Part shown: piece by piece, positions 1-64,000 of the stretch
Position numbering within the stretch: the first letter of the stretch is position 1
Layout of the letters: the number at the start of each line of letters is the position of its first letter
NCBI RefSeq assembly: GCF_016865485.1
Contig: NZ_AP024452.1
Coordinates: 5,416,501 to 5,480,500 of the forward strand
Origin: Luteitalea sp. TBR-22
GTDB lineage: Bacteria; Acidobacteriota; Vicinamibacteria; Vicinamibacterales; Vicinamibacteraceae
Direction: 5' to 3'
DNA: 64,000 nucleotides
Made by a program: the position numbers and the translations under genes
The notes under the pieces: generated by a model
The model's input: only the letters and a program-made list of their open reading frames with translations
Databases searched by the model: none
What the model was told of the DNA's origin: nothing

Positions 1-123
1 TTCGGCAAGTCAGCGACCGGCTCGACCTCGGCACTCCGTGAATCGAGTGTGGCTTGCGACACGTCAACAGTGGTGCAAGATAAGGCTTCGTGATTCCAGA
101 GGGTCGGCACTGGCCGGCGCTAC

Positions 124-158
124 GTCCCGACTCCCGACTCCCGCTTCCCGACTCCCGA
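124..158. repeat. Heptanucleotide tandem repeat upstream of the halogenase gene
   Basis: Five consecutive 7-nt units can be read here (gtcccga, ctcccga, ctcccgc, ttcccga, ctcccga). The array ends five bases before the start codon of the next gene. An in-frame upstream extension of that gene would translate this repeat into a low-complexity peptide, which is the main reason for placing the start after it. Confidence 0.8.
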
Positions 159-163
159 CCTTC

Positions 164-1750
164 ATGTCCCTGACGACCTACGACGTGATCATCGCCGGCG
201 GTGGCCTTGCAGGCCTCTGCCTCGCCCGCCAGCTCCGCCAGGAACACCCGGACATCACCATCCTGGTGGCCGAGAAGAAGAAGCACCCGGTGCCCGAGGC
301 CGCCCACAAGGTCGGCGAGTCGAGCGTCGAGATCGGGGCCCACTACTTCTCCAAGATCCTCGGCCTCGAGCCGCACCTGCTCGAGAAGCAGCTCTACAAG
401 CTCGGGTTGCGCTACTTCTTCACCGAAGGCGACAACCGCGACGTCACGCAGCGGATCGAGCTCGGGCCGAAGACGTTCCCGAAAGTGCCCTCCTTCCAGC
501 TCGATCGCGGCCGTCTCGAGAACTTCCTGCTCGAGGAGGATCGCAAGGCCGGCATCGAGGTGCTCGACGGCGTGAAGGTCAAGGCCATCGAATTCGGCGA
601 CCCGCACCATCGCGTCGACATCGAGATCGACGGCAAGATTCAGAGCTTCAAGGGACGCTGGGTGGTCGACGGCTCCGGCCGCGCCGGCCTGATCCGCCGC
701 AAGCTCGGGCTCACGCGGACGGCGTCGCACAACGCCAACGCCGTGTGGTTCCGGATGGGCAGCCGCATCAAGATCGACGACTGGTCCCCCAAGGCCTCGT
801 GGAAGGACTGGATGCCCACCGAGGAGCGGTGGATGAGCACGGTCCACCTGATGGGCAAGGGCTACTGGACGTGGCTGATCCCGCTCGCCTCCGAGAGCCA
901 CAGCATCGGCATCGTCGCCGACGACGCGATTCACCCGTACCAGACGCTGAACCGCTTCGACAAGGCGATGGCGTGGCTGCACAAGTTCGAGCCGCAGTGC
1001 GCCGAGTACCTCGAGGACCATCGCAGCGAGCTCGACGACTTCCTCGGCCTGCAGCACTTCTCGCACAACTGCACGCAGATGTACTCGGCCGACCGCTGGG
1101 CGCTGATCGGCGAGGCCGGCGTGTTCACCGATCCGTTCTACTCCCCGGGCTCGGACTTCATCTCGATCGGCAACGACATCACTGCGGAGCTGATCGCGCG
1201 TGACCGTCGCGGCGAGGACATCACCCACCACGCGGCGTTCTTCAGCCGCATGTACCTGCTGCTGTTCCAGGCATTCCTGAAGCTGTACGACGGGCAGTAC
1301 CCGATCATGGGCAACGCCCAGGTGATGACGGTGAAGGTGGCCTGGGACAACGCCTGCTACTGGGCGATCTCGGCGCTGCTCTACTTCCGCCGCAAGTACC
1401 GCGACATGGCCTACATGCAGCAGCTCGAGGGCCTGCTGACGCGGTTCTTCTTCCTGCACGCGCGCATGCAGGCCAGGCTGAAGGCCTGGAGCGACAGCGA
1501 CCAGGCCAGCTACGGCTACCAGCAGATGTCGCTGCTCGACATGCCGTACCTGCACCGCATCCAGGGCCAGCTCTGGGACGACATCGACGACGCGACGCTG
1601 ACGATGCGGCTCACCGAGAACTTCGCGGAGCTGGAGCGGTATGCGGACGTGATCCTGCAGATGGCGGCGGGCAAGACCATCGCTCGCGATCATGGCGGCT
1701 TCGAGAACGCCGCGGTATTCCAGTTGCCGAAGGCTCACGTCGCGGCATGA
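164..1750 (+). CDS. Flavin-dependent halogenase-like FAD oxidoreductase
   Basis: A 528-residue protein of the tryptophan-halogenase-like branch of FAD monooxygenases. The N-terminal dinucleotide-binding motif is GGGLAGL at residues 12-18, followed by KVGES at 49-53. The halogenase signature WxWxIP is present as WTWLIP near residue 233, and a DPFYSPG element lies further on. Lysine 79 sits where the catalytic lysine of tryptophan halogenases is expected, but this comes from recalled family sequences and not an alignment. Such enzymes use reduced FAD, oxygen and halide to halogenate aromatic rings. The start was put at the ATG just after the heptad repeat because the FAD motif follows within 12 residues. 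The gene is convergent with the propeller gene at 1923. It may serve the aryl polyene cluster 13 kb away; hydroxylation or another redox role is possible. Confidence 0.75.
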   Translation: MSLTTYDVIIAGGGLAGLCLARQLRQEHPDITILVAEKKKHPVPEAAHKVGESSVEIGAHYFSKILGLEPHLLEKQLYKLGLRYFFTEGDNRDVTQRIELGPKTFPKVPSFQLDRGRLENFLLEEDRKAGIEVLDGVKVKAIEFGDPHHRVDIEIDGKIQSFKGRWVVDGSGRAGLIRRKLGLTRTASHNANAVWFRMGSRIKIDDWSPKASWKDWMPTEERWMSTVHLMGKGYWTWLIPLASESHSIGIVADDAIHPYQTLNRFDKAMAWLHKFEPQCAEYLEDHRSELDDFLGLQHFSHNCTQMYSADRWALIGEAGVFTDPFYSPGSDFISIGNDITAELIARDRRGEDITHHAAFFSRMYLLLFQAFLKLYDGQYPIMGNAQVMTVKVAWDNACYWAISALLYFRRKYRDMAYMQQLEGLLTRFFFLHARMQARLKAWSDSDQASYGYQQMSLLDMPYLHRIQGQLWDDIDDATLTMRLTENFAELERYADVILQMAAGKTIARDHGGFENAAVFQLPKAHVAA

Positions 1751-1827
1751 CGACGGGCGGGCCGGTCGCCCCTCGACCGGTTCCGCTGGCCGGAACACTC
1801 ACGCTCCGGCGGTTGCGGGCGGCACGT

Positions 1828-1850
1828 GCGTGGGGCCCCCAGCCCCACGC
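1828..1850. terminator. Hairpin between convergent genes
   Basis: A perfect 9-bp inverted repeat (gcgtggggc / gccccacgc) with a 5-nt loop lies between two convergent genes. There is no T-tract, so a bidirectional termination or mRNA-end role is inferred from position. Confidence 0.45.
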
Positions 1851-1922
1851 CTGTCACTCGCCTCCGCGCGAGTTTTCGCGCATGATGGCGGCCAGCTCCA
1901 CATCGGTCGCTGGTCGCCCGTC

Positions 1923-3992
1923 CTATCTCTGCGCCGCCCTCGCCTGGGGCAGGACGTTCTCGATCACCCACACCTCTTCTTCCTGCTTTCCGGCGAGGTA
2001 GGCGATGCGCTTGCCGTCGGGATGCATGGACATCCATCCCCACTGGGCCCCGGGAAGATCGAGCTTGGTCGGTGCGCCGCCATCGATCGGGATCAGCAGG
2101 GCGTCGTCGCGATCATCCTTGCCGGCGTACTTCACGAGGATGTGTTTGCTGTCGGGCGTCCAGTTGGCCCAGGGCAAGCCTCCTTCGCGCACGCTGTAGA
2201 CCACGCGCGCCTCGCCACCGGCGATCGGCACGAGCCTGAGCTCACCGATGCGGCCCTGGTCGTCCTGCCACGGGGACTCCAGCAGGTAGCGACCGTCCGG
2301 CGACGCGATGCCCGAGCGCACGCCGGGGAACTCCCGCTCAGCGCCCGTCTGCAGATGGCGCTCGATCGTGGACGCGCCCTCACCCTTGGACACGCGCGTG
2401 AAGTACACGTGCTGGCCGTCGGCCGACCACGACGGCCAGAAGTTCTGCACGCCAGGAGACGAGTGGACGATGGGCGTGACCTCACCGCCCTCCACGGCCA
2501 CGCGGAAGATGCCCGGCCTGCGCTCCTTATCGACTCCCTGGACGACGACCGCACGTCCGTCGGGTGACCACCGCGGGAAGTTGAAGTTGCGCAGGGTGGT
2601 CCTCAGCTGCCGCACGTCGCCCGTGCGCATGTCACGGATGGCCAGCGTCCGCCCCTGACCTCGACGCTGCTCCTGAAGCGCGAAGGCCAACGTCGTTCCG
2701 TCCGGTGACCAGGCGGCGCTGCGGCCAGGACCGAGGCGCCGGTCGACCGGGCGTTCGGGTTCGCCGAGGCGCTTCCCGGTGGCCGTGTCGACGGCCACGA
2801 CGTTGATGTCCACCGCCCCGGCCACCACACCGACGAAGAGGGCGCCCCTGGTCGTCAGACCCAGCGTGCCGTCTCCGACGTTCCCGTACACCTGGCGCGG
2901 CTCCCCGGTTGCCTTGCCCTCGCTGACCGGGACGACCCACAACGCGTTCACGCCGCTGCGGTCGCTGGCGAACGCCAGCAGCGTGCCGTCTGGCCCCCAA
3001 CCAACGAGTTCGTCGTAGCTTCGGCTCGGCGCGACGAACCATTCGTTTTCATCCGCAAGGCTCCTGACGACGATGTCTCGGTTCCCGGTGTCGTCGCCGC
3101 GGACCACGTCGTACGCCACGAAGCGACCGTCGGGCGAGAAGAGGGCGCGAGTCGGCCAATGGTCCAGCGATGCACGAAGGTCGCGCATACGGCCATCGGC
3201 GACGTCGATGAGGGCAAGGTGCGCACCGCCACCGGACGAGTCGCGGGTCTCGTATATTGCCGTCAGCGACTTGCCGTCGGGCGACCAATCGCGCACGAGG
3301 ATGTCCTCGATGTCTGACCGGTCCAGGATCGTGCGCGGCCCTGCCGCCCCAGCGCCGCCAACGCCGACGATGCTGACCTGGTACCGTTCCCCCTTCACGT
3401 TCCAGACGTAGGCGATCTGCCCCCCGTCGGGTGAGAAGGTCTTCGACTCGACGAACTGGTCCCAGCTCTCATTCTCGTTCTGCGTGAGCCGCCTGCTGGT
3501 CCCCGCCTCGAGATCGCGAACGGCGAGGTCGCCCGTGTCGGGGTCCACGAAGGCCACCAGGCGACCGTCCGGCGACACACTGCCATGCCTTGACGCGCCG
3601 TTCCCCGCCCACACGCGCCGCATGCTCGGCGCTGTCGGGCCACTGCCCGCCTGCGCGCGCAGACCCAGCGCCGCACGCGCCTTCGCGACGACCTGCGGCT
3701 GGTCCTTGAACTCCAGCGCGCGCTGCAATGTCGGCTTGGCCTGCGGATCGCCGAGCCGACGGTACCCCTGCCCCAGGCGCAGGTACGACTGCGCCGCCAC
3801 TGCGCGGTCTGCCGAACGCGTCAGCTCCTGATACATCGCGATGGCGGCCTCGAGGTCGCCATCGATCACTTCCTTGTTGATCGCCGCCTCGAGCCGTGCC
3901 TTGTCCAGGCTGGCTGCCGCCGGCCGCTGCTGCCCGAACAGCGCCGTGCCGGCCAGCACGGCCGCGCCCATCACCATCAACGCTCGCGTCAT
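1923..3992 (-). CDS. Secreted TPR plus TolB/PD40 propeller protein
   Basis: A 689-residue exported protein. An N-terminal hydrophobic signal (about residues 3-22) is followed by a short TPR-like helical region (about 30-110). A long series of PD40/TolB-type propeller blades follows, each with a recurring SPDG or similar turn. The start is the ATG preceded by GGAGGGATCTG, a good ribosome-binding site; an upstream extension would run into the response-regulator gene. It lies 76 bp downstream of the response regulator on the same strand, so it may be co-transcribed with the two-component system or be its target. Such propellers act in protein-protein contacts in the periplasm, but the ligand is unknown. 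Confidence 0.8.
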   Translation of the reverse strand: MTRALMVMGAAVLAGTALFGQQRPAAASLDKARLEAAINKEVIDGDLEAAIAMYQELTRSADRAVAAQSYLRLGQGYRRLGDPQAKPTLQRALEFKDQPQVVAKARAALGLRAQAGSGPTAPSMRRVWAGNGASRHGSVSPDGRLVAFVDPDTGDLAVRDLEAGTSRRLTQNENESWDQFVESKTFSPDGGQIAYVWNVKGERYQVSIVGVGGAGAAGPRTILDRSDIEDILVRDWSPDGKSLTAIYETRDSSGGGAHLALIDVADGRMRDLRASLDHWPTRALFSPDGRFVAYDVVRGDDTGNRDIVVRSLADENEWFVAPSRSYDELVGWGPDGTLLAFASDRSGVNALWVVPVSEGKATGEPRQVYGNVGDGTLGLTTRGALFVGVVAGAVDINVVAVDTATGKRLGEPERPVDRRLGPGRSAAWSPDGTTLAFALQEQRRGQGRTLAIRDMRTGDVRQLRTTLRNFNFPRWSPDGRAVVVQGVDKERRPGIFRVAVEGGEVTPIVHSSPGVQNFWPSWSADGQHVYFTRVSKGEGASTIERHLQTGAEREFPGVRSGIASPDGRYLLESPWQDDQGRIGELRLVPIAGGEARVVYSVREGGLPWANWTPDSKHILVKYAGKDDRDDALLIPIDGGAPTKLDLPGAQWGWMSMHPDGKRIAYLAGKQEEEVWVIENVLPQARAAQR

Positions 3993-4068
3993 CAGATCCC
4001 TCCGACGCGAACGGTAGCGGCCCGACGGTCGCCCGAGGATGCCGGCCCTGTCGGAGATCTGCACGGTT

Positions 4069-4740
4069 TCAGCCATCGAAGCGATACCCCATGCCCCGCA
4101 CGCTGGTGATGAACTTCGGATCGGCCGGATCGGCCTCGATCTTGCGCCGCAACCCGACGACATGGTTGTCCACGGCGCGGTCGGTGACGTGGATGTCGTG
4201 CCCCCACACGGCATCGAGCAAGCGCTCGCGACTGAGTACGGCGCCGCGCGCCTCGATGAACGCCGTGAGCAGCTTGAACTCGATCGTCGAGAGCGGCACC
4301 ACCACGCCCGCGCGCCGCACCTCGCAGCGACGGGTGTCGACCTCGATGTCGGCGAACCGGAACACCGATGCGGCCTGCCCGGAGGCCCGACGCAGCACCG
4401 CCTTGATACGCGCGCGCAGTTCCATCGGGTTGAATGGCTTGGTGACGTAGTCGTCGGCGCCGAGTTCGAGGCCGAGCACCTTCTCGGCGTCCTGCGCCCG
4501 CGCCGTGAGCATGATGACGGGCGTCGTCACGCCAGCCCGTCGCAGCTCGCGCAGCACCTGGTAGCCGTCCTTCTTCGGCAGCATGAGGTCGAGCACGACG
4601 AGGTCGAACGACTCGGTGGTCGCGCACCGCACCGCCCGTTCGCCGTCACGTGCGACGACGACGTCGTAGCCCTCGAGGCGGAGGTCGTCCTCCAGCCCGA
4701 GGGCAATCCCATCGTCGTCTTCCACCACCAGGAGTCTCAC
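4069..4740 (-). CDS. OmpR/PhoB-family response regulator
   Basis: A 223-residue two-domain regulator. The receiver domain (1-118) has the acidic pocket at E7-D9, the phospho-acceptor D51 in VVLDLMLP, T79 and K101 in VTKPF. The C-terminal winged helix (about 130-223) carries the usual OmpR-type recognition-helix region and ends in RGMGYRFDG. The GTG start overlaps the stop of the upstream histidine kinase by four bases (GTGA), which indicates translational coupling. The partner kinase is therefore the adjacent gene. The target promoters are not visible. Confidence 0.93.
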   Translation of the reverse strand: MRLLVVEDDDGIALGLEDDLRLEGYDVVVARDGERAVRCATTESFDLVVLDLMLPKKDGYQVLRELRRAGVTTPVIMLTARAQDAEKVLGLELGADDYVTKPFNPMELRARIKAVLRRASGQAASVFRFADIEVDTRRCEVRRAGVVVPLSTIEFKLLTAFIEARGAVLSRERLLDAVWGHDIHVTDRAVDNHVVGLRRKIEADPADPKFITSVRGMGYRFDG

Positions 4741-6743
4741 GGTAGAACCTCCCCGGCCTTCCGCCTTCGCCAGGGCTTCGGCGGACAGGTCGGCATTCGG
4801 CCGTCGGCCTTCACAGGCGCCAGGACCGGGATCAGCAAGGTGAACGTGCTGCCGCGGCCGGGCTCGCTCGCGACGTCCACGCGGCCACCGTGGGCGCGGA
4901 CGACGCGATCGACGAGCGCGAGGCCGATGCCGCTGCCGGCGGTCTCGGCGACGCGGTCGGAGGAGCCGCGGATGAACTGCTCGAAGATTCGGCGCTGGTC
5001 CTGTAGCGGTATGCCCACGCCGCGGTCCGTGACGGCAATCGCCACGCGCCCGTCGCGCGGGGCCACGTCGAGGCGGACCGGCTCGGAGTCGGGCGAGTAC
5101 TTCACCGCGTTGTCGAGGAGATTCCAGAGCGCGAGCGACAGCATCTCGCGGTCGGCACGGAGCGGACAGGCGGCTTCGGACACGGAGACGTCGATGGACC
5201 GAGCGCCTGCCTGGCCGGTGAAGTCGGCGACCACGGCTCGCGCGATGTCGCGGGCATCGACCGCCTCGAAGCGGAAGCGACCGGCGTCGGCGCGCCCGAC
5301 GCCGAGCATGCGCTCCACGAGCCGATTCAGGCGCTCGCTCTCGCGGACCAGCACGGCGTAGTACTGCTCACGCCGCTCGTCGCTGCTCACGCGCCCCCCG
5401 TGCAGCAGGTGCGACAGCTGCCGGATCGACGTGAGGGGCGTGCGGAACTCGTGCGACACGGCCGACACGAACTCCGACTGGAGGCGCGCGATGGCGATCT
5501 CGCGCCGGATGCCGCGGAACGTGAAGTAGCCGCTCGCGAGGATCAGCACGCCGACCAGCGACAGCCCTGCCAGAAACGTCGTGCGCCGCGTGCGCGACTC
5601 GGCCCGCGCGCGCTCCGGATCGCGGTCGGCCACCACGAGCGTCCATGGCAGCCCGGTCTCGATGGCCCGGAGCATGACGGCCGGCGTGCCGTCCATCACG
5701 GCAGGCCTCTCGTCCGGGGCGAGCAGGTCGGCCGTCGTCGTGGCGTCCGCGAGCTGCTGACGCATCACCGCCACGTGCGCCGGCCCCGCCACGAGCACGC
5801 GGGGACCGCCCTCGTGGGCCTGCTCGACGACGAGTGCCAGCCCGCGCGGCGTGTGGACGGCGACCCGCGCCGCGACGCCCGGCGGCGGGCCCTGTCGCTG
5901 CCACCAGTACTGCTCGAGAGCCCCGGCAGCCGCGACATCATCATCAAGGGTCGCCAGGCCGCCTGCCGACGGCCCCGCCCAACGCGTCGCGTCGGCGAAC
6001 ACCGATGCCCACAGCGCCGACGTGATGGGCCAGCGGCCGCGGGCGAGGTCCACCCGGAGTTCGCGCCCCTCGCGGGCGAGGTCGTCCCGGCGCCCGACGG
6101 CGTCGAGCACGCGGCAGCGCCCGAGCCTGGCGATGAGGTCGGCGGGACGCCCCTCGATGACCACGTCGGACGCCTGCACGAGGACCGCGTAGGCCTGCAG
6201 CGCTTCCTCGTCGCGCCCCTGCCGCCGCAGGACGCGCGCGAGGCGCATCAGCGCGCCCGCGCGCACGGACGGCAATGCCGACGCCGCGAGCCGGCGGTAC
6301 ATCGTCGCCACCCGATCGAGGCGGTTCGCATCGAGCTCGAGTTGCTCGGGCGCATCGAAGACGCCGTCGGGCACAGGGGTCGACTCGAACGCGCGCGGCA
6401 CGAACGGGAGTCGCCCCGCGATCACGTGGACGCCGTCGTCGGTCAGCTGTACGACGTGCGTGTGTGCGGGTGTAGTCGTCGCGCCTGAGGCAATGAGGCG
6501 GTCGACATCGGCGAGCGACTGCAAGGCCCGGGCGGCGGCCAGGTTGGCGGCGCCCTGCAGGCGATCGGTGGTCCGCTGCGCATCGAGGGCGGCATCCTGG
6601 TGCCACTGCCTGACCGCCAGCCACGCGAGACAGCCCAGAGCCACCGCGGCGCCGGCGAGATACAGCGTCAGCAGGGAACGTGGCGGACGAAACCAGTCGC
6701 GAAGGGGCACGAGTCCGGAACGATGTCGGGCGGTGTGGCGCAC
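4737..6743 (-). CDS. Membrane sensor histidine kinase
   Basis: A 668-residue kinase. There is a transmembrane helix near residues 24-44, a large predicted periplasmic or extracytoplasmic region of about 340 residues, and a second helix near 388-408. The HisKA segment contains SHEFRTPLTSIRQ with the phospho-acceptor histidine. The HATPase domain shows NLLDNAVKYS (N box), DRGVGIP (G1) and GSGIGLALV (G2). It is the first gene of a kinase, regulator and propeller-protein set on the minus strand. The sensor region has no domain I can name. The GTG start is the most upstream plausible one and places the first membrane helix close to the N-terminus. Confidence 0.9.
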   Translation of the reverse strand: MRHTARHRSGLVPLRDWFRPPRSLLTLYLAGAAVALGCLAWLAVRQWHQDAALDAQRTTDRLQGAANLAAARALQSLADVDRLIASGATTTPAHTHVVQLTDDGVHVIAGRLPFVPRAFESTPVPDGVFDAPEQLELDANRLDRVATMYRRLAASALPSVRAGALMRLARVLRRQGRDEEALQAYAVLVQASDVVIEGRPADLIARLGRCRVLDAVGRRDDLAREGRELRVDLARGRWPITSALWASVFADATRWAGPSAGGLATLDDDVAAAGALEQYWWQRQGPPPGVAARVAVHTPRGLALVVEQAHEGGPRVLVAGPAHVAVMRQQLADATTTADLLAPDERPAVMDGTPAVMLRAIETGLPWTLVVADRDPERARAESRTRRTTFLAGLSLVGVLILASGYFTFRGIRREIAIARLQSEFVSAVSHEFRTPLTSIRQLSHLLHGGRVSSDERREQYYAVLVRESERLNRLVERMLGVGRADAGRFRFEAVDARDIARAVVADFTGQAGARSIDVSVSEAACPLRADREMLSLALWNLLDNAVKYSPDSEPVRLDVAPRDGRVAIAVTDRGVGIPLQDQRRIFEQFIRGSSDRVAETAGSGIGLALVDRVVRAHGGRVDVASEPGRGSTFTLLIPVLAPVKADGRMPTCPPKPWRRRKAGEVLP

Positions 6744-7116
6744 CCGGTTGCCGTCGATGCGGTGACGACGCGCATCGTGCCATGAACACTGTCAGGGATG
6801 TGTGTGGTCCGTGTCGGACAGGGACGACAGGGAGCCGTCGGCGTCATGGCAGGAAGTGCCGAGGAGACGCCGCGCGCCGGGTGCAATTCCCGCAATCGGC
6901 GCTTGAAGCGCAGGGCTGACGATGGCATCGTCGTCGTGGGACGGCGGGTGTGCCTGCGCTGGTCGAGCGGCCAGGTGCAACCCGCGTTACCGAGCGTCAA
7001 CGGCGGTTGTCGTCGTCCAGGGCCCGATTTGACGCAGATCGTCATGGAATGCTCGACATTCTCGCGCGGCGCGCTCGGGCATGCAGCCTGCAGTGTGTCC
7101 GTCCATGCTGACTCAC
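6744..7116. other. Intergenic region without recognised gene
   Basis: This stretch separates the divergent histidine kinase and Uma2 genes. Reading frames here have no recognisable protein motif and no consistent start and Shine-Dalgarno arrangement. It presumably contains both promoters, but I could not identify a convincing -35/-10 pair. Confidence 0.5.
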
Positions 7117-7692
7117 ATGCCCAGGATCGAACTCGGTCGTTCTGCCACCTACGCCGATCTGATCGCCCTGCCTGACCACGTCGTGGGCGAGATCGTCGAC
7201 GACCAGCTCTGGACGGCGCCCAGGCCCTCCCCGCGGCACGCGTGGGCGGCCGGGCAACTCATGGCCGAGCTGGGGAGTCGCCTGCGGGGCGATGGCTCGT
7301 CACGCGCAGGGGGCTGGCGCATCCTGCCGGAGCCCGAGCTGCATTTCGGCCGGCAGGTCGTCGTTCCGGATCTGGCGGGCTGGAGGCGCGAGCACATGCC
7401 TCGCCTGCCCGACGTGGCGTACATCGAGGCGACGCCCGACTGGGTGTGCGAGGTCCTGTCGCCATCCACCGAGCGGCTCGACCGCGACCGGAAGCTGTGG
7501 GTCTACGGCTCGGCAGGCGTGGGACATGTGTGGTTGGTCGACCCGTTGGCCGAGTCGCTGGAGGTGCTGCGACGCGTCGGCGGGTCGTGGACGCACGTCG
7601 CGACCCATGTGGGCCGCGACGTCGCGCGCGAGGAGCCGTTCGATGCGCTCGACCTGCACCTTGCGCTTCTCTGGGACGACCAGGAGCCGTAG
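7117..7692 (+). CDS. Uma2-family (DUF820) endonuclease-like protein
   Basis: A protein of about 191 residues of the Uma2 restriction-endonuclease-like fold. The early TYADLIALPD segment, the central VVPDLAGW strand, the CEVLSPST motif and the YGSAGVGHVWLVDP ending are all typical. In this fold the acidic residues around VPDLAG and CEVLSP and a nearby lysine form the PD-(D/E)xK-type site. Starts at 7081 and 7105 are also in frame; 7117 was chosen because family members begin about ten residues before the YADL motif. There is no obvious ribosome-binding site. The biological role of this expanded family is unresolved. Confidence 0.8.
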   Translation: MPRIELGRSATYADLIALPDHVVGEIVDDQLWTAPRPSPRHAWAAGQLMAELGSRLRGDGSSRAGGWRILPEPELHFGRQVVVPDLAGWRREHMPRLPDVAYIEATPDWVCEVLSPSTERLDRDRKLWVYGSAGVGHVWLVDPLAESLEVLRRVGGSWTHVATHVGRDVAREEPFDALDLHLALLWDDQEP

Positions 7693-7704
7693 GGCGGGCG
7701 CGCG

Positions 7705-7834
7705 CTACTTGCGCGCCGTCCGCGGCGCCGGCAGGAAGTTCTCGAGCACCCAGGGCACCCGCCGACACGATCGCCACGACGACGGCCGCCAGCAACAGCT
7801 GGCGCTGCGGGTGGAACCATCGGGCGCGCGACAT
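7705..7834 (-). pseudogene. Small single-pass membrane protein, apparently frameshifted
   Basis: Reading from the ATG at 7834 gives MSRARWFHPQRQLLLAAVVV, a positively charged start followed by a hydrophobic helix. The frame then loses sense, while the next frame continues as VPWVLENFLPAPRTARK followed by a stop at 7705. The two halves join if one G is removed from the GGG run near 7757-7760, giving a membrane-anchored peptide of about 42 residues. It may be a real frameshift, an assembly error or coincidence. The gene is convergent with the Uma2 gene. Function is unknown. Confidence 0.4.
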
Positions 7835-8040
7835 GTGGGTGGACCGAAGCCTACCGCCACCGGGTCGGGTGGAAGTACGGAAAGTGTCAGGTGCGTGTCA
7901 GGCGGCGCCGCAGGTCGTCGCGGCGGCGGGATGGGAACACGTGCCCGGCCCCCTCGTCCAACAATGACGGCACTCCCGGTAGTGAAGCCTCGCCGATCCG
8001 CGCCGTGCCGGCGCGCGGCGAGTTTCAGGCATCGCGGCAG

Positions 8041-8063
8041 TACAATGGTCCGCGTCACGGAGG
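8041..8063 (+). promoter_or_regulatory. -10 box and ribosome-binding site of the SPFH operon
   Basis: TACAAT at 8041-8046 fits a -10 element, and GGAGG at 8059-8063 lies 12 nt before the ATG at 8076. No convincing -35 hexamer was found. Confidence 0.45.
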
Positions 8064-8075
8064 ACAACGCAAACG

Positions 8076-9152
8076 ATGGGGATCTTCGACTTCATCAAGG
8101 GCCAGCTGCTCGAGGTCATCGAGTGGACGGACGACTCGCGCGACACGATCTCGTGGCGCTTCCCGGACGACGACAAGGCGATCAAGAACGGCGCGCAGCT
8201 GATCGTCCGCGAGTCGCAGGTAGCGCAGTTCGTCTACCTCGGCGAGTTCGGCGACACGTTCGGGCCCGGCAAGCACTCGCTGGTCACCGAGAACATCCCC
8301 GTCCTGACGAAGCTGAAGTCGTGGAAGTACGGCTTCGAGTCGCCCTTCAAGGTCGACATCTACTTCGTCAACACGCGCCTGTTCACCGGCAACAAGTGGG
8401 GCACCAGCAACCCCATCATGCTCCGCGACAAGGACTTCGGGATCGTCCGCGCGCGGTCGTTCGGGACCTACGACTTCAAGGTCGTCGACCCGAAGCTGTT
8501 CCTGAAGGAAGTCGCCGGGTCGGACCACAACTTCCGCCTCGACGAGTTCGCCGACACGATGCGCTCGCGGATCGTGTCGATCTTCAGTGATGCGCTCGCC
8601 TCGTCGGGCGTGCCGGTGCTCGACGTCGCAACGCGGTACAGCGAGCTCGGCGAGGCGCTGCTGCCGCTGATCAACCCGGCGGTGACGGCCAAGTACGGCC
8701 TCGAGATCACCTCGTTCATCGTCGAGAACGTGTCGGTGCCGCCGGAAGTCGAGGAGGCGATCGACAAGCGCTCGAGCATGGCGGCCATCGGCAACCTCAA
8801 CGACTTCGTGAAGTACCAGATGGCGAAGGGCTTCGAGACGCCTGGTGGCGCTGGTGCGGCGGGCATGGCGTCCGAACTGGCCGTCGGCTTCGGCATCGCG
8901 CAGCAGATGATGCAGCAGGGCCTGGCGGGCGGCGCTCCGCCGACGCCCCCGGTGCAGGGCGGGCCGGCGGCCTCGTCGGCAGCGGCGGTGCCGACCATCG
9001 ACCTGCTCGGCGTCGCCGACGTGGCCAAGGCGCTCGGCGTGTCCGATGCCGACGTGCTCGCGGTGATCGAGGCCGGCGAGCTCAAGGCCAAGAAGATCGG
9101 CAGCACGTACCGCGTCACGCGCGCCGCTCTGGACTCGTACCTGGCCAGCTGA
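8076..9152 (+). CDS. SPFH-domain (YdjI-like) protein with C-terminal excisionase-type HTH
   Basis: A 358-residue cytoplasmic protein. The first 260 residues match the SPFH/virion-core-like YdjI family (IFDFIKGQLLEVIEW at the start, then the long beta-rich SPFH core). A Gly/Ala/Pro-rich linker follows (about 265-305). The last 50 residues read as a MerR/excisionase-type helix-turn-helix, with DVAKALGVSDADVLAVIEAG and then IGSTYRVTRAALDSYL. It is followed by two zinc-ribbon membrane proteins, similar to the B. subtilis ydjG-ydjI membrane-stress genes that work with PspA; no pspA is visible here. In that system YdjI contributes to envelope-stress recruitment. The HTH tail is atypical; it may bind DNA or be a protein-interaction module. 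Confidence 0.85.
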   Translation: MGIFDFIKGQLLEVIEWTDDSRDTISWRFPDDDKAIKNGAQLIVRESQVAQFVYLGEFGDTFGPGKHSLVTENIPVLTKLKSWKYGFESPFKVDIYFVNTRLFTGNKWGTSNPIMLRDKDFGIVRARSFGTYDFKVVDPKLFLKEVAGSDHNFRLDEFADTMRSRIVSIFSDALASSGVPVLDVATRYSELGEALLPLINPAVTAKYGLEITSFIVENVSVPPEVEEAIDKRSSMAAIGNLNDFVKYQMAKGFETPGGAGAAGMASELAVGFGIAQQMMQQGLAGGAPPTPPVQGGPAASSAAAVPTIDLLGVADVAKALGVSDADVLAVIEAGELKAKKIGSTYRVTRAALDSYLAS

Positions 9153-9196
9153 TTTCCGGCTGCCGGCACGGCTGCAGGCGACCTGCCGGGTCGCCT

Positions 9197-10303
9197 GTGG
9201 CCCGCCGGCTGCAGCCGCCTCCTTCCGTGTCGACGCCGCCTCCCCTCCCGCAGGACATCACCGCGCTCCAGAAGCACCTGTGCGTCGCGTGCGGCGCGCA
9301 GGCGGAATGGAACGCGTCGCGCCAGCGCCTCGTGTGCCCGTTCTGCGGCACCGAGTCGTCGTACGTCGCGCCGGCAGGCACCGGCCCGATCGCCGAGCTC
9401 GACCTCGCGCGCGCGCTCGCGGAGGCCGGCGACGACCAGCGCGGATGGCGTGCCGAGACGCGCAGCGTGCAGTGTCGGAGCTGCAAGGCGGTGATGGTCT
9501 ACGAGCCGTCGCGCGTCGGGCAGAACTGCGAGTTCTGCGGATCGCCGGCCCTTGTCGACTACGCCGACGTCAAGCCGCCGATCACCCCGTCGAGCCTGTT
9601 GCCGTTCCGCGTGTCGGAGGCGCAGGTGCGCGAGACCGTGCGGCACTGGTTCGCCAGCAAGTGGCTCGCGCCGAACGCCTTCAAGCGCAAGGCGCTGGTC
9701 GACACGCTGCACGGCCTGTACATCCCCTACTGGACCTTCGACGCGCGCGTCCATTGCCCCTGGCAGGCAGAGGCCGGCTACTACCACTACGTCAAGCAGG
9801 GGAACAACACCGTCCGCCGCGTGCGCTGGGAGCCGGCGGCAGGCGTCGTGGATCACTTCTTCGACGACACGCTGGTGCCGGGCACCGCCGGGATCGACCG
9901 CGGCCTGCTCGCGCAGATCGAGCCCTTCCCGACGCAGGAACTGCTGCCCTACGACACCGCCTACCTCTCCGGCCACGTCGTCGAGCAGTACCAGGTGGCC
10001 CTGCCCGATGCCGCCGCCTTCGGCGGACAGCAGATGGAAGTGGCCGTGCGCGAGATGTGCATCGCGCAGATTCACGGAGATACCTACCAGAACCTGCGCA
10101 TGATGCCCTCATGGAGCGGCCGCACGTTCAAGCACGTGCTCGTGCCCGTGTACGTCATGACGTACATGTACCGCGCGCAGTCCTACCAGTTGGTGGTCAA
10201 CGGCTCGAACGGCCGCATGGGCGGCACGTATCCGGTCAGCTGGGTGAAGGTCGCGCTGATCATCGTCGCGATCCTGATCGTGCTCGCGTACGTGAACAGG
10301 TAG
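9197..10303 (+). CDS. Zinc-ribbon protein with C-terminal membrane anchor (YdjG-like), copy 1
   Basis: A protein of about 368 residues. Two zinc ribbons are formed by C29/C32 with C47/C50 and C93/C96 with C111/C114. A beta-rich central region follows, containing LYIPYWTFDARV. A single hydrophobic helix lies at the extreme C-terminus (about 348-365, VALIIVAILIVLAYV). The start is uncertain: the GTG used here gives a Pro-rich leader, and a GTG at 9227 is also possible. It probably forms one operon with the SPFH gene 44 bp upstream. It resembles the next gene across its whole length, so the two look like diverged duplicates. Confidence 0.78.
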   Translation: MARRLQPPPSVSTPPPLPQDITALQKHLCVACGAQAEWNASRQRLVCPFCGTESSYVAPAGTGPIAELDLARALAEAGDDQRGWRAETRSVQCRSCKAVMVYEPSRVGQNCEFCGSPALVDYADVKPPITPSSLLPFRVSEAQVRETVRHWFASKWLAPNAFKRKALVDTLHGLYIPYWTFDARVHCPWQAEAGYYHYVKQGNNTVRRVRWEPAAGVVDHFFDDTLVPGTAGIDRGLLAQIEPFPTQELLPYDTAYLSGHVVEQYQVALPDAAAFGGQQMEVAVREMCIAQIHGDTYQNLRMMPSWSGRTFKHVLVPVYVMTYMYRAQSYQLVVNGSNGRMGGTYPVSWVKVALIIVAILIVLAYVNR

Positions 10304-10313
10304 ACCGCGTGCC

Positions 10314-10350
10314 CGGCACCGGGTCCCGGGCACGGGGTCCCGGGCACCGG
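10314..10350. repeat. Heptanucleotide repeat between zinc-ribbon paralogs
   Basis: Five 7-nt units (cggcacc, gggtccc, gggcacg, gggtccc, gggcacc) and a partial sixth fill the gap after the first zinc-ribbon gene. The word is the same family as the arrays at 23509 and 48931. Confidence 0.75.
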
Positions 10351-10387
10351 ATTGTTCGTCGGCGCGTCCGGCGTCGTTCAACTCGGC

Positions 10388-11482
10388 GTGATCGCCACGC
10401 ACGCATACTCATGCCATCAGTGCGGCAGCAAGGCGACGTGGCATCCCGAGCGGCGCGCCATGGTCTGTCGGGCGTGCGACTCGACGCTCGACCTGCCCGC
10501 CGCGCCGACCGGCGAGGTGCCTTGGCTGCCGCTCGTGGACCGGCTGCGCGACTCGCCCGAGAACCGCGCCACCTGGACGCCCACGGAGATCACCGCGCCG
10601 TGCCCCTCGTGCGGCGGGATCACGACGTTCCCGATCAATACCGTGACCACGACCTGCGACGCCTGCGGCACGCCGCTGGTCCGCGGGGCAGACGCAGGCG
10701 ACGCGCCACTGGCCCCGGGCGGGGTGATTCCCTTCACGATCGGGGAGCGTGCGGCGGAGGAGCTGGTGCGCAAGTGGGCGAGCCAGTCCCACGGTGGCCG
10801 CCTTGGCGGCGCCACAGTCGACGTCACGGAGATCCGCCGCGAGTACGTGCCCTACTGGGAGTGCTCCGCGCATGTCCACTGCCCGTACCGGGGCGAGTAC
10901 GAGTACACGAATCGCGATGGCCAGCAGCAGCGCCGGGTGTTCGGCGGCACCATCGACGAATCGTTCACGGCCATAGGCCGCGGCTTCTCGCACTTGCCAC
11001 TGGACCTGCTCGGGAGGCTGGGACCGGTGTCGCTCACCTACGCACGGCCCTATGACCCGCGCTACCTGGCGGGCGCCATCGTGCAGCAGGACACGCGCGG
11101 CCTGTGGGGCGCCTGGGACATGGCGCGGGCACAGATCGACGCGGAGCTCGACGACACACTGAAGGCCGCCGGCGATGGAGAGACGCTGCCGGGCGAGACG
11201 TGGCCGACCTGGAGCCAGCAGCAGGGACGGCTCGTGCTGGTGCCGTTGTACGTCATCACCTGCACGACCCTCGGGCAGCCGTGGACCGCCCTGGTCCACG
11301 GCGAGGGCGACGCTGTCGTCGGGAACCCGCCGACCACCTTGCGTGACAAGGCCATCGCCTGGGCGACGATTGCCGCGCTGGTCACGGCGGCAGCACTCGC
11401 CGTGTGGTGGTGGGGTCTGCGGATCCTCGAGGCCCTACCGCAGCTGATCTACGATCTCTGCTGCAGGTCGCGGGCGGCCTGA
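10388..11482 (+). CDS. Zinc-ribbon protein with C-terminal membrane anchor, copy 2
   Basis: A protein of about 364 residues, paralogous to the preceding gene. It has an N-terminal CHQC and CRAC ribbon, a second ribbon CPSC and CDAC, a central EYVPYWECSAHVHCPY segment corresponding to the YIPYWTFDARVHCPW of copy 1, and a hydrophobic C-terminal helix (ATIAALVTAAALAVWWW). The GTG at 10388 puts the first cysteine pair near the N-terminus; a TTG at 10352 would begin inside the heptad repeat. It is the third gene of the SPFH operon. The duplicate may give a hetero-oligomer. Its role in envelope stress is inferred only from the ydjG-like context. Confidence 0.75.
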   Translation: MIATHAYSCHQCGSKATWHPERRAMVCRACDSTLDLPAAPTGEVPWLPLVDRLRDSPENRATWTPTEITAPCPSCGGITTFPINTVTTTCDACGTPLVRGADAGDAPLAPGGVIPFTIGERAAEELVRKWASQSHGGRLGGATVDVTEIRREYVPYWECSAHVHCPYRGEYEYTNRDGQQQRRVFGGTIDESFTAIGRGFSHLPLDLLGRLGPVSLTYARPYDPRYLAGAIVQQDTRGLWGAWDMARAQIDAELDDTLKAAGDGETLPGETWPTWSQQQGRLVLVPLYVITCTTLGQPWTALVHGEGDAVVGNPPTTLRDKAIAWATIAALVTAAALAVWWWGLRILEALPQLIYDLCCRSRAA

Positions 11483-11523
11483 AAGCGGCCTGCTCGGCCT
11501 TCGACGTCCCCAGGCCGCCTCAC

Positions 11524-11544
11524 GGCGGCGTGGGACACGCCGCC
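11524..11544. terminator. Hairpin between convergent genes
   Basis: The 8-bp inverted repeat GGCGGCGT / ACGCCGCC with a 5-nt loop lies in the gap between the convergent zinc-ribbon and peptidase genes. No T-tract follows on either strand. Confidence 0.45.
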
Positions 11545-11555
11545 CTGCCCGAGCG

Positions 11556-14231
11556 CTACTTCTGCAACTCCGCCGTCATCACCGCGCCATTCATCGCCGG
11601 CAAGGTGGCCGAGATCTTCGCGACCGTGCGGGAATCGGCCGCCACCCACAGCGTGGTGACGCCGCCATCCTCGCCCTTCACCTCGACCTTCCAGGCGTCG
11701 AAGCTGCCGGCCGGCACGGTGACCGACTCGCGGCCCACCACCTTCAGTTGCTTGACCCCGACCTTCTGCGAGCGCACGTCGAGGTTGCGGAACGACGTCG
11801 CGTAGCCCTCGGCCAGCGGCAGGCGCGCGATCACCGCATGCGAGCCGGCGCCGTCGGCGAACACCGGGCCGTCGAGGGCGACGTTCACGGGACGCGACTG
11901 GCCCCCCATCGCCATCGTGCCGCTGATGGCCGTGGCGGAGAAGTCGAGCGCGATGTCGGCTGGCCCCTGCTTCACGGTGCGCTTCCGCAACAGCAGCGTG
12001 CCCTTCTCGATCACCGCCGTGTCGGTGGCGGCGCCCATCGGCGTGTCGGCCGTCTCGGTGAACACCCACGCGCCGTTCTCCTCGCGAGCCTCCTGCGCGA
12101 TGGTCATCTTGATGCTCTGCGGTCCGAGCGCGATCGTCGCCGCATAAGTCGCCTTCATCGGCGCGAGATCCGCGACGGGCTTCGGCGCGCTGCTGGCGGC
12201 CGTGACGGGCGCAGCCAGCGTGACCGTCTTCGGATCGACCGTGATCTCCTTGAGGCGCGCCGCAACGTCGGCCGGCACGTCCTCCTGGTAGCGGCCACCG
12301 AGGTGCTTGGCGAGGAACTTCTCGGTGCTGGCGATCATCGCCATGTTGTTGATCGGCCGCGCAAAGCCGTGGCCCTCGTCCGGCGCGACGATGTACTCGA
12401 CCGGGAAGCCGCGATCACGCAGCGCGATGACGATCTGGTCGGACTCGGCGCGCTTCACGCGCGGGTCGTTCTGGCCCTGCACGACCATCAGCGGCGTGCG
12501 AATCCTGTCGGCCGAGTTCAGCGGCGACTGCTTCATCAGCCGCGCCTTGTCGGCCGGCTTGCTCGGGTCACCCATGCGGACGTTGAACACCGTGCGGATC
12601 GACTCCCAGTACGGCGGAATCGAGTCGAGCAGCGTCAGCAGGTTCGACGGCGCGACGATGGCCACGCCGGCGGCGTAGACATCTGGCGTGAACGCAAGGC
12701 CGGCCAGCGTTGCGTACCCGCCGTAGGAACCGCCCATGATGCCGACGCGCTTCGGGTCGACGATGCCCTTGGCCACGAGGTGCTTGACGCCCCAGGTGAT
12801 GTCGTCCTGCATCGTCTCGCCCCAGGTGCCGTTGCCCAGGTTCAGGAACTTCTTGCCGTAACCGGTCGAGGCGCGGAAGTTCGGCTGGAGCACCGCGTAG
12901 CCGCGATTGGCGAGGAACTGCGCGAAGGTGTCGTATCCCCACGCATCGCGGCCCCATGGCCCACCGTGCGGAACCACGACGAGGGGCAGCCCCTTGGCCG
13001 CGACGCCCTTCGGCAGCGTCAGGTACGCCGGGATGACCAGGCCGTCCGACGAGGGATAGCTGATGGAGGTCATCGGTGCGAGCTGATCGCGCTTCAGCGC
13101 CTCGCGCACCTTGTACTGCGGCGTCAGCGCCTTCGTCGTGCGGTCGTACACGAAGACCTCGCCGGGATCGGTGTCGCCCGAGGCCACCACGATCCAGCGG
13201 CGCTCGTCGGCCGTGGACGACTGGAACCCGATGTCCTTGCCCGGGAAGCGCTTCTCGAGGAACGCCAGATCGGCCTTCAACGCCGCGTCCTTCGGGTACC
13301 AGCGCAGGCGCTCGTCCTCGTACTGCGTGGCCAGCAGCTCACCGGTGCGATCCGAGAAGATGGCGTTGCCGAAGTCGACGCGCTTCTTCGGGTCGCTCTC
13401 CACCGGCGTCACGGCGCCGGTCGCCGGATCGAGCAGGGTGAGGCCGATCAGGTCGACATCGCCCTTGTTCGTGATCAGGAAGACCTTCGAGCCGTCCTTG
13501 TGGAACCGGATGGGCTGGCACGTCTCGAACACGCTGCAGTCGTACACCTTCGTCAGCGCATCCCTGTCGACGCGCAGGATCTCGGTGCTGCCGCTGTCGG
13601 TGGTGCGCGACGCCAGGCGCAGCGTGCCCTGCTCGTCGAAGACCCAGGCCGCGACCTTGTCGCGGTTCTCGCGCAACAGGGTGCGCTGCCCCGTGGAGAT
13701 CGTGACCTTGTACAGGTCGTGCCAGGCCTTGTCGCGCTCGTTGATGCCGACATATATCGTGTCGGGATCGGTCTTCGGCACCGAGTAGATCAGCGCGCGC
13801 ACGCCCCTGGCCTCGGTGAGGTTGCGGGCGGCAGGCACGGGCGAGCCGGCGGCCGGCGCGGCGGCCGGATCGACGGCGTAGACGTTGAAATTCTCGTCGC
13901 CGCCCTGGTCCTGCGAAAACAGCACGTACTTGCTGTCGCGGCTCCAGAAGTAGCCGCCGATGGGCCGCTTCTGGTCGTTGGTGATCGGGCGCGCGGTGTC
14001 GAACGGCGCGTCGGCCTTCTTCACCCAGATGTTGCGCGTGCCGTTGAACGGCTTGATGAACGACAGGTACTGGCCGTCCGGCGACAGCTGCGATCCGGAA
14101 ATCTCGGGGTCCCCGAAGAACAATGCACGGTCGATGATCGGGGGCTGCCCGGCCGACTGCGCCAGCGCACCGCCGCTCATGACCGCCACCGCCAGGCCGC
14201 CCCACACCATCGTCGACAACACTCGCACCAT
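11556..14231 (-). CDS. Secreted S9 prolyl-oligopeptidase-family peptidase with DUF3108-like tail
   Basis: An 891-residue exported serine peptidase. A signal peptide occupies about residues 1-24, a PD40-type propeller about 35-380, and the alpha/beta-hydrolase peptidase domain about 385-645. The catalytic triad reads as S502 in GGSYGGY, D589 in GQNDPR and H621 in DEGHGF. The last 200 residues form an extra beta-rich domain ending with [15 protein letters not shown] and [13 protein letters not shown], which resembles DUF3108-type periplasmic domains. The start is the ATG with GAGGTG upstream. S9 peptidases of this type release dipeptides or acylated residues from oligopeptides, probably as part of protein scavenging. 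Confidence 0.9.
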
Positions 14232-14373
14232 CGAGGACACCTCATTGGCAAAGCCTGCCGGCCTCGGGCAACGGGCTGTCCGAAGCACGCCACGCCAGGG
14301 AAGGACGCACGTCGGGCGGTCGGCAGGGCTGTACGACGGATACGAAGGGACCGACGGCGGGGTTCCGCACGTG

Positions 14374-15591
14374 TCAGGCCTGCCGCAACACCAGCGCGGA
14401 GTCGTTGCCGCCGAAGGCCAGCGACGTCGAGACGGCGCAGGGCACCGGCACCTGGCGCGGCGTGTTGGCCACCACGTCCACGGCGCAGTCGGGATCGACC
14501 CGATCGAGGTGGATCGTCGGCGGGATCACGCCGCGCGACACGGTGAGCGCGAGCGCCGCCGCCTCCATCGCGCCGGCTGCGCCGAGGCAGTGGCCGAACA
14601 TCGCCTTGAGCGAGGTGACGGGCATGGCGGGCGCGCGGTCGCCGAAGACGACATGCACGCCGCGGGCCTCGGCCTTGTCGTTCTGCGGGGTGGCGGTGCC
14701 GTGCGCGTTGACATGCGTGACGTCGGAGGCATTCACGCGGGCATCATCGAGCGCCGCGCGGATCGTCGATCCGATTGCCTGGCCTTCGGGCTCGGGCGCC
14801 GTCGGGTGATAGGCCTCGCAGGTGAAGCTGTAGCCGGCCAGTTCCGCGTAGATGCGCGCGCCCCGACGACGAGCGCGGTCCCAGTCCTCGAGCACGAGGA
14901 TGGCAGCGCCCTCGCCGATGTTCATGCCCTGGCGGCCGGCGTCGAACGGCCGGCACGGCTGCGGGTCCATGAGGCGCAGCGCGTTGAAGCCCGCGAACGT
15001 GAGGCGCGACAAGGCGTCGGTGCCGCCGGCGAGCGCCGCATCGATGCGACCGCGCCGGATGGCGTCGACGGCCTGTCCGATGGCGATCGTGCTCGACGAG
15101 CACGCTGCCATCAGGCACGATCGCACCCCCTCGAAGCCGAAATGCGCGGCGACGATGTCGACCGGCGTGCTGGAGAAATGATTGTGGATCCAGGTCGGCC
15201 GCGCGCGGTCCATGCCCTCACGACGCATCGTGAAGTAGTACGACTCGTTGCGCACGAGGTCACCGGTGCCGGCACCGAGCAACACGCCGACGCGCGCCCT
15301 GTCGATCCCGCTGTCGAGCAACCCCGCGTCCTCGACGGCCTCTTCGGCGGCGACGACGCCCATCATGTCGCTGCGCGACCAGCGGCGACGCTGGTACGGC
15401 GTGAACCGCGCCTGCACCTCGGACAGGTCCACTTCGGCCGCGATGCGGCTCCGGTAGCCATCGGTGTCGAACAGCGTGACCGGTCCGATGCCGCACTGGC
15501 CCGCCAGCATGTGCTCCCACACCGCTTCGCGCTGGGTGCCCAGCGCACAGATCATGCCGATGCCAGTGATTGCGACCCTTTTCTGGGACAT
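14374..15591 (-). CDS. Beta-ketoacyl-ACP synthase, KS-alpha type (FabF-like)
   Basis: A 405-residue condensing enzyme with an intact thiolase-fold triad: C164 in MAACSSST, H297 in VNAHGTAT and H334 in MFGHCLGAAG, with K329 before the second histidine. Length and motifs match KASII and type II polyketide KS subunits. The start was set at the ATG giving MSQKRVAITGIG, because KS proteins begin with this strand. A second ketosynthase lacking all three catalytic residues is encoded at 23724, so the two probably form a KS/chain-length-factor heterodimer. It would condense malonyl-ACP onto an aryl starter in a polyene pathway. It is divergent from the PAS kinase. A primary-metabolism FabF role cannot be excluded. 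Confidence 0.9.
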   Translation of the reverse strand: MSQKRVAITGIGMICALGTQREAVWEHMLAGQCGIGPVTLFDTDGYRSRIAAEVDLSEVQARFTPYQRRRWSRSDMMGVVAAEEAVEDAGLLDSGIDRARVGVLLGAGTGDLVRNESYYFTMRREGMDRARPTWIHNHFSSTPVDIVAAHFGFEGVRSCLMAACSSSTIAIGQAVDAIRRGRIDAALAGGTDALSRLTFAGFNALRLMDPQPCRPFDAGRQGMNIGEGAAILVLEDWDRARRRGARIYAELAGYSFTCEAYHPTAPEPEGQAIGSTIRAALDDARVNASDVTHVNAHGTATPQNDKAEARGVHVVFGDRAPAMPVTSLKAMFGHCLGAAGAMEAAALALTVSRGVIPPTIHLDRVDPDCAVDVVANTPRQVPVPCAVSTSLAFGGNDSALVLRQA

Positions 15592-15706
15592 GCCGGCCCC
15601 AGAATTCCACAAGTCCGGGCAATTGGGGCGCTGAAAAATCGTCACGCCCTGCCTTGCTCGCGCACCGGCGCCAGCCGGTCACTGTGGCGGGACGGCCCTT
15701 CCCGAA

Positions 15707-17956
15707 GTGAGGAACGCGGACGGCCGCTGCCGACGAAAGGCGGTGACCAGGGCCGGCCCAGAGAAACCGGAGCCAGCACTGCTGTATCGTACCGGTGAGA
15801 TCCGTCGTTTCGTGAAGGACAGTTTCGAGCTCATCTTCCGCCAGAGCCCCGTGCCGATGGCGATCACCCGCCGCGACGATGGGACCATCCTCGACGCCAA
15901 CGACGCGTGCTGCGTGCTCCTGGGCCTGAGCCGCGAGAAGCTGCTCGGCCGGCAGTCCATCGACCTCGGCACGTGGACGGACGCCGCGGAACGGGCCGCG
16001 GTCATGGAGAAGGTCCGGACGGAGGGCCGCGTCCGCCAGCACGAGACGCTCCTGACCAGCGGGCAGCACGTCCGCCTCTCGTTCGAACCCTTCACGCTGA
16101 GGAGCGACGTCGCCTGCCTGCTGGTCATCGTCGAGGACATCACGGCGTGGCGCAGGACCGAGGCCGAACTGCGGCAAGCCGAGGCCCGCTGGCACTATGC
16201 GCTCGAGGGCAGCGACAGCGGCGTGTGGGACTGGGACGCCACGACCAACGAGGTGTTCTTCTCCGACCGGTGGAAGTCGATGCTCGGGTTCGCGCCTGAC
16301 GAGATCGGTTCGTCGCTCGACGAGTGGTCGTCACGCGTCCACCCTGACGACATCGACGAGACGATGGCCCTCGTGGTCGCCCATGTCGAGGGACGCACGC
16401 CCGAGTACGTGTCGGAACACCGCATGCGCGCCAAGGACGGCACCTACCGCTGGATCCTCGATCGCGGCCAGGCCGTCACCCGTGACGAACGCGGCCGCGC
16501 CACGCGCGTGGTCGGCACGCACACCGACATCACGGCGCGGCGCCAGGCCGAGGAGCGTCGTCGCGACGAGGAGCGACGCTTCCGCGCCATCTTCGACAGC
16601 GCGTTCCAGTTCATCGGCCTGCTGAGCCCCGATGGGACCCTGCTCGAAGCCAACCGCACCGCGCTCGACTTCGCCGGCCTCGACGCCGCCGACGTCGTCG
16701 GCAAGCCGTTCTGGGAGGCGCGTTGGTGGCAGGTCGACGCCGCGACCACGGAGCGGCTGCGCGAGGCGGTGGCCGCCGCGGCGCGCGGCGAGTTCGTGCG
16801 CTACGAGGCCGTGGTTCGCGGTCGGGGCGGGCACCTCACGACCATCGACTTCTCGATCAAGCCGATTCGCGACGCTGGTGGACGCGTCGTGCTGCTCGTT
16901 CCCGAAGGACGGGACATCGGCGACATCCGGCGCGCGCAGGACGAACTGCACGAGAGCGAGGAGCGCTTCCGGTCGGCCTTCGAGGCAGCGGCCGTCGGTA
17001 TGGCGCTGGTGGCGCCCGACGGCCGGATGTTGAAGGTCAACCAGGCCTTCTGCGAGATGCTCGGATACGACGCCGAGGCACTGCAGGCACTGACGTTCCA
17101 GGCCATCACCCATCCCGACGACCTCGAGGCCGACCTGGCCCAGGCGGCGCGACTGGCCCGCGGCGACATCCGGAGTTACCAGCTCGAGAAACGCTACCTG
17201 CACCGCGACGGCCGCGTCATCTGGATCAGGCTGACGGGTTCGGCGGTGCGCGACACGCGGGGCAACCTGGTGCACTTCATCGCCCAGGTCGAAGACGTCA
17301 CCGATCATCGCCAGGCCCAGCAGGCGCTCGAGCGGACCCTCGCCGAGAAGGACATGCTGTTGCGCGAGGTGCACCACCGCGTGAAGAACAACCTCCAGGT
17401 GGTGTCGAGCCTGCTCAGCCTGCAGCGACGCGCCGTGCAGGACCCCGCGACCGGCGACGTGCTCGACGACAGCCGTCGGCGCGTCCTGGCCATGGCCCTG
17501 GTGCACGAACGTCTCTATCAGGGCGCCGACCTGGCCGCCATCGACATGCGCCGCTACCTGCACGAGCTGGTCCGACAGCTGTGCCAGTCGATGGCCCCGG
17601 CTGGCGTGCTCCTTCGCTCGAACGTCACGGCCGATGACCATCCGGTCCCGGTGGACGTGGCGCTGCCCTGCGGCCTCATCGTCAACGAGCTGGTCGCCAA
17701 CGTGCTCAAGTACGCGTTCGTCGGGCGCACCGCGGGCGCCCTCGACGTGAGCCTGACGCGCGACGGCGACGACACCGTGCTGACCGTGAGCGACGACGGC
17801 ATCGGCCTGCCCGTCGTGCCACGCGAGGGTTCCATCGGCATGCGGCTGGTCGAGAGCCTGGCCCGGCAGCTGCACGGCAGCTTCCAATTGCAGGCGCATG
17901 ACGGCGTGCGCGCCGTGATCAGGTTCCCGCTTCACCCGTCCGAGGCGTCAGCATGA
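15707..17956 (+). CDS. Multi-PAS sensor histidine kinase (HisKA_2 type)
   Basis: A kinase of up to 749 residues with no clear membrane segment. Four PAS/PAC modules follow one another (about 40-150, 160-285, 290-405 and 415-535). The HisKA_2 dimerisation segment contains EVHHRVKNNLQVVSSLLSL with the phospho-acceptor histidine, and an HATPase domain ends the protein (NELVANVLKYAF, DDGIGLP). The start is uncertain: GTGs at 15707, 15743 and 15812 are all in frame, and the first PAS domain needs only the last. It overlaps the response regulator by ATGA. It probably senses a cytoplasmic ligand, redox state or light. It may or may not control the polyene cluster in which it lies. Confidence 0.88.
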   Translation: MRNADGRCRRKAVTRAGPEKPEPALLYRTGEIRRFVKDSFELIFRQSPVPMAITRRDDGTILDANDACCVLLGLSREKLLGRQSIDLGTWTDAAERAAVMEKVRTEGRVRQHETLLTSGQHVRLSFEPFTLRSDVACLLVIVEDITAWRRTEAELRQAEARWHYALEGSDSGVWDWDATTNEVFFSDRWKSMLGFAPDEIGSSLDEWSSRVHPDDIDETMALVVAHVEGRTPEYVSEHRMRAKDGTYRWILDRGQAVTRDERGRATRVVGTHTDITARRQAEERRRDEERRFRAIFDSAFQFIGLLSPDGTLLEANRTALDFAGLDAADVVGKPFWEARWWQVDAATTERLREAVAAAARGEFVRYEAVVRGRGGHLTTIDFSIKPIRDAGGRVVLLVPEGRDIGDIRRAQDELHESEERFRSAFEAAAVGMALVAPDGRMLKVNQAFCEMLGYDAEALQALTFQAITHPDDLEADLAQAARLARGDIRSYQLEKRYLHRDGRVIWIRLTGSAVRDTRGNLVHFIAQVEDVTDHRQAQQALERTLAEKDMLLREVHHRVKNNLQVVSSLLSLQRRAVQDPATGDVLDDSRRRVLAMALVHERLYQGADLAAIDMRRYLHELVRQLCQSMAPAGVLLRSNVTADDHPVPVDVALPCGLIVNELVANVLKYAFVGRTAGALDVSLTRDGDDTVLTVSDDGIGLPVVPREGSIGMRLVESLARQLHGSFQLQAHDGVRAVIRFPLHPSEASA

Positions 17957-18573
17957 CCCCCGCGTCAGCGCGCATCCTGATCGTCGAGGACGAACAGATC
18001 ATCGCCCTCGACCTGAGCGACACGCTGGCCGATCTCGGTCACGTCGTCGTCGGCGTCGCCGGACGCGGTGAGGAAGCGGTGACCATGGCCCGGTCGCTGT
18101 CTCCGGACCTCGTCCTGATGGACATACATCTCTCCGGTGACATGGACGGCGTGACGGCGGCCGAGACGATCCGCCGCGGCGGTGGAGCGCCCGTGGTGTT
18201 CATCACCGCGTACGACGACGCGCCGATGGTGCAGCGCGCCAAGCTGAGCGAGCCGTACGGCTACCTGCTCAAGCCGTTCAACGTGCGCGAACTGCGCGTG
18301 ATCATCGAGATGGCGCTTTTCCACCACCGGATGCAGACCGAGCGCGAGGCGCTGACCAGGCAGTTGCGGGAGGCGCTCCAGGAAGTCACGCAGCTGAAGG
18401 CCTTGCTCCACATGTGTGCGTACTGCCGGCGTGTCGCCGACGACAACGGCAACTGGGAGAGATTCGAGTCGTTCCTGCAGCGGCGGACGGGCGCGCAGGT
18501 ATCGCACGGCATGTGCCCGGAGTGCTACGCGCGCGTCAAGGCGAGTGGACTCGGGGAACCGGAGAAGCGCTGA
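17953..18573 (+). CDS. Response regulator with zinc-ribbon-like C-terminal extension
   Basis: A 206-residue regulator. The receiver domain (1-125) has E12-D13, the phospho-acceptor D57 in VLMDIHLSG, T85 and K107 in LLKPF. A coiled-coil linker (about 126-150) leads to a short cysteine domain: C155-x2-C158, then the conserved stretch ADDNGNWERFESFL and a second CPEC pair near 190-193. This C-terminal module recurs in response regulators paired with PAS kinases, where it probably binds zinc. There is no DNA-binding domain, so output is likely through protein contacts. Translation is coupled to the kinase by a 4-nt overlap. Confidence 0.9.
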   Translation: MTPASARILIVEDEQIIALDLSDTLADLGHVVVGVAGRGEEAVTMARSLSPDLVLMDIHLSGDMDGVTAAETIRRGGGAPVVFITAYDDAPMVQRAKLSEPYGYLLKPFNVRELRVIIEMALFHHRMQTEREALTRQLREALQEVTQLKALLHMCAYCRRVADDNGNWERFESFLQRRTGAQVSHGMCPECYARVKASGLGEPEKR

Positions 18574-18610
18574 CCGTCCGTGTTTGGTGCCCGTCGACCG
18601 TTTCGTGGCC

Positions 18611-18628
18611 GTCGACCTTCAGGTCGAC
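18611..18628. terminator. Hairpin between convergent genes
   Basis: The 7-bp inverted repeat GTCGACC-ttca-GGTCGAC lies between the response regulator and the convergent outer-membrane protein gene. It is short and lacks a T-run. Confidence 0.4.
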
Positions 18629-18641
18629 GATCAGCCCTGCG

Positions 18642-21596
18642 TCAGTTCAACGGCTTCAGCAGCATCACCTGCACGGTCGTCGAGCCGAGCCCCCGGTACC
18701 GATCGGGCAGGAAGCTGTGCCCCACCTCGCCGCGGATGAAGGCGACCTTGCCAGGCACGCGAACGTTGAAGGCGACGCCGACGCCGGTCAGCGGCTCCCA
18801 CGGGATGGCGCTCACGCCGGGCACGCCACCGGGCCGGGTGCGGCCCCAGGCCTGGTCGACGAAGAAATCCATCCGGTACTGGTCGAGCAGGTTGAAGGAG
18901 TACTGCCCTCGCGCCATCGCGAGCTCGCCGTAGCGCACGCCCGCCGACGGCACGCCGTGGATCCGGGTGTCGTCGAACAGCCCGAACTGGTACTGGCTGA
19001 ACCGATCGAGCTGGTCGCCGCCGAAGTACGCGCCGTTGACGATGATCTTGCTGAACGGGCCGAGGTAGAACGCCTTGGTGGCCACCGCCTGGTACTTCGC
19101 ATACGCGGCCGGCGTCGCGGTGAGCGCCGTGGGATCGCCCCAGGGCCGCCACGACGCGCGCCGCGCCCACGTGCCGTTGGCGGTCAGCGAATAGCCGCTG
19201 CGCCGGTACTCGTACAGCAGCCCGACGCCGTTGGTCACCGTGCTGGTCGGCGTGACGAAGTCCTCGGCGGTCGTGGTGTTGCGCACGTAGCCGTCGAAGC
19301 GGAACAGGTACTGTCCGGAGATCCGCTGGTACGTGGTCGCCTGCCAGCCGAGGTTCAGGCCGGTGGACAGCGGCCACGTGAGCAGGCTCTGATCCTCGCG
19401 CTCGCCTGCAGGTCCGAACAACCGATCCGTCGACGGCGGGGCAATCGCGAAGAAGTCGAGCGAGGCATCGACCTTCCCCCACAGCGCCTTCGGCCGCTGG
19501 ATGTTGCCGGCGGCGAGCACCCCCGCGAACAGTACCGCCACCTGCGTGTCCTGCCGGCCGCGGAAGCGGAAATTCAGGTAGTTGATGCCACCAATCGGCA
19601 GCGGATAGCCGAAGCCGGGGTCGATGGTCACGCCGAGCGCGAGGGCCTTGGCTCGTGTCGTGGCGACATCGGATACCACGCGGCGATCGCCCTCCTTGAC
19701 GAAGTAGCGCACACCCGCGTCCGTGTCCCGATACATCGTCCGCGCCCCGCCACGTGCTTCCTGCCGCTGCGCCGCGAAGTCGCCCGGCGCGATGGCGTAG
19801 TCGGAGAACGTGATGCGCCGCTCGACGAGCAGGTTGCGGCCGGCGATGAGGATCAACTGCTGGTTGTACATCCGCGCCGGTAGCCACACCTCGCGGCCGT
19901 CCGACGCGCGGACCGGTGCGAAGTCCTGCACCTCGTCGTTGGAGATCACCGGCGCCGACAGCGCCGTCTGCGCGGCCTGCTGGCGGACGCGCGCGTAGGT
20001 CGTCTTGTCGATCCACACGGTGCCGCGATACAGCGACTGGTCCTTGCGCTCCGGCTCGAACACCACGACCCACGTGTCGCGTCCCGCGATCGCCTCGGAA
20101 CCCTGCAACCGGTAGCGGTACCGCGCGTCGAGCTCGATCTGCAACGGCGGCGTGAGGACCTTCTCGGCCTGCAGCAGCGGGAACGGCGGCCGCGGCTCGC
20201 CGAACTTCGCGCCGTTGACGCTGAACTCGCGCTCCTCCCACTCGGTGCCCTCGACGCGATCGACGAAGAACCGGTTGACGGTGATCACGTCGTAGCCCGG
20301 GTCGGTGACCGTGGGCCGGAAGTACTGCTGGATCCGGCCGTTCATCACGTACCGGGGCGACGCGTCGCGCTCGAGCGCCTGGCGCGCCTGGTGCCGCGCG
20401 AGGATCTCCTCCACCGTGGGCAGGCGGGCGCCGGTCACTTCCTCCTGCGCGATGAAACCGGCCTCGGCCCCGCGGTTGAAGTCCACCACCCACGGGCCCT
20501 GCCCCGGCAGCACCACCGTGGCCTCCGTCCGCTGCCGCGCGTCGTCGCGCGTCACGCGCAAGGCCGGGCGATCCCGACCGGTCAGCGGGTCCCGCACCAC
20601 CACGGTGCCCGCCGACGGGAGCACGAGGGAGAGATCGAGCCGCTCCTCCGATGGGCCGAGGCCGTCGACCACCAGGTACGTCCCGAGCGTCGACAGGTTG
20701 TAGAGCAGGCGCCAGCGGCGCGAGCCCGTCACGTCCACGTCGTTGGCCGAGATGCGCAGCGTGTCGGGCGTGGTGCTGACTGTCGCGAGGTCGGAAGGGT
20801 CGAGATCGCGCAGGCGGCCGGCCACCGGGAGAACCGCCCGAAGCGCCTGTGCCGAGAGCACGTAGCCGCGCGCCGCGATGGGCGCGCCCGCCGACGACAC
20901 CTCGAGTTCCGCGAAGCGCGCCGCGCCAGCGCGCGCGCTGGCTGCCGCCGGGGCGTCGACGACGGCGAAAGTGCCCTGGACCAGGCTCGCGCCCGGGTCG
21001 CGATCGGCAATCCAGCGCGTGGTCGACTCCACGTCGCCACCCGCGTCAATCGCGTACGCATCGAGCGAGGGCGCCACGTCAGGGGTGACGAGCGCGTCGC
21101 GCGCGGCGCTCGTCGATGCCGGCCCCCCGAGCACGATCGGGATGCCGGCGTCGCGGGCACGAATCTCGGCAGCCGCGAGCTTCACCAGAAACGCGCCTGT
21201 TCGTACGCCAGGGGAGGAAGACGCCCTCACATCTCCCAACACCAGTTCGACGGCCGCAAGGGCCGGCGCCGCAGCCACCACGTCGCGGATCCACTGCGGC
21301 CACGCTGCGGCGTCGATGCTGCCGGGCTCCGGGACGACGACCGACAGCCACACCGGCCACCCGCGCGAAGCCGCGACGCGGCCAGCCGCATCAGGCGCCA
21401 GCGCGGGTACGACGATGCGGCGCGCCGCGCGCAGTCCCTCCGGGGGTGATGGCAGGGTCGGCCAGGCGGGCTCGTCGGCCGGGAGCAGTTCGAAGAAGAG
21501 CCGTGGGGGCCTCGGCTGAGAGGGCTGCGCGCCCGCCCACGGAGCCGCCAGGCATGTGGCGAGCACCGCGAAGACGGCGCTCAGTCGGCCAGCCAT
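18642..21596 (-). CDS. Large exported outer-membrane protein of the polyene region
   Basis: A 984-residue protein with a signal peptide (about 1-23, ending AGAQP). Residues 30-400 form an alpha/beta region with no family I can name with confidence. Residues about 440-690 are beta-rich and resemble LolA/LolB-like lipoprotein-carrier folds (WVVVFEPERKDQSLY and TVWIDKTTYARV). From about 690 to the C-terminus the sequence alternates aromatic and small residues as in a transmembrane beta-barrel. The ATG lies 16 bp inside the end of the deacetylase gene, so it belongs to the KS-beta, KR, ACP and deacetylase operon. It may receive or anchor the polyene lipid at the outer membrane, but this is inferred from context only. 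Confidence 0.7.
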   Translation of the reverse strand: MAGRLSAVFAVLATCLAAPWAGAQPSQPRPPRLFFELLPADEPAWPTLPSPPEGLRAARRIVVPALAPDAAGRVAASRGWPVWLSVVVPEPGSIDAAAWPQWIRDVVAAAPALAAVELVLGDVRASSSPGVRTGAFLVKLAAAEIRARDAGIPIVLGGPASTSAARDALVTPDVAPSLDAYAIDAGGDVESTTRWIADRDPGASLVQGTFAVVDAPAAASARAGAARFAELEVSSAGAPIAARGYVLSAQALRAVLPVAGRLRDLDPSDLATVSTTPDTLRISANDVDVTGSRRWRLLYNLSTLGTYLVVDGLGPSEERLDLSLVLPSAGTVVVRDPLTGRDRPALRVTRDDARQRTEATVVLPGQGPWVVDFNRGAEAGFIAQEEVTGARLPTVEEILARHQARQALERDASPRYVMNGRIQQYFRPTVTDPGYDVITVNRFFVDRVEGTEWEEREFSVNGAKFGEPRPPFPLLQAEKVLTPPLQIELDARYRYRLQGSEAIAGRDTWVVVFEPERKDQSLYRGTVWIDKTTYARVRQQAAQTALSAPVISNDEVQDFAPVRASDGREVWLPARMYNQQLILIAGRNLLVERRITFSDYAIAPGDFAAQRQEARGGARTMYRDTDAGVRYFVKEGDRRVVSDVATTRAKALALGVTIDPGFGYPLPIGGINYLNFRFRGRQDTQVAVLFAGVLAAGNIQRPKALWGKVDASLDFFAIAPPSTDRLFGPAGEREDQSLLTWPLSTGLNLGWQATTYQRISGQYLFRFDGYVRNTTTAEDFVTPTSTVTNGVGLLYEYRRSGYSLTANGTWARRASWRPWGDPTALTATPAAYAKYQAVATKAFYLGPFSKIIVNGAYFGGDQLDRFSQYQFGLFDDTRIHGVPSAGVRYGELAMARGQYSFNLLDQYRMDFFVDQAWGRTRPGGVPGVSAIPWEPLTGVGVAFNVRVPGKVAFIRGEVGHSFLPDRYRGLGSTTVQVMLLKPLN

Positions 21597-22420
21597 GCCC
21601 TGGCGTCGGGCAACTCGCAGAGCGGCCCGAACTCCGCCCCCGCCAGCACCTGCCGCAGCCGTTCCCGGAAGCCCGACAGCTTGTAGTAATGCGCGAACGC
21701 GAGTGGCGCCGGCAGGCGGACGTGCGGGGGGGCGGGATCGAGCTCCCATGGATGCACAGTAAGGACGGCCGGGTCTCCGTCACGGTTGTTCGCCGCGATG
21801 GCGGAGACGACGTCGGCCGGCGCGGCCTTGCGCAGGCCCCAGCCCCAGCCGAGGGGCACCGCGTGGCCAGCAAGACGCCCGACGAGCGGCGGCACCTCGA
21901 GCAAGGCTCCCGCGGGCGTCGCCAGCGGGTACGGGCGACGCGGGTAGCCGGGCGACCCGACGCGCGCCACGGGGGCCCGACTCGCGTCGATGCGGAGGCC
22001 CTCCTCGGCGAGGATGGCCGGGCCCCACGGCGCCCGGTGGTTGAGCGACCACTCCGGCGCGCGGAACGACACCACCGGGCCCGCGCCGGCGGCCGCCAGG
22101 GCGGCGAGGTTGTCGCGCAGGTCCTGCCGGAACGCCTCCGGCGTCATCTCGAAGATCCGGCGATGCCGGTGACCGTGCAGGCCGATCTCGTGGCCGCCGT
22201 CGCGGATCTCGCGGATGAGGGCGGGATGGCGCTCCGCCACCCAGCCCACCACCAGGAAGGTGCCGCGCTGGCCGGCGGCCGCGAGGTCATCGAGCAGGGC
22301 GCGCGTGGTGGGCACGACGCGGCTCTCGAGGCGGTCCCACTGCGACGCGGGCAGCCGGTCGTCGACGCCGCAGATGTGGAACCAGTCCTCGACGTCGACC
22401 GTGAAGGCGTTCAACGCCAT
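21581..22420 (-). CDS. Polysaccharide deacetylase (NodB-type)
   Basis: A 279-residue carbohydrate esterase of the NodB/CE4 fold. The metal-site region starts with FTVDVEDWFH at residues 6-15. The histidine motif appears as HEIGLHGHRHRR, and VSFRAPEWSL and VLTVHPWEL are later family motifs. The sequence resembles the DUF3473-containing deacetylases found with exopolysaccharide loci. It lacks a signal peptide. It starts five bases after the ACP stop, inside the polyene operon, which is unusual. It may remove an acetyl group from a sugar or lipid head group; alternatively it belongs to an envelope polysaccharide pathway and is only co-transcribed. Confidence 0.85.
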   Translation of the reverse strand: MALNAFTVDVEDWFHICGVDDRLPASQWDRLESRVVPTTRALLDDLAAAGQRGTFLVVGWVAERHPALIREIRDGGHEIGLHGHRHRRIFEMTPEAFRQDLRDNLAALAAAGAGPVVSFRAPEWSLNHRAPWGPAILAEEGLRIDASRAPVARVGSPGYPRRPYPLATPAGALLEVPPLVGRLAGHAVPLGWGWGLRKAAPADVVSAIAANNRDGDPAVLTVHPWELDPAPPHVRLPAPLAFAHYYKLSGFRERLRQVLAGAEFGPLCELPDARAWLAD

Positions 22421-22425
22421 GGGCG

Positions 22426-22683
22426 CTAGGCGGTCTTGCGCTGCGCCTCGATGTACTCGGCGATGGCGTCCACCGACTGCAGCACCTTGCCGCCGGTCTC
22501 CTCGTCGCCGATCACCACGCCGAACGAGCGCTCGATCTCGAGGACCAGCTCGAGGGCATCGATCGAGTCGAGCCCGAGGCCGGCGCCGAACAAGGGGGCG
22601 GCGCTGTCGATCTCGTCAGGCGAGATGGGCAGCTTGAGGGCACGCACGATGGCGGCCTTGATGTCGGAACGCAAGTCAGTCAT
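22426..22683 (-). CDS. Acyl carrier protein
   Basis: An 85-residue ACP with the phosphopantetheine site S40 in LGLDSIDALEL. The four-helix pattern is complete, and the C-terminal segment VDAIAEYIEAQ is typical. Seven bases separate it from the ketoreductase and five from the deacetylase gene, so it is part of one operon with KS-beta. It would carry the growing polyene or aryl acyl chain. Confidence 0.93.
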   Translation of the reverse strand: MTDLRSDIKAAIVRALKLPISPDEIDSAAPLFGAGLGLDSIDALELVLEIERSFGVVIGDEETGGKVLQSVDAIAEYIEAQRKTA

Positions 22684-22690
22684 GAGTGCC

Positions 22691-23443
22691 TTACACGAGC
22701 CCGCCGTCCACGCCGATCACCTGCCCGGTGACGTACGCTGCCGCGTCCGAGCTCAGGAACGCCACCATCTCGGCGACCTCGGCCGCCGTCCCCAGTCGCC
22801 CTACCGGCACGTTGCGCAGGTGCGCCTCGCGCGTCGCCTCCGGTATCGCCGCGGTCATGTCCGTCTCGATGAGCCCGGGCATCACGGCGTTGACCAGCAC
22901 GCCCTTGGGCGCCAGTTCCCGCGACAGCGTGCGGGTGAGCCCGATGAGTCCGCCCTTGGACGCCGCGTAGTTGGCCTGGCCGGGCAGTCCCGCCACCGCG
23001 CTCGGTGACGTCAGGCTGATGATCCGGCCCCACCTGCGCACGAGCATGCCCCGCACCACCGCCCGCGCGCAGAAGAAGGCACCGTCGAGGTTGGGCCGCA
23101 GGACGGCGTCCCACTTCTCGCGGTCCATCATCATCAGGTAACCGTCGCGGGTGACCCCGGCGTTGTTCACCAGGATGTCGATGTTGCCAAGCGCACTGGT
23201 GGCATCGGCGACCATCCGCTGGACCTGCGCCTCATCGGCGACGTCGCATTGCGTCGTCCACACACGCGCCCCTTCCGCCTCGAGCGCCGTCACCAGCGCC
23301 CGCGCAGGTTCCTCGCGTTCCCGATAGGAGAAGGCCACCGCCGCGCCGCGACGGGCCAGCACCTCGACGATGGCGCGACCGATGCCGCGCGATCCACCAG
23401 TGACCAGGGCGACCCGGCCAGACAAGGCAAGCGATTCGTACAC
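22691..23443 (-). CDS. 3-oxoacyl-ACP reductase (FabG-type SDR)
   Basis: A 250-residue short-chain dehydrogenase. The cofactor motif is TGGSRGIG at 15-22, with NNAG at 93-96. The catalytic residues are probably S146, Y159 and K163 in YAASK, and the C-terminus VTGQVIGVDGG is characteristic of FabG-type ketoreductases. The GTG start at 23443 gives the normal family N-terminus; further upstream the frame runs through a heptad repeat and encodes only low-complexity sequence. It would reduce the beta-keto group after each condensation by the KS pair. Confidence 0.93.
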   Translation of the reverse strand: MYESLALSGRVALVTGGSRGIGRAIVEVLARRGAAVAFSYREREEPARALVTALEAEGARVWTTQCDVADEAQVQRMVADATSALGNIDILVNNAGVTRDGYLMMMDREKWDAVLRPNLDGAFFCARAVVRGMLVRRWGRIISLTSPSAVAGLPGQANYAASKGGLIGLTRTLSRELAPKGVLVNAVMPGLIETDMTAAIPEATREAHLRNVPVGRLGTAAEVAEMVAFLSSDAAAYVTGQVIGVDGGLV

Positions 23444-23508
23444 GCCGGTCCCACGCGGCCGTCCGGATGGGGACCGCGAAAGGCACAGTCTATACCAAGG
23501 GTGAAGAC

Positions 23509-23676
23509 GGGCACCGGGCACCGGGCACCGGGCACCGGGCACCGGGTACGGGGCGCCGGGCACCGGGCACCGGGCACCGGGCACCGGGCACCGGGTACGG
23601 GGCGCCGGGCGCCGGGTACCGGGCGCCGGGCACCGGGCACCGGGTACGGGGCGCCGGGCGCCGGGTACCGGGCGCC
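23509..23676. repeat. 24-unit heptanucleotide tandem array
   Basis: Twenty-four uninterrupted 7-nt units occupy this stretch. The main word is gggcacc and the variants are gggtacg, gggcgcc and gggtacc. The variants themselves recur in order (gggtacg then gggcgcc), which suggests block duplication. The array lies between KS-beta and the ketoreductase on the minus strand and separates two otherwise tightly packed parts of the operon. It has no spacer structure and is not a CRISPR array. Confidence 0.92.
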
Positions 23677-23723
23677 GGCCAGCGCGCAGCGGGCCAGCGG
23701 GGCCGGGTAGCGGGACCGGGTGG

Positions 23724-24971
23724 CTAGTGCACCTTGATGACGAGGCTGTAGTTGGTGCCGCCGCTGGCGAAGCTGTTCACGAGCACGTACGGGGAGGCGA
23801 GCGGCGCGGCCGCCCCCATCACCCAGCCGAGCGGGGCCAGCGATGGGTCGGGGTTGGCGAGCCCGGCCGTGGGCGCGACGAGGCCACGCCGGCCGGCCAT
23901 CACGGCCGCGACGAGCGACGCCGCGGCCGCCATCCCGCCTTCCCCGACCGCGCCCTTGACCGATGTCGTCGCGACAGGGCGCCCGCCGAAGACCTCGGCG
24001 ATGGCGCCAGCCTCCAGGCGATCGAAGTCGATGGCGCCGTTGGCGGCGGCGTACACCGCGCCGACCTCGTCGGGACGCACGCCGGCCTCGTCGAGCGCCA
24101 TGCGCATGCAGCGCACGAGCGGTCCCGAATCGGTGGGCCAGGCGTTGACCGCCGTGACGCCGGCGTTGGCGCCGACGCCGAGCACCTCGCCCAGCACCGC
24201 CGCCTGCCGCGCCTCGGCGCGCGCCAGGTCCTCGACCACCAGCACGAAGCCGCCTTCGCCCATCACGAAGCCGTTGCGGGTGGCATCGAACGGCCGCGCC
24301 CCTTCCGGGTAAGCGCCTGTGACCGACAGCACGCCGAACCAGTCGTGCACCTGGAAGTAGAGGTCGTAGATGTCCTCGGCGCCGCCGGTGACCAGAGCCC
24401 CGGCCTTGCCGGCGCGGATGAGGTCGCTGGCCAGCGCCACCGCCGCCAGGCCTGATGCTTCCTTGTAGCTCAGCGTCGTGTTCGGACCGCGCAGTTTCTC
24501 CTCGAGCGCCACGAGGCTCGCCGCGGCATTGCCGACCGTGTTGCTGAACAGCAACGCCGGCGCGCCAGTGGGACCGAGCTCGAGGAGGCGATCGAGAAAC
24601 TCGCCGGTCGAGTGCACGCCGCAGGTGCAGGTGCCGAACACCACGCCCACATCGTCGTAGCCAGCGTCGGAGCGCGGCAGGCCCGCCGCGTCGAGCGCGA
24701 GCCGGGCCGAGGCCACGGCCAGGGCGCCTACCTCGTCCATGCGACGCAGCTTCATCGGCGGGATGAAGGCGCCCGGCGTGAAGTCGATCAGCTCGGCTGC
24801 CTGCTTGGCGCGCCGTTCCGAGACGTCGAACGAGGTGATTGGCCGGATGCCCGAGTGGCCGGCGAGCAGCGCGTCGAGGAAGGCGTCGGTCTGGCCGAGG
24901 CTGGAGCAGGCGGCAACGCCAGTGATTGCGGCCCGTCGCTGCACGGGCGGTACGTTACCATTTCGATTCAT
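23724..24971 (-). CDS. Ketosynthase-like chain-length-factor subunit (KS-beta), triad lost
   Basis: A 415-residue thiolase-fold protein clearly related to KASII. At the active-site cysteine position it has E171 in SYKEASGL; the first histidine is replaced by A309 (VYAAANGAID) and the second by E344 (KGAVGEGGMAAA). All three catalytic residues are therefore changed, as in chain-length factors of type II polyketide and aryl polyene systems, where the subunit pairs with an active KS and shapes the pocket. Its partner is probably the KS at 14374. The ATG overlaps the start codon of the divergent LolA-like gene; a GTG at 24944 (VQRRAAITGV) would give a more usual KS N-terminus. Confidence 0.88.
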   Translation of the reverse strand: MNRNGNVPPVQRRAAITGVAACSSLGQTDAFLDALLAGHSGIRPITSFDVSERRAKQAAELIDFTPGAFIPPMKLRRMDEVGALAVASARLALDAAGLPRSDAGYDDVGVVFGTCTCGVHSTGEFLDRLLELGPTGAPALLFSNTVGNAAASLVALEEKLRGPNTTLSYKEASGLAAVALASDLIRAGKAGALVTGGAEDIYDLYFQVHDWFGVLSVTGAYPEGARPFDATRNGFVMGEGGFVLVVEDLARAEARQAAVLGEVLGVGANAGVTAVNAWPTDSGPLVRCMRMALDEAGVRPDEVGAVYAAANGAIDFDRLEAGAIAEVFGGRPVATTSVKGAVGEGGMAAAASLVAAVMAGRRGLVAPTAGLANPDPSLAPLGWVMGAAAPLASPYVLVNSFASGGTNYSLVIKVH

Positions 24972-25665
24972 GGCTCTTCAACGGCCGCTTCGACGAGTCT
25001 TCGCCTCCGGAGTCGCCCTGTGGCTGGCCACGGCGGGCGCCGGCGCTGCGGGATCGGGGGCGACGCAGGCCCCGGCACCGCCGGCGACGGCGGCCGCCGA
25101 TCCGTTCGACGAGATCTTCCGCCGCGGCGCCCCGGTCGAGGCGACGTTGAAGACGGTGTCGGCCAGCTTCGTCGAGACCAGCACCTCCACCCTGCTCAAG
25201 GCGCCGCAGGTGGCGCGTGGCACGCTCGTCGGCCGACGGCCCAACCAGGTGCGCCTCGACTACACCGGCAGCGACCCGCGCACGGTCATCGTCAACGGCA
25301 ACACGCTGGCAATCGACTGGCCGTCGCGGGCGACGCGCGACAGCCGCGACATCACCAGCACGATGCGACGCGCCGAGCGCTTCTTCGTCCTGTCGTCGCC
25401 GGCCGAGCTGCGCAAGCACTTCGAGATCGCGACCGTCGACGCGCCTGACCGGAAGGGCGCCTGGCGCGTCGCCTTCACCCCCAGGCGCCGGCAGATGCGC
25501 GAGGGGGTGAATCGCGTGCTGCTGTGGATCGACAAGGCCTCGCTGCAGCTCCAGGCGCTGAAGATGGAGTATCCCGGCGGCGATGCCCGGCTGATGGAAT
25601 TCAGCGACGTCCGCCTCAATCCCCCGGTGGACGCCCAGGCGTTCACGGTCGCCCCGCGACGCTGA
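24970..25665 (+). CDS. LolA-like outer-membrane lipoprotein carrier protein
   Basis: A 231-residue exported protein with a signal peptide (about 1-26). The half-barrel LolA-type fold shows in FVETSTSTLLKAPQVARG, PNQVRLDYTGSDP, NTLAIDWPS and the C-terminal FSDVRLNPPVDAQAFTV. LolA-like proteins accompany MMPL exporters in aryl polyene and xanthomonadin loci, where they are thought to ferry the lipid-linked pigment across the periplasm. It is the first gene of a plus-strand operon running to the YdjM-like gene. The start has no clear ribosome-binding site; an in-frame GTG exists at 24922. Confidence 0.85.
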   Translation: MALQRPLRRVFASGVALWLATAGAGAAGSGATQAPAPPATAAADPFDEIFRRGAPVEATLKTVSASFVETSTSTLLKAPQVARGTLVGRRPNQVRLDYTGSDPRTVIVNGNTLAIDWPSRATRDSRDITSTMRRAERFFVLSSPAELRKHFEIATVDAPDRKGAWRVAFTPRRRQMREGVNRVLLWIDKASLQLQALKMEYPGGDARLMEFSDVRLNPPVDAQAFTVAPRR

Positions 25666-25693
25666 CCGCCATTCGCAGCCCGGCTCCCCGCAC

Positions 25694-28153
25694 GTGACTC
25701 GTTTCGTCCAGGCGCTCATGACGTGGGCGCGTGCCCGGCGCGGCCTCGTGCTCGCGCTCGCGGCCGTCCTCGCACTCGCCAGCCTCGTGCCGACGCTGCG
25801 CATCCGCTTCGGCACCGACGTGCTGCAGCTGATGCCACGGGAATCGGGCGCCGTGGACGCCTTCGAGACGTACCTCGAGCGGTTCGGCAGCCTCGACGCG
25901 CTGTACGTGTTCGTCGAGGCGCCTCCCGACGGCGTCGTCGCCGACTACGCCGAGTACGTCGACGCCCTGGTCGATGCGCTCCGCGAGCTGCCGGAGGTGC
26001 GGCGGGTCGATGCGGGGCGCCTCGACGGCTCACGGGACTGGGCCTGGCTGACCGACCGGCAGTTGTTGTTGCTCGATCCGGCCAACTATGCCGAAGCGGT
26101 GGCGCGCATGGCGCCGGAGCGCGTGCCCGCGCAACTGGCCCGCACGCGCGACATGCTCGCGCTCCCCTCGGAAGACCTCAAGGCACTCGCCCAGCGCGAT
26201 CCGCTCGGCTGGCTCGAGCTCACCACGGCGCGCCTCGACGGTGCCTCGGGCGTGCTGCGCCTCGCGCCGCCGGGCAACGAGGGGTACGTGACGACCGACG
26301 GGCGCGCGCAACTGCTCGTCGTGCACCCGGTGCAGCCGCCGTTCGACACGACCTTCGCCCGCGCGCTGCTCGACCACGTCCGCCAGGCCGAACGGCGCGT
26401 GCGCGATCGGTTCACGACGCAGTGGAAGGACGACGACCTGCCCCCGCCGCGGATGGACATCGCGGGTGGACATCGGACGGCGATCGAGACCGAGACGCTG
26501 ATGCGCGGCGAGGCCATCAGCAACGCCGCGTGGTCGATGGTGGGCGTGCTCGCGCTGCTGTACCTGTCGTTCCGCAATGCCTGGCTCGTGATCTTCGGCA
26601 CCCTGCCGATCCTGCTCGGCACCCTGGTGACGCTCGCCCTGCACCAGGTCGCCGGCGTGCAGTTGTCGGCCGCGGCGACCGGGGCCACCGCGATGCTGTT
26701 CGGCCTGGGCGACGACGGCCTGGTGCTGCTGTTCGTTGCGTATCGCGAGGGGCTGGCCCGCGGCCTGACGCCCCTCGAGGCGGTCGGTGAACTCGGCGGC
26801 ATCGGGATGAGCATCGTGCTCGGCGAGGTCACCACGGCGGCGACGTTCCTGGGGCTCTGGTTCGTCACCTTTCCGAGCCTGCAGCAACTCGGCGTCGTCG
26901 TGGGCCTCGGCATCCTGCTGACCGGCCTGTTCACGCTCACCGTTCTGGTGGCCGGCCTGCCGGGCCGCGCGTGGGTGGAACGCTCGCGAGACCTGACGCT
27001 GCCCGGCCTCGGTCCGTGGGTGACGCGGCATCGCGTCGCCATCCTGGCGACCGCCGCCCTGATCACGCTGCCGCTCGCGTGGGGCCTGCCCGGGCTGCGC
27101 GTCGATCCACGTATCGAGCGGCTGCGCCCGGTGACCGAAGGCCTGGCCCTCGAGACCGAGATCACGTCACGATTCGGGCTCGCTGCCGACATGTACCTCG
27201 TGCTGGGTCGGGGTCCGACCCTCGAACCGCTCCTGGCGGCGCACGAGGCCCTCGAACGCTCGCTGGCCGACGTCGACGGCCTGGCCCATGCCGGTCCGTC
27301 CGTACTGCTCCCCTCGGCGCAGGTGCAGGAGGCACGCCGGCGCGAGCTCGCCTCGCTGGCGCCGCGGCGCGCCACCGTCGCCGACGCGGTCGATGCGGCC
27401 GCCGACGACCTGGGGTTCGTGCCGGGCACGTTCGCGCCGTTCCGGGCCCGGCTGGACCGCGTGCTCGATCCGACCCAGGCCTTGACGCTCGGGGAGCTGG
27501 AGGCGCACGGCCTCGGCGACCTCGCGGGGCGCTTCATCCGGCGTGACGGGGCGGAGTACCTGGTGGCCACGTATGCGACTGCCGACAATCCGGCAGCCGT
27601 GGAAGCGCTGCGTGCGCGCGTCGCAGCGCAGCCCGGCCTGATCCTCACGGGGCTGCCGCTGGTCAACGCCGCCCTTGCGGCGCGGTTGCCGCGGGAACTG
27701 AGCATCGGGCTCGGCGTCGGCGCGCTGGTGGTGGTGCTGCTCATCTGGCTCGAGTTCCGGGCAGTCCGGCCGACCGCGCTCGCGCTGTTGCCCACCATCT
27801 GCGGCATCATCTGGGGACTGGGGGCGCTGGGATGGGCGGGCGTCGTGCTCGACCTGTTCAGCGTGTTCGCCATCCTGATGTTCCTCGGCATCGGCGTGGA
27901 CTACGGCATCCATCTGCTGCACCCGACACTCGGTCCCGAAGGCCTCGACGTGTCGCGTGCGCTGTCGCTCGTCGGTCCGGCGTTGCTGCTGGCAGGGGCG
28001 ACGACGATCGTCGGCTTCGGGACGCTCGTGTGGTCGTCGTACGGTCCGCTGCACTCGCTGGGGCTCGTCTCGGTGGCGACGATCGGCGCGGCGCTGGTCG
28101 CGTCGCTGCTCGTGCTGCCGGCGCTGGTCGGCGGCAGGGAGTCGTCGCGATGA
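25694..28153 (+). CDS. MMPL/RND-family lipid exporter
   Basis: An 819-residue transporter with the duplicated RND architecture. There is a single helix at 15-36, a periplasmic loop, then five helices (about 275-425) containing GLGDDGLVLLFVAY. The second half repeats this, with a helix at about 440-462, a loop, and five helices (about 670-815) containing FLGIGVDYGIHL. MMPL proteins move hydrophobic products such as glycolipids, hopanoids or aryl polyene lipids out of the inner membrane. The GTG start follows the LolA-like gene by 28 bp, and the stop overlaps the glycosyltransferase ATG (ATGA). Confidence 0.9.
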   Translation: MTRFVQALMTWARARRGLVLALAAVLALASLVPTLRIRFGTDVLQLMPRESGAVDAFETYLERFGSLDALYVFVEAPPDGVVADYAEYVDALVDALRELPEVRRVDAGRLDGSRDWAWLTDRQLLLLDPANYAEAVARMAPERVPAQLARTRDMLALPSEDLKALAQRDPLGWLELTTARLDGASGVLRLAPPGNEGYVTTDGRAQLLVVHPVQPPFDTTFARALLDHVRQAERRVRDRFTTQWKDDDLPPPRMDIAGGHRTAIETETLMRGEAISNAAWSMVGVLALLYLSFRNAWLVIFGTLPILLGTLVTLALHQVAGVQLSAAATGATAMLFGLGDDGLVLLFVAYREGLARGLTPLEAVGELGGIGMSIVLGEVTTAATFLGLWFVTFPSLQQLGVVVGLGILLTGLFTLTVLVAGLPGRAWVERSRDLTLPGLGPWVTRHRVAILATAALITLPLAWGLPGLRVDPRIERLRPVTEGLALETEITSRFGLAADMYLVLGRGPTLEPLLAAHEALERSLADVDGLAHAGPSVLLPSAQVQEARRRELASLAPRRATVADAVDAAADDLGFVPGTFAPFRARLDRVLDPTQALTLGELEAHGLGDLAGRFIRRDGAEYLVATYATADNPAAVEALRARVAAQPGLILTGLPLVNAALAARLPRELSIGLGVGALVVVLLIWLEFRAVRPTALALLPTICGIIWGLGALGWAGVVLDLFSVFAILMFLGIGVDYGIHLLHPTLGPEGLDVSRALSLVGPALLLAGATTIVGFGTLVWSSYGPLHSLGLVSVATIGAALVASLLVLPALVGGRESSR

Positions 28154-28836
28154 AGGTCTGGGCGCTCGTGCCGGCCTTCAACGAGGCGGCCACCATCGGC
28201 CGGGTGGTCGTCGGCGCCGCGGCCAACGTCGACCGTGTGCTGGTGGTCGACGACGGCTCCACCGACGGGACCGCCGAGGCGGCGGCCGCCGCCGGCGCCG
28301 AGGTGATGCGGCTCGAACGCAACGGCGGCAAGGGCACGGCGATCCGTGCCGGGCTGTCGCGGGTGTTCCAGGGCGACGCCACGCACGTGCTCTTCATGGA
28401 CGGCGACCTGCAGCATCGACCGCAGGAGATCCCGGCCCTGCTGGCCGAGGCGGCGGGCTCGGGGGCGGCGATGGTCATCGGCGAGCGCGTGTTCGTGCGC
28501 GAGGAGATGCCCGCGTCGCGTTACTGGGCCAACGTGATCGGCAGCTGGATGCTGGCGACGCTGATGGGCGTGGACCTCACGGACACCCAGTCGGGCTTCC
28601 GGGTGGTCCGCACCGACGTGCTCCGCCAGGTCCCGCTGGAGGCGACCGGCTACGAGTTCGAGACCGAGTTGGTGGTGAAGCTGGCACGCCGCGGCGCGCA
28701 CATCGCGCGCGTGCCGATCAAGGCCGTGTACGCCGGCGAGGCGAGCAAGATCCGTCCGGTGCGAGACACGACCCGCAACATCGTGCTGGCCCTGGTGTAC
28801 CGGTTCCTGCGCCGCGGCGGGAGGTCGGACAGATGA
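28150..28836 (+). CDS. Family 2 glycosyltransferase
   Basis: A 228-residue GT-A enzyme of the polyprenyl-phosphate sugar transferase type. It starts with ALVPAFNEAATIGRVV, has the nucleotide-binding VVDDGSTDGT and the metal-binding DGDLQHRP (DxD region), followed by TDTQSGFRVVR. It has no membrane helix and probably acts at the inner face of the membrane. ATGA overlaps on both sides couple it to the MMPL exporter and the acyltransferase. In this cluster it may attach a sugar to the polyene lipid or its carrier. Confidence 0.9.
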   Translation: MKVWALVPAFNEAATIGRVVVGAAANVDRVLVVDDGSTDGTAEAAAAAGAEVMRLERNGGKGTAIRAGLSRVFQGDATHVLFMDGDLQHRPQEIPALLAEAAGSGAAMVIGERVFVREEMPASRYWANVIGSWMLATLMGVDLTDTQSGFRVVRTDVLRQVPLEATGYEFETELVVKLARRGAHIARVPIKAVYAGEASKIRPVRDTTRNIVLALVYRFLRRGGRSDR

Positions 28837-29867
28837 GCACGCAGCAGCAACCGGTCCGGTGGGTCAGCCACCGCCTCAACGGCACGCTGATCGTCGGCGG
28901 CAGCTATCTCGGATCGCGGTACGTGCCGCTGCCGTTGTCGTGGCCGGTGGCGCACGCGGGGGCGTGGCTGGTGAGCCACCTGATGCCGAGCGTGCGGGAC
29001 GCGCTGGTGCACAACCTGCGCGCCGTGTTCCCGCACGAGACCGACGCGCAGCTCCGTCGCCGCGCCTACCGCACCTGCCACACGTACACCGACGACTGGA
29101 TGGACTTCATGCGGTCGCTGTCGTGGTCGCGCGAGAAGGTGCTCGAGCGCTTCTCCTACGAGCGTGCCGACCGCCTGCAGGACGCACTGGCGCTCGGCCG
29201 CGGCGCCATCCTGGTGACGGGCCACTTCGGCAACTGGGAGGCGGGCGCCGTGCTGATGAAGGCGCTGCAGGTGCCGCTCACCGTGGTCGCCATGCCGGAG
29301 CCCGATCCCAACGTGAACCGCATCCGCCATCAGGTGCGCACGGAGCTCGACGCCGACACCATCGAGGTGCGCCAGTCACTGGACACCCCGCTGCAGATCC
29401 GTCGCCGGTTGGCCGAGGGGCGCGCCGTGGCCATGCTGATGGATCGGCACGTCGAGCGCGACAGGGTGCCGGTGACGATGTTCGGGCGACGTACGCATTT
29501 CATGGGCGCGCCAGCGATGCTGGCGTACCTGACGGGTGCCCCGCTGGTGCCGATCTTCCTGGTGCGCGAGGGGCGGGGCCGGTTCCGCGCGCGCCCGCAG
29601 GAGCCGATCCTGCTGGACCGGACCGGCAACCGCGACGAGCAGGTGCAGCGCGCCGCGCAGCGCGTCGCGACGCTGCTCGAGCGCGAGATCGCGGCGCGTC
29701 CGGACTGCTGGTACCAGTTCTATCGGTACTGGGAGGAGCCGGGGATCGCGGATCGCGGATCGCGGACCGGACAGGACGCGGCGTGTGGCGCGGACGGTTC
29801 ACCGGGCGTCGGAACGGGCGCGCTGGCGGCATCGCTGCCGGTCCGCATCGACGAGGACCCGCGCTAG
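28833..29867 (+). CDS. LpxL/HtrB-like lysophospholipid acyltransferase
   Basis: A 344-residue acyltransferase of the lipid A biosynthesis family. The catalytic HxxxxE motif is present in TGHFGNWEAGA. LMDRHVERDRVPV and TGAPLVPIFLVREG are further family segments. Similar enzymes in aryl polyene clusters esterify the pigment to a glycerol or sugar lipid. The start overlaps the glycosyltransferase stop (ATGA). The C-terminal tail after about residue 300 contains a translated heptad repeat (nt 29743-29770) and is probably disordered and not conserved. Confidence 0.88.
   Translation: MSTQQQPVRWVSHRLNGTLIVGGSYLGSRYVPLPLSWPVAHAGAWLVSHLMPSVRDALVHNLRAVFPHETDAQLRRRAYRTCHTYTDDWMDFMRSLSWSREKVLERFSYERADRLQDALALGRGAILVTGHFGNWEAGAVLMKALQVPLTVVAMPEPDPNVNRIRHQVRTELDADTIEVRQSLDTPLQIRRRLAEGRAVAMLMDRHVERDRVPVTMFGRRTHFMGAPAMLAYLTGAPLVPIFLVREGRGRFRARPQEPILLDRTGNRDEQVQRAAQRVATLLEREIAARPDCWYQFYRYWEEPGIADRGSRTGQDAACGADGSPGVGTGALAASLPVRIDEDPR
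29743..29770. repeat. Heptad repeat inside the acyltransferase coding sequence
   Basis: Three copies of ggatcgc and one ggaccgg stand in perfect 7-nt register. They encode part of the low-complexity tail (about residues 304-313) of the LpxL-like protein. Confidence 0.8.
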
Positions 29868-30917
29868 GTGGATCCGGTCTCGCACCTGCTGCTGGCCCGG
29901 ATGGTCGCCGCGCTGCGGCCCGCACGTGCCCTGCCGCGTGGCGTGGTCGCCGCCACCGTCCTGGGTGGCCTGGCTCCCGACGTCGACGCCGCGTTGATGG
30001 CCGTCGGCTGGGACGTCTACCTCCGCTGGCACGAGCTGGGCACCCACTCGCTCGCCGGCAGCCCACTGGTGGCACTGCTGACGGCCGGCGTGGTGAGGAC
30101 ATGGGCGCCGCAGGCGTCACTCGGCGCCCTGGCATTCGGCGCCTGGCTCGGCGTCCTCAGTCATGTGTTCTTCGATGTCTACTCGGGCGCCGGCATCCGC
30201 CTGTTGTGGCCCCTGTCGGAACGGGTGATGACCGCACCGGTGGTGGCGATGGCCGACCCGCTCGCGATCGCGGTGCTCGTCGTCGGCGCCGTCGCGCTGT
30301 GGGTGTGGCCTCGCGTGCCGCGCACCGCGGCGACGCTCGTGCTGGTCCTGCTGGCGCTGCTGAGTGGCGTGAAGCTGGTGACGCGGGCGCGGGCCACGGC
30401 AGCCTACGAGGCGGCGGCCGCCAGCGCCGGCCCGGCACCGACGCGGGTGGCGGTGGAAGCCGTGTGGGGGTCCTGGCGCGCGTGGTCGTTCGTCGACCGG
30501 CTCGCCGACGGCACGCTGCGCGCGTGGCAGGCCGACGGCGTGGTCCCCGGCGCGCGCCTGCGCTTCAGCCAGCCACCGGCGACCGACGCGCCGTTTGCCC
30601 GCGCCTCGCTCGCCGACTTCGCCACGGCGCGCAACTTCGTGCCCGTGCACCCCTTCGCGTTCGCGACGGTCCGCGACGACGACGCGGGGCACGTGGTGTT
30701 CTGGTCCGATGCGCGCTTCTGCTGGACGCCCTCCGAGCAGGCCGACGCGCAGGACGACGTGCCGCACCAGGACGTCAGGCCTGCACGGGGCCCGCTGCGT
30801 TGCGCGCTGTGGTTCGGCGGCTCCTACGATGCGCAGGGCCGCCCATACGAGGCCCTCATCTGGCTCGGCGGACACCTGCAGCGGCGATCCCCGCAGCGCT
30901 GGGGGATTGGGTTATGA
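29868..30917 (+). CDS. YdjM-type membrane-bound metal-dependent hydrolase
   Basis: A 349-residue protein with a GTG start directly after the stop of the acyltransferase gene. The N-terminal half shows the YdjM/DUF457 motifs DPVSHLLLARM, GGLAPDVDA, HELGTHSLAGSP and LSHVFFDVYSGAGIRLLWP, with histidines and aspartates expected to bind metal. There are about four membrane helices. The C-terminal 170 residues form a soluble domain containing VHPFAFATVRDD and GHVVFWSDARFCW. Family members hydrolyse or modify lipid substrates, but few are characterised. It ends the exporter operon and is convergent with the methyltransferase. Confidence 0.82.
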   Translation: MDPVSHLLLARMVAALRPARALPRGVVAATVLGGLAPDVDAALMAVGWDVYLRWHELGTHSLAGSPLVALLTAGVVRTWAPQASLGALAFGAWLGVLSHVFFDVYSGAGIRLLWPLSERVMTAPVVAMADPLAIAVLVVGAVALWVWPRVPRTAATLVLVLLALLSGVKLVTRARATAAYEAAAASAGPAPTRVAVEAVWGSWRAWSFVDRLADGTLRAWQADGVVPGARLRFSQPPATDAPFARASLADFATARNFVPVHPFAFATVRDDDAGHVVFWSDARFCWTPSEQADAQDDVPHQDVRPARGPLRCALWFGGSYDAQGRPYEALIWLGGHLQRRSPQRWGIGL

Positions 30918-30928
30918 CGAGGCGTGCG

Positions 30929-32095
30929 TCACCTGCGTTCGCGCACCCCGGCCGTGATCAGCACGTTGGCGAAGGGCGTCCCGGATCCCATCGGCTCGAC
31001 GTGTGGGACGAAGCCTTCCTCGTGCAGCACGCGACGCCAGTCCGCTGACGTTCGGAACAGGAAGCGCTGTCGCCAGCTCCCGGTGACCAGCGCCTTGAGG
31101 CGGTTGCCCAGGCGCACCATCCGGTAGCGCCAGCCGGCAGATGCGTCGGCCTCGCGAACGAGCACGCGCCCGGTGGGCCCCAGCGCGGCGTGCACGGCGC
31201 GCAGCAGGGCGCGCTGGCCGTCGTCGGGCAGCATGTGGAGCACGTCGAACAGCAGCACCACGTCGGCCCCGGGCAGGCCGGCCTCACGAGCGTCGGCGCT
31301 GACGACCTCGGCTTCGTGTTCGAGCGCGCGGGCCGCGATGCGCGCGATGCGGGGCCGCAACTCGACGCCGACGAGCCGGTCGAACTGTGGAGGATCGGGC
31401 CGCGACGTGTCCCAGGCCCCCTCGCGAGCGGTCTGCTGCGCCTCGGCCACCAGCGCCAGGGTGAGCCCCTGGCCGCAACCGATGTCGAGCAGCGTGCCGG
31501 TGGCGGCCGGGAACGCAATCGACAGCGCCGCCGCGTAGACCGGATCGCCCGAGAGCTTGCCCCTGGCGAACTCCCAGGCGGTGATGCCGGAGTCGAGATA
31601 GCGGTCGCTCGCCCGTCGTACGAGCAACTGGAAGAACGGATCGGTGGCCGGCCGGCGCGCCGCCCATGTCACGATCCCGCCCGCCAGGCCCACGATCACT
31701 CCGACGACCACGCTGCCGACCACAAGGTCGGCGCCGAACGCCCAGATGCGGTCGGCCGAGAGCATGTCCCACGACAGGGACAGGAAATGGCCCCGCCTGA
31801 CGAGGGCGCCGGCCTGCACCTCGGCGTAGAACAGCGGCGGGACGATCAGGGGGTTGATGACATTGGCCGCCAGATACATCTTCAGCCGGTTGAGGCGAAG
31901 CATCCTGCCCAGCAGCCAGCAGAGGCCGAAGTGCACGCCCCAGAACGGCGTGCAGCCGATCATGAGCCCGAGCCCGATCGCGAGGGACTCGCGACCGCGG
32001 GTGTCGCCCTCGGTCCTGAGCGCGTGGATGGCGCGCTGCAGGCGGGTGGCGCGTGACAGCGCGCGGGCGCTGCCAGCCAACGGAGCCGTGGTCAT
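30929..32095 (-). CDS. DUF2062 membrane domain fused to SAM methyltransferase
   Basis: A 388-residue fusion. Residues about 15-165 match DUF2062 (GLGLMIGCTPFWGVHFGL, AANVINPLIVPP, with two or three membrane helices). Residues 170-388 are a class I SAM methyltransferase with motif I LLDIGCGQG at 202-210 and FDVLHMLPDDGQRALLRAV further on. The membrane part would keep the enzyme next to a lipid substrate. Aryl polyene pathways include an O-methyltransferase for the aryl head, so this is the natural candidate. A CATAAT box lies 8 nt before the ATG with no Shine-Dalgarno sequence. Confidence 0.87.
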   Translation of the reverse strand: MTTAPLAGSARALSRATRLQRAIHALRTEGDTRGRESLAIGLGLMIGCTPFWGVHFGLCWLLGRMLRLNRLKMYLAANVINPLIVPPLFYAEVQAGALVRRGHFLSLSWDMLSADRIWAFGADLVVGSVVVGVIVGLAGGIVTWAARRPATDPFFQLLVRRASDRYLDSGITAWEFARGKLSGDPVYAAALSIAFPAATGTLLDIGCGQGLTLALVAEAQQTAREGAWDTSRPDPPQFDRLVGVELRPRIARIAARALEHEAEVVSADAREAGLPGADVVLLFDVLHMLPDDGQRALLRAVHAALGPTGRVLVREADASAGWRYRMVRLGNRLKALVTGSWRQRFLFRTSADWRRVLHEEGFVPHVEPMGSGTPFANVLITAGVRERR

Positions 32096-32102
32096 CTTCG
32101 GG

Positions 32103-32108
32103 TATTAT
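32103..32108. promoter_or_regulatory. Shared -10-like hexamer for methyltransferase and chorismatase
   Basis: TATTAT reads on the plus strand toward the chorismatase. The overlapping minus-strand reading CATAAT ends 8 nt before the methyltransferase ATG, the spacing expected for a leaderless transcript. No -35 was identified. Confidence 0.4.
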
Positions 32109-32152
32109 GGCGGTTCGTCCCGCGCAGACGGATGCGGGGTCGCCGTGCAGTG

Positions 32153-33067
32153 ATGCCCAAGTCGACGGTTTCTTCCCTCCTCACGGTCGCTCCGCTCGCC
32201 CCGTTCCCGCCGCCCTGGGTCGACACCCTGCTGGGACCCGCGCCGGTCATCTCGCGTACCGAGACCGCCCACGGCACGGTCGTGGTGCGCACGGGTCCGC
32301 GGTTCACGCACGTCTCGGTGACCATCCCGCACGCGCACGTGCTTGCCCCCGATGTGCTGGCCGCCGACGTCCGCGACGCGTACCTGTCGGTCGCCACGAC
32401 ACTCAACGCCCAGCAACGCCACCCCGTGCGCTTCTGGAACTTCGTGCCGCACATCCACACGCCGTCGGGCGAGGGGCTGGATCGGTACATGGTGTTCAAC
32501 GGCGGCCGCTTCGCTGCCTGCGAGCACTGGCACGGCTCGCCCAACGACTTCGATCACACGCTGGCCGCCGCCTCGGGCGTGGGCGTGCTCGGCGAGGCGC
32601 TGGCCATCCATTGCCTGGCCGCCGACGCGCCAGGGTCGCCGGTCGAGAACCCCCGTCAGGTGCCCGCCTACAAGTACTCGCGCCGCTACGGGCCGCGCCC
32701 GCCCTGCTTCGCGCGCGCGACCCAGCTGCCGCACCCCATCGGAGAGGCCTGGTGGCTGCTGGTGGCGGGCACGGCGAGCATCAGGGGCGAGCAGACGGTG
32801 CACGTCGGCGACGTCGCGGCGCAGACCGTGGAGACCCTCGACAACCTCGACGCGCTGCTCGCCGCAGCCGAGACCCGCCACGGCACCGATGGCGCGCAGG
32901 CCCGGTTCACCAGCCTGCGGGTGTACCTCGTCGGTCGCGAGGACGTGGGGGTCGTGCGCGCGCTCGTCGCGGCGCGCTATGGCGAGTGCGTCGACATCGA
33001 GTACGCGCAGGCCGAGTTGTGCCGCGCCGACCTCCTCGTGGAAATCGAGGGGGTCGCCGAGCTCTAG
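32153..33067 (+). CDS. Chorismatase (FkbO/Hyg5/XanB2 family)
   Basis: A 304-residue enzyme. The family stretches are plain: RFWNFVPHIH at 93-102, LDRYMVFNGGRF near 109-120, the ASGVG segment at 140-144, then SPVENPRQVPAYKYSRRYGP at 162-181 and PPCFARAT just after. The C-terminal CRADLLVEIEG contains the glutamates (E297, E299) among which the catalytic acid should lie. These enzymes remove pyruvate from chorismate to give 3-hydroxybenzoate, 4-hydroxybenzoate or dihydroxycyclohexadienoate. XanB2 supplies hydroxybenzoate for xanthomonadin, so this gene points to an aryl starter unit. ATGs at 32132 and 32153 are in frame. The stop overlaps that of the convergent dehydratase. Confidence 0.9.
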   Translation: MPKSTVSSLLTVAPLAPFPPPWVDTLLGPAPVISRTETAHGTVVVRTGPRFTHVSVTIPHAHVLAPDVLAADVRDAYLSVATTLNAQQRHPVRFWNFVPHIHTPSGEGLDRYMVFNGGRFAACEHWHGSPNDFDHTLAAASGVGVLGEALAIHCLAADAPGSPVENPRQVPAYKYSRRYGPRPPCFARATQLPHPIGEAWWLLVAGTASIRGEQTVHVGDVAAQTVETLDNLDALLAAAETRHGTDGAQARFTSLRVYLVGREDVGVVRALVAARYGECVDIEYAQAELCRADLLVEIEGVAEL

Positions 33068-33510
33068 GCCCCTGCCGCCGGTGCGCGGCCCGGTACGTCG
33101 GCCAGCGTCAGCGCACCACGCGCCACGATCGTGCCGTCGGCGGTCACGGTGCCTTCGATCTTGAACAGCCCGCCCATCCGGCCCGCGACCCTGGCGGTGG
33201 CTTCCAGCGTCACGCCGGCGCCGCACCCCGCCGGGAAGCGGAAACCGTCGACGGCCGCCACGCGCAGGGCGCGAGGCTGGTGCGGCTCGCCAGGACGCGG
33301 CGTGCCTGCGGCAAGGCCACCCGTCTGCGCCAGCAACTCGATCAGGACCACCGCCGGCACCACCGGCTGTCCCGGGAAATGCCCCTGGAAGAAGAAGTCG
33401 TCGGCGCGCGTGACACGCCGGGCGACCGCCTGCTGGCCGGGGTCGACCGAGACGACCTCCTCGACCAGGCGCATCGGCGGCGTGTGAGGCAGCAGCGAGA
33501 GGTAATCCAC
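33064..33510 (-). CDS. FabZ-like 3-hydroxyacyl-ACP dehydratase
   Basis: A 148-residue hot-dog-fold protein. The active-site region reads FFFQGHFPGQPVVPAVVLIE, with the histidine in GHFPG and the glutamate in LIELLAQTGG as in FabZ/ApeI-type dehydratases. It would dehydrate the beta-hydroxy intermediate and create each double bond of the polyene. It overlaps the chorismatase stop by 4 bp and starts only 24 bp from the divergent ligase gene. Confidence 0.88.
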   Translation of the reverse strand: MDYLSLLPHTPPMRLVEEVVSVDPGQQAVARRVTRADDFFFQGHFPGQPVVPAVVLIELLAQTGGLAAGTPRPGEPHQPRALRVAAVDGFRFPAGCGAGVTLEATARVAGRMGGLFKIEGTVTADGTIVARGALTLADVPGRAPAAGA

Positions 33511-33534
33511 GGCATATCATCGCCCAGGCGCGCC

Positions 33535-34992
33535 ATGACCCGTTCCTCCCCCATTGCCGAGGCCTTCGACCGCGTCGCGCGCGATCGTGCCGACGACGTC
33601 CTCGTCATGGCACCCGGGGAGGGACGCACGCTCACGGCCCGGGCGCTCGATGCCGACGCCCGCGCCCTCGCCGCGGCACTCACGGCCTGTGGACTGGTGC
33701 GCGGCCACCTCGTGATCAGCAGCGTCGGCAACGTCGCCGCGATGCCCGCCCTCGTGCTCGCCTGCCTGCGCGAGGGCTGGCCGTTGATGCCCGTGGACCG
33801 CAGCGCGCCACCCGCCGAACTCACCGCACTCGCGGCGCGATGGGAGGCCGCCGCGGTGGTGGTGCACGAGGGCATCGATCTGCGGAGCAGTGGGTCGGTC
33901 AGCGTGGCGATGCCGCTGCCAGGTGCGCTCATCGCCTGGACGCCACCGACGCCGCCCGAGGCCGGTCGTCACGCGCCGGCGGCGTTGCTCAAGCTGACGT
34001 CTGGAAGCACCGGCGAGCCGCGCGCCACGTGCACCGAAGAACGCCACCTGATCGCCGACGTGCGGCACATCGCCGACGCCATGGCGATCGGGCCCCGCTC
34101 GGCGCAGCTGGGCGTGATCCCCCTCTCCCATTCGTACGGATTCAGCAACCTGGTGATGCCCCTGTTGTGGCAGGGATCGCCGGTGCTGCTCCGGCCGCAG
34201 TTCGTGCCGACGCAGGTTGCAGGCGACGTCGTGGCCGGGGCGCTCGAGACGTTCGCCGGTGTGCCGTTCATGTTCGAGCACCTGGCGCGCCACCAGGCGC
34301 TGCCGCCGCTGCCGACACTGCGACTGGTGGTGTCGGCCGGCGCGCGCCTGCCATTCGAGACCGTCGCGGCCTTTCACACGGCCACGAGGCTGAAGGTGCG
34401 GTCCTTCTACGGGTCGAGCGAGACCGGCGGCATCTGCTTCGACGACAGCGAGGCGCTGGACCCGCGCGTGCCGGTGGGACGCCCGATGGGCAGCAGCCGG
34501 GTCAGACTGGTGCCCGACGCCGACGCCCCCGAGGGCGCCGGCCGGGTCGAGGTGAGCGGGCCGAACGTGATCGACAGGTACGCTGGCGCGCACGACGGCC
34601 CGGCCTTCGAGGGCGTGTACCTGACCGGCGATTACGCGCGCCGCGATGCCGACGGCGCGTACACGCTGGCCGGACGCGTCGCCACGTTCGTCAACGTCGC
34701 GGGCCGCAAGGTGCACCCGCACGAGGTCGAGGCGGCCCTCCGGGCGCTGCCGGGGGTGAACGATGCGGTCGCGCTGGGCGTCGACGACCCGCTGCGCGGG
34801 CAGGCGCTCGGCGTGCTCGTCGCCAGCGACGCCGCCTGGGACGCGCGCACCATCCGCGAGGCCCTCGCGCCGCACCTCGCGCCCTACAAGCTGCCGCGCG
34901 TGGTGGTGGTGACGCGTGCGCTGCCACTCACCGACCGCGGCAAGGTCGACCGCGCGCGCGTCGCGCGCGTGCTTGCCGACGCGCGTCGCTAG
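33535..34992 (+). CDS. AMP-dependent acyl/aryl-ACP ligase
   Basis: A 485-residue member of the ANL superfamily. The phosphate-binding loop reads LKLTSGSTGEPRA near residue 155, followed by IPLSHSYGFSNL, YGSSETGGICF, YLTGDYARRD and the C-terminal lysine motif in LTDRGKVDRARV. No carrier-protein domain is attached. In aryl polyene systems the homologous ligase activates hydroxybenzoate or a cinnamate and loads it on an ACP, which fits the neighbouring chorismatase. The start is the ATG giving MTRSSPIAEAFDRVA; upstream sequence belongs to the divergent dehydratase. Confidence 0.88.
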   Translation: MTRSSPIAEAFDRVARDRADDVLVMAPGEGRTLTARALDADARALAAALTACGLVRGHLVISSVGNVAAMPALVLACLREGWPLMPVDRSAPPAELTALAARWEAAAVVVHEGIDLRSSGSVSVAMPLPGALIAWTPPTPPEAGRHAPAALLKLTSGSTGEPRATCTEERHLIADVRHIADAMAIGPRSAQLGVIPLSHSYGFSNLVMPLLWQGSPVLLRPQFVPTQVAGDVVAGALETFAGVPFMFEHLARHQALPPLPTLRLVVSAGARLPFETVAAFHTATRLKVRSFYGSSETGGICFDDSEALDPRVPVGRPMGSSRVRLVPDADAPEGAGRVEVSGPNVIDRYAGAHDGPAFEGVYLTGDYARRDADGAYTLAGRVATFVNVAGRKVHPHEVEAALRALPGVNDAVALGVDDPLRGQALGVLVASDAAWDARTIREALAPHLAPYKLPRVVVVTRALPLTDRGKVDRARVARVLADARR

Positions 34993-35399
34993 CCGATCGC
35001 GACCCCGTCCACGGGGCCGAGGCGCGACTCGCTGGTGACGCCGGACTTCAGCAGCCTGGCCACCGGGCACTTCTCGGCAATCTCGAGGAGCCGCGCCTTC
35101 TGCTCGTCGTCGAGCGCGCCGCGCGGCGTGATCACCTTGACCATGGTCGGCACCGGCGTGGCGGTGTACTGCACCTGCACGTCGACGCCGTCGAGGGGCC
35201 ACTGCTTGCGCTGCGCGTACATGCGCAGCGTGATCGCCGTGCACGCGGCGAGGCTGCCGAGCAGGAGCTCGACCGGCGTCGGCGCGGTGTCGGTGCCGCC
35301 CGCGTCGGCCGGTTCGTCGGCCGCGAAGGCGTGCTGGCGGACGGCCAGCGTCGTCCGGTACGTGGTGCCGAGGGTGGCGTCGAGGACCTTCAGGCTCAT
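34989..35399 (-). CDS. OsmC-family protein
   Basis: A 136-residue OsmC/Ohr-fold protein. One conserved cysteine lies in LGSLAACTAITLRMYA and the second in EKCPVARLL, the arrangement used for thiol-dependent peroxide reduction. It is closer to the YhfA-like branch than to classical Ohr by its short N-terminus. The last four bases overlap the end of the convergent ligase gene. It probably protects against organic hydroperoxides. Confidence 0.88.
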   Translation of the reverse strand: MSLKVLDATLGTTYRTTLAVRQHAFAADEPADAGGTDTAPTPVELLLGSLAACTAITLRMYAQRKQWPLDGVDVQVQYTATPVPTMVKVITPRGALDDEQKARLLEIAEKCPVARLLKSGVTSESRLGPVDGVAIG

Positions 35400-35412
35400 G
35401 ACGCCCAGCCTA

Positions 35413-35901
35413 TCAGCCTGCCAGCTTGCGCAGCACGGCCACCTGCCCGCCGTGGTAGGCGAAGTGCTGCACGAGCCCGGACACGGTCTGCGCGTAGGTC
35501 ACGCCCGTGCCCAGCGAGGCCTCTCGCGCGTCGCCGACCCGGTCGTCCCACCGGGCCTCGGGGAAGCCGGCGATCGCCTCGATCGTCCTGGCGACGGCGT
35601 TGGCCAGCGCGAGTTGCATCGCTGCCCAGCCGGCCTCGTCGATCGCCGACGGGATGGGCCAGTCGCCGTCCTCGGGGTCGCCGGCGGGGTGACCGCCGAG
35701 GCGATGCGCGACCTCGGCCGTCCAGGAGGTCGCGTGCGCGACGATCTCGGCAATACTGTGCACGTCCGCCGAGGGGCGCGCCTGGGCCTGCCGTTGCGTG
35801 ACGCCTGCAAGCGCCGTCATGAATGAGGGCCCGTGCCAGGGGTCGCCATCGAACGCGCGGTGCAACTCGTCGATGAGAAACGCGGTGCGTGAAGTGGCCA
35901 T
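35413..35901 (-). CDS. DinB-family four-helix metal-binding protein
   Basis: A 162-residue protein. Helix one carries IDELHRAFDG, helix two has SIAEIVAHATSWTAEV, and the C-terminal helix has LVQHFAYHGGQVAVLRKL. The three histidines form the usual DinB/YfiT metal triad. Family members include thiol transferases and damage-inducible proteins; the substrate here is unknown. The ATG start follows a heptad-repeat zone, and an upstream extension would be low complexity. Confidence 0.88.
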   Translation of the reverse strand: MATSRTAFLIDELHRAFDGDPWHGPSFMTALAGVTQRQAQARPSADVHSIAEIVAHATSWTAEVAHRLGGHPAGDPEDGDWPIPSAIDEAGWAAMQLALANAVARTIEAIAGFPEARWDDRVGDAREASLGTGVTYAQTVSGLVQHFAYHGGQVAVLRKLAG

Positions 35902-35933
35902 GGCCTCACGGTAGCAGCACGGAGCCTCGATCG

Positions 35934-36031
35934 GCAGTCGGTAGTCGGTAGTCGGCCGTAGGGCTCGAACTCCGACTCGAGGCTCGAGGCTCAGAATGCT
36001 CTCTGAGCCCTGAGCCCTGAGCCCTGAGCCG
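35934..36031. repeat. Degenerate heptad-repeat zone between DinB and GGT genes
   Basis: Seven-nt words remain in register across the gap: gtagtcg twice at 35941-35954, ctcgagg twice at 35976-35989, and tgagccc three times plus tgagccg at 36004-36031, with degenerate units in between. Confidence 0.75.
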
Positions 36032-36038
36032 TACGCTG

Positions 36039-38969
36039 TCACTGACGCTTCACGGCGACGGCGAAGTGCGATCGGCGCGGATCGGCGCCGGCTTCGAGTC
36101 GTCCCGTGGTCGCGTCGAACTGCAATGCCGACGCGTAGCCGTAGCGCAACTCCCCCTTGCGGCCGATCTTCTGGAAGTGGTGGCCGCGCGAGGCGAGCGC
36201 GTCGAGCAGCGGCGCCGGGAAACGATCCTCGATCTGCACGCGCGGACGCGTCCCGGCAGGATCGGCAGGGTCACGGCCGACGAGGAACCGCGGCGCCTCC
36301 ACGGCCGCCTGGGCCCCCAGCCCACCATCGACGTGGGCCAGGATGATGCCGTACACCGAGGCGGTGATCCACGCATTGCCCGCCGCGCCGAGCGCCAGGC
36401 GCGGCTTGAGCGTGCCGTTGACGTCCTCGCAGACCAGCGTCGGGGCGCTGGTCGACGACGAGCGCATCAGCGGCAGCAACTGGCCGTAGGCGCCGCGCAC
36501 CGTGCGGTAGCCGCGCAGGTGGTTGTTGTAGAGGAAGCCGAGGCCCTTGGAGACGTAGAAGTTGCCGCCCCACGTGGAGAGTGTCTGCGTGATCACGATG
36601 ACGTTGCCCGCCGCGTCGCCGACGGCGAACGCGGTCGTGCCGCGACCGATGCGATCGCCCTGCCCCTGCCCGCCGCTGTCCGTGTCGTCGGCGAACGGCA
36701 GGGCGTGCGCCGGATCGATGCGACCGAACAGGGTCGCGGCATGGGCCGGCTCCAGGTGCGGCGCCACCTCGACGGGCCAGAGGGCCGGGTCCGCCACCCG
36801 GCGCAACGGGTCGCGCGCCTTCCAGGCCTCGATGGCGTGGTGCAGGTAGTCGGCCGACCCGGTGCCCGACGTGCCGGCGACGCGCGGGTAGTGGTCGAGG
36901 ATCTGCAGCGTCTCGATGAGCGCCGTGCCGGTCGAGACCGGCGGCGGCGCGCCGAACACCTGCAGCCCACGGTAGCGCCCCGACACCGGCGCCCGCTCGA
37001 TGACCTGGTACTGCGCCAGGTCCTCGAGGCCGATGATGCCGCCGTTGGCCTCCATGTCGGCGGCGATGCGCCGCGCCAGGCTGCCGCGGTAGAAGGACTC
37101 GGCGCCTTCCGACGCGATGGTGCGCAGCGTGGCGGCGTAGTCGGGATTGGCGAACCGCTCCCCGGCGCGTGGCGGGCGGCCGCCGGGCAAGTAGACGCGC
37201 GCCGCTTCGGGCCACCGATCGAGCCGCGCGCGGCCTTCCCGCAGCGTGGTCGGCAGGGCCTCGTCGAGTTCGTAGCCATCGGCGGCGAGTTCCACGGCCG
37301 GCGCGATGAGTTGTGCCCACGTGAAGCGGCCGGACCCGTAGCGTCGGTACAGGTGGTCCATGCCGGCGACCATGCCGGGGATGTTGGCCGCGGCTGGCCC
37401 GTCGCCGACCAGCCGCCCATCGCGGAAGATCGCCGCGTTGGTCAACGTGGCGTGGATCGGCGACTGGTCCTTGTAGTCGATGACCACCGGCTCGCGCATG
37501 CCGTTGAGGAACAGCAGCGCCATGCCGTCGCCGCCGATCCCCGAAGCATCGGGCTCCACCACGCCGAGCGCGAACGACACGGCAATCGCCGCGTCGACGA
37601 TGTTGCCGCCCTGCGCGAGCACGCGCGCGCCGACCTCGCTGGCCAGGCGATGCCCTGACACGACCAGCGCGTCCGACGAGGTGACCGGCGTGCGGGCCAG
37701 CGGCTGGCGTGCGACGAGGTCGTCGACGACGCGCTCGAGCTCCGCGGCAGTCCGCGCCGCGACCGCCTGCGGGCGCAACTGCAGTTTCAGCAGGTCCCAG
37801 GCGGCCGCCGATGCACCGGCCTGGTAGTACAGGTCGCGGAGCAGCGCCCACGTGCGATCGAAGGCCAGCCCGAAGCGCGTCGCGTCGGGCGCGATCGCCC
37901 CCGTGATGCGCTGTGCGCCGGCGTCGGGCGGCAACGGTGCAGGGATCGTGCGGAGCGTGAAGCCCCGCCCGCGCTCGAACAGCGGCGGCGGCTCGGCGGG
38001 CACCCGCGAGGGATTGCCGTTGTAGGCCGGCAGCTCGTCGGGCAGGTCGGCGAGCAGCAGGGTGCGGCCGTCGGGCGACCAGGCCGGCTGGGACCGCCAT
38101 CGCGACACCAGGATCGCCGTGTCGCCGCCGCCGCTCGAGGCACGGCGCTCGGCCAGCGCCTCCGCGGTGGGGACCGGGGTCACCCACACCGCGCCGGTGC
38201 CGTCGGCCGCCGAGGCATACGCCAGCCGCGAGCCGTCGGGCGACCAGGCCGGGGCGCTCTCGCGGCCCCGCGTGGCGGTCACGCGCCAGCCGCGCTCGTC
38301 GGGCGGCCGCGACGCTGACGGCTCCCCGCGCCCCTCCGGCCGGTCGTCGGGCTGCAGCGCGCGCACCCAGATGTCGTCGGCGCCGCGATCGTCCTCCTGG
38401 CTCGACACGTAGGCGACACGTGACCCGTCGGGCGACACGGCCGGGTCGCGCTCGTCGGCGGGCGTATCGATCACCGTGCCGATCTGCGGCGGCAGGCCGG
38501 GGGCCGAGCCGTCGACGTTGACGATCATCAGGCCCCACTGATCGCGCACGCGCTGGGCGAACACCAGCCGGCCGTCCGGTGTCCAGGACGGCTGGCGCTC
38601 CTCGCCGGGGGCGATCGTGAGGCGCCGCGGCGCGAGCCCCTCCTCGGCCACGTAGAGGTCGAAGCCGTCACCGACGTCGGCGGCGAAGGCGAGGCGGCGC
38701 CCGTCCGGCGCCCATGCCGGATCGCGCTCGACGGCGGGCGCCGTGCCGCGCGGCCATGCGACGAACGGGCGGGGATCGCGCCCGTCCGGGGTCATCGTCC
38801 AGATCTGGTCGAGCAGGGAGACGGCGATGCGGCCGCCCGACGGCGCCCAGGCCGCGTCGCGGACGGCGGCCAGCGGGCGGTCGTCCTGGGCGCGCACGCC
38901 GAGGTGCCACGCCCCGGCGAGCGCGCCGCCGAGGAGGACGAGCCGGCCGAGGCGCGGGCCTGCGGACAT
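36039..38969 (-). CDS. TolB-type propeller fused to gamma-glutamyltranspeptidase
   Basis: A 976-residue protein. An N-terminal hydrophobic signal (about 8-27) is followed by six or so PD40/TolB propeller blades (about 30-370, with recurring AWSPDGSRLAYAS-type repeats). A complete gamma-glutamyltranspeptidase follows (about 425-976). The GGT part shows ASEVGARVLAQGGNIVDAAI, GIGGDGMALLF and the autoprocessing region RGTTAFAVGD with the expected nucleophile T778. GGTs hydrolyse or transfer gamma-glutamyl groups from glutathione and related peptides. The signal and propeller place it in the periplasm or outside. Transketolase is encoded 22 bp upstream. Confidence 0.9.
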   Translation of the reverse strand: MSAGPRLGRLVLLGGALAGAWHLGVRAQDDRPLAAVRDAAWAPSGGRIAVSLLDQIWTMTPDGRDPRPFVAWPRGTAPAVERDPAWAPDGRRLAFAADVGDGFDLYVAEEGLAPRRLTIAPGEERQPSWTPDGRLVFAQRVRDQWGLMIVNVDGSAPGLPPQIGTVIDTPADERDPAVSPDGSRVAYVSSQEDDRGADDIWVRALQPDDRPEGRGEPSASRPPDERGWRVTATRGRESAPAWSPDGSRLAYASAADGTGAVWVTPVPTAEALAERRASSGGGDTAILVSRWRSQPAWSPDGRTLLLADLPDELPAYNGNPSRVPAEPPPLFERGRGFTLRTIPAPLPPDAGAQRITGAIAPDATRFGLAFDRTWALLRDLYYQAGASAAAWDLLKLQLRPQAVAARTAAELERVVDDLVARQPLARTPVTSSDALVVSGHRLASEVGARVLAQGGNIVDAAIAVSFALGVVEPDASGIGGDGMALLFLNGMREPVVIDYKDQSPIHATLTNAAIFRDGRLVGDGPAAANIPGMVAGMDHLYRRYGSGRFTWAQLIAPAVELAADGYELDEALPTTLREGRARLDRWPEAARVYLPGGRPPRAGERFANPDYAATLRTIASEGAESFYRGSLARRIAADMEANGGIIGLEDLAQYQVIERAPVSGRYRGLQVFGAPPPVSTGTALIETLQILDHYPRVAGTSGTGSADYLHHAIEAWKARDPLRRVADPALWPVEVAPHLEPAHAATLFGRIDPAHALPFADDTDSGGQGQGDRIGRGTTAFAVGDAAGNVIVITQTLSTWGGNFYVSKGLGFLYNNHLRGYRTVRGAYGQLLPLMRSSSTSAPTLVCEDVNGTLKPRLALGAAGNAWITASVYGIILAHVDGGLGAQAAVEAPRFLVGRDPADPAGTRPRVQIEDRFPAPLLDALASRGHHFQKIGRKGELRYGYASALQFDATTGRLEAGADPRRSHFAVAVKRQ

Positions 38970-38991
38970 GCCGAACGGCCGCCTTGACCCG

Positions 38992-40860
38992 TCAGCGGGC
39001 GCTGACGAGACGACGGATGGTGGCCGCCAGCTTCGCGGCCGAGAGGCCGTTGACGTCCATCAGTTCCTCGGGCGTGCCGCTGCGGGGCAGGCCCGGCACC
39101 GCCACGCGCTCGACGCGCAGGCCGAGCGGCGAGGCCACCTCGCACACCGCGTCGCCGATGCCGCCGGCGGCGTAGTGATCCTCGACGGTGACCAACAGCC
39201 CGGTCTCGCGGCCCGCCGCGGTGATCGTCGCGGCGTCGACCGGCTTGACCGAGTAGAGGTCGATCACGCGCACGTGGATGCCGTCGGCGGCGACCGCGTC
39301 GGCCGCCTTCAGCGCCTCGAACACCGTGACGCCGGCGGTGACGATGGTGATCGCATCGGAGGCCGACGAGCGCAGGACCTTCGAGCCACCGACGGGGAAC
39401 GACTCGGCGGCGTCGTAGATGACCGGCGTCTTCGGCCGGCTGGTGCGGATGTAGGCCATGCCCGGATGGGCGGCGGCCGTCGCGACCAGCTTCTCGGCGC
39501 TGACCGCGTCGCACGGGTAGAGCACCGCGCAACCAGGCACGGCGCGGAACATCGCCAGGTCCTCGAGCGCCATCTGCGAGCCGCCGTCCTCGCCGATCGA
39601 GACGCCGCAGTGGCTGCCGGCGAACTTCGTGTTGACGCCGCTAATGCCGGCCATGCGGATGAAGTCGGCCGCGCGCGTCAGGAACGCGGCAAAGGTCGTG
39701 GCAAACGGGATCGCGCCGCGCGCCGCCAGGCCCATCGCCATGCCCGCCATCACCTGCTCGGCGATGAAGGACTGGTAGAAGCGCTCCGGCGCCACCTTCT
39801 CGAACCGGTCGGTGAAGGTGGAGTTCTTGACGTCGGCATCGAGCGCCACGACGCGCGCATCCGCGACGCCCAGCTTCGCCAGGCCGGTGCCGTACGCCTC
39901 GCGCGTCGCCACCAGGTCGCCCTTCGTGTAGCTCGGGGCCTCCACGACCGCCGGCGCCGCGGGATCGGGGCGGGTCACGACGCCCGAGGGCATCGGAATC
40001 TCCGGGCGCCCGGCACCGCCCTCGGGCACCAACTGCGCCTCGAGCTCGGCCACGGCCGCCTCGGCCTGCTCTGCCGACATCGGCTTGCCGTGCCAGCCGG
40101 CCTTGCCTTCCATCAGCGCGATGCCCTTGCCCTTCTCGGTGCGCGCGACGAGCACGGTCGGCTTGCCGCTGGTGGCGCGCGCCTCGGCAAAGGCGGCCTG
40201 CAGCGCGCCGATGTCGTGCCCGTCGAGGACGATCGCGTGCCAGCCGAAGGCGCGCCAGCGCGCGGCCACCGTCTCGGTGTCGTGACCGAACTGCGTCGCG
40301 CGGCTCTGGCCCAGCCCGTTGAGGTCGACGATCGCGCACAGCGAGTCGAGCTGGTGGAACTGGCCACTCTGCGCCGCCTCCCACACCGAGCCCTCGGCCA
40401 TCTCGCCGTCGCCCATCAGCACGTAGGTGCGGTAGTCGCTGCCGATGCGGCGGGCGTTCAACGCGCACCCGACGCCGGCCGCCAGGCCCTGCCCGAGCGA
40501 GCCGGTCGCGAGGTCGACCCAGGGCAGGCGCGGCGTCGGATGGCCCTCGAGGTCGCTCGTCAGCTCGCGAAGCGTCAGCGTCGCCTCACGCGACACGATG
40601 CCCACCTCCGCCCACGCGGCGTACAGCAGCGGTGCGGCGTGCCCCTTCGAGAGGATGAAACGGTCGTTGTCGACCCGGTGCGGATCCTTCGGGTCGTAGC
40701 GCATCTCGCCGCAGAACAGCACGGCGGCGATCTCGGCGGCCGAGGCGCAGGTGCTCGGATGACCGCTACCGGCCTTGGTGGTGCTCCGCACGGAGTCGAT
40801 CCGCAGGCGGGTGGCGATGTTGTGCAGGGACGCGTGAGCAGGTGCAACTGACGGCGACAC
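38992..40860 (-). CDS. tkt: Transketolase
   Basis: A 622-residue thiamine-diphosphate enzyme with N-terminal ThDP-binding, pyrimidine and C-terminal domains in one chain. Motifs include KAGSGHPSTCASAAEI, LSKGHAAPLLYAAW, GHPTPRLPWVDLATGSLGQG and GDGEMAEGSVWEAAQ. It is shorter than the common 660-residue bacterial form and resembles the compact transketolases of high-GC bacteria. It moves two-carbon units in the pentose phosphate pathway and also supports erythrose-4-phosphate, hence chorismate supply. The GTG start has GGAGG seven bases upstream and a TAGACT box near 40885. Confidence 0.93.
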   Translation of the reverse strand: MSPSVAPAHASLHNIATRLRIDSVRSTTKAGSGHPSTCASAAEIAAVLFCGEMRYDPKDPHRVDNDRFILSKGHAAPLLYAAWAEVGIVSREATLTLRELTSDLEGHPTPRLPWVDLATGSLGQGLAAGVGCALNARRIGSDYRTYVLMGDGEMAEGSVWEAAQSGQFHQLDSLCAIVDLNGLGQSRATQFGHDTETVAARWRAFGWHAIVLDGHDIGALQAAFAEARATSGKPTVLVARTEKGKGIALMEGKAGWHGKPMSAEQAEAAVAELEAQLVPEGGAGRPEIPMPSGVVTRPDPAAPAVVEAPSYTKGDLVATREAYGTGLAKLGVADARVVALDADVKNSTFTDRFEKVAPERFYQSFIAEQVMAGMAMGLAARGAIPFATTFAAFLTRAADFIRMAGISGVNTKFAGSHCGVSIGEDGGSQMALEDLAMFRAVPGCAVLYPCDAVSAEKLVATAAAHPGMAYIRTSRPKTPVIYDAAESFPVGGSKVLRSSASDAITIVTAGVTVFEALKAADAVAADGIHVRVIDLYSVKPVDAATITAAGRETGLLVTVEDHYAAGGIGDAVCEVASPLGLRVERVAVPGLPRSGTPEELMDVNGLSAAKLAATIRRLVSAR

Positions 40861-40881
40861 AAGGACCTCCGGGGACTGCGT

Positions 40882-40887
40882 AGTCTA
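40882..40887 (-). promoter_or_regulatory. -10 box of the transketolase gene
   Basis: On the minus strand TGGTAGACT forms an extended -10 element about 22 nt before the transketolase GTG, and GGAGG lies between. It overlaps the stop codon of the upstream DUF255-like gene. Confidence 0.45.
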
Positions 40888-42258
40888 CCACGCGGTCGTC
40901 GACCGACCGCCCGGTTCGAGGCCGATCCAGGCCAGCCCGACGGGCGCCGCGAACACACCGGCCGCGCCGGCCTGCTCACCGATCGCCACGAGGATACGGC
41001 GAGCCCGCGCCATCGCTTCGGGATCGTCCCCGTGCAGGCGCACGAGGAGCCGCGCGGCCTCGGCGTTGCCGACCAGCGGGAAGTGCGGCTCGGCCAGCCG
41101 CCCGACCTGCCCGGCCCCGGCCAGCGTCGCCACCCGATCGACGAGCGCGCCCGAGGGGTGGGCGAGCCGCGCCAGCGCCGTCTGGAGCAGTTCCTCGGCA
41201 AGGTCGCGATAGACGGGCTCGTCGCGCCACTGGTCGGCGTCGAGCACCGCCACGGCCATCGCCATCGCATCGTCGAGCAGGAGCGGGCCGCGCGCGTGGC
41301 CGTGCTCCAGCACGTGCGAGACGCCGGCGCCCCGGGCATACGCCGCCGGCGCCAGGACCTCGAGCGCCTCGATTGCCTCTCTCGCGAGCTCATCGTCGTG
41401 CATCGCAGCGGCCGCGGCGAGCAGCGCGGCACAGGCGCGCGCGCTCGCGTCCACGAGGACGAGCCCGCCCGCCCCGACCCAGGGACGCCAGTGCCCGTCG
41501 TTCCGCCTGAGCGCGCGCAGCGCCGCGACCCGACGTTCGAGGTGTGACTGCCACGACGGCAGGGCGTCGAGGCACACGGCGCGGGCCAGCACGCGAACCC
41601 ACGCGGCCTCGTCCTCGAGGCGACGCGGGCCCCCGGCATCGTCCGCATCCGGATCGCGGGGCAGGTCCTCGGCGGCCGCGTCGAGGAGCGAGGCGGCCAT
41701 GGCGGCCCAGTCGGCGTCGCGGCCGACGGCCGCCCACGCGAAGGCGCAGAGCGCGGCCAGCGCAGCCGGCGCGCCCGAAGGAGACAGCGTCGGCGCGGCC
41801 ACGCCCTGCATGACGGCCTCCAGCACGTCGCCGGCCTGATCGGCCCCGACATCCGGAGGGTCGGCCCCTGGAGGGACGGTCGTGGGGGCCGGCGGCGGGG
41901 TGCGCCACCCGTGGGCCGCGTACGCGTCGGTCGCGACGCGGAGGCGGGCGGCCAGCGATTCGTCGAGCCGCGTGCCCCCGGTCAGGACATGTCCTTCCGG
42001 CGTGAGCAGGAGCAGGGTGGGCCACTGACCCAGCCCGTACCGGTCGGCGATGTCGGGCCGGCGGTCGACGTCGACGCGGACGGGCACGACGCCTTCGGCA
42101 ATCGCGGCCGCGACATCGGGCCGGGCGAAGACGCGGGCGTGCGCGTCGGCGCTGGCCGGGGCCCACGCGGCCTCGAGGAGCAGCAGCACGGGCCGACGGC
42201 GGCGCTGCGCGTCGAGGAAGGCGGCCGTGTGCCACGGCTGCCAGTCGGGGGGAGCCAC
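40885..42258 (-). CDS. DUF255-like thioredoxin-domain protein lacking the cysteine motif
   Basis: A 457-residue protein resembling the N-terminal thioredoxin part of YyaL/DUF255 proteins (DWQPWHTAAFLDAQ, PVRVDVDRRPDIADRYG, QWPTLLLLTPEGHVLTGGT). A helical repeat region follows that suggests part of the alpha/alpha toroid. Where family members have CHWCH, this sequence has LLEAAWAPASADAH, with no cysteine, so redox activity looks lost. The protein is also about one third shorter than typical YyaL. The GTG start is the first position after the divergent isocitrate dehydrogenase promoter. Its function is unknown. Confidence 0.72.
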   Translation of the reverse strand: MAPPDWQPWHTAAFLDAQRRRRPVLLLLEAAWAPASADAHARVFARPDVAAAIAEGVVPVRVDVDRRPDIADRYGLGQWPTLLLLTPEGHVLTGGTRLDESLAARLRVATDAYAAHGWRTPPPAPTTVPPGADPPDVGADQAGDVLEAVMQGVAAPTLSPSGAPAALAALCAFAWAAVGRDADWAAMAASLLDAAAEDLPRDPDADDAGGPRRLEDEAAWVRVLARAVCLDALPSWQSHLERRVAALRALRRNDGHWRPWVGAGGLVLVDASARACAALLAAAAAMHDDELAREAIEALEVLAPAAYARGAGVSHVLEHGHARGPLLLDDAMAMAVAVLDADQWRDEPVYRDLAEELLQTALARLAHPSGALVDRVATLAGAGQVGRLAEPHFPLVGNAEAARLLVRLHGDDPEAMARARRILVAIGEQAGAAGVFAAPVGLAWIGLEPGGRSTTAW

Positions 42259-42264
42259 GGGTCC

Positions 42265-42270
42265 TATAAT
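42265..42270 (+). promoter_or_regulatory. Consensus -10 box of the isocitrate dehydrogenase operon
   Basis: A perfect TATAAT ends 9 nt before the ATG at 42280. There is no Shine-Dalgarno sequence in between, so the transcript would be leaderless or nearly so. Confidence 0.6.
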
Positions 42271-42279
42271 GACCAAGCC

Positions 42280-43293
<1,014 letters not shown>

Positions 43294-43298
43294 CGGCC

Positions 43299-44417
43299 GT
43301 GATCGTGGAGGACCTGCGGCAACAGGTGCTGGCGCGCGAGGACGTCCGCCGGCTGTTCGAACCGCCCGACGGCGAACCCGCCGCGCTGGCGCGGGTCGAG
43401 GAATACCTCGAGGAACTGCGCGCGACGCAGCGGCGGTCGATCTACCGCGCCCTGCAGCACCCGCTGTACCCGATCCTCCGGAAGGTCGAGCGCATCCCCG
43501 AGCACATCGAGCGCGCGCACGCCGCCGTGCAATCGGGTCGGGTGGTCTACGTCTCCAACCACAAGAGCCACGTCGATTACCTGATCGAGCTGCTGATCCT
43601 CGAGGATTTCGACATCCGGCCACCGATCATCGCCGCGGGCATCAACCTGTTCGGCGGCGCGCTCGGCCTGCTGCACAAGCACGTGACCGGCGCCATCCCG
43701 ATCAGGCGCGGCACCCGTGACGCGGCGTACCTGGTGACGCTGAAGGCCTACGTCGCGGAACTGCTCCAGGGGCACGACCTGTTCTTCTACCCCGAGGGCG
43801 GGCGCAGCTACAGCGGCGCGCTCAAGTCGGCGAAGACGGGCCTGTTCAACGCCGTCGTCACCGCCGAGGTCCCGACGCTGCACATCCTGCCGCTGGCGAT
43901 CGCCTACGACCTCGTGCTCGAGGACAAGATCCTCGCGCCACAGGTCACCAAGAGCCGGCAGCGGCCCTTCACGCGTGAACTCGCCGAGATGGTGGGCACC
44001 GCCGTCGGCTACCAGTCGCGGGCGTTCGTCACCTTCGGCGAGCCGATCACGCTCGCGGGTGGCGAGGCGCGGTCACGACGCGACGTGATCGACCTGGCGC
44101 AGCAGTCGCTGGCCGCCATCGGCCGGCTCCACAAGGTGCTGCCGACGGCGCTGGTCGCGCGAGCGATGCGCCCGTCCATCCCCTACGACGACCTGGTGGG
44201 CGGCGTGGACGCGCTGATCGGCCGGCTGGTGGCCTCGGGCGCGAACATGGAGACGACCTCGGCGCGCAAGGCCACCCACGAAGGCCTGGCCCTGCTCGAG
44301 GAGCGCGGCGTCCTGCAGCGCGAGATCGACCTCGTGCGGGTGCGCGACCGCTTCACGCTGCGCTACTACGCGCGCCAGCTGCAACACCTGCTCGACACGC
44401 CGCGTCCCATCCCCTGA
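43299..44417 (+). CDS. PlsB-like glycerol-3-phosphate acyltransferase
   Basis: A 372-residue acyltransferase. The HX4D motif is H88-x4-D93 in [10 protein letters not shown], followed by [34 protein letters not shown] and [15 protein letters not shown]. It corresponds to the catalytic core of PlsB without its long N-terminal part. It would make lysophosphatidic acid for membrane lipid synthesis. The GTG start is six bases after the dehydrogenase stop. No better start lies within the frame near the domain. Confidence 0.87.
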
Positions 44418-44418
44418 G

Positions 44419-45354
44419 ATGATCGACGCCCTGTCCAAGGCCGTGTTCGGCACGCTGGCCGGGAGCGCCACGCTCAAGCGCGTGGCGAGCCGCTACGGGA
44501 TGCGGGGACAGGGTGGGTTCGCGCGCCGCTTCGTTGCCGGCGAGACCATCGACGAGGCGATCGGCGCGGCCCGCGCCGTGGAAGCGCAAGGCCTGGCCCA
44601 GACGCTCGACCTGCTCGGCGAGAGCGTGGCGAGCGAGGCCGAGGCACGCGCGGCCGCCGAGGCGTACCTCGCGATGATGCCCCGCATCGCCGACGCGGGC
44701 GTCGGCCGCAACATCTCCATCAAGCTCACCCAGCTCGGGCTGGACCTCTCGGCCGACCTGGCCGGGGCGCACCTGCGCCGCATCCTCGCCCGGGCGGGCG
44801 AGCTCGGGTTCTTCGTGCGCATCGACATGGAGAACTCGCCGTACATCGAGGCCACGCTGGCGCTGTTCGAGTCGGTGTGGCGCGAGGGCACGACCAACGT
44901 CGGCGTCGTGCTGCAATCGGCCCTCAAGCGCAGCAAGGACGACCTCGAACGGGTGCTGGCACTGGGCGCCCGGGTCCGCCTCGTCAAGGGTGCCTACAAG
45001 GAACCGGCAGCCGTCGCCTACCAGTCCAAGGCCGAGGTTGATGACGCGTACGTGCGCCTGATGGAGCGACTCCTGCGCGCCGGGCACTTCCCGGCCATCG
45101 CGACGCACGACCCGGACATGATCGCCGCCGCCCGACGCCTGGCGACCGAGGCCGGCGTGCCGCAAGGCGCCTACGAGTTCCAGATGCTCTATGGCGTGCG
45201 ACGCGACCTGCAGCAGTCACTGCGGGCGGAGGGCTTCGGGATGCGTGTCTACATTCCGTACGGCCGCGAATGGTTCCCATACTTCATGCGTCGTCTTGGT
45301 GAACGCCCTGCGAACGTCGGGTTCGTACTGAAGAGCCTGCTGCGCGAGCGCTGA
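44419..45354 (+). CDS. Proline dehydrogenase
   Basis: A 311-residue FAD-dependent TIM-barrel enzyme. It shows SIKLTQLGLDLS, VRIDMENSPYIEATL, VRLVKGAYKE, IATHDPDMI, YEFQMLYGVRRDLQQ and the substrate-binding YGREWFPYFMRRLGERPAN. This is the monofunctional type found in Gram-positives and Acidobacteria, not PutA. It oxidises proline to pyrroline-5-carboxylate and passes electrons to the quinone pool. It starts one base after the acyltransferase stop. A separate P5C dehydrogenase was not seen in the window. Confidence 0.93.
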   Translation: MIDALSKAVFGTLAGSATLKRVASRYGMRGQGGFARRFVAGETIDEAIGAARAVEAQGLAQTLDLLGESVASEAEARAAAEAYLAMMPRIADAGVGRNISIKLTQLGLDLSADLAGAHLRRILARAGELGFFVRIDMENSPYIEATLALFESVWREGTTNVGVVLQSALKRSKDDLERVLALGARVRLVKGAYKEPAAVAYQSKAEVDDAYVRLMERLLRAGHFPAIATHDPDMIAAARRLATEAGVPQGAYEFQMLYGVRRDLQQSLRAEGFGMRVYIPYGREWFPYFMRRLGERPANVGFVLKSLLRER

Positions 45355-45592
45355 CGCGCCACGCTCGAGACAACTTCGCGCCGCCACCGCAGCCGTCCCG
45401 GCCGAGGCATCGGCCGTGGCGGGGGATGCGCATCGACCGCGAAGCTGAAGCGTTCAGGCGCGTCGTCGCGTTGGCATGCTCCTCGCACCCTGCCCTGCCG
45501 TTCGCTCGCCAGCCGTCGCAGCGTTCAATCGGACGAGGGCATTCGTGCCGCGTCCCAGCGCGCGCGGATCCCGAGCAAGGGAGGATGCACCC

Positions 45593-45868
45593 ATGGCCAG
45601 TGAGGCCCAGGCCACCCGGTTCACCACGACGTTCCCGGCGCTCGTCTCGCGCCGCCGCCCGTTCACCGAGCACGCCGCGCGCATGGGCACCTGGCTCCGC
45701 CAGTCGCTCTGCGCCGTGAATGGCCACGACAAGTACCTGCACGTCGAGGGCACGCGCGTGACACTGCGGTGCGTCACCTGCCAGCACGACTCGCCAGGCT
45801 GGGACACCGGCGGCCGCGCCTACCAGCGCACGTACGCCGGCGATCCGGGGCGGCACAGGATTCGGTAG
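45593..45868 (+). CDS. Small conserved-type CxxC protein of unknown function
   Basis: A 91-residue protein preceded by GGGAGG about ten bases before the ATG. The C-terminal half reads as a compact beta hairpin with C58-type and CVTC cysteines (LCAVNGHDKYLHV, LRCVTCQHDSPGW), a pattern I associate with short acidobacterial proteins of unknown role. There is no membrane segment. It stands alone between proline dehydrogenase and the convergent peptidase gene. Confidence 0.65.
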   Translation: MASEAQATRFTTTFPALVSRRRPFTEHAARMGTWLRQSLCAVNGHDKYLHVEGTRVTLRCVTCQHDSPGWDTGGRAYQRTYAGDPGRHRIR

Positions 45869-45875
45869 GAATGGC

Positions 45876-47009
45876 TTACCCGAGGAACTGCCGCGCCAAC
45901 GCCGCGAGCGTGTAGGCGCACTCGTCGACGCTCGCGAGCTCGACGTACTCCACGGGGCTGTGCAGGCCGGCGCCCCTGGGACCGAAGATCACGGTGGGAA
46001 TCCCCGCGCCTCCGAGGATGGCCGCGTCGGTCCAGTAGCTCATGCCGGCCACGCGGGCCTCGAGGCCGCGGGCGCGCCCGGCGACGATCAGCTGTTGCGG
46101 CAACTCCGCAGCCGGATCGAGGTCGTATCCCGATCGCTCGACGATCAGCGAGACGTCCGCCGTGAACTCGGGATCGTTCTTCTTCAGCACCGCGAGCATC
46201 TGCTCGACTTCGTGCAGCGCGCGCGCGCCGTCCTCGCCGGGCAGCGTGCGCCGCTCGATCATCAGGCGGCACAACGCGGGATACACGCTCGCCTCGGTGC
46301 CGCCGGCAATCGTCGACGCGTGCAGCGACCCGCTGCCGAGCAGCGGGTGGGTCGGCCGGGCGCGCAGTTCCTGGTCGAAGCGCTCGAGCACGCCGAGCAC
46401 GCGCCCCATCGCGAGGATCGCGTCCTTGCCCTCTTCGGGACGGCTGCCGTGCGCCGCGCGGCCATGGGTGTTGATCTCGAGCCACGCAAAGCCCTTGTGC
46501 GCGACGCCGACGCTCAGGTCGGTGGGCTCGGTGACCACCGCGCCATCCGCACGCCAGTCGCGCACCAACGCCTCGGCGCCCAGGCTGGCGTACTCCTCGT
46601 CGACGACGCCGGCGACGAGCAGGCGGCCCTTCGGGAGCCCCTCGGCCGCGAGTTGCCGCGCCGCGCCGACGCAGGCCGCCAGGCCCGCCTTCATGTCCTG
46701 CGTGCCTCGCCCGTAGAGCCGCCCGTCACGCTCGACCGGCACGAACGGGTCGGCCATGCCCTCGACGCCCACCGTGTCGAGGTGGCCGCAGAGCAGCAGG
46801 GTCGGCCCCGGCTGCGCGCCCTCCAGCACGCCGACCACGTTGGGCCGGCCGGCGACGACCTCGGTCACCGTCACGTCGAGTCCCGACTCGCGCAGGCACG
46901 CGGCCAGGCACGCCGCCGCGTCGGCCTCGCCGGGCGCGCCCGGCACGAGCGACGGGTTGACCGAGTTGATCGCGACGAGGTCGCGCAGCAGCTGCCTCGC
47001 CCGCTCCAT
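45876..47009 (-). CDS. M20-family metallopeptidase / ArgE-DapE-like deacylase
   Basis: A 377-residue di-zinc hydrolase. Metal ligands are visible in [24 protein letters not shown] and [14 protein letters not shown], and the lid-domain motif is [36 protein letters not shown] is the C-terminal metal-ligand region. Such enzymes include acetylornithine deacetylase, succinyl-diaminopimelate desuccinylase and carboxypeptidases; the motifs do not decide among them. It has no signal peptide. It lies 3 bp downstream of the propeller gene in a two-gene operon. Confidence 0.88.
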
Positions 47010-47012
47010 GGC

Positions 47013-48098
47013 CTACTTCCAGCGGGCGATGAAGATGTTCGTGTCGCCGCGGTTCTTCTGGTTGCGGTTGGACGCGAACACGAGGCGCGTCCCGTCGGGC
47101 GAGAACATCGGGAAGCCGTCGAAGTCGGGGTGGTGCGTCACCTGCTCCACGGCGCCGCCGGCGGCGTCGATCAGGAACAGGTCGAAGTTGCGCCCCTTCA
47201 CGTTGTGCAGGTTCGACGAGAAGATCAGCCGCTTGCCGTCGGGCGTCCAGAACGGGGCGAAGTTGGCCGCGCCGTTGTTGGTGATCTGGCGGAGGTTCGA
47301 GCCGTCGGCGTTCATGACGTACAGCTCGGTGGAGGTCGGGCGCCAGAGGCCCTCCTTCAGCAGCGTGAAGTAGTCGGTGAGCTCGGCGCTGCCGGCCTGC
47401 GGATGGCGACCACGGAAGACGATCTGCGTGCCGTCGGGCGAGTAGAACGCGCCGCCGTCGGGGCCGGGCAGGTTGGTCAGGCGCTTGACGTCCGACCCGT
47501 CGCCGGCCATCGAGTAGATCTCCATGTCGCCGTCGCGCACGCTCGTGAACACGATGCGGCCGTTCGGGCCGACGGTCGCCTCGGCGTCGTAGCCTGGCGT
47601 CCTGGTGAGCGCGACCGGCGCGCTGCCGTCGGCGCTCGCCTTGTAGATGTCGTACCCGTCGTAGATGGGCCAGACGTAGCCGCGCGCCATCGAGGGGCGC
47701 TCGGGGCAGGCCGCCGCCTTGCCGTGCGTCGACGCGTAGACGATCTGCCTGGCGTCGCGCGTGAAGAAGCCGCAGGTGGTGCGCCCCTGCCCGTTGCTGA
47801 CCTGCCGGCGGTCGGTGCCGTCGATCTTCATCACGAACATCTGGTCGCACGACACGGGGTCGGGCGACGACTGGAAGATCAGGTGCGAGCCGTCGGGCGA
47901 GAAGTAGGCCTCGGCATTCTCTCCACGATCGGTCAGCATCCGGATGTCGGAGAGGTGTCCCTCGAGGGCGGCGAGGTTCTCCGGCACCGGCGGCAGCGCG
48001 GGCGCCTGGTGCTGGGCGAGCAGGAGCGCGTCGGGCCTCATCCACCCGGCGATGACGAGGGCGAGGGTCGCAGCCGCGAGGGGCAGGCGAGCATTCAT
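47013..48098 (-). CDS. Secreted TolB/PD40 propeller protein
   Basis: A 361-residue exported protein with a hydrophobic N-terminal signal (about 4-24). Six PD40 blades follow, such as AYFSPDGSHLIFQSS, PFWTPDGKRLIFSSN and PMFSPDGTRLVFASN, filling the chain. It resembles the C-terminal half of TolB without the N-terminal domain. The start is the ATG whose upstream minus-strand TATCCT box lies 7 nt away. It precedes the M20 peptidase, so it may present or bind peptides in the periplasm, but this is inferred. Confidence 0.87.
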   Translation of the reverse strand: MNARLPLAAATLALVIAGWMRPDALLLAQHQAPALPPVPENLAALEGHLSDIRMLTDRGENAEAYFSPDGSHLIFQSSPDPVSCDQMFVMKIDGTDRRQVSNGQGRTTCGFFTRDARQIVYASTHGKAAACPERPSMARGYVWPIYDGYDIYKASADGSAPVALTRTPGYDAEATVGPNGRIVFTSVRDGDMEIYSMAGDGSDVKRLTNLPGPDGGAFYSPDGTQIVFRGRHPQAGSAELTDYFTLLKEGLWRPTSTELYVMNADGSNLRQITNNGAANFAPFWTPDGKRLIFSSNLHNVKGRNFDLFLIDAAGGAVEQVTHHPDFDGFPMFSPDGTRLVFASNRNQKNRGDTNIFIARWK

Positions 48099-48105
48099 AC
48101 GGCCG

Positions 48106-48132
48106 AGGATAGCATCCACGGGCTGGTACGAT
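48106..48132. promoter_or_regulatory. Divergent leaderless-type -10 boxes
   Basis: On the minus strand TATCCT (48106-48111) ends 7 nt before the propeller-gene ATG. On the plus strand TGGTACGAT gives an extended -10 (TACGAT at 48127-48132) 7 nt before the SDR ATG. Neither gene has a Shine-Dalgarno sequence. Only 41 bp separate the two starts. Confidence 0.5.
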
Positions 48133-48139
48133 CCCGCCG

Positions 48140-48925
48140 ATGGCCGACCGCCGAACCGCGGTGATCACGGGCGCCTCCTCGGGCATCGGGGAGGCGTGCG
48201 CCCGGGCCTTTGCACGGGAGGGCCTGCACGTGGTGCTGGCCGCCCGGCGGGCGGGTGAACTCGAGCGCGTCGCCGCCGACATCGCGGCCGCAGGTGGGGT
48301 TGCCACCGTGGCACCGTGCGACGTCACCGACCCGGCGCAGGTCGATGCCCTGGTGGCCCGGGCCCTCGCCGCGACCGGGCGGCTCGACGTGATGGTCGCC
48401 AACGCCGGCCTCGGCTACAACGGACGACTCGACGAGACCGACACGGAGACCATGCGGCGGCTGATGGAGGTCAACTACTTCGGCACCTTCCACGCCGCAC
48501 GCGCCGCCGTCGGGCACTTCCGCACCGTCGGCGCCGGTCACCTCTTCATCGTGTCCTCCATCGTCGGCCGCAAGGGCGTGCCGCGGATGGGGGCTTACGC
48601 GGCGACCAAGTTCGCCCAGGTCGGGCTCGGCGAGTCGGTGCGCGCCGAGCTCGCAGGCTCGGGCATCCACGTCACGCTGGTGTACCCGATCAGCACCGAG
48701 ACGGGCTTCCGCAGCGCGATGGCGCGTGAATGGGGCCAGGACGTCGCCGGCGCCGGACCGAGGCAGTCGCCCGACCACGTCGCCGCGACGATGGTGCGCG
48801 CGTTGCGACGACCACGGGCAGACGTCTACCCGATGCGCGCCTCGCGCCTGGTTGCCGTCGCCGCGGCCCTGCTGCCCGGCGTCGCCGATTGGGTGTCGAC
48901 GAGGTTCACGAGGACGCCGAAGTGA
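48140..48925 (+). CDS. Short-chain dehydrogenase/reductase
   Basis: A 261-residue classical SDR. The cofactor loop TGASSGIG lies at 10-17, the NAG motif in VANAGLGYNG, the catalytic serine in IVSSIVGRKG and the YAATK motif after MGA. The C-terminal part ends with a hydrophobic stretch (LVAVAAALLPGVADW) that may associate with the membrane. The substrate is unknown. The gene stands alone and its stop is followed within six bases by a heptad repeat. Confidence 0.88.
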   Translation: MADRRTAVITGASSGIGEACARAFAREGLHVVLAARRAGELERVAADIAAAGGVATVAPCDVTDPAQVDALVARALAATGRLDVMVANAGLGYNGRLDETDTETMRRLMEVNYFGTFHAARAAVGHFRTVGAGHLFIVSSIVGRKGVPRMGAYAATKFAQVGLGESVRAELAGSGIHVTLVYPISTETGFRSAMAREWGQDVAGAGPRQSPDHVAATMVRALRRPRADVYPMRASRLVAVAAALLPGVADWVSTRFTRTPK

Positions 48926-48930
48926 TCACC

Positions 48931-48960
48931 GGGCACCGGGCACCGGGATCCGGGCACCGG
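48931..48960. repeat. Heptanucleotide repeat after the SDR gene
   Basis: Units gggcacc, gggcacc, gggatcc, gggcacc and a final gg stand in register. This is the same word family as at 10314 and 23509. Confidence 0.75.
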
Positions 48961-48970
48961 CCCTGGGTGG

Positions 48971-49077
48971 GGACGGCTGTCCGAGCCGTCCGAGGCCGTG
49001 CCATGGTCACGGCCCGCTCGCCCTTCGACTCTCGCTCACGCCGCCCCGAGCATCGTCGAGGGACGGAGAGCCGTCCC
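48971..49077. terminator. Two hairpins sharing the GGACGG stem before the nucleotidyltransferase gene
   Basis: GGACGGCT-gtccg-AGCCGTCC (48971-48991) and GGGACGG-agag-CCGTCCC (49060-49077) are perfect small hairpins. The first may end the SDR transcript. The second lies 14 nt before the next ATG and could influence translation. Neither has a T-run. Confidence 0.4.
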
Positions 49078-49091
49078 TGTTCACGGTGACG

Positions 49092-50465
49092 ATGCAGAGC
49101 GCCGAACTGACTTTCGCTCGTGCCATCGCCGAGGACGTGCATGCCCGAGGAGGCCGGGCGCTCGTCGTCGGCGGCTACGTGCGCGACCAGTTGCTCGGGC
49201 ACCCGTCCAAGGACATCGACCTCGAGGTGTTCGGCGTGCCGGCCGACGACCTGAAGGCGCTGCTGGCGAGGTTCGGGGCGGTGAACACCGTCGGCGAGAG
49301 CTTCACCGTCTTCAAGGTGCAGGGACTCGACGTGTCGCTGCCGCGACGCGAGTCGAAGGTCGGGCGCGGGCACAAGGGCTTCGTGGTCCACGGCGACCCG
49401 TTCCTGCCCTTCGACGAGGCAGCTCGCCGGCGCGACTTCACGATCAACGCCATCGGGTGGGACCCGCGCACCGGCGAGTACCTCGACCCGCACGGCGGGC
49501 GGGCCGACCTCGAGGCGCGCGTCCTGCGGATGGTCGACGCCCGGACGTTCGGCGAGGACAGCCTGCGGGTGCTGCGGGCGCTGCAGTTCGCGGCGCGATT
49601 CGGTTGTCGAGTCGACGAGGCGACGGCGGGGGTGTGCCGGGCCACGCCGCTCGACGACCTGCCGGCCGAGCGCGTGTGGGGCGAGCTCGAGAAGCTGCTG
49701 CTCCGTTCGCCGCGGCCGTCGGTGGGCCTCCACCTCGCGCGCGACCTCGACGTCGTCGGGCGCCTCTGGCCGACCCTCGAGGCCCTGGCCCGCTGCCCGC
49801 AGGACCCCGAGTGGCACCCGGAAGGCGACGTGTGGACGCACACCTGCATGGTGGTGGACGAGGCCGCGACCCGGAAGGCGGCCTTCACGCATCCCGAGCA
49901 GGTGGCGCTGATGCTCGGCGCGCTGCTGCACGACATCGGCAAGCCGCTGGTGACCGCCGAGATCGACGGCCGGATCAAGAGCCCCGGCCACGAGGGCGAA
50001 GGCGTGCCGCTGGCCACCGCGCTGCTCGACGCCTGGCAGGTGCACACGCTCGAGGGCTACCCGGTGCGGGCGCAGGTGCTCGCGCTGGTCGCCTGGCACA
50101 TGCTCCCGGGCGCCTGGTGGAAGGCGCCCGAGCCGGTCTCGGACGGCGCATTCCGTCGGCTCGCACGCAAGGTGGACATGGTGCTGCTGGCGCGTCTCTC
50201 GGAGGCCGACTGCAACGGCCGCGGCGGGACCTTCGACTGCAGCTTCGGCCAGTGGTTCCTCGACCGGGTCGCCGCGCTCGGCGTCGAGCATGCGCCGCCG
50301 GCGCCGCTGCTGCTCGGCCGCCACCTCATCGCGCTCGGCGTCGCGCCGGGGCCGCGCATGGGCGAGATCCTCAAGGCCGTCTACGAACAGCAGCTCGATG
50401 GCGCGGTGACGACGCTGGAGGAGGCCATCGACGCCGCCCGTGGCAATTTGAAATTCGACAGTTGA
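49092..50465 (+). CDS. CCA-adding-type tRNA nucleotidyltransferase with HD domain
   Basis: A 457-residue class II nucleotidyltransferase. The head domain has VVGGYVRDQLLGHPSKDIDL with the catalytic aspartates D41 and D43, then RRRDFTINAIGW, LDPHGGRADLEARVLRMV and FGEDSLRVLRALQFAARFG. An HD domain follows (H280-D281 in LLHDIGKP), as in E. coli-type CCA enzymes with phosphohydrolase activity. It adds or repairs tRNA 3' CCA ends; a poly(A) polymerase function is less likely. A GTG at 49086 is an alternative start. The last codons (GNLKFDS) lie within a palindromic repeat. Confidence 0.9.
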   Translation: MQSAELTFARAIAEDVHARGGRALVVGGYVRDQLLGHPSKDIDLEVFGVPADDLKALLARFGAVNTVGESFTVFKVQGLDVSLPRRESKVGRGHKGFVVHGDPFLPFDEAARRRDFTINAIGWDPRTGEYLDPHGGRADLEARVLRMVDARTFGEDSLRVLRALQFAARFGCRVDEATAGVCRATPLDDLPAERVWGELEKLLLRSPRPSVGLHLARDLDVVGRLWPTLEALARCPQDPEWHPEGDVWTHTCMVVDEAATRKAAFTHPEQVALMLGALLHDIGKPLVTAEIDGRIKSPGHEGEGVPLATALLDAWQVHTLEGYPVRAQVLALVAWHMLPGAWWKAPEPVSDGAFRRLARKVDMVLLARLSEADCNGRGGTFDCSFGQWFLDRVAALGVEHAPPAPLLLGRHLIALGVAPGPRMGEILKAVYEQQLDGAVTTLEEAIDAARGNLKFDS

Positions 50466-50563
50466 AATTTCGCGGGGCGCGGCTTCGCCGTCGCCCCTCG
50501 CATTGTCGCGAGCGAGCGAAGGCCGGAGGCCGAGCCGCCGAGAAATTCGAATCTCGAATTACC
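50442..50563. repeat. Palindromic heptad-repeat element, copy 1
   Basis: An A/T-rich left arm made of 7-nt words (caatttg, aaattcg, acagttg, aaatttc) and a right arm (gaaattc, gaatctc, gaattac) flank GC-rich inner hairpins such as GGGGCG-N-CGCCCC. The left arm contains the stop codon of the nucleotidyltransferase and the right arm that of the convergent threonine dehydratase. Position suggests a bidirectional terminator or REP-like element. It has the same architecture as the element at 58451. Confidence 0.7.
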
Positions 50564-51500
50564 CGAGCAGCTCGGCGAGCGAAGCGAGCGAGACGTTGCC
50601 GCCGCTCAGCACGGCCACAACCGCTCCCTCGCGCGCCCAGTCGGCGACGCGCGGCAGCGCCCCGGCCACCGACGTCGCGCCGCTCGGCTCGATCGCGATG
50701 CGCGCGCTGTCCCACAGCGCCCGCGCCGCGTCGACGATCTCGGCGTCGCTCACCGTGATCACCTCGTCGACGAACGCCTGCACGTGCAGGAAGTTCATCA
50801 CGCCCGGGCGGACCGCCATCAACCCGTCGGCGATGCTGCTGACCGCCGACAGCGTCACCGGCATCCCTGCGGCCAGCGACTGCGACATCTTCGGCGCGCC
50901 CTCCGGTTCGACGCCGACGACGCGAATCGACGGATCGGTGAGCTTGACGGCCGCGGCGACGCCCGAGATGAGGCCGCCGCCGCCGACCGGCACCACGACC
51001 GTCCGCACCTCGGGCACCTGCGCGACGATCTCGAGCCCGGCCGTGCCCTGCCCTTCGATGATCGGCAGGCAGTCGAAGGGCGGCACGATGGCGAGCCCGC
51101 GCTCGTTGGCGATCGCCTCGGCGCGCGCCTGGCGGTGCACCGTCGTGGTGCCCGCAAACAGCACCTCGGCGCCCCAGCGGCGCGCGCCCTCGACCTTCAC
51201 CGCCGGGGCCGTCTCCGGCATCACGATGACGGCAGGAATGCCGAACCGTTGCGCCGCGAAGGCCACTGCCTGCCCGTGGTTGCCCGACGAGTACGTGATC
51301 ACGCCAGCGGCGCGCTGCGCCTCGGTCATGCGCGCCAGGTAGTTGTAGGCACCGCGAATCTTGAAGGCGCCGATCGGCTGCATCTGCTCGCACTTGACCT
51401 GCAGCGGCAGCAGCGGCGCGAGGTCGAGCACCGGCGTCCGGCGGGCGATGCCCTGCACACGCGCGGCGGCAGCGCGAATCCCCTCGAGGGTGGCGAGCAT
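50559..51500 (-). CDS. Threonine/serine dehydratase (PLP, catabolic type)
   Basis: A 313-residue fold-type II PLP enzyme. The Schiff-base lysine is in QPIGAFKIRGA, the SSGNHGQA loop binds substrate and the phosphate-binding loop is PVGGGGLISG. There is no ACT regulatory domain, so it resembles catabolic threonine dehydratase or serine racemase-like proteins, not biosynthetic IlvA. It deaminates threonine or serine to the 2-oxo acid. Its stop codon lies in the right arm of the palindromic element. Confidence 0.9.
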   Translation of the reverse strand: MLATLEGIRAAAARVQGIARRTPVLDLAPLLPLQVKCEQMQPIGAFKIRGAYNYLARMTEAQRAAGVITYSSGNHGQAVAFAAQRFGIPAVIVMPETAPAVKVEGARRWGAEVLFAGTTTVHRQARAEAIANERGLAIVPPFDCLPIIEGQGTAGLEIVAQVPEVRTVVVPVGGGGLISGVAAAVKLTDPSIRVVGVEPEGAPKMSQSLAAGMPVTLSAVSSIADGLMAVRPGVMNFLHVQAFVDEVITVSDAEIVDAARALWDSARIAIEPSGATSVAGALPRVADWAREGAVVAVLSGGNVSLASLAELLG

Positions 51501-51674
51501 CAGCGCCCTGCCTTTCCGGTCAGCGGCATGCAGGCAACGCCGAGCGAGTCTCGGTCGAGGCTGGCCGGGCCCCGGGCCGACGGCTGACGTGCGAGGGCGG
51601 CGAGGGCTGGCAGGCCGGCGAGGCAGTCAGCGGCCTGGGCGGTCGGGCAGAGGCGCATGGGGGAATTCTAGTTC

Positions 51675-51680
51675 TATACT
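51675..51680 (+). promoter_or_regulatory. -10 box before the small outer-membrane barrel gene
   Basis: TATACT ends 8 nt before the ATG at 51689. No ribosome-binding site is present, which fits a leaderless transcript. Confidence 0.5.
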
Positions 51681-51688
51681 CCTCCGAG

Positions 51689-52333
51689 ATGCGGCGACTG
51701 GCGCGCACCCTCCTATTGGTCAGCCTCGGCTTACTGGCGTGGACACCCGCGCAGGCGCAGGTCGCCGGGCCGCCGGGCCCGTTCGTGCTCGACGTGCGCG
51801 GCGGATTCAGCAGCGTCGGCCGCTCGGAGGAACTGGCGGCCCCGCGCGGCCTGCAGGTGGCCGAGTTGCCCAAGCGGGTGCTGGGCCTGGACGTCGGCGC
51901 ACACGTCTACCCGGTGCGGGGCAAGGTCACGCTGGGAATCGGCGCGTCGCTGCTGATGATGGGCGGCACGCAGTCGCCGGCCGATCCGGTGGACGGCGCC
52001 ACGGCGACCGGCAACCGGGGCGAGTTCCGGGTGAGAGGCATCGTGCCGCAGGTGTCGCTCAACTTCGGCAGCCACCGCGGCTGGAGCTACCTGGGCGGCG
52101 GGCTGGGCCTGTCGCAACTGAAGGCCGGCAACCCCGACACGGACCTGTCGTACAGCCCGCAACTGCTGACCATCAACGTCGGCGGCGGCGCGCGCTGGTT
52201 CGTCAGCGAGCACGTCGCCTTCACCTTCGACGGCCGTTACTACCGCCTCGGCTCCAGCGAGCCCTCCGCCGACTACGTGGGCAACCCGGCCACGTCGTTG
52301 TTCGTGCTGAGCGTCGGCCTCGGCTTCAAGTGA
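51689..52333 (+). CDS. Small outer-membrane beta-barrel protein
   Basis: A 214-residue exported protein with a signal peptide cleaved after AQAQ (about residue 24). The mature part alternates hydrophobic and polar residues in about eight strands (FVLDVRGGFSSV, VTLGIGASLLMM, FRVRGIVPQVSLNF, SYLGGGLGLSQL, HVAFTFDGRYYRL) and ends with a strand closing in GLGFK. This fits an OmpA/OmpX-like eight-stranded barrel. The ligand is unknown. It is transcribed alone and is convergent with the hydrolase. Confidence 0.8.
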   Translation: MRRLARTLLLVSLGLLAWTPAQAQVAGPPGPFVLDVRGGFSSVGRSEELAAPRGLQVAELPKRVLGLDVGAHVYPVRGKVTLGIGASLLMMGGTQSPADPVDGATATGNRGEFRVRGIVPQVSLNFGSHRGWSYLGGGLGLSQLKAGNPDTDLSYSPQLLTINVGGGARWFVSEHVAFTFDGRYYRLGSSEPSADYVGNPATSLFVLSVGLGFK

Positions 52334-52352
52334 GCCACGGCACCCCGCCCGG

Positions 52353-53267
52353 CTAGCCGACGTGCTTCTTGAGGAAGGCGAGCATCGCCGGCCAGGCCTG
52401 CTGCGTGGCCTTCAGGTTCGCCCCGTTCTGCCCTGACTGCGCCCGCAGGAACCCGTGCCCGGCGCCGGGGTAGACGTTGGCCTCGAAGGTCTTGCCCAGC
52501 CTGCCCATCTCCGCCCTGGCGCCGTCGATCGTCGCATTGACGCGGGCGTCGTTCTCGCCGTACAGGCCGAGCACGGCCGCCTTGACGTTGGCCAGCGTCG
52601 CGAGGTCGGCCGGGGAACTCCCGTAGTAGACGACGGCCGCATCGAGGGCTGGCTGCTTCGTGGCATACGCGAAGCTCGTGGAACCGCCCCAGCAGTAGCC
52701 GACGGTGGCCGACTTGCCGTTGGCCGCCGGCAGCTTGACGCCATAGGTGCGTACGGCGTCCAGCTTCATGACCACCTCGTCGGGCGTCAGCCCTCGCACG
52801 CCCGCCACCACGTCGTCGCGGGAGGCGAACGCCTCGGTGCCGCCGCCGTTGGGTCCCTTGCCGGTGAGCAGGTCGGGGGCGATGGCGATGTAGCCGGCGG
52901 CGGCGAACTGGTCGGCGACGCCGCGGATCCAGTCCGACAGGCCGTAGATCTCGTGGATGACGATGACGACCGGCGCCTTGTCCTTGCGCTCGGGGTACGA
53001 AACCCAGGCGCGTAGCGTGCCGCCGCCGGGCACGGCGACGTCGGCGTACTCGCCGTGCCGGGGTGACGCGTTCAGCCGCGCCTTGGCGGTCTCCTCGGCG
53101 GGGGGCAGCGACGGATCATCGGCGACCGTCGCGGCCTGCGCGATCGGGTGCGCCATGGCGTGCCCGGCGTGGGGGTCCGCGGCGGCCGCGGCCGTCTGGG
53201 CCCCGGCCGGACGCACGTGGGCGACGAGCGCTGCGCCGAGCAGCACGGCGGCCATGCGGTTCCTCAT
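52353..53267 (-). CDS. Secreted dienelactone hydrolase-family protein
   Basis: A 304-residue alpha/beta hydrolase with a signal peptide (about 1-23). The triad is C192 in GYCWGGS, D240 in YGENDARVN and H271 in GAGHGF, with the accompanying glutamate E106 in HEIYGL, as in dienelactone hydrolases. A short histidine-rich stretch (HAGHAMAH, 33-40) follows the signal and might bind metal. The true substrate of secreted members is unknown. It lies 12 bp downstream of the epimerase gene in an operon. Confidence 0.88.
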   Translation of the reverse strand: MRNRMAAVLLGAALVAHVRPAGAQTAAAAADPHAGHAMAHPIAQAATVADDPSLPPAEETAKARLNASPRHGEYADVAVPGGGTLRAWVSYPERKDKAPVVIVIHEIYGLSDWIRGVADQFAAAGYIAIAPDLLTGKGPNGGGTEAFASRDDVVAGVRGLTPDEVVMKLDAVRTYGVKLPAANGKSATVGYCWGGSTSFAYATKQPALDAAVVYYGSSPADLATLANVKAAVLGLYGENDARVNATIDGARAEMGRLGKTFEANVYPGAGHGFLRAQSGQNGANLKATQQAWPAMLAFLKKHVG

Positions 53268-53279
53268 GGTGCGGCCTCC

Positions 53280-54212
53280 TTACGAGTCCTGCTGGTCCTG
53301 CTCGCGGCGGGCGCGTCCGCGACGCAGTTCCTCGAACAGGCGTGGGATGTTCCCCGACACCGAGTGCAGCGTGGGCGACCAGCCGAGCGCCAGCGAGCGG
53401 GCGCTGCGGATCCGCTGGTCGAGCGCCAGCGCGTCGGCGTAGGGCCCCATCTTGGCGCGGGCCTCGGCGATCGGCACGAAGCGGATGTCGGGCGGATGCG
53501 GGCGGTGCGCGGCGATCGCGTCGGCGATCGCGCGGACCTGCTCGTCGGCGCCGTCGGTGCCGTGGAACACCCCGTGCCCATCCTCGCTGGCGACGACACG
53601 CGCGTAGAGGTCGGCCAGGTCGCGATCGTAGACGAGCGGCCAGTGGTTCTCGCCGTTGCCGACGATGCGCATCAGCCCGTTCTCGGCCGAGGCCAGCAGG
53701 TCCGACACGATGCCGCGCGACCCACCGTAGACGATGCCCGGCCGAATCACCGCGGCGCGCAGGGCGCCGCCGCCGGCGTCGAGCACCCACTGCTCGTGCG
53801 CCGGGCGCCAGGCCACCAGGTCCACGGGCGCCAGCGGTGCCGTCTCGTCGACGGGATCGGGGGCCGGGCCGAGCACCCAGATGCCCGACGTGTAGACGAG
53901 GACGGCGGGGCCGCGCTCGGCGGCGTGCCGCGCGAGATCGATCAGGGTCTCGAGGGCGATGCGCTCGATCTCGACACCCTTGGGGGAGGGCTCGAAGGCC
54001 GCGTGCACGAAGGCCTCGCAGGAGGAGGCCTGGGTGCGCCAGGTATTCGGGTTGCCGAGGGTCCCGACAGCTGAATCGACGCCGCGATCGGCAAGCCGAC
54101 GCGCCTTTTCCTGGTGCCGGACCAGCGCCACCACCTCGTGCGACGCGCGCTGCAACGCGTCGACCACGGCCGACCCGATGTAGCCGGTGGCTCCCGTCAC
54201 GAACACTCGCAT
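53280..54212 (-). CDS. NAD-dependent epimerase/dehydratase-type extended SDR
   Basis: A 310-residue Rossmann protein starting MRVFVTGATGYIGSAVV. It has a VYTSGIWVLG strand and the RPGIVYGGSRG segment of extended or atypical SDRs. A clear YxxxK is replaced by a less typical region, so it may be an atypical NmrA-like or epimerase-like member. The ATG at 54212 has GGAAGG about 12 bases upstream. Its substrate is unknown. Confidence 0.82.
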   Translation of the reverse strand: MRVFVTGATGYIGSAVVDALQRASHEVVALVRHQEKARRLADRGVDSAVGTLGNPNTWRTQASSCEAFVHAAFEPSPKGVEIERIALETLIDLARHAAERGPAVLVYTSGIWVLGPAPDPVDETAPLAPVDLVAWRPAHEQWVLDAGGGALRAAVIRPGIVYGGSRGIVSDLLASAENGLMRIVGNGENHWPLVYDRDLADLYARVVASEDGHGVFHGTDGADEQVRAIADAIAAHRPHPPDIRFVPIAEARAKMGPYADALALDQRIRSARSLALGWSPTLHSVSGNIPRLFEELRRGRARREQDQQDS

Positions 54213-54349
54213 ACGTGCTGTCGCCTTCCTCTCGCGCCCGGCCGGCCCGCGCACTGGGGTGCGCCGCCCACCGGGGACGTCATTCTAGCCCGCTTCCGTC
54301 CGATGACCGGGCGACGGGCCCCGCACCTCGGCCGTACCCGGTCCCTATC

Positions 54350-54384
54350 CCAGCGCCCAGCCCCCAGCGCCTGCTCGCCAGCCG
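54350..54384. repeat. Heptanucleotide repeat between epimerase and DisA-like genes
   Basis: Five units in 7-nt register can be read: ccagcgc, ccagccc, ccagcgc, ctgctcg and ccagccg. Confidence 0.65.
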
Positions 54385-54390
54385 TGTTTC

Positions 54391-55731
54391 CTAGATTTCC
54401 CAGAGGCGCAGGCCGTCGTAGCAGGTCATCATGCCGTCGGTGCTCACCTTGAGCACCGGACCGAACCGCCCGGCCGCCTGGGCGGCCGTCGTGCGCGCCC
54501 CCTCCGACACCCAGGCGTCGCCCACCTCGCCCTGCGGGTGCATCAGGATCGCGCCGGCGGCAATCAGGCGGCCGTGCGTGTCGACCACCGTCGCGCCGTC
54601 GAGGCTGGCCAGCGCCATCAGCACGCTGTCCTCCACATCGTCGAGGGTGCGACCGCGCAGCAGGTAGTGCAATGGCCGACGGCTGCCGTCACCGGTGGGG
54701 CCGGCGGTGGCCGGCCGGTCGAGCCGGTCGATGGGCGCCACCAGCGCGTTGGCGGCCTCGACGTCGCGCAGGACCACCAGCAGCGCGCCCTGCCGCGCGT
54801 CGGCCATGTCGAGCGCGCACTGGAACAGCTTCTCGGCGATCGGGCGCGAGCCGACCGCCTGCAGCCACTGGACGTACTTGGCCTCGACGTCGAGCAGGTG
54901 CCACTCGGCGTTGCGGAACGTGAAGACGTGCGCGCCCTCGGCAAAGACCTTGATCTCGTGCGAAGGGCTCAGCACGATGCAGGTGTCGCGCGTTCCGAGC
55001 GTCGCGGCGGCATGCTGGCGGTACGCCGAGGGGCAGGGCGAGGTGATCGCCATCATCGGGTGGATCTCGCGGGCGCGATGGGTGATGTCGATGATGTCGA
55101 GCAGCAGGCCGTCCTCCCCTACCAGGAACACGGTCCGCAGGCCGTCGCAGAGGCGGTAGAAGCTCTTGACCGCGGTCAGCGGCTGCCCGTAGAGGCGTGC
55201 CGCGCCCTGCCGCCCGTGGGCGGCATCGTCGCCGAGCACCAGCACGCCGGAGGAGATCGCGCGGCTCTCGTAGCTGGAGAGCGCCGCGACGCGGAGCACC
55301 TCGATGCAGTGCGCCAGGCGGTCGGCGCGGTTGCGTTCGACGCCGGCCCGATAGGGACGGCGGTCGAGGAAGGCGGCGACGTACCGGTCCTCGATCAGGC
55401 CCTGGAACAGGTCGGCGCGCGCCGCCATCACTGCGGAGTCGAAGATGGTGCTGTAGCGGGCCGCCAGGACCTCGCCGATGGCGCGCGCGACGCGCAGTTC
55501 GTGGGCCGTGAAGGGCTGCGAGCGCGGCACGTGCAGGATGTGGCGCGTGCCGAACCAGCGCAGCACCAGCTCGCACGGATCGTCGGTCGGCTCGATCGAG
55601 AGCGAGCGGATGTCCGAGTCGGTGAGCGAAGCTTCGAGCTCGAGGGTCGCGCGCGCGAGAAAGCGCTGCAGCGCGCCCTGCAGCAGGCTGTCGTAGAGCG
55701 CGCTCGCGGCAAAGGCCGGCGGCACTGGCAT
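54391..55731 (-). CDS. Protein with C-terminal DisA_N-like domain
   Basis: A 446-residue protein. The first 370 residues form a mixed alpha/beta sensor-like region with no family I recognise. The last 110 resemble the diadenylate cyclase (DisA_N/DAC) fold: the DGA motif is present at D378-A380 (LASLDGATVVDTHGRL), but the RHR motif is replaced by R413-T414-T415 in EGARTTAAQA. DAC domains join two ATP into cyclic di-AMP and need both motifs, so this protein may be inactive, bind nucleotide only, or use a different reaction. It is divergent from the ligase-acyltransferase fusion by 25 bp. Confidence 0.68.
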   Translation of the reverse strand: MPVPPAFAASALYDSLLQGALQRFLARATLELEASLTDSDIRSLSIEPTDDPCELVLRWFGTRHILHVPRSQPFTAHELRVARAIGEVLAARYSTIFDSAVMAARADLFQGLIEDRYVAAFLDRRPYRAGVERNRADRLAHCIEVLRVAALSSYESRAISSGVLVLGDDAAHGRQGAARLYGQPLTAVKSFYRLCDGLRTVFLVGEDGLLLDIIDITHRAREIHPMMAITSPCPSAYRQHAAATLGTRDTCIVLSPSHEIKVFAEGAHVFTFRNAEWHLLDVEAKYVQWLQAVGSRPIAEKLFQCALDMADARQGALLVVLRDVEAANALVAPIDRLDRPATAGPTGDGSRRPLHYLLRGRTLDDVEDSVLMALASLDGATVVDTHGRLIAAGAILMHPQGEVGDAWVSEGARTTAAQAAGRFGPVLKVSTDGMMTCYDGLRLWEI

Positions 55732-55741
55732 GGGCGTCCAC

Positions 55742-55747
55742 TATCAT
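55742..55747 (+). promoter_or_regulatory. -10 box of the ligase-acyltransferase gene
   Basis: TATCAT ends 9 nt before the ATG at 55757 with no Shine-Dalgarno sequence between. Confidence 0.42.
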
Positions 55748-55756
55748 AAGCGGCTC

Positions 55757-58474
55757 ATGGCTCACGGCCCCGGCGAGACGCCATCGCCAGGGCGTGCCCC
55801 CGTCCCGGCGCGGGCCACGCTCCTCGACTTCTTCCACGACGCCACCCGGCGCACCGGCGCCTTCCTGGTGCACGACGACGGCTACCGGACGTGGTCCTAC
55901 CGCTACGACGAGGTCGGCGCAGCCGCCCGGCGGGTGGCTGCGCGCCTGCACGCCGCGGGCCTCGCCAAGGGCGACGCCGTGGTGCTCTGGGGCGAGAACC
56001 GTCCCGAGTGGATCGTTGCGTTCTGGGCCTGCCTGCTGCGCGGGATCGTCGTGGTGCCGATCGACTTCCGCTCGGCCCCGGCGCTGGTCGACCACATCGG
56101 CGGCATCGTCAAGGCCAGGCTGCTGCTCGCCGGTGAGGACGTGGAGGCCGCCGCGGTCACGCTCGACGTGCCACGCTGGCCGCTCGCCACCATGTTGCGG
56201 GAGACCGAGGGCGAGTCACCGGGCCGGGGCCCCGGGCCCGGCGAGCCGCCGCCGGTCCCGATCACGGCCGACGACACGGCGGAGATCATCTTCACGTCGG
56301 GGGCCACCGCCGAGCCCAAGGGCGTGATCATCACGCACCGCAACGTGCTCGCCAACATCGTGCCGATCGAGCGCGAGATGGCGAAGTACCAGCGGTACAT
56401 CCGGCCGTTCTCGCCGATCCGCTTCCTCAACCTGCTGCCCCTGAGCCACATGTTCGGGCAGGCCATGGCGACGTTCGTGCCGCCGATGCTCGGGGGCACG
56501 GTCGTCTTCATGCGATCGCTGGCGCCGGCCGACATCGTCGGCCAGATCCGGGCGCGCCGCATCTCGGTGCTCGTGTCGGTGCCCAAGATCCTCGACGTGC
56601 TGCGCGAGCACGTACGGCACCGGTTCCCCGAGACGCTGGCGGTGCAGCCGCCGCCCGATTCGGGCATCGCCCCCCTGCCGAAGGAGAAGTGGTACCGGCG
56701 GTGGTGGCGCTTCCGCCGCGTGCACCGCGCCTTCGGGATGAAGTTCTGGAGTGCGGTGGTGGGCGCGGCGCCGCTCGACCCGGAACTCGAGGCGTTCTGG
56801 GGCGGTCTGGGCTTCCTCGTCGTGCAGGGCTACGGCCTCACCGAGACGGCGCCGATCGTCACCCTGAACCACCCGCTGAACGCGCGGCGCGGCAGCGTCG
56901 GCAAGCCGATCCACGGCGTCGAGGTGAAGATCGCCGACGACGGCGAGATCCTGGTGCGCGGCGACAACGTGTCGCAGGGCTACTTCGGCGGCACCACCGA
57001 GGCGACCCGCACGCGTGCCGACGGCTGGCTGCACACCGGCGACATCGGCGGCCTCGACGAGCAGGGGCGGCTCTACATCCGGGGCCGCAAGAAGGAGATG
57101 ATCGTCACCCCGGAAGGCCTCAACGTCTTCCCGGAGGACGTCGAGCGCGCCCTGCTCGCCGAGACCGGGGTCCGCGACGCCGCCGTCGTGGGGCGGCACT
57201 GGGAAGGCGAGGAGCGCGTGCACGCCGTGCTGGTGCTCGACGATCCCGCCGCCATGGCCCGCGTCGTCCAGGGCGCCAACAGTCGCCTCGGCGATCACCA
57301 GAAGATTCGCAGCGCCTCGATCTGGACCGGCGCCGACCTGCCTCGGACCGAGGGCACGCGCAAGTTGAAGCGCACGGCGCTGCGCGCCTGGGCGGAGTCG
57401 GGCGAGCAACCGGCGGTACGGCCGGTGACCGGCGAGGACCCGCTGCAGCACGTCATCGGCCGCTTCGCCAAGGGGCGTGACGACGTCGACGACGACACGC
57501 CGATCGAGACGCTGGCCCTCAGCTCGCTCGAACGCGTGGAACTGCTCATGGCGCTCGAGCAGCAGTTCCAGACCATCGTCGACGAGGGCGCGTTCGCGGC
57601 CGCCCGCACGGTGGGGGACCTGCGCACCCTCGTCGGGGATCGGGAATCGGGGATCGCGGATCGGGAACGGCCCACCGCGGCGACGCTCGACCGGGCTGGG
57701 ACGACCGGCCCGACCGGCACCGAACCGGACGCACCGCGCCGGCTCGGTGGAACAGCCGACGCGACGCCCTTCGATTTTCCGCGCTGGAACCGCGCGCCCT
57801 GGGCGTACTGGCTGCGGCGCCTCAGCCTGCCGACGTGGATCCTGCCGCTCGGCCGCGTCTTCGCATGGGTGCACGTGGAGGGGCGCGAGCACCTGGAGGG
57901 GCTGCGCGGCCCCGTGGTGTTCGCGGCGACGCACCAGAGCCACATGGACACGCCCATCCTCCTGATGGCCCTCCCCCGGCGCTGGCGCTACGCGACCGCG
58001 GTGGCGATGGCCAAGGAGTTCTTCACGGCCCATTTCCACCCGGAGGGCCAGCCGATCGGCCGGCGGCTCACCAACGGCGCGAACTACTACCTCGCGTCGC
58101 TGTTCTTCAACGCGTTCCCCATCCCGCAGCGCGAGGCGGGAGCGCGCCATACGCTCCGCTACATCGGCCAGCTCTTCGAGGAGGGGCAATCGTTGCTGAT
58201 CTTCCCGGAAGGCAAGCGGACGATGGACGGCGAGATCAACCCGTTCCGGGCCGGAATCGGGATGATCGGCTCGAAACTGGGGGTGCCCGTGGTGCCGGTG
58301 CGGCTCGAGGGCGCCGACCGCCTGCTGCACCAGAAGGCGAAGTTCCCCACGCCCGGGCGGGTGCGGGTGACCTTCGGGCCGCCGCTGTACCTCGAGGGCG
58401 ACGATTACGCCGCGCTGGCCGGGCAGGTGGAGGCAGCGGTGCGTGCCCTCGGCAATTCGAAGTTCGAAATTTGA
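55757..58474 (+). CDS. Acyl-AMP ligase, carrier-protein domain and PlsC acyltransferase fusion
   Basis: A 905-residue three-part protein. Residues 15-545 are an AMP-binding ligase (IIFTSGATAEPKGVIITHRN, YGLTETAPIV, LHTGDIGGLDEQGRLYIRGR). Residues about 560-620 resemble an acyl carrier domain, with the likely phosphopantetheine serine S590 in ALSSLERVEL. A linker containing a heptad repeat (627-638) precedes a PlsC-type acyltransferase with H726-x4-D731 in THQSHMDTP and FPEGKRT. It could activate a fatty acid, hold it on its own carrier and transfer it to a lysolipid. It resembles Aas-like fusions but has the reverse domain order and a carrier domain. The last residues come from a palindromic repeat. 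Confidence 0.87.
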   Translation: MAHGPGETPSPGRAPVPARATLLDFFHDATRRTGAFLVHDDGYRTWSYRYDEVGAAARRVAARLHAAGLAKGDAVVLWGENRPEWIVAFWACLLRGIVVVPIDFRSAPALVDHIGGIVKARLLLAGEDVEAAAVTLDVPRWPLATMLRETEGESPGRGPGPGEPPPVPITADDTAEIIFTSGATAEPKGVIITHRNVLANIVPIEREMAKYQRYIRPFSPIRFLNLLPLSHMFGQAMATFVPPMLGGTVVFMRSLAPADIVGQIRARRISVLVSVPKILDVLREHVRHRFPETLAVQPPPDSGIAPLPKEKWYRRWWRFRRVHRAFGMKFWSAVVGAAPLDPELEAFWGGLGFLVVQGYGLTETAPIVTLNHPLNARRGSVGKPIHGVEVKIADDGEILVRGDNVSQGYFGGTTEATRTRADGWLHTGDIGGLDEQGRLYIRGRKKEMIVTPEGLNVFPEDVERALLAETGVRDAAVVGRHWEGEERVHAVLVLDDPAAMARVVQGANSRLGDHQKIRSASIWTGADLPRTEGTRKLKRTALRAWAESGEQPAVRPVTGEDPLQHVIGRFAKGRDDVDDDTPIETLALSSLERVELLMALEQQFQTIVDEGAFAAARTVGDLRTLVGDRESGIADRERPTAATLDRAGTTGPTGTEPDAPRRLGGTADATPFDFPRWNRAPWAYWLRRLSLPTWILPLGRVFAWVHVEGREHLEGLRGPVVFAATHQSHMDTPILLMALPRRWRYATAVAMAKEFFTAHFHPEGQPIGRRLTNGANYYLASLFFNAFPIPQREAGARHTLRYIGQLFEEGQSLLIFPEGKRTMDGEINPFRAGIGMIGSKLGVPVVPVRLEGADRLLHQKAKFPTPGRVRVTFGPPLYLEGDDYAALAGQVEAAVRALGNSKFEI
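57635..57669. repeat. Heptad repeat inside the fusion-protein linker
   Basis: Units ggggatc, gggaatc, ggggatc, gcggatc and gggaacg are in 7-nt register and encode residues about 627-638 between the carrier and acyltransferase domains. Confidence 0.8.
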
Positions 58475-58560
58475 AATTCAGGCGCGCCGGCTTCGCCTGG
58501 CGCGGCGGAGGCCGAAGGCCAAGCCGCCGGGAATTTCAAATTGTCCAATTTCGAATTGCC
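58451..58560. repeat. Palindromic heptad-repeat element, copy 2
   Basis: The left arm (58451-58479) and right arm (58531-58560) are inverted copies about 29-30 bp long with few mismatches, and both are built of 7-nt A/T-rich words (aattcga, agttcga, aatttga). Between them are two GC-rich hairpins, GCGCCGGCTTCGCCTGGCGC-like and GGCGG-AGGCCGAAGGCC-CCGCC-like. The left arm contains the stop codon of the fusion gene. It lies 40 bp before infA. A terminator or REP-type role is inferred. Confidence 0.75.
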
Positions 58561-58600
58561 CGCGTCAGTATGTGACAATGGTCCGTTGGAGACCGACTGA

Positions 58601-58819
58601 TTGAGCAAAGACGATCTGATTGACGTCCAAGGCACCGTGACCGCGGTGCACAGCGGCGGGCTGTATCGCGTGCAGTGTGATTCCGGCCAGGAAGTGCTCG
58701 CGCAGCTGAGCGGCCGCATGCGCCGGTTCCGCATCAAGGTGGTGCCGGGCGACCGCGTCACCGTGGGCGTGTCGCCGTACGACCCCGTCCGCGGCATCAT
58801 CACCTTCCGCGTGCGCTAG
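58601..58819 (+). CDS. infA: Translation initiation factor IF-1
   Basis: A 72-residue S1-like OB-fold protein. It starts with TTG (MSKDDLIDVQGTVT), which is placed correctly after GGAG about ten bases upstream. The middle reads GLYRVQCDSGQEVLAQLSG and the end RMRRFRIKVVPGDRVTV followed by SPYDPVRGIITFRVR, the standard IF-1 layout. It occupies the ribosomal A site during initiation. It stands apart from any ribosomal protein cluster here, and the rare TTG start may limit its level. Confidence 0.93.
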   Translation: MSKDDLIDVQGTVTAVHSGGLYRVQCDSGQEVLAQLSGRMRRFRIKVVPGDRVTVGVSPYDPVRGIITFRVR

Positions 58820-58828
58820 ACAGGTAGC

Positions 58829-58848
58829 CTGCAGGCTGCCGCCTGCAG
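58829..58848. terminator. Hairpin between infA and the convergent TPR gene
   Basis: CTGCAGGC-tgcc-GCCTGCAG forms an 8-bp stem with a 4-nt loop in the 40-bp convergent gap. There is no T-run. Confidence 0.5.
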
Positions 58849-58859
58849 CCTGCCTTCGT

Positions 58860-59666
58860 TCACTCCCCGAACTCCCGGGCCAGCGCGATCCACTCGCCCT
58901 CCGGCGCGAGCCGTTGATAGCGCTGCCAGAGTGGTCGCGCGTCCTGCGACCGCCCGAGCTTCTCGTACGCCACCGCAAGGTAGAAACACGCCTCGGCCGA
59001 GTCCGGCCCGAGTTCGAGGGCGCGCGCATAGCAGCGGACCGCCTCGGCGAAGCGTCCCTCGTCGTGATGGGTGTGCCCGAGATTGAACCACGCCTCGAAG
59101 GACTCCGGCGCCTGCTGCAGGGCCTGCAGGTACAGCGCGGCCGCTTCGGGCAGGTGCCCCGAGGCGTAGTGCAGGTTGCCCAGATTGATGAGCGCGGGCA
59201 CCAGCGTGGGATCGAAGGCCAGCGCGTCCCGGTAGGCCTGCATGACCACGCCCCGCGCGTGACCCGGCGTCGCTTCGAGGGCGGTGGCGCGCTCGAAGGC
59301 TTCCTCGGCACGCGTGACGTCCACCGGCGACTGGTCGGCCGTCGCCTCGCCTCGCGAACTCCTGGGGGCCAGCGTGACCACCCGGGCCCGTCCCTCGTCG
59401 CGCGCCGCCGCCTCGCCGCCGAACAGCGTCAACTGCCCCTGCCGTGCGGCCAGCAGGTGGCGCACGATCGCCTTGAGCGGTGTCCCCTGTTGCAGCGCCT
59501 CGTGCACCTCGCGCAGCGTCGCGAGGTCGGCAAACGAGTACCAGGTCTCGCCCTGGTCACGGGTCGGGAGGATGAGGCGCCACTGCGCGAGGGACCGCAG
59601 GTGGTCGTCGCGCAGCGAGGGAAACCTCGTGCGGACCACACGCACCGGCACCCGCGCATCGGACAT
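58860..59666 (-). CDS. MerR-like HTH plus TPR protein
   Basis: A 268-residue protein. Residues 8-75 resemble a MerR-type winged helix (DDHLRSLAQWRLILPTRD, YSFADLATLREVHEALQQG, PLKAIVRHLL). A linker follows (80-130), then about four TPR repeats (AYRDALAFDPTLVPALINLG, ALYLQALQQAPESFEAWFNL, CYARALELGPDSAEACFYL). This domain pair occurs in myxobacterial and acidobacterial proteins, where it may combine DNA or partner binding with a scaffold. There is no signal peptide. Function is unknown. Confidence 0.82.
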   Translation of the reverse strand: MSDARVPVRVVRTRFPSLRDDHLRSLAQWRLILPTRDQGETWYSFADLATLREVHEALQQGTPLKAIVRHLLAARQGQLTLFGGEAAARDEGRARVVTLAPRSSRGEATADQSPVDVTRAEEAFERATALEATPGHARGVVMQAYRDALAFDPTLVPALINLGNLHYASGHLPEAAALYLQALQQAPESFEAWFNLGHTHHDEGRFAEAVRCYARALELGPDSAEACFYLAVAYEKLGRSQDARPLWQRYQRLAPEGEWIALAREFGE

Positions 59667-59996
59667 GACAGCACCTTAGCAGACCGGGGATCGCCTGGTG
59701 CCAAAGGACCAGGAGACAAGGGACGAGTCAACGGGGCGTCACGGGACAAGGGACGAGCACGAGAGTGACGAGCGACCCGCCGCGCCTCCGGTCCGCCGGC
59801 GGCGCCTGGTGCCTTGTGACTGGCGCACTCCTGGCTCGTCCCCTGGCCCCGGATTCCCTTGTGACTCGCGCCCTCCTCCCGCGTCCCTTGGACCTGGGTG
59901 CCCTTGTGACTGGCGTACTGGTCCCTCGTCCCTTGTCCCCGGCCTCCCTTGTCACTGGCGTACTTCTCCCCCGTCCCTTGTGTATGCTCTTGCCCC
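59667..59996. repeat. Intergenic repeat region with four 45-bp tandem copies
   Basis: The phrase ccttgtgac or ccttgtcac recurs at 59812, 59857, 59902 and 59947, exactly 45 bp apart, each followed by ggcgtact-like and cgtcccttg words. The left part (59697-59760) holds degenerate gggacaagggacgag words of the same kind. The fourth copy has diverged into the TATGCT box used by glucokinase. No gene is seen, and the translated repeats are low complexity. Confidence 0.8.
59983..59988 (+). promoter_or_regulatory. -10 box of the glucokinase gene
   Basis: TATGCT ends 8 nt before the ATG at 59997. No Shine-Dalgarno sequence is present, so a leaderless transcript is likely. Confidence 0.42.
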
Positions 59997-60971
59997 ATGC
60001 TGCTGGCCGGAGACCTCGGGGGAACCAAGACGCAACTCGGACTGTTCCGTCCGGCGGGTGGCCGGCCGGAACTCCTGGACCTGCGCGAGTACGCCACGCT
60101 CGACCATCCCAGCCTGTCGTCGATGATCGGCACGTTCCTGTCGGCCACCGGCGTGCGGCCGCAGGAGATCAAGGTGGCCTGCGTGGGCGTGGCCGGCCCG
60201 AACATCAAGCAGGTGGCCCGGCTCACCAACGTGCCCTGGGCCATCGACGCCCGCGAGCTGATGGCCACGACGGGCATTCCACGCGTCTGGATCCTCAACG
60301 ACGTCGAGGCGATGGCGTACGGCGTGCCCGCCCTCCGGCCCGACGAACTGCGCGTGCTGCAGACCGGCGAGTTCAACGCCGACGGCAACGCCTGCCTGAT
60401 GGCCGCCGGGACGGGCCTCGGCCAGGCGATCCTCGTGAGGCAGCACGGTCGCCTCGTGCCCTCGCCCTCCGAGGGCGGGCACGCCGACTTCGGGGCCCGC
60501 ACGGCGCGCGAGGTCGCCCTGCTGCAGTTCCTCACCGAGCGCTACGGCCGCGCCAGCTACGAGCACGTCCTCTCGGGCAAGGGATTCATCAACCTCCTGC
60601 GCTTCGTCAGCGACGACGCCTCGCCGCTGCTGAACCAGGGGGATCAGGACGAACTGCCGGCGATGATCACCGCCCGCGGCCTCGACGGCTCCGACCCGCA
60701 GTGCGTGGAAGCCGTGCAGCTGTTTGCCGCCATCTACGGGAGCGCCGCCGGCAACCTCGCGCTGCAGTGCGTCGCCACCGGTGGCGTCTACCTCGGGGGC
60801 GGCATCCCGCCCAAGATCCTGCGGGCCTTCGACACGCCGCACTTCATGGATGCCTTCCGCGCCAAGCCGCCGATGACGCGCCTGCTCGAGCGGATGCCGG
60901 TGGCCATCGTGCTGAACCGCCAGACCGGCCTGCTCGGGGCGGCCGTCCACGCGGCGACGCTGGCCCCCTAG
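59997..60971 (+). CDS. glk: Glucokinase
   Basis: A 324-residue sugar kinase of the proteobacterial Glk type. The N-terminal phosphate loop is LLAGDLGGTKTQLGLF. The sugar-binding region has VAGPNIKQVARLTNVPWAID and LNDVEAMAYGVPAL, the second phosphate motif is MAAGTGLGQAIL and the adenosine motif GGVYLGGGIPPKIL. SEGGHADFGARTAREVALL lies in the expected glucose-binding place. It phosphorylates glucose with ATP. The start is fixed by the phosphate loop at residue 5; upstream sequence is repeat. Confidence 0.92.
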   Translation: MLLAGDLGGTKTQLGLFRPAGGRPELLDLREYATLDHPSLSSMIGTFLSATGVRPQEIKVACVGVAGPNIKQVARLTNVPWAIDARELMATTGIPRVWILNDVEAMAYGVPALRPDELRVLQTGEFNADGNACLMAAGTGLGQAILVRQHGRLVPSPSEGGHADFGARTAREVALLQFLTERYGRASYEHVLSGKGFINLLRFVSDDASPLLNQGDQDELPAMITARGLDGSDPQCVEAVQLFAAIYGSAAGNLALQCVATGGVYLGGGIPPKILRAFDTPHFMDAFRAKPPMTRLLERMPVAIVLNRQTGLLGAAVHAATLAP

Positions 60972-61016
60972 AGCGTCGGCCAACCGCGGTTCGTCACCCG
61001 GTCCGCGCGTTCCACA

Positions 61017-61045
61017 TTGCCATCGCTCCCACCCATCGGTAGCAT
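61017..61045 (+). promoter_or_regulatory. Sigma-70-like promoter of the TonB-dependent receptor
   Basis: TTGCCA and TAGCAT are separated by exactly 17 nt, which makes this the best -35/-10 pair in the window. A transcript would carry a leader of about 75 nt before the ATG at 61128. Confidence 0.6.
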
Positions 61046-61127
61046 CACCGGTGTCACACGGACGTGTGGGGGGAGCGCCGGGAGGGGTGCGACCCGCGCG
61101 CGTGCCTTCAACCTCGGAGCGTTCCTC

Positions 61128-63854
61128 ATGGCGATCAAGCGCTGGCTGGCGACCCTGCTGGCCGTGCTCTCGTGCCTCGCGCCCGCGTCGCTGCGGGCGG
61201 CAGACACCGGCTCGATCTCTGGCGTCGTGTTCGACCAGGGGGGCCAACTGGTGGAGGGCGCGACGATCCGGCTGACCGGCGCGCCGCTCCCGGGCGAGCG
61301 CGTGGCGACCACCGACAGCGCCGGCGCCTATCGCTTCCCGCTGCTGTTGCCGGGCGCGTATACCCTCGAGGTGAGCAAGAGCGGCACCGGGACGGCCAGG
61401 CGCGCGGTGACCGTGCAGGTGGACGTGGACACGCAGGTCGACATCGTGCTCGGCCTGAACGTCGACGAGACCATCGAGGTCAGTGCCGCGGCGCCCGTCG
61501 TCGACCTGAAGACCACGGAGGTCAACTTCAACTACGACGCGCAGTTGATCAAGGAACTGCCCCTGCAGCGCACGTATGCCGGCCTGTTCCAGCTCATTCC
61601 CGGCGTGGCGGAGAACAACGCCGGGACGACCGGCCTGGTCAGCGGCGGCGCGAGCCGGCAGGACAACACCTACCTGATCGACGGCGTCAACATCACCAAC
61701 CCGGGCTTCGGCTACCTCAGCACCGAGGTCAACGAGTTCGACATCGCGGAGTTCAACGTCAAGCGCGGCGCGATCTCGGCCGAGTTCGGCCGGTCGTCGG
61801 GTTTCGTCACCAACGCGGTGACCCGCTCGGGCACCAACCAGTTCAAGGGCGGCGTGCGGTTCGAGGCGATCCCGGCGGCGTGGAACGCCAAGAACGAGGC
61901 GACCAACATCCGCAACACCACCGATCGCTGGATCCCGGCCTACGCGCTCGGTGGCCCCATCCTGCAGAACAAGCTCTTCTTCTACACGTCAGGTCAGCTG
62001 ATCAAGTCGACGACCTCGGGGCGCGTGAACAACCTCGGACCGGTGCCCGACAGCGAGACGACGACGACCGAGTTCTTCGGCAAGCTCACGTTCGCGCCGG
62101 TGCAGTCGCAGTTCTTCAACGTCGGCTACCGGGTGCGGCCGAACAAGGCCGAGTTCGCCGGTGTCGGCGTGAACGACTCGCCCGAGGTCGCCACCGACAA
62201 CGAGGGTACCAACCGCGTCGCCACGGCCGCCTGGAACTGGTTCTTCGGGCAGCGCAACTACGTCGAGGCGAAGTACCTGCGACTCGACGAGGAGAACGAG
62301 TCGGTGGCGCGCACCGACCTCGGGTACCGGCCGACGTTCGACCTCAACAACCTGCGTCGCATGGGCTATTTCGTCGACCCGGCGACGGGCTTCCGGTATG
62401 GCGGCGCTCCCCTGCTGCTGAACCAGCAGAACTACGTCCGCAACGAGTTCCGCGCCAACACGGGGACCTACTTCGGGCTCGGCAAGACCTCGCACGACCT
62501 GCGGGCCGGCTTCATGTTCGAGACCACCGAGGAGGACCTGACGCGCACGGCCAACGGGTGGGGCACGATCACGCTCGTCGAGGCCGGCCGCCGGTACCAG
62601 GGCCAGTACTACCCGACGCAGAACCCGCAGCTGTCCAAGTCGCGCACCTACAGCTTCTTCGTCCAGGACAACATCCAGGTCGGCAGCCGCCTGGTGTTCA
62701 ACGCCGGCCTGCTGATCAACCGCGACGAGTTCGCGCAGCAGATCGGCGACGCGCGCAACACCTTCCTCACCTTCGACTATGGCGACCAGGTGCAGCCGCG
62801 CCTCGGCGTCAACTACCAGCTGCGCAAGGGCGCCGGCGACAAGGTGTACGCCAACTACGGGCGCTACTACGGCAGCGACCAGAAGAGCAGCGCCCGCGCC
62901 CACGCGCCGCTGCGCCTGGTGCAGAACACGCCGTTCTTCGACGCATTCACCGGCGCGCTGATCAGCGACACCACCAGCCCGAACACGACGGGGCGCGTGA
63001 TCCTGCCCGGCCTGCAGCCGACCTACACCGACGAGTGGCTCGTCGGCTACGCCACGCCGCTCGGCGGCAACTGGGGCCTCGACGTGTTCTACATGGACCG
63101 CACGGCGAAGGACTTCATCGAGGACCAGCCGAGCGTGCTTCCGGCGTCGACCTTCGTGGTGGACAACCTCGCCAACGCGCGGCGCGACTACAGGGCCCTC
63201 ACGGTGGAACTGACGCGGCGCATGGCCGATCGGTGGAGCACCACCGTCAGCTACGCGTGGAGCGAACTGAAGGGCAACTTCGACCTCGACTACGCCGCCG
63301 GCGCCGTGTTCAACACGTCGTCGATCCTGCAGGACGGGCCCGGCGTGTTCGTGGAGGACGACTACCGGTACGGTCCGCTCAGCGAGGATCGCCCGCACGT
63401 GCTGAAGATCTTCGGCACCTACATGGTCACCGACGCGTTCTCGCTCGGCGGCTACGTGCGCGCGCAGAGCGGCACGCCGTGGGAGCGCCGCGTGCAGGAC
63501 TGGTACTCGGGCTACCGGCTGCTGCTCGAGCCGCTCGGCACCAACCGCAACGACGTGTGGACCAACGTGGACCTGCTGGCCGCGTACAACCTGCGCATCG
63601 GCGGCCGCGTGGTGACGCGCCTCGAGGCGCGCATCCTGAACCTGTTCAACACGCAGACGGCGCTGAGCCGCGACAACCGCGCGTTCCTCGATCCGCGCAC
63701 CCGCCAGTTCAACGGCACGCAGGTCGCCGGCGACCCGGCCAGCTACACGCGGGCCCTCATCATCAACACGAACCAGCCCAACCCGCTGCTCGGCACGGCC
63801 ACCAGCTACGCGCCGCCGCGGCGACTGCTGCTGATGGCGCGGGTCGATTTCTGA
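61128..63854 (+). CDS. TonB-dependent receptor with carboxypeptidase-regulatory-like domain
   Basis: A 908-residue outer-membrane receptor (Oar-like). A signal peptide (about 1-24, ending SLRAAD) is followed by a CarboxypepD-reg-like domain (about 27-115; GSISGVVFDQGGQLVEGATI, AGAYRFPLLLPGAYTLEVSK). The plug follows (about 140-250; NTYLIDGVNITNPGFG and FGRSSGFVTNAVTRSGTNQF), then a 22-strand-type barrel. It ends with LLLMARVDF, a typical barrel C-terminus with terminal phenylalanine. Such receptors import large or unusual substrates with TonB energy; the ligand is not evident. The start is the ATG after CGGAG. A strong terminator follows. Confidence 0.93.
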   Translation: MAIKRWLATLLAVLSCLAPASLRAADTGSISGVVFDQGGQLVEGATIRLTGAPLPGERVATTDSAGAYRFPLLLPGAYTLEVSKSGTGTARRAVTVQVDVDTQVDIVLGLNVDETIEVSAAAPVVDLKTTEVNFNYDAQLIKELPLQRTYAGLFQLIPGVAENNAGTTGLVSGGASRQDNTYLIDGVNITNPGFGYLSTEVNEFDIAEFNVKRGAISAEFGRSSGFVTNAVTRSGTNQFKGGVRFEAIPAAWNAKNEATNIRNTTDRWIPAYALGGPILQNKLFFYTSGQLIKSTTSGRVNNLGPVPDSETTTTEFFGKLTFAPVQSQFFNVGYRVRPNKAEFAGVGVNDSPEVATDNEGTNRVATAAWNWFFGQRNYVEAKYLRLDEENESVARTDLGYRPTFDLNNLRRMGYFVDPATGFRYGGAPLLLNQQNYVRNEFRANTGTYFGLGKTSHDLRAGFMFETTEEDLTRTANGWGTITLVEAGRRYQGQYYPTQNPQLSKSRTYSFFVQDNIQVGSRLVFNAGLLINRDEFAQQIGDARNTFLTFDYGDQVQPRLGVNYQLRKGAGDKVYANYGRYYGSDQKSSARAHAPLRLVQNTPFFDAFTGALISDTTSPNTTGRVILPGLQPTYTDEWLVGYATPLGGNWGLDVFYMDRTAKDFIEDQPSVLPASTFVVDNLANARRDYRALTVELTRRMADRWSTTVSYAWSELKGNFDLDYAAGAVFNTSSILQDGPGVFVEDDYRYGPLSEDRPHVLKIFGTYMVTDAFSLGGYVRAQSGTPWERRVQDWYSGYRLLLEPLGTNRNDVWTNVDLLAAYNLRIGGRVVTRLEARILNLFNTQTALSRDNRAFLDPRTRQFNGTQVAGDPASYTRALIINTNQPNPLLGTATSYAPPRRLLLMARVDF

Positions 63855-63869
63855 TCCTCACCGGGGTAG

Positions 63870-63896
63870 GGCGCGGTCTCCGACCGCGCCGTTTTC
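63870..63896 (+). terminator. Rho-independent terminator of the TonB receptor gene
   Basis: GGCGCGGTC-tcc-GACCGCGCC forms a perfect 9-bp stem with a 3-nt loop and is followed by GTTTTC. It lies 15 bp after the stop codon. This is the clearest intrinsic terminator in the window. Confidence 0.82.
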
Positions 63897-63913
63897 GAGG
63901 CTGCGGCGTCGAC

Positions 63914-64000
63914 AGGGACAAAAGACAAGGGACAAGGGACACGTACGCGAGTCACAAGGGAGTCACGGGACGAGGGACGAGGAAGCCACGGAGAGGGACA
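63914..64000. repeat. Heptad repeat zone at the right edge
   Basis: Units agggaca, aaagaca, agggaca, agggaca and later acgaggg, acgagga and gagaggg stay in 7-nt register. The word is the complement-type relative of that in the 59667-59996 region. The repeat runs out of the window. Confidence 0.72.

Follow-up and report, generated by a model that had tools for sequence, protein, structure and literature searches.

Here we describe a block of genes (positions 14374-34992) from a Luteitalea-like acidobacterium, which in all likelihood is a biosynthetic cluster for an aryl polyene lipid of the xanthomonadin/arcuflavin type. The predicted product is, very probably, a yellow pigment lipid built on hydroxybenzoate made by a chorismatase, of the same kind as xanthomonadin of Xanthomonas. 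Judged by its genes, the cluster would represent a new form of a known pigment family. An aryl polyene primed with hydroxybenzoate was already proposed for this acidobacterium in a first-pass annotation, and it remains the best reading, with ketosynthase/chain-length factor (KS/CLF) phylogeny, synteny and chorismatase residues in agreement. With acidobacterial clusters, full-length and truncated CLFs can be compared in a natural setting within the same chemistry, and starter exchange can be tested among close relatives; for this soil group, the polyene is also a candidate pigment other than a carotenoid.

Sequences and searches

The window, i.e. the whole analysed stretch of 64,000 nucleotides, covers positions 5,416,501-5,480,500 of a single-contig genome of 6,468,984 bases. 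Genes were called by codon usage, families were assigned by Pfam and NCBIfam, and the window genes were compared with other loci by tblastn. A chorismatase profile search of contigs from 84,980 species gave at least 543 relatives, and the neighbourhoods of 80 of these were read. CLF orthologues were accepted above 300 bits, the background FabF scores being below 200. The KS/CLF tree comprised 47 rows and was built by a quick search, with SH-aLRT as the sole support measure and without bootstrap.

Gene content

The genes considered in this study are as follows.

164-1750, + strand: flavin-dependent halogenase, probable outlying member (Trp_halogenase Pfam match), outside the coordinates annotated earlier
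14374-15591, - strand: KS1, active ketosynthase with Cys-His-His, ApeO clade (Pfam/NCBIfam, tree; start set by homology)
15812-18573, + strand: PAS histidine kinase and response regulator, an insertion probably outside the pathway (Pfam; absent at this site in relatives)
18642-21596, - strand: outer-membrane protein (OMP), 984 aa (Pfam; start backed by orthologues)
21581-22420, - strand: polysaccharide deacetylase, NodB/DUF3473 type (Pfam; linked to chorismatase clusters elsewhere)
22426-22683, - strand: acyl carrier protein, ACP (Pfam/NCBIfam)
22691-23443, - strand: ketoreductase, KR, FabG/FlxB-like (Pfam/NCBIfam)
23724-24971, - strand: CLF of full-length KS fold, Cys replaced by Ala, both His lost (Pfam, alignment, tree)
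24970-25665, + strand: LolA-like lipid carrier (Pfam)
25718-28153, + strand: MMPL/HAE3-type RND exporter (Pfam/NCBIfam)
28150-28836, + strand: GT2, polyprenyl-phosphate-sugar-synthase-like, matching the N-half of ApeJ (Pfam/NCBIfam)
28833-29867, + strand: LpxL/HtrB-like acyltransferase with HX4E motif, matching the C-half of ApeJ (NCBIfam)
29868-30917, + strand: YdjM-like membrane protein, conserved within the genus and its sister genus (Pfam)
30929-32095, - strand: SAM methyltransferase with a fused DUF2062 membrane domain, probably methylating the head group (Pfam)
32150-33067, + strand: chorismatase, Hyg5-like (FkbO/Hyg5; Pfam/NCBIfam, residues)
33064-33510, - strand: FabZ/ApeP-like hot-dog dehydratase (Pfam/NCBIfam)
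33535-34992, + strand: AMP-forming aryl:ACP ligase, ApeH-like (NCBIfam)

All gene classes of the first-pass annotation were found by Pfam/NCBIfam where it had placed them. That inventory was right, but it had missed the halogenase and had not recognised that the real oddity of the cluster is a CLF of full length; the arrangement in three divergently read blocks, also claimed there, does not hold, because the + and - blocks switch more than three times. Among the cluster genes, Pfam and NCBIfam detected a KR and a dehydratase and no enoyl reductase. Aryl ligase and ACP are both present, the action of the ligase on 3-hydroxybenzoate (3-HBA) being predicted, and the export set of GT2, LpxL-like acyltransferase, LolA and MMPL is complete. 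Neither an ApeR-like priming KS nor an ApeK thioesterase was found.

Open reading frames 28859-31048 and 33517-35244 were rejected as shadow frames lacking Pfam matches. A carotenoid was considered as a competing pigment, and the squalene/phytoene-synthase-family genes of the genome turned out to be only HpnC/HpnD, so there is no ordinary phytoene synthase as a rival pigment source. At 55730-58474, 20 kb from the cluster, the window encodes a protein of 914 aa in which AMP-binding, ACP and acyltransferase domains are combined.

Proposed route

The data show the gene identities, the synteny, the KS/CLF phylogeny and catalytic residues that are intact wherever they were inspected. Substrates, step order, amino-sugar anchor, halogenation and function are all predicted here by analogy with characterised families. 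The chorismatase would convert chorismate to 3-hydroxybenzoate, which the ligase would adenylate and load onto the ACP. KS1, paired with the catalytically dead full-length CLF, would add malonyl units, and each of them would be reduced by the KR and dehydrated by the FabZ-like enzyme; with no enoyl reductase encoded in the cluster, the expected outcome is an all-conjugated aryl polyene acyl-ACP. The methyltransferase, and probably also the halogenase, would modify the head, while GT2, deacetylase and LpxL-like acyltransferase would attach the polyene acyl chain to a lipid containing an amino sugar. Finally, MMPL, LolA and the OMP with its LolA-like domain and barrel would bring the polyene lipid to the outer membrane, where it may act as a yellow pigment protecting from light and oxidation.

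Conservation across genomes

The cluster is syntenic in three more genomes of the genus and two of the sister genus, and partly across the order. The same gene order was found in G125, G362 and sister-genus G373 (tblastn against the chorismatase loci), as well as in G408 and G421, and in several genomes it is kept at 40-95% identity. The order KS1-OMP-deacetylase-ACP-(KR)-CLF followed by LolA-MMPL-GT2-acyltransferase is retained in several families of the order. It is this repeated conserved order which argues that the block is more than a chance assembly. Farther in the phylum, at least 8 other genomes carry a chorismatase with several of KS, CLF, KR, GT2, ligase, MMPL, acyltransferase and deacetylase. 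Many of the 80 loci read (out of at least 543 relatives) share cluster neighbours, and they come mostly from Proteobacteria, Nitrospirae and Acidobacteria; among the matches listed, chorismatase-linked sets of KS, KR, GT2, MMPL, ligase and deacetylase recur in these three phyla and in others.

The first-pass annotation had named the PAS kinase system, the deacetylase and the OMP as lying inside an unusual arrangement. The kinase/response-regulator pair is missing between KS1 and the OMP gene in the related genomes read, and only the window genome has it there. With the site empty in relatives, a role as dedicated regulator was rejected, and the PAS-HisKA_2 kinase with its response regulator (15812-18573) is a lineage-specific insertion, probably outside the pathway. 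The deacetylase is an expected part, known as arcN in Azoarcus. In G125, extra 5 kb between the YdjM and methyltransferase genes appear, by eye, to encode an OMP of the TonB type and a member of the enolase family, which were not counted as pathway genes.

The KS/CLF pair

KS1 retains intact ACSSS, NAHGTA and GHCLG motifs. In the tree it clusters with KSs of other acidobacterial clusters (SH-aLRT 83), and a wider clade joins this group with E. coli ApeO and proteobacterial chorismatase-linked KSs (SH-aLRT 99), leaving the FabF of the same genome and that of E. coli outside. The CLF (415 aa), encoded approximately 8 kb from KS1, has Ala in place of Cys and lacks both His residues. Other acidobacterial CLFs which were read share these changes, the Cys position varying somewhat; G373 has Cys there, in a changed context. 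In the PDB, the KS/CLF-like pair 9s5h (chains B and C) is the best match of KS1 and the second best of the CLF, and its chain C groups with acidobacterial CLFs in the tree.

A truncated CLF-like partner (~240-280 aa) adjoining the KS was looked for and not found in the cluster, the partner being full-length. The short type is represented by E. coli ApeC (240 aa) and by partners in proteobacterial and Nitrospirae loci, which ApeC-type proteins match; in the xanthomonadin-like system, the truncated ORF16 (275 residues) stands in for the CLF (PMC3691225). The window cluster is thus regarded as a variant working like the xanthomonadin/arcuflavin type that falls, in the strict sense, outside the type with truncated CLF; the full-length CLF marks a variant, not a product class. 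One acidobacterial chorismatase locus (L053), unlike other acidobacterial loci, has a short ApeC-type CLF along with a halogenase of the window's class, so the split between full-length and short forms is not absolute.

Starter supply

The first-pass annotation had pointed to an FkbO/Hyg5-type chorismatase in a cluster with no ammonia-lyase, and both observations were borne out. Residues 74-302 of the chorismatase align best with Hyg5 (5AG3, E 1.8e-38), and its NCBIfam score of 177 is below the curated cut-off of 325. At Hyg5 positions 173/240/327/334 it has Gly/Gly/Cys/Glu, the Glu being catalytic, as compared with Gly, Ala, Ala and Glu in FkbO. It thereby carries the complete residue set of the CH-II (Hyg5-type) chorismatases, which make 3-HBA and are characterised by Gly/Gly/Cys (PMC7170507). 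Position 173 is Ala in 81 of 113 sequences, including most of the proteobacterial loci sampled, and also in the sister-genus G373, which leaves the product specificity of the window enzyme as a prediction only. Alignment alone is no predictor of the chorismatase product (PMC3949708).

An ammonia-lyase starter was rejected, as the sole Lyase_aromatic gene of the genome scores as histidine ammonia-lyase (HutH). The gene is above the NF006871 cut-off and just under that of TIGR01225, and it adjoins a formiminotransferase-like gene. For FlxA, the tyrosine ammonia-lyase supplying the flexirubin starter, the score was 269 against a cut-off of 700.

Of 149 genomes from the order, ~18 have a CLF orthologue, and one further match is partial. 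The chorismatase profile, applied to 19 genomes, gave a full-length match in 7 and a match restricted to the C-terminal domain in 3, and 8 CLF genomes, our own included, have chorismatase. In G446, G402, G418 and G412, a gene for a B12-binding radical-SAM protein is located between LolA and MMPL; such genes of sister clusters lie at L205:11420-13168, L206:7613-9073, L207:12039-13529 and L208:15341-17233. Nine genomes contain the B12-radical-SAM gene, and only G421 among them also has chorismatase. Relatedness and incomplete genomes confound this pattern, which makes it only a lead. Close sister clusters lacking chorismatase indicate that starter supply and polyene need not be linked. Tentatively, it is conceivable, if somewhat doubtful, that Acidobacteriota have their own lineage of aryl polyene synthases, with a canonical full-length KS-CLF pair where other aryl polyene pathways have a truncated CLF, hand-over of the lipid to the LolA-barrel OMP, and a starter or tailoring module (chorismatase or B12-radical-SAM enzyme) swapped between close relatives, so that a range of new polyene lipids, halogenated or modified in other ways, would result. 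G229 (L203, L204; called 100% complete) has CLF, KS1 and OMP orthologues and neither the chorismatase nor the B12-radical-SAM gene.

Predicted anchor and export

By NCBIfam, the GT2 is similar to synthases of polyprenyl-phosphate sugars, PpgS among them; taken together with the deacetylase (NodB-type) and the LpxL-like acyltransferase, it suggests that the polyene may be anchored on an amino-sugar lipid. The Xenorhabdus aryl polyene lipid contains a galactosamine-phosphate-glycerol unit. Its structure has been solved (PMC8253772).

The length of 984 residues reported earlier for the OMP is backed by the start in orthologues. This protein consists of a signal peptide, a weakly PslG-like N-terminus, a LolA/RseB-like middle part and a putative barrel at the C-terminus; LolA_like matches were obtained in 18 of 19 family members. 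Across the order its gene has KS1 on one side and the deacetylase or ACP gene on the other, and its role in the pathway is a prediction by analogy. The idea that the family is restricted to aryl polyenes was rejected, since the phylum commonly has distant homologues with no such cluster genes nearby. Of 247 genomes from the phylum, 98 encode members of this large OMP family with a LolA-like domain (E <= 0.001), which has no close PDB relative.

Alternative readings

Since KS, KR, FabZ, LpxL-like and LolA families also serve ordinary lipid metabolism, the block might belong to a specialised fatty-acid or membrane-lipid pathway making no aryl polyene, with the chorismatase and ligase as chance neighbours. 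We regard this as extremely improbable: KS1 falls in the ApeO clade and has a dedicated dead CLF, the chorismatase linkage is repeated across phyla, and the primary fatty-acid genes form a separate locus, plsX-fabD-fabG-acpP-fabF, elsewhere in the genome, where there are also further FabF-like genes (neighbours identified by eye). Assignment of the KS genes to ordinary fatty-acid metabolism, by which the first-pass annotation was to be refuted, was accordingly not found. Hardly more probable is a flexirubin- or arcuflavin-like polyene esterified to dialkylresorcinol (DAR) instead of a glycolipid. The KR is close to FlxB and the LolA to the LolA2 of flexirubin clusters, and arcuflavin is itself a xanthomonadin-DAR hybrid (PMC3949708); against this, DAR condensing and cyclase genes are absent among the scanned genes of the window, to which this search was confined, and the GT2, deacetylase and LpxL-like genes indicate a sugar lipid.

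An aryl polyene might also be made with the chorismatase not being the starter source, so that 3-HBA would be a diffusible signal or belong to another pathway, and the ligase would take another aryl or acyl acid. 3-HBA is indeed a diffusible factor in Xanthomonas as well (PMC3949708), and clusters with CLF orthologues and no full-length chorismatase exist in the same order (G446, G402, G418, G412 and others), that of G446 keeping ligase and dehydratase. This option is nevertheless unlikely, as both the genus and its sister genus have the chorismatase gene placed among those for methyltransferase, dehydratase and ligase, several phyla show linkage of chorismatase and aryl polyene genes (among the matches listed), and the Azoarcus ligase ArcT takes 3-HBA in vitro (PMC3949708).

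Comparison with known systems

The arcuflavin (arc) genes of Azoarcus sp. BH72 share with the window cluster the chorismatase (arcB), ligase, ACP, KS, KR, dehydratase, methyltransferase and deacetylase (arcN), as well as glycosyltransferase, acyltransferases, LolA, exporter, outer-membrane protein, histidine kinase and, if the outlying gene is counted as a probable member, halogenase (PMC3949708), so a deacetylase or a histidine kinase is not odd here. Two arc insertion mutants lose pigment (PMC3949708). The arc system, by contrast, is spread over two loci, has a KS partner (arcJ) consisting of the N-terminal part only and includes DAR genes; in the window there is one main locus, the CLF is full-length, and the OMP is of another kind, combining a LolA-like part with a putative barrel. 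Xanthomonadin and the Lysobacter xanthomonadin-like system share stand-alone type II PKS enzymes, GT2 and a hydroxybenzoate head made by a chorismatase, the head being predicted for the window, and the Xanthomonas cluster also has a halogenase (PMC3949708, PMC3691225). The ape clusters of E. coli CFT073 and Xenorhabdus share ApeO-clade KS, ApeE-like ACP, ApeQ KR, ApeH ligase, ApeJ, ApeL and ApeM. ApeJ, with glycosyltransferase and acyltransferase in one protein, is split into two genes in the window, in which homologues of ApeB, ApeK and ApeN were not detected and there is no separate ApeR. The E. coli ape cluster contains no chorismatase, and its starter is given as 4-HBA (PMC8253772).

Halogenase

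The halogenase at 164-1750 has the motifs WTWLIP, corresponding to the halogenase motif WxWxIP (PMC10696468, PMC5945002), and FTDPFYSPG, and it matches the PDB halogenases CmlS, PltA and RadH. A 55%-identical halogenase gene directly adjoins KS1 in the related cluster of G397, homologues at 43-45% identity are located 4-6 kb from chorismatase in four proteobacterial loci, and in G125 and G408 the halogenase gene lies ~5-6 kb from KS1. Its membership in the cluster is therefore probable, and the polyene lipid is possibly halogenated, by analogy with these families. In the window, the distance from KS1 is 12.6 kb, with unrelated genes between, and gltB-like sequence was recognised by eye beyond the halogenase.

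Follow-up and report, generated by a model that had tools for sequence, protein, structure and literature searches.

The palindrome at positions 50442-50563 of the window (the whole stretch of 64,000 nucleotides of Luteitalea sp. TBR-22 DNA analysed here) belongs to a family of palindromic elements found at 90 distinct places in the genome, chiefly where two convergent genes end. On balance, it probably belongs to a REP-like, non-autonomous repeat family whose roughly 90 copies sit at gene ends, would have spread as mobile elements and may give the neighbouring transcripts a symmetrical 3'-end hairpin.

The palindrome and the genes that end in it

The first-pass annotation placed a palindrome of heptads at 50442-50563, and both boundaries are exact. 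The element is an imperfect 122-bp palindrome that reads GGCAATTTGA...CGAATTACC, in which arms of A/T-rich heptads enclose a GC-rich core. A simple repeat finder is silent at this inverted repeat because the palindrome is imperfect, and Rfam families give no matches across the window at their gathering scores. The family model R1 matches 50440-50565 on either strand, at 78.5 bits on the forward strand and 52.4 bits on the reverse.

The description of the arms as A/T-rich heptads fits the left arm better than the right. The left arm (50445-50469, forward strand) is 77% A+T and consists of regular heptads (AATTTGA/AATTCGA/CAGTTGA/AATT(T)). The inverted right arm (50542-50560, reverse strand) is 67% A+T and less regular: it holds about two heptads, reads AATTCGA GATTCGA ATTTC inwards, falls one heptad short of the family consensus and leaves an 8-nt bulge opposite. 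The core and the flanks are 20% and 26% A+T, respectively. Within the core lie GC-rich inner hairpin 1 (50474-50497, forward strand; GGGGCGCGGC-TTC-GCCGTCGCCCC), which carries compensatory changes across copies, and the GC-rich inner hairpin 2 region (50512-50539, forward strand; GCGAGCGAAGGCC-GGA-GGCCGAGCCGCC type). The predicted fold energy of the palindrome is -63.2 kcal/mol, compared with -47.9 +/- 3.9 kcal/mol for shuffled sequences, none of which matches it (0/200). The predicted structure of the window copy favours a single long hairpin, and that of the family consensus is a three-way junction. The number of copies, 90 places in the genome, is stronger proof against chance than any of these features of the window copy.

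Both stops of a convergent gene pair fall inside the palindrome, as first noted. The tRNA nucleotidyltransferase-type gene (Pfam PolyA_pol and HD; 49086-50465, forward strand, start codon approximate) ends with the TGA at 50463-50465 on the same strand, inside heptad 3 (class -26). The threonine-dehydratase-like gene (Pfam PALP; 50559-51500, reverse strand) ends with the TAA at 50559-50561 (reverse strand, class -7), which the right edge of the element creates and which coincides in codon position with the native stop of the congener G004. The last residues of the nucleotidyltransferase are lost or altered relative to congeners: the TBR-22 protein now ends ..AARGNLKFDS*, compared with ..AARRLVAPGPPESGL* in G004, ..AARALIQR* in G002 and ..AARAILSGNA* in G001. 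The element codons at this C-terminus are absent from every homolog among the 30 loci compared (the TBR-22 gene and 29 from other genomes), and distant homologs with the same codons were looked for and not found among those 29. In G004, the same convergent nucleotidyltransferase/PALP pair stands without the element at an empty site, separated by 9 nt. The element therefore supplies the C-terminal GNLKFDS of the upstream protein, as the first-pass annotation had proposed. A second family copy in the window (58449-58562, forward strand, 61.9 bits) likewise encodes a protein tail, the ..GNSKFEI* of an AMP-binding/acyltransferase gene ending at 58474.

Copy number, anatomy and predicted structure

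The 6,468,984-bp TBR-22 genome holds 90 distinct places that match the element model at 46 bits or more, and the family thus extends well beyond the two copies in the window. An initial DNA search of the genome, in which 40 of 130 candidates were scored, gave 55 matches with the strands counted apart. A covariance model was then built from 43 aligned copies (alignment A1, 43 of 45 copies); up to 150 candidates were scored per genome, and in TBR-22 all 150 passed, corresponding to 86 places, which further stretches raised to 90. Four weak places below 40 bits were dropped from the list, and two (35 and 27 bits) from the evenly spaced sample. In that sample, 39 stretches of 20 kb (780 kb) contain nine strong matches, all nine of which were already listed. 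Copies match the model in both orientations, the two strands being nearly symmetrical.

The 90 ends of 45 copies share an edge consensus, (C)(T/C)GG(C/T)AATT, followed by AATT(T/C/G)GA heptads. The outer arm ends of these 45 copies lie 104-129 bp apart, for an element of about 125 bp. In a typical copy, the edge reads YGG(C/T)AATT, three to four AATTTGA heptads make up an arm, and two GC-rich hairpins form the core; the predicted consensus fold is a long A/T stem with two GC hairpins. The arms are paired in the predicted fold of all 43 aligned copies, and 85.3% of cells pair in the consensus structure versus 82.1% in shuffles. Covariation is found in the core, where both sides change in 8 of the 15 pairs of inner hairpin 1 (helix 4); RNAalifold alone recovered the inner hairpin only. 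Selection on arm pairing through compensatory changes was considered as well. Identity between the arms of one copy (1683/2050) is close to that obtained when arms are shuffled between copies (1685.7); the arms of a copy thus vary independently, and selection for their pairing is not supported.

Anchoring at stop codons

Gene contexts are strongly biased. With genes called by a codon-usage script of our own, not a standard caller, and start codons therefore approximate, 53 of the 90 places are convergent, 14 lie between two forward genes (++), 16 between two reverse genes (--), six are divergent and one is undecided. Convergent junctions make up 83 of 581 in the even TBR-22 sample, giving a binomial p of about 7e-23 for the 53 of 90. 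The neighbouring gene is known for 178 sides, of which 136 face a 3' end and 42 a start codon. The stop lies within -30 to +10 nt of the model edge on 129 of the 136 3'-facing sides, and inside the element on 66. These 66 stops are confined to four positions: 30 are edge stops (TAA in 28 cases, TAG and TGA in one each), and the others use the TGA of a heptad, the first in 23 cases, the second in 5 and the third in 8. There is no comparable anchoring at gene starts, with just 9 of 42 5'-facing sides in the same range. The spacer outside the element is 16 nt or less in 49 of the 53 convergent copies, and gaps of this size hold less than 1% of the convergent intergenic bases in the sample.

Comparison with congeners places the native stops at the same points. 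Measured from the arm's first base, the native stop of the congener lies between -14 and +19 nt in 56 of 59 comparisons; the other three are at -24, +33 (the window nucleotidyltransferase against G004) and +67. This set comprises the window locus and 14 of the 53 convergent copies, namely those with the best-scored genes and with neither stop more than 30 nt from the element; the closeness of TBR-22 stops was thereby selected for, and that of the congener stops was not. Two of the 14 (L044 and L247) lack a usable homolog. The edge stop often takes the position of the native stop (L042, L033, both sides of L038, L231 and the right side of the window copy). As a rule, then, the element begins at the gene's original end. 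The first-pass annotation suggested insertion at or over a gene end: the position at gene ends is indeed the rule, but most copies begin at the native stop and barely lengthen or cut the protein.

Relatives, empty sites and other palindromes

Outside TBR-22, the family is sparse. G004 has seven family places, down to 37 bits, and G012, from another family of the same order, has two weak ones. In G001, G002, G003, G005 and G006, none of the scored candidates passed, an 800-kb sample of G001 searched with the element model gives nothing above 28.2 bits, and the whole-arm pattern has no matches in the genomes of other species. The copies probably multiplied mainly in the TBR-22 lineage. Four convergent sites are empty in G002 with the same genes present (L033, L032, L239 and L261; gaps of 2, 8, 6 and 3 nt), and the ten orthologous loci searched in that genome contain neither a heptad- nor an octad-armed palindrome.

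Some of the same slots are filled by a different palindrome, with octad arms (AATTTCAG) and a core of the CACCGCCAACC-TTCGAA type, that begins at the stop or a few bases beyond. It occupies four of ten slots in G001 and three of ten in G004, where one more slot holds a member of the TBR-22 heptad family. For G001, four of ten slots against 4 of 83 convergent junctions gives p 0.004, a rough comparison that omits the sample match L343 (other words) and assumes that all four sample matches are convergent. Octad palindromes occur in several species of the genus, partly at shared convergent slots (G001 L276, L283, L268, L286 and L371:162-275; G004 L270, L282 and L285; TBR-22 L323:17111-17204 and L307:4595-4714). 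A further hairpin repeat, of the GTAGGG(C)CGGCTCTCCGAGCC type, is present at convergent junctions of G001, G002 and G004 (L292, L273, L269 and L280).

Three orthologous copies are common to G004 and TBR-22, and all three are oppositely oriented (L376/L033, L381/L026 and L378/L252). Their orientation points either to elements flipped in place by way of their arms or to a fresh insertion, and three cases do not decide between the two. It is conceivable, if doubtful, that convergent stops form a shared landing or replacement slot in the genus, in which unrelated palindromes armed with tandem units would start at the native stop and could flip. Such shared slots would imply either integration aimed at gene ends or elements swapped there by recombination through the arms.

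Heptads are not in themselves a hallmark of gene ends. Period 7 predominates among the intergenic tandem repeats of the genus (65 of 77 in TBR-22 and 93 of 116 in G001), and heptads are therefore not specific to gene ends; the intergenic types in the TBR-22 and G001 samples include GGGAGTC, GACGTTT, GCCCGGT and CGAACGC. Tandem (AATYTGA)4 arrays are found in at least 115 stretches (L110-L224) from many phyla by record title, including Bacteroidetes, Patescibacteria-type candidates, Planctomycetes, Chloroflexi, Nitrospirae and Acidobacteria among the matches listed. G012 carries tight heptad palindromes that lack the GC core (L083, L088, L092 and L099), with 31 + 35 matches to the pattern versus none in a control.

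Spread and function

In the favoured interpretation, a REP-like repeat is anchored at gene stops, chiefly those of convergent pairs, and occupies the space between the two native stops. The inward arms can offer TGA in up to three frames, and a gene that has lost its own stop would therefore terminate translation within the arm. Arm stops close three inward frames in 47 of 180 arms, two in 88, one in 40 and none in 5; outward, no frame is closed in 157 of 180. A three-frame stop as the element's function is rejected, with all three inward frames closed in only 47 of 180 arms. Octad palindromes of congeners, judged by their unit words, lack the inward TGA, which makes inward stops unlikely as a shared function.

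At the RNA level, the palindrome would most likely give each of the two transcripts a symmetrical hairpin at its 3' end, serving as an end barrier or as an aid to termination of another kind than the hairpin-plus-U-tract. A canonical bidirectional intrinsic terminator is rejected: none of the 90 copies shows a GC-rich hairpin followed by a U-tract on either strand, and no such pattern occurs at 50300-50750 of the window. This pattern does not exceed shuffled expectation at gene ends in general, either in TBR-22 (13/581 versus 13.6) or in G001 (17/539 versus 17.3), which makes a different 3'-end signal plausible in Luteitalea, to judge from these two genomes.

The same observations bear on a tentative alternative, which is possible without being probable: a selected gene-end module, that is, a two-way terminator or transcript separator for packed convergent genes, at which deletion bias removed the spacer and which spread by recombination or gene conversion and not by transposition. 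Without an excess of classical terminators (13/581 versus 13.6 in shuffles), another signal would be needed, and the strong enrichment at convergent junctions (53/90) and the unrelated octad palindromes at the same slots in congeners agree with such a module; yet the element has no U-tract, 36 of the 89 copies of known context are not convergent, and the even sample has 83 convergent junctions but nine copies altogether. G002, moreover, tolerates gaps of 2-8 nt without a palindrome at four such junctions. Wobble pairs in tandem copies prefer the transcribed strand (48 versus 27), a hint only, since the bias comes from few copies, is one among several tests and disappears across all copies (106 versus 102).

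The REP-like reading further supposes that the element spread as a miniature mobile repeat with the help of an enzyme that the searches did not find, and that copies survive only or mainly at gene ends. Counting against this reading are the independently varying arms, the lack of target-site duplications and of hairpin-plus-U-tract patterns, the failure to find a transposase with these ends and the opposite orientation of orthologous copies. A classical MITE, derived from an insertion sequence and moved by a cut-and-paste transposase that recognises its terminal inverted repeats, is unlikely. Each end carries an inverted repeat of about 30 bp, which suits a MITE, as do the length of 104-129 bp between outer arm ends in 45 copies, the A/T-rich ends and the lineage-specific expansion, but no target-site duplication rises above chance at any offset or length tested in a useful number of copies, and MITEs are not usually placed so precisely at stop codons. 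Nor is a transposase bearing the element ends apparent: the two weak Y1_Tnp (PF01797) hits in TBR-22 have no arms in their 3.2-kb loci, and the seven arm matches outside the listed copies have no transposase-bearing partner in the stretches read around them.

Slightly less likely still is a device that works at the DNA level, such as a cruciform or a gyrase or nucleoid-protein site that would handle positive supercoils at convergent junctions. The likeness of the two strands, the flipped orientation at all three orthologous G004 sites and the location where transcription converges would fit this role, against which stand the copies that lie between tandem or divergent genes. An origin as heptad microsatellites, grown by slippage and palindromic by chance, is highly improbable in spite of the dominance of period 7 (65/77 and 93/116 intergenic tandem repeats), since the non-repetitive core is homologous across copies and slippage cannot have made the whole element, though it may have lengthened the arms.

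The REP-like family bears on how the transcripts of convergent genes are separated in GC-rich bacteria without classical terminators. In TBR-22, one hairpin recurs naturally about 90 times at the ends of genes, most of them convergent, and the element-free orthologous junctions of congeners are ready controls. The ends of the repeat also rewrite protein C-termini, such as the GNLKFDS of the nucleotidyltransferase.

Comparison with known systems

The closest parallel is with REPs, whose convergent copies lie no more than 20 bp from either gene's 3' end and can supply stop codons (PMC3733652). The TBR-22 family resembles REPs in consisting of high-copy dispersed palindromes at 3' ends and convergent junctions that provide stops (PMC3733652). 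Its elements are larger (about 125 bp, 104-129 bp in 45 copies, versus 20-40 bp for a REP unit), with arms of tandem heptads and a core of two hairpins. The edge consensus of 90 ends from 45 copies has no GTAG/CGTC tag, and no RAYT gene with flanking copies is found, the two weak PF01797 hits lacking arms nearby. The family is thus REP-like in behaviour, yet differs from REPs in tag, size and transposase.

Other mobile repeats share fewer traits. Like MITEs (PMC10969869), the TBR-22 elements are small and numerous and have terminal inverted repeats; they differ in their anchoring at stops, in having no target-site duplication and in that no parent insertion sequence was found in the stretches read. 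TIRYT tyrosine transposases with TIR repeats are known in Acidobacteria (PMC3733652), and these too are palindromic repeat families of the same phylum; however, the two Y1_Tnp hits of TBR-22 have no such arms nearby.

Heptads that carry stops have a precedent in the TAACTGA heptamers of Beggiatoaceae, which provide stops in all three frames (PMC4679880). These repeats are direct, not inverted, lie mostly just upstream of start codons and have no shared core. Among long simple repeats, those with a heptad unit are the most frequent in most genomes (PMC4679880). The GGGAATC heptamers of Xanthomonas are also intergenic, and similar GGGAATC/GGGAGTC arrays occur in TBR-22; the Xanthomonas repeats are G-rich, have no conserved core and are separate from the TBR-22 family (PMC4692102). 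No published description of the TBR-22 heptad palindromes was recognised in the literature searched, which lies mostly outside subscription journals. Gene-end palindromes that supply stop codons are already known as REPs, and the build of heptad arms around two hairpins is a new variation.
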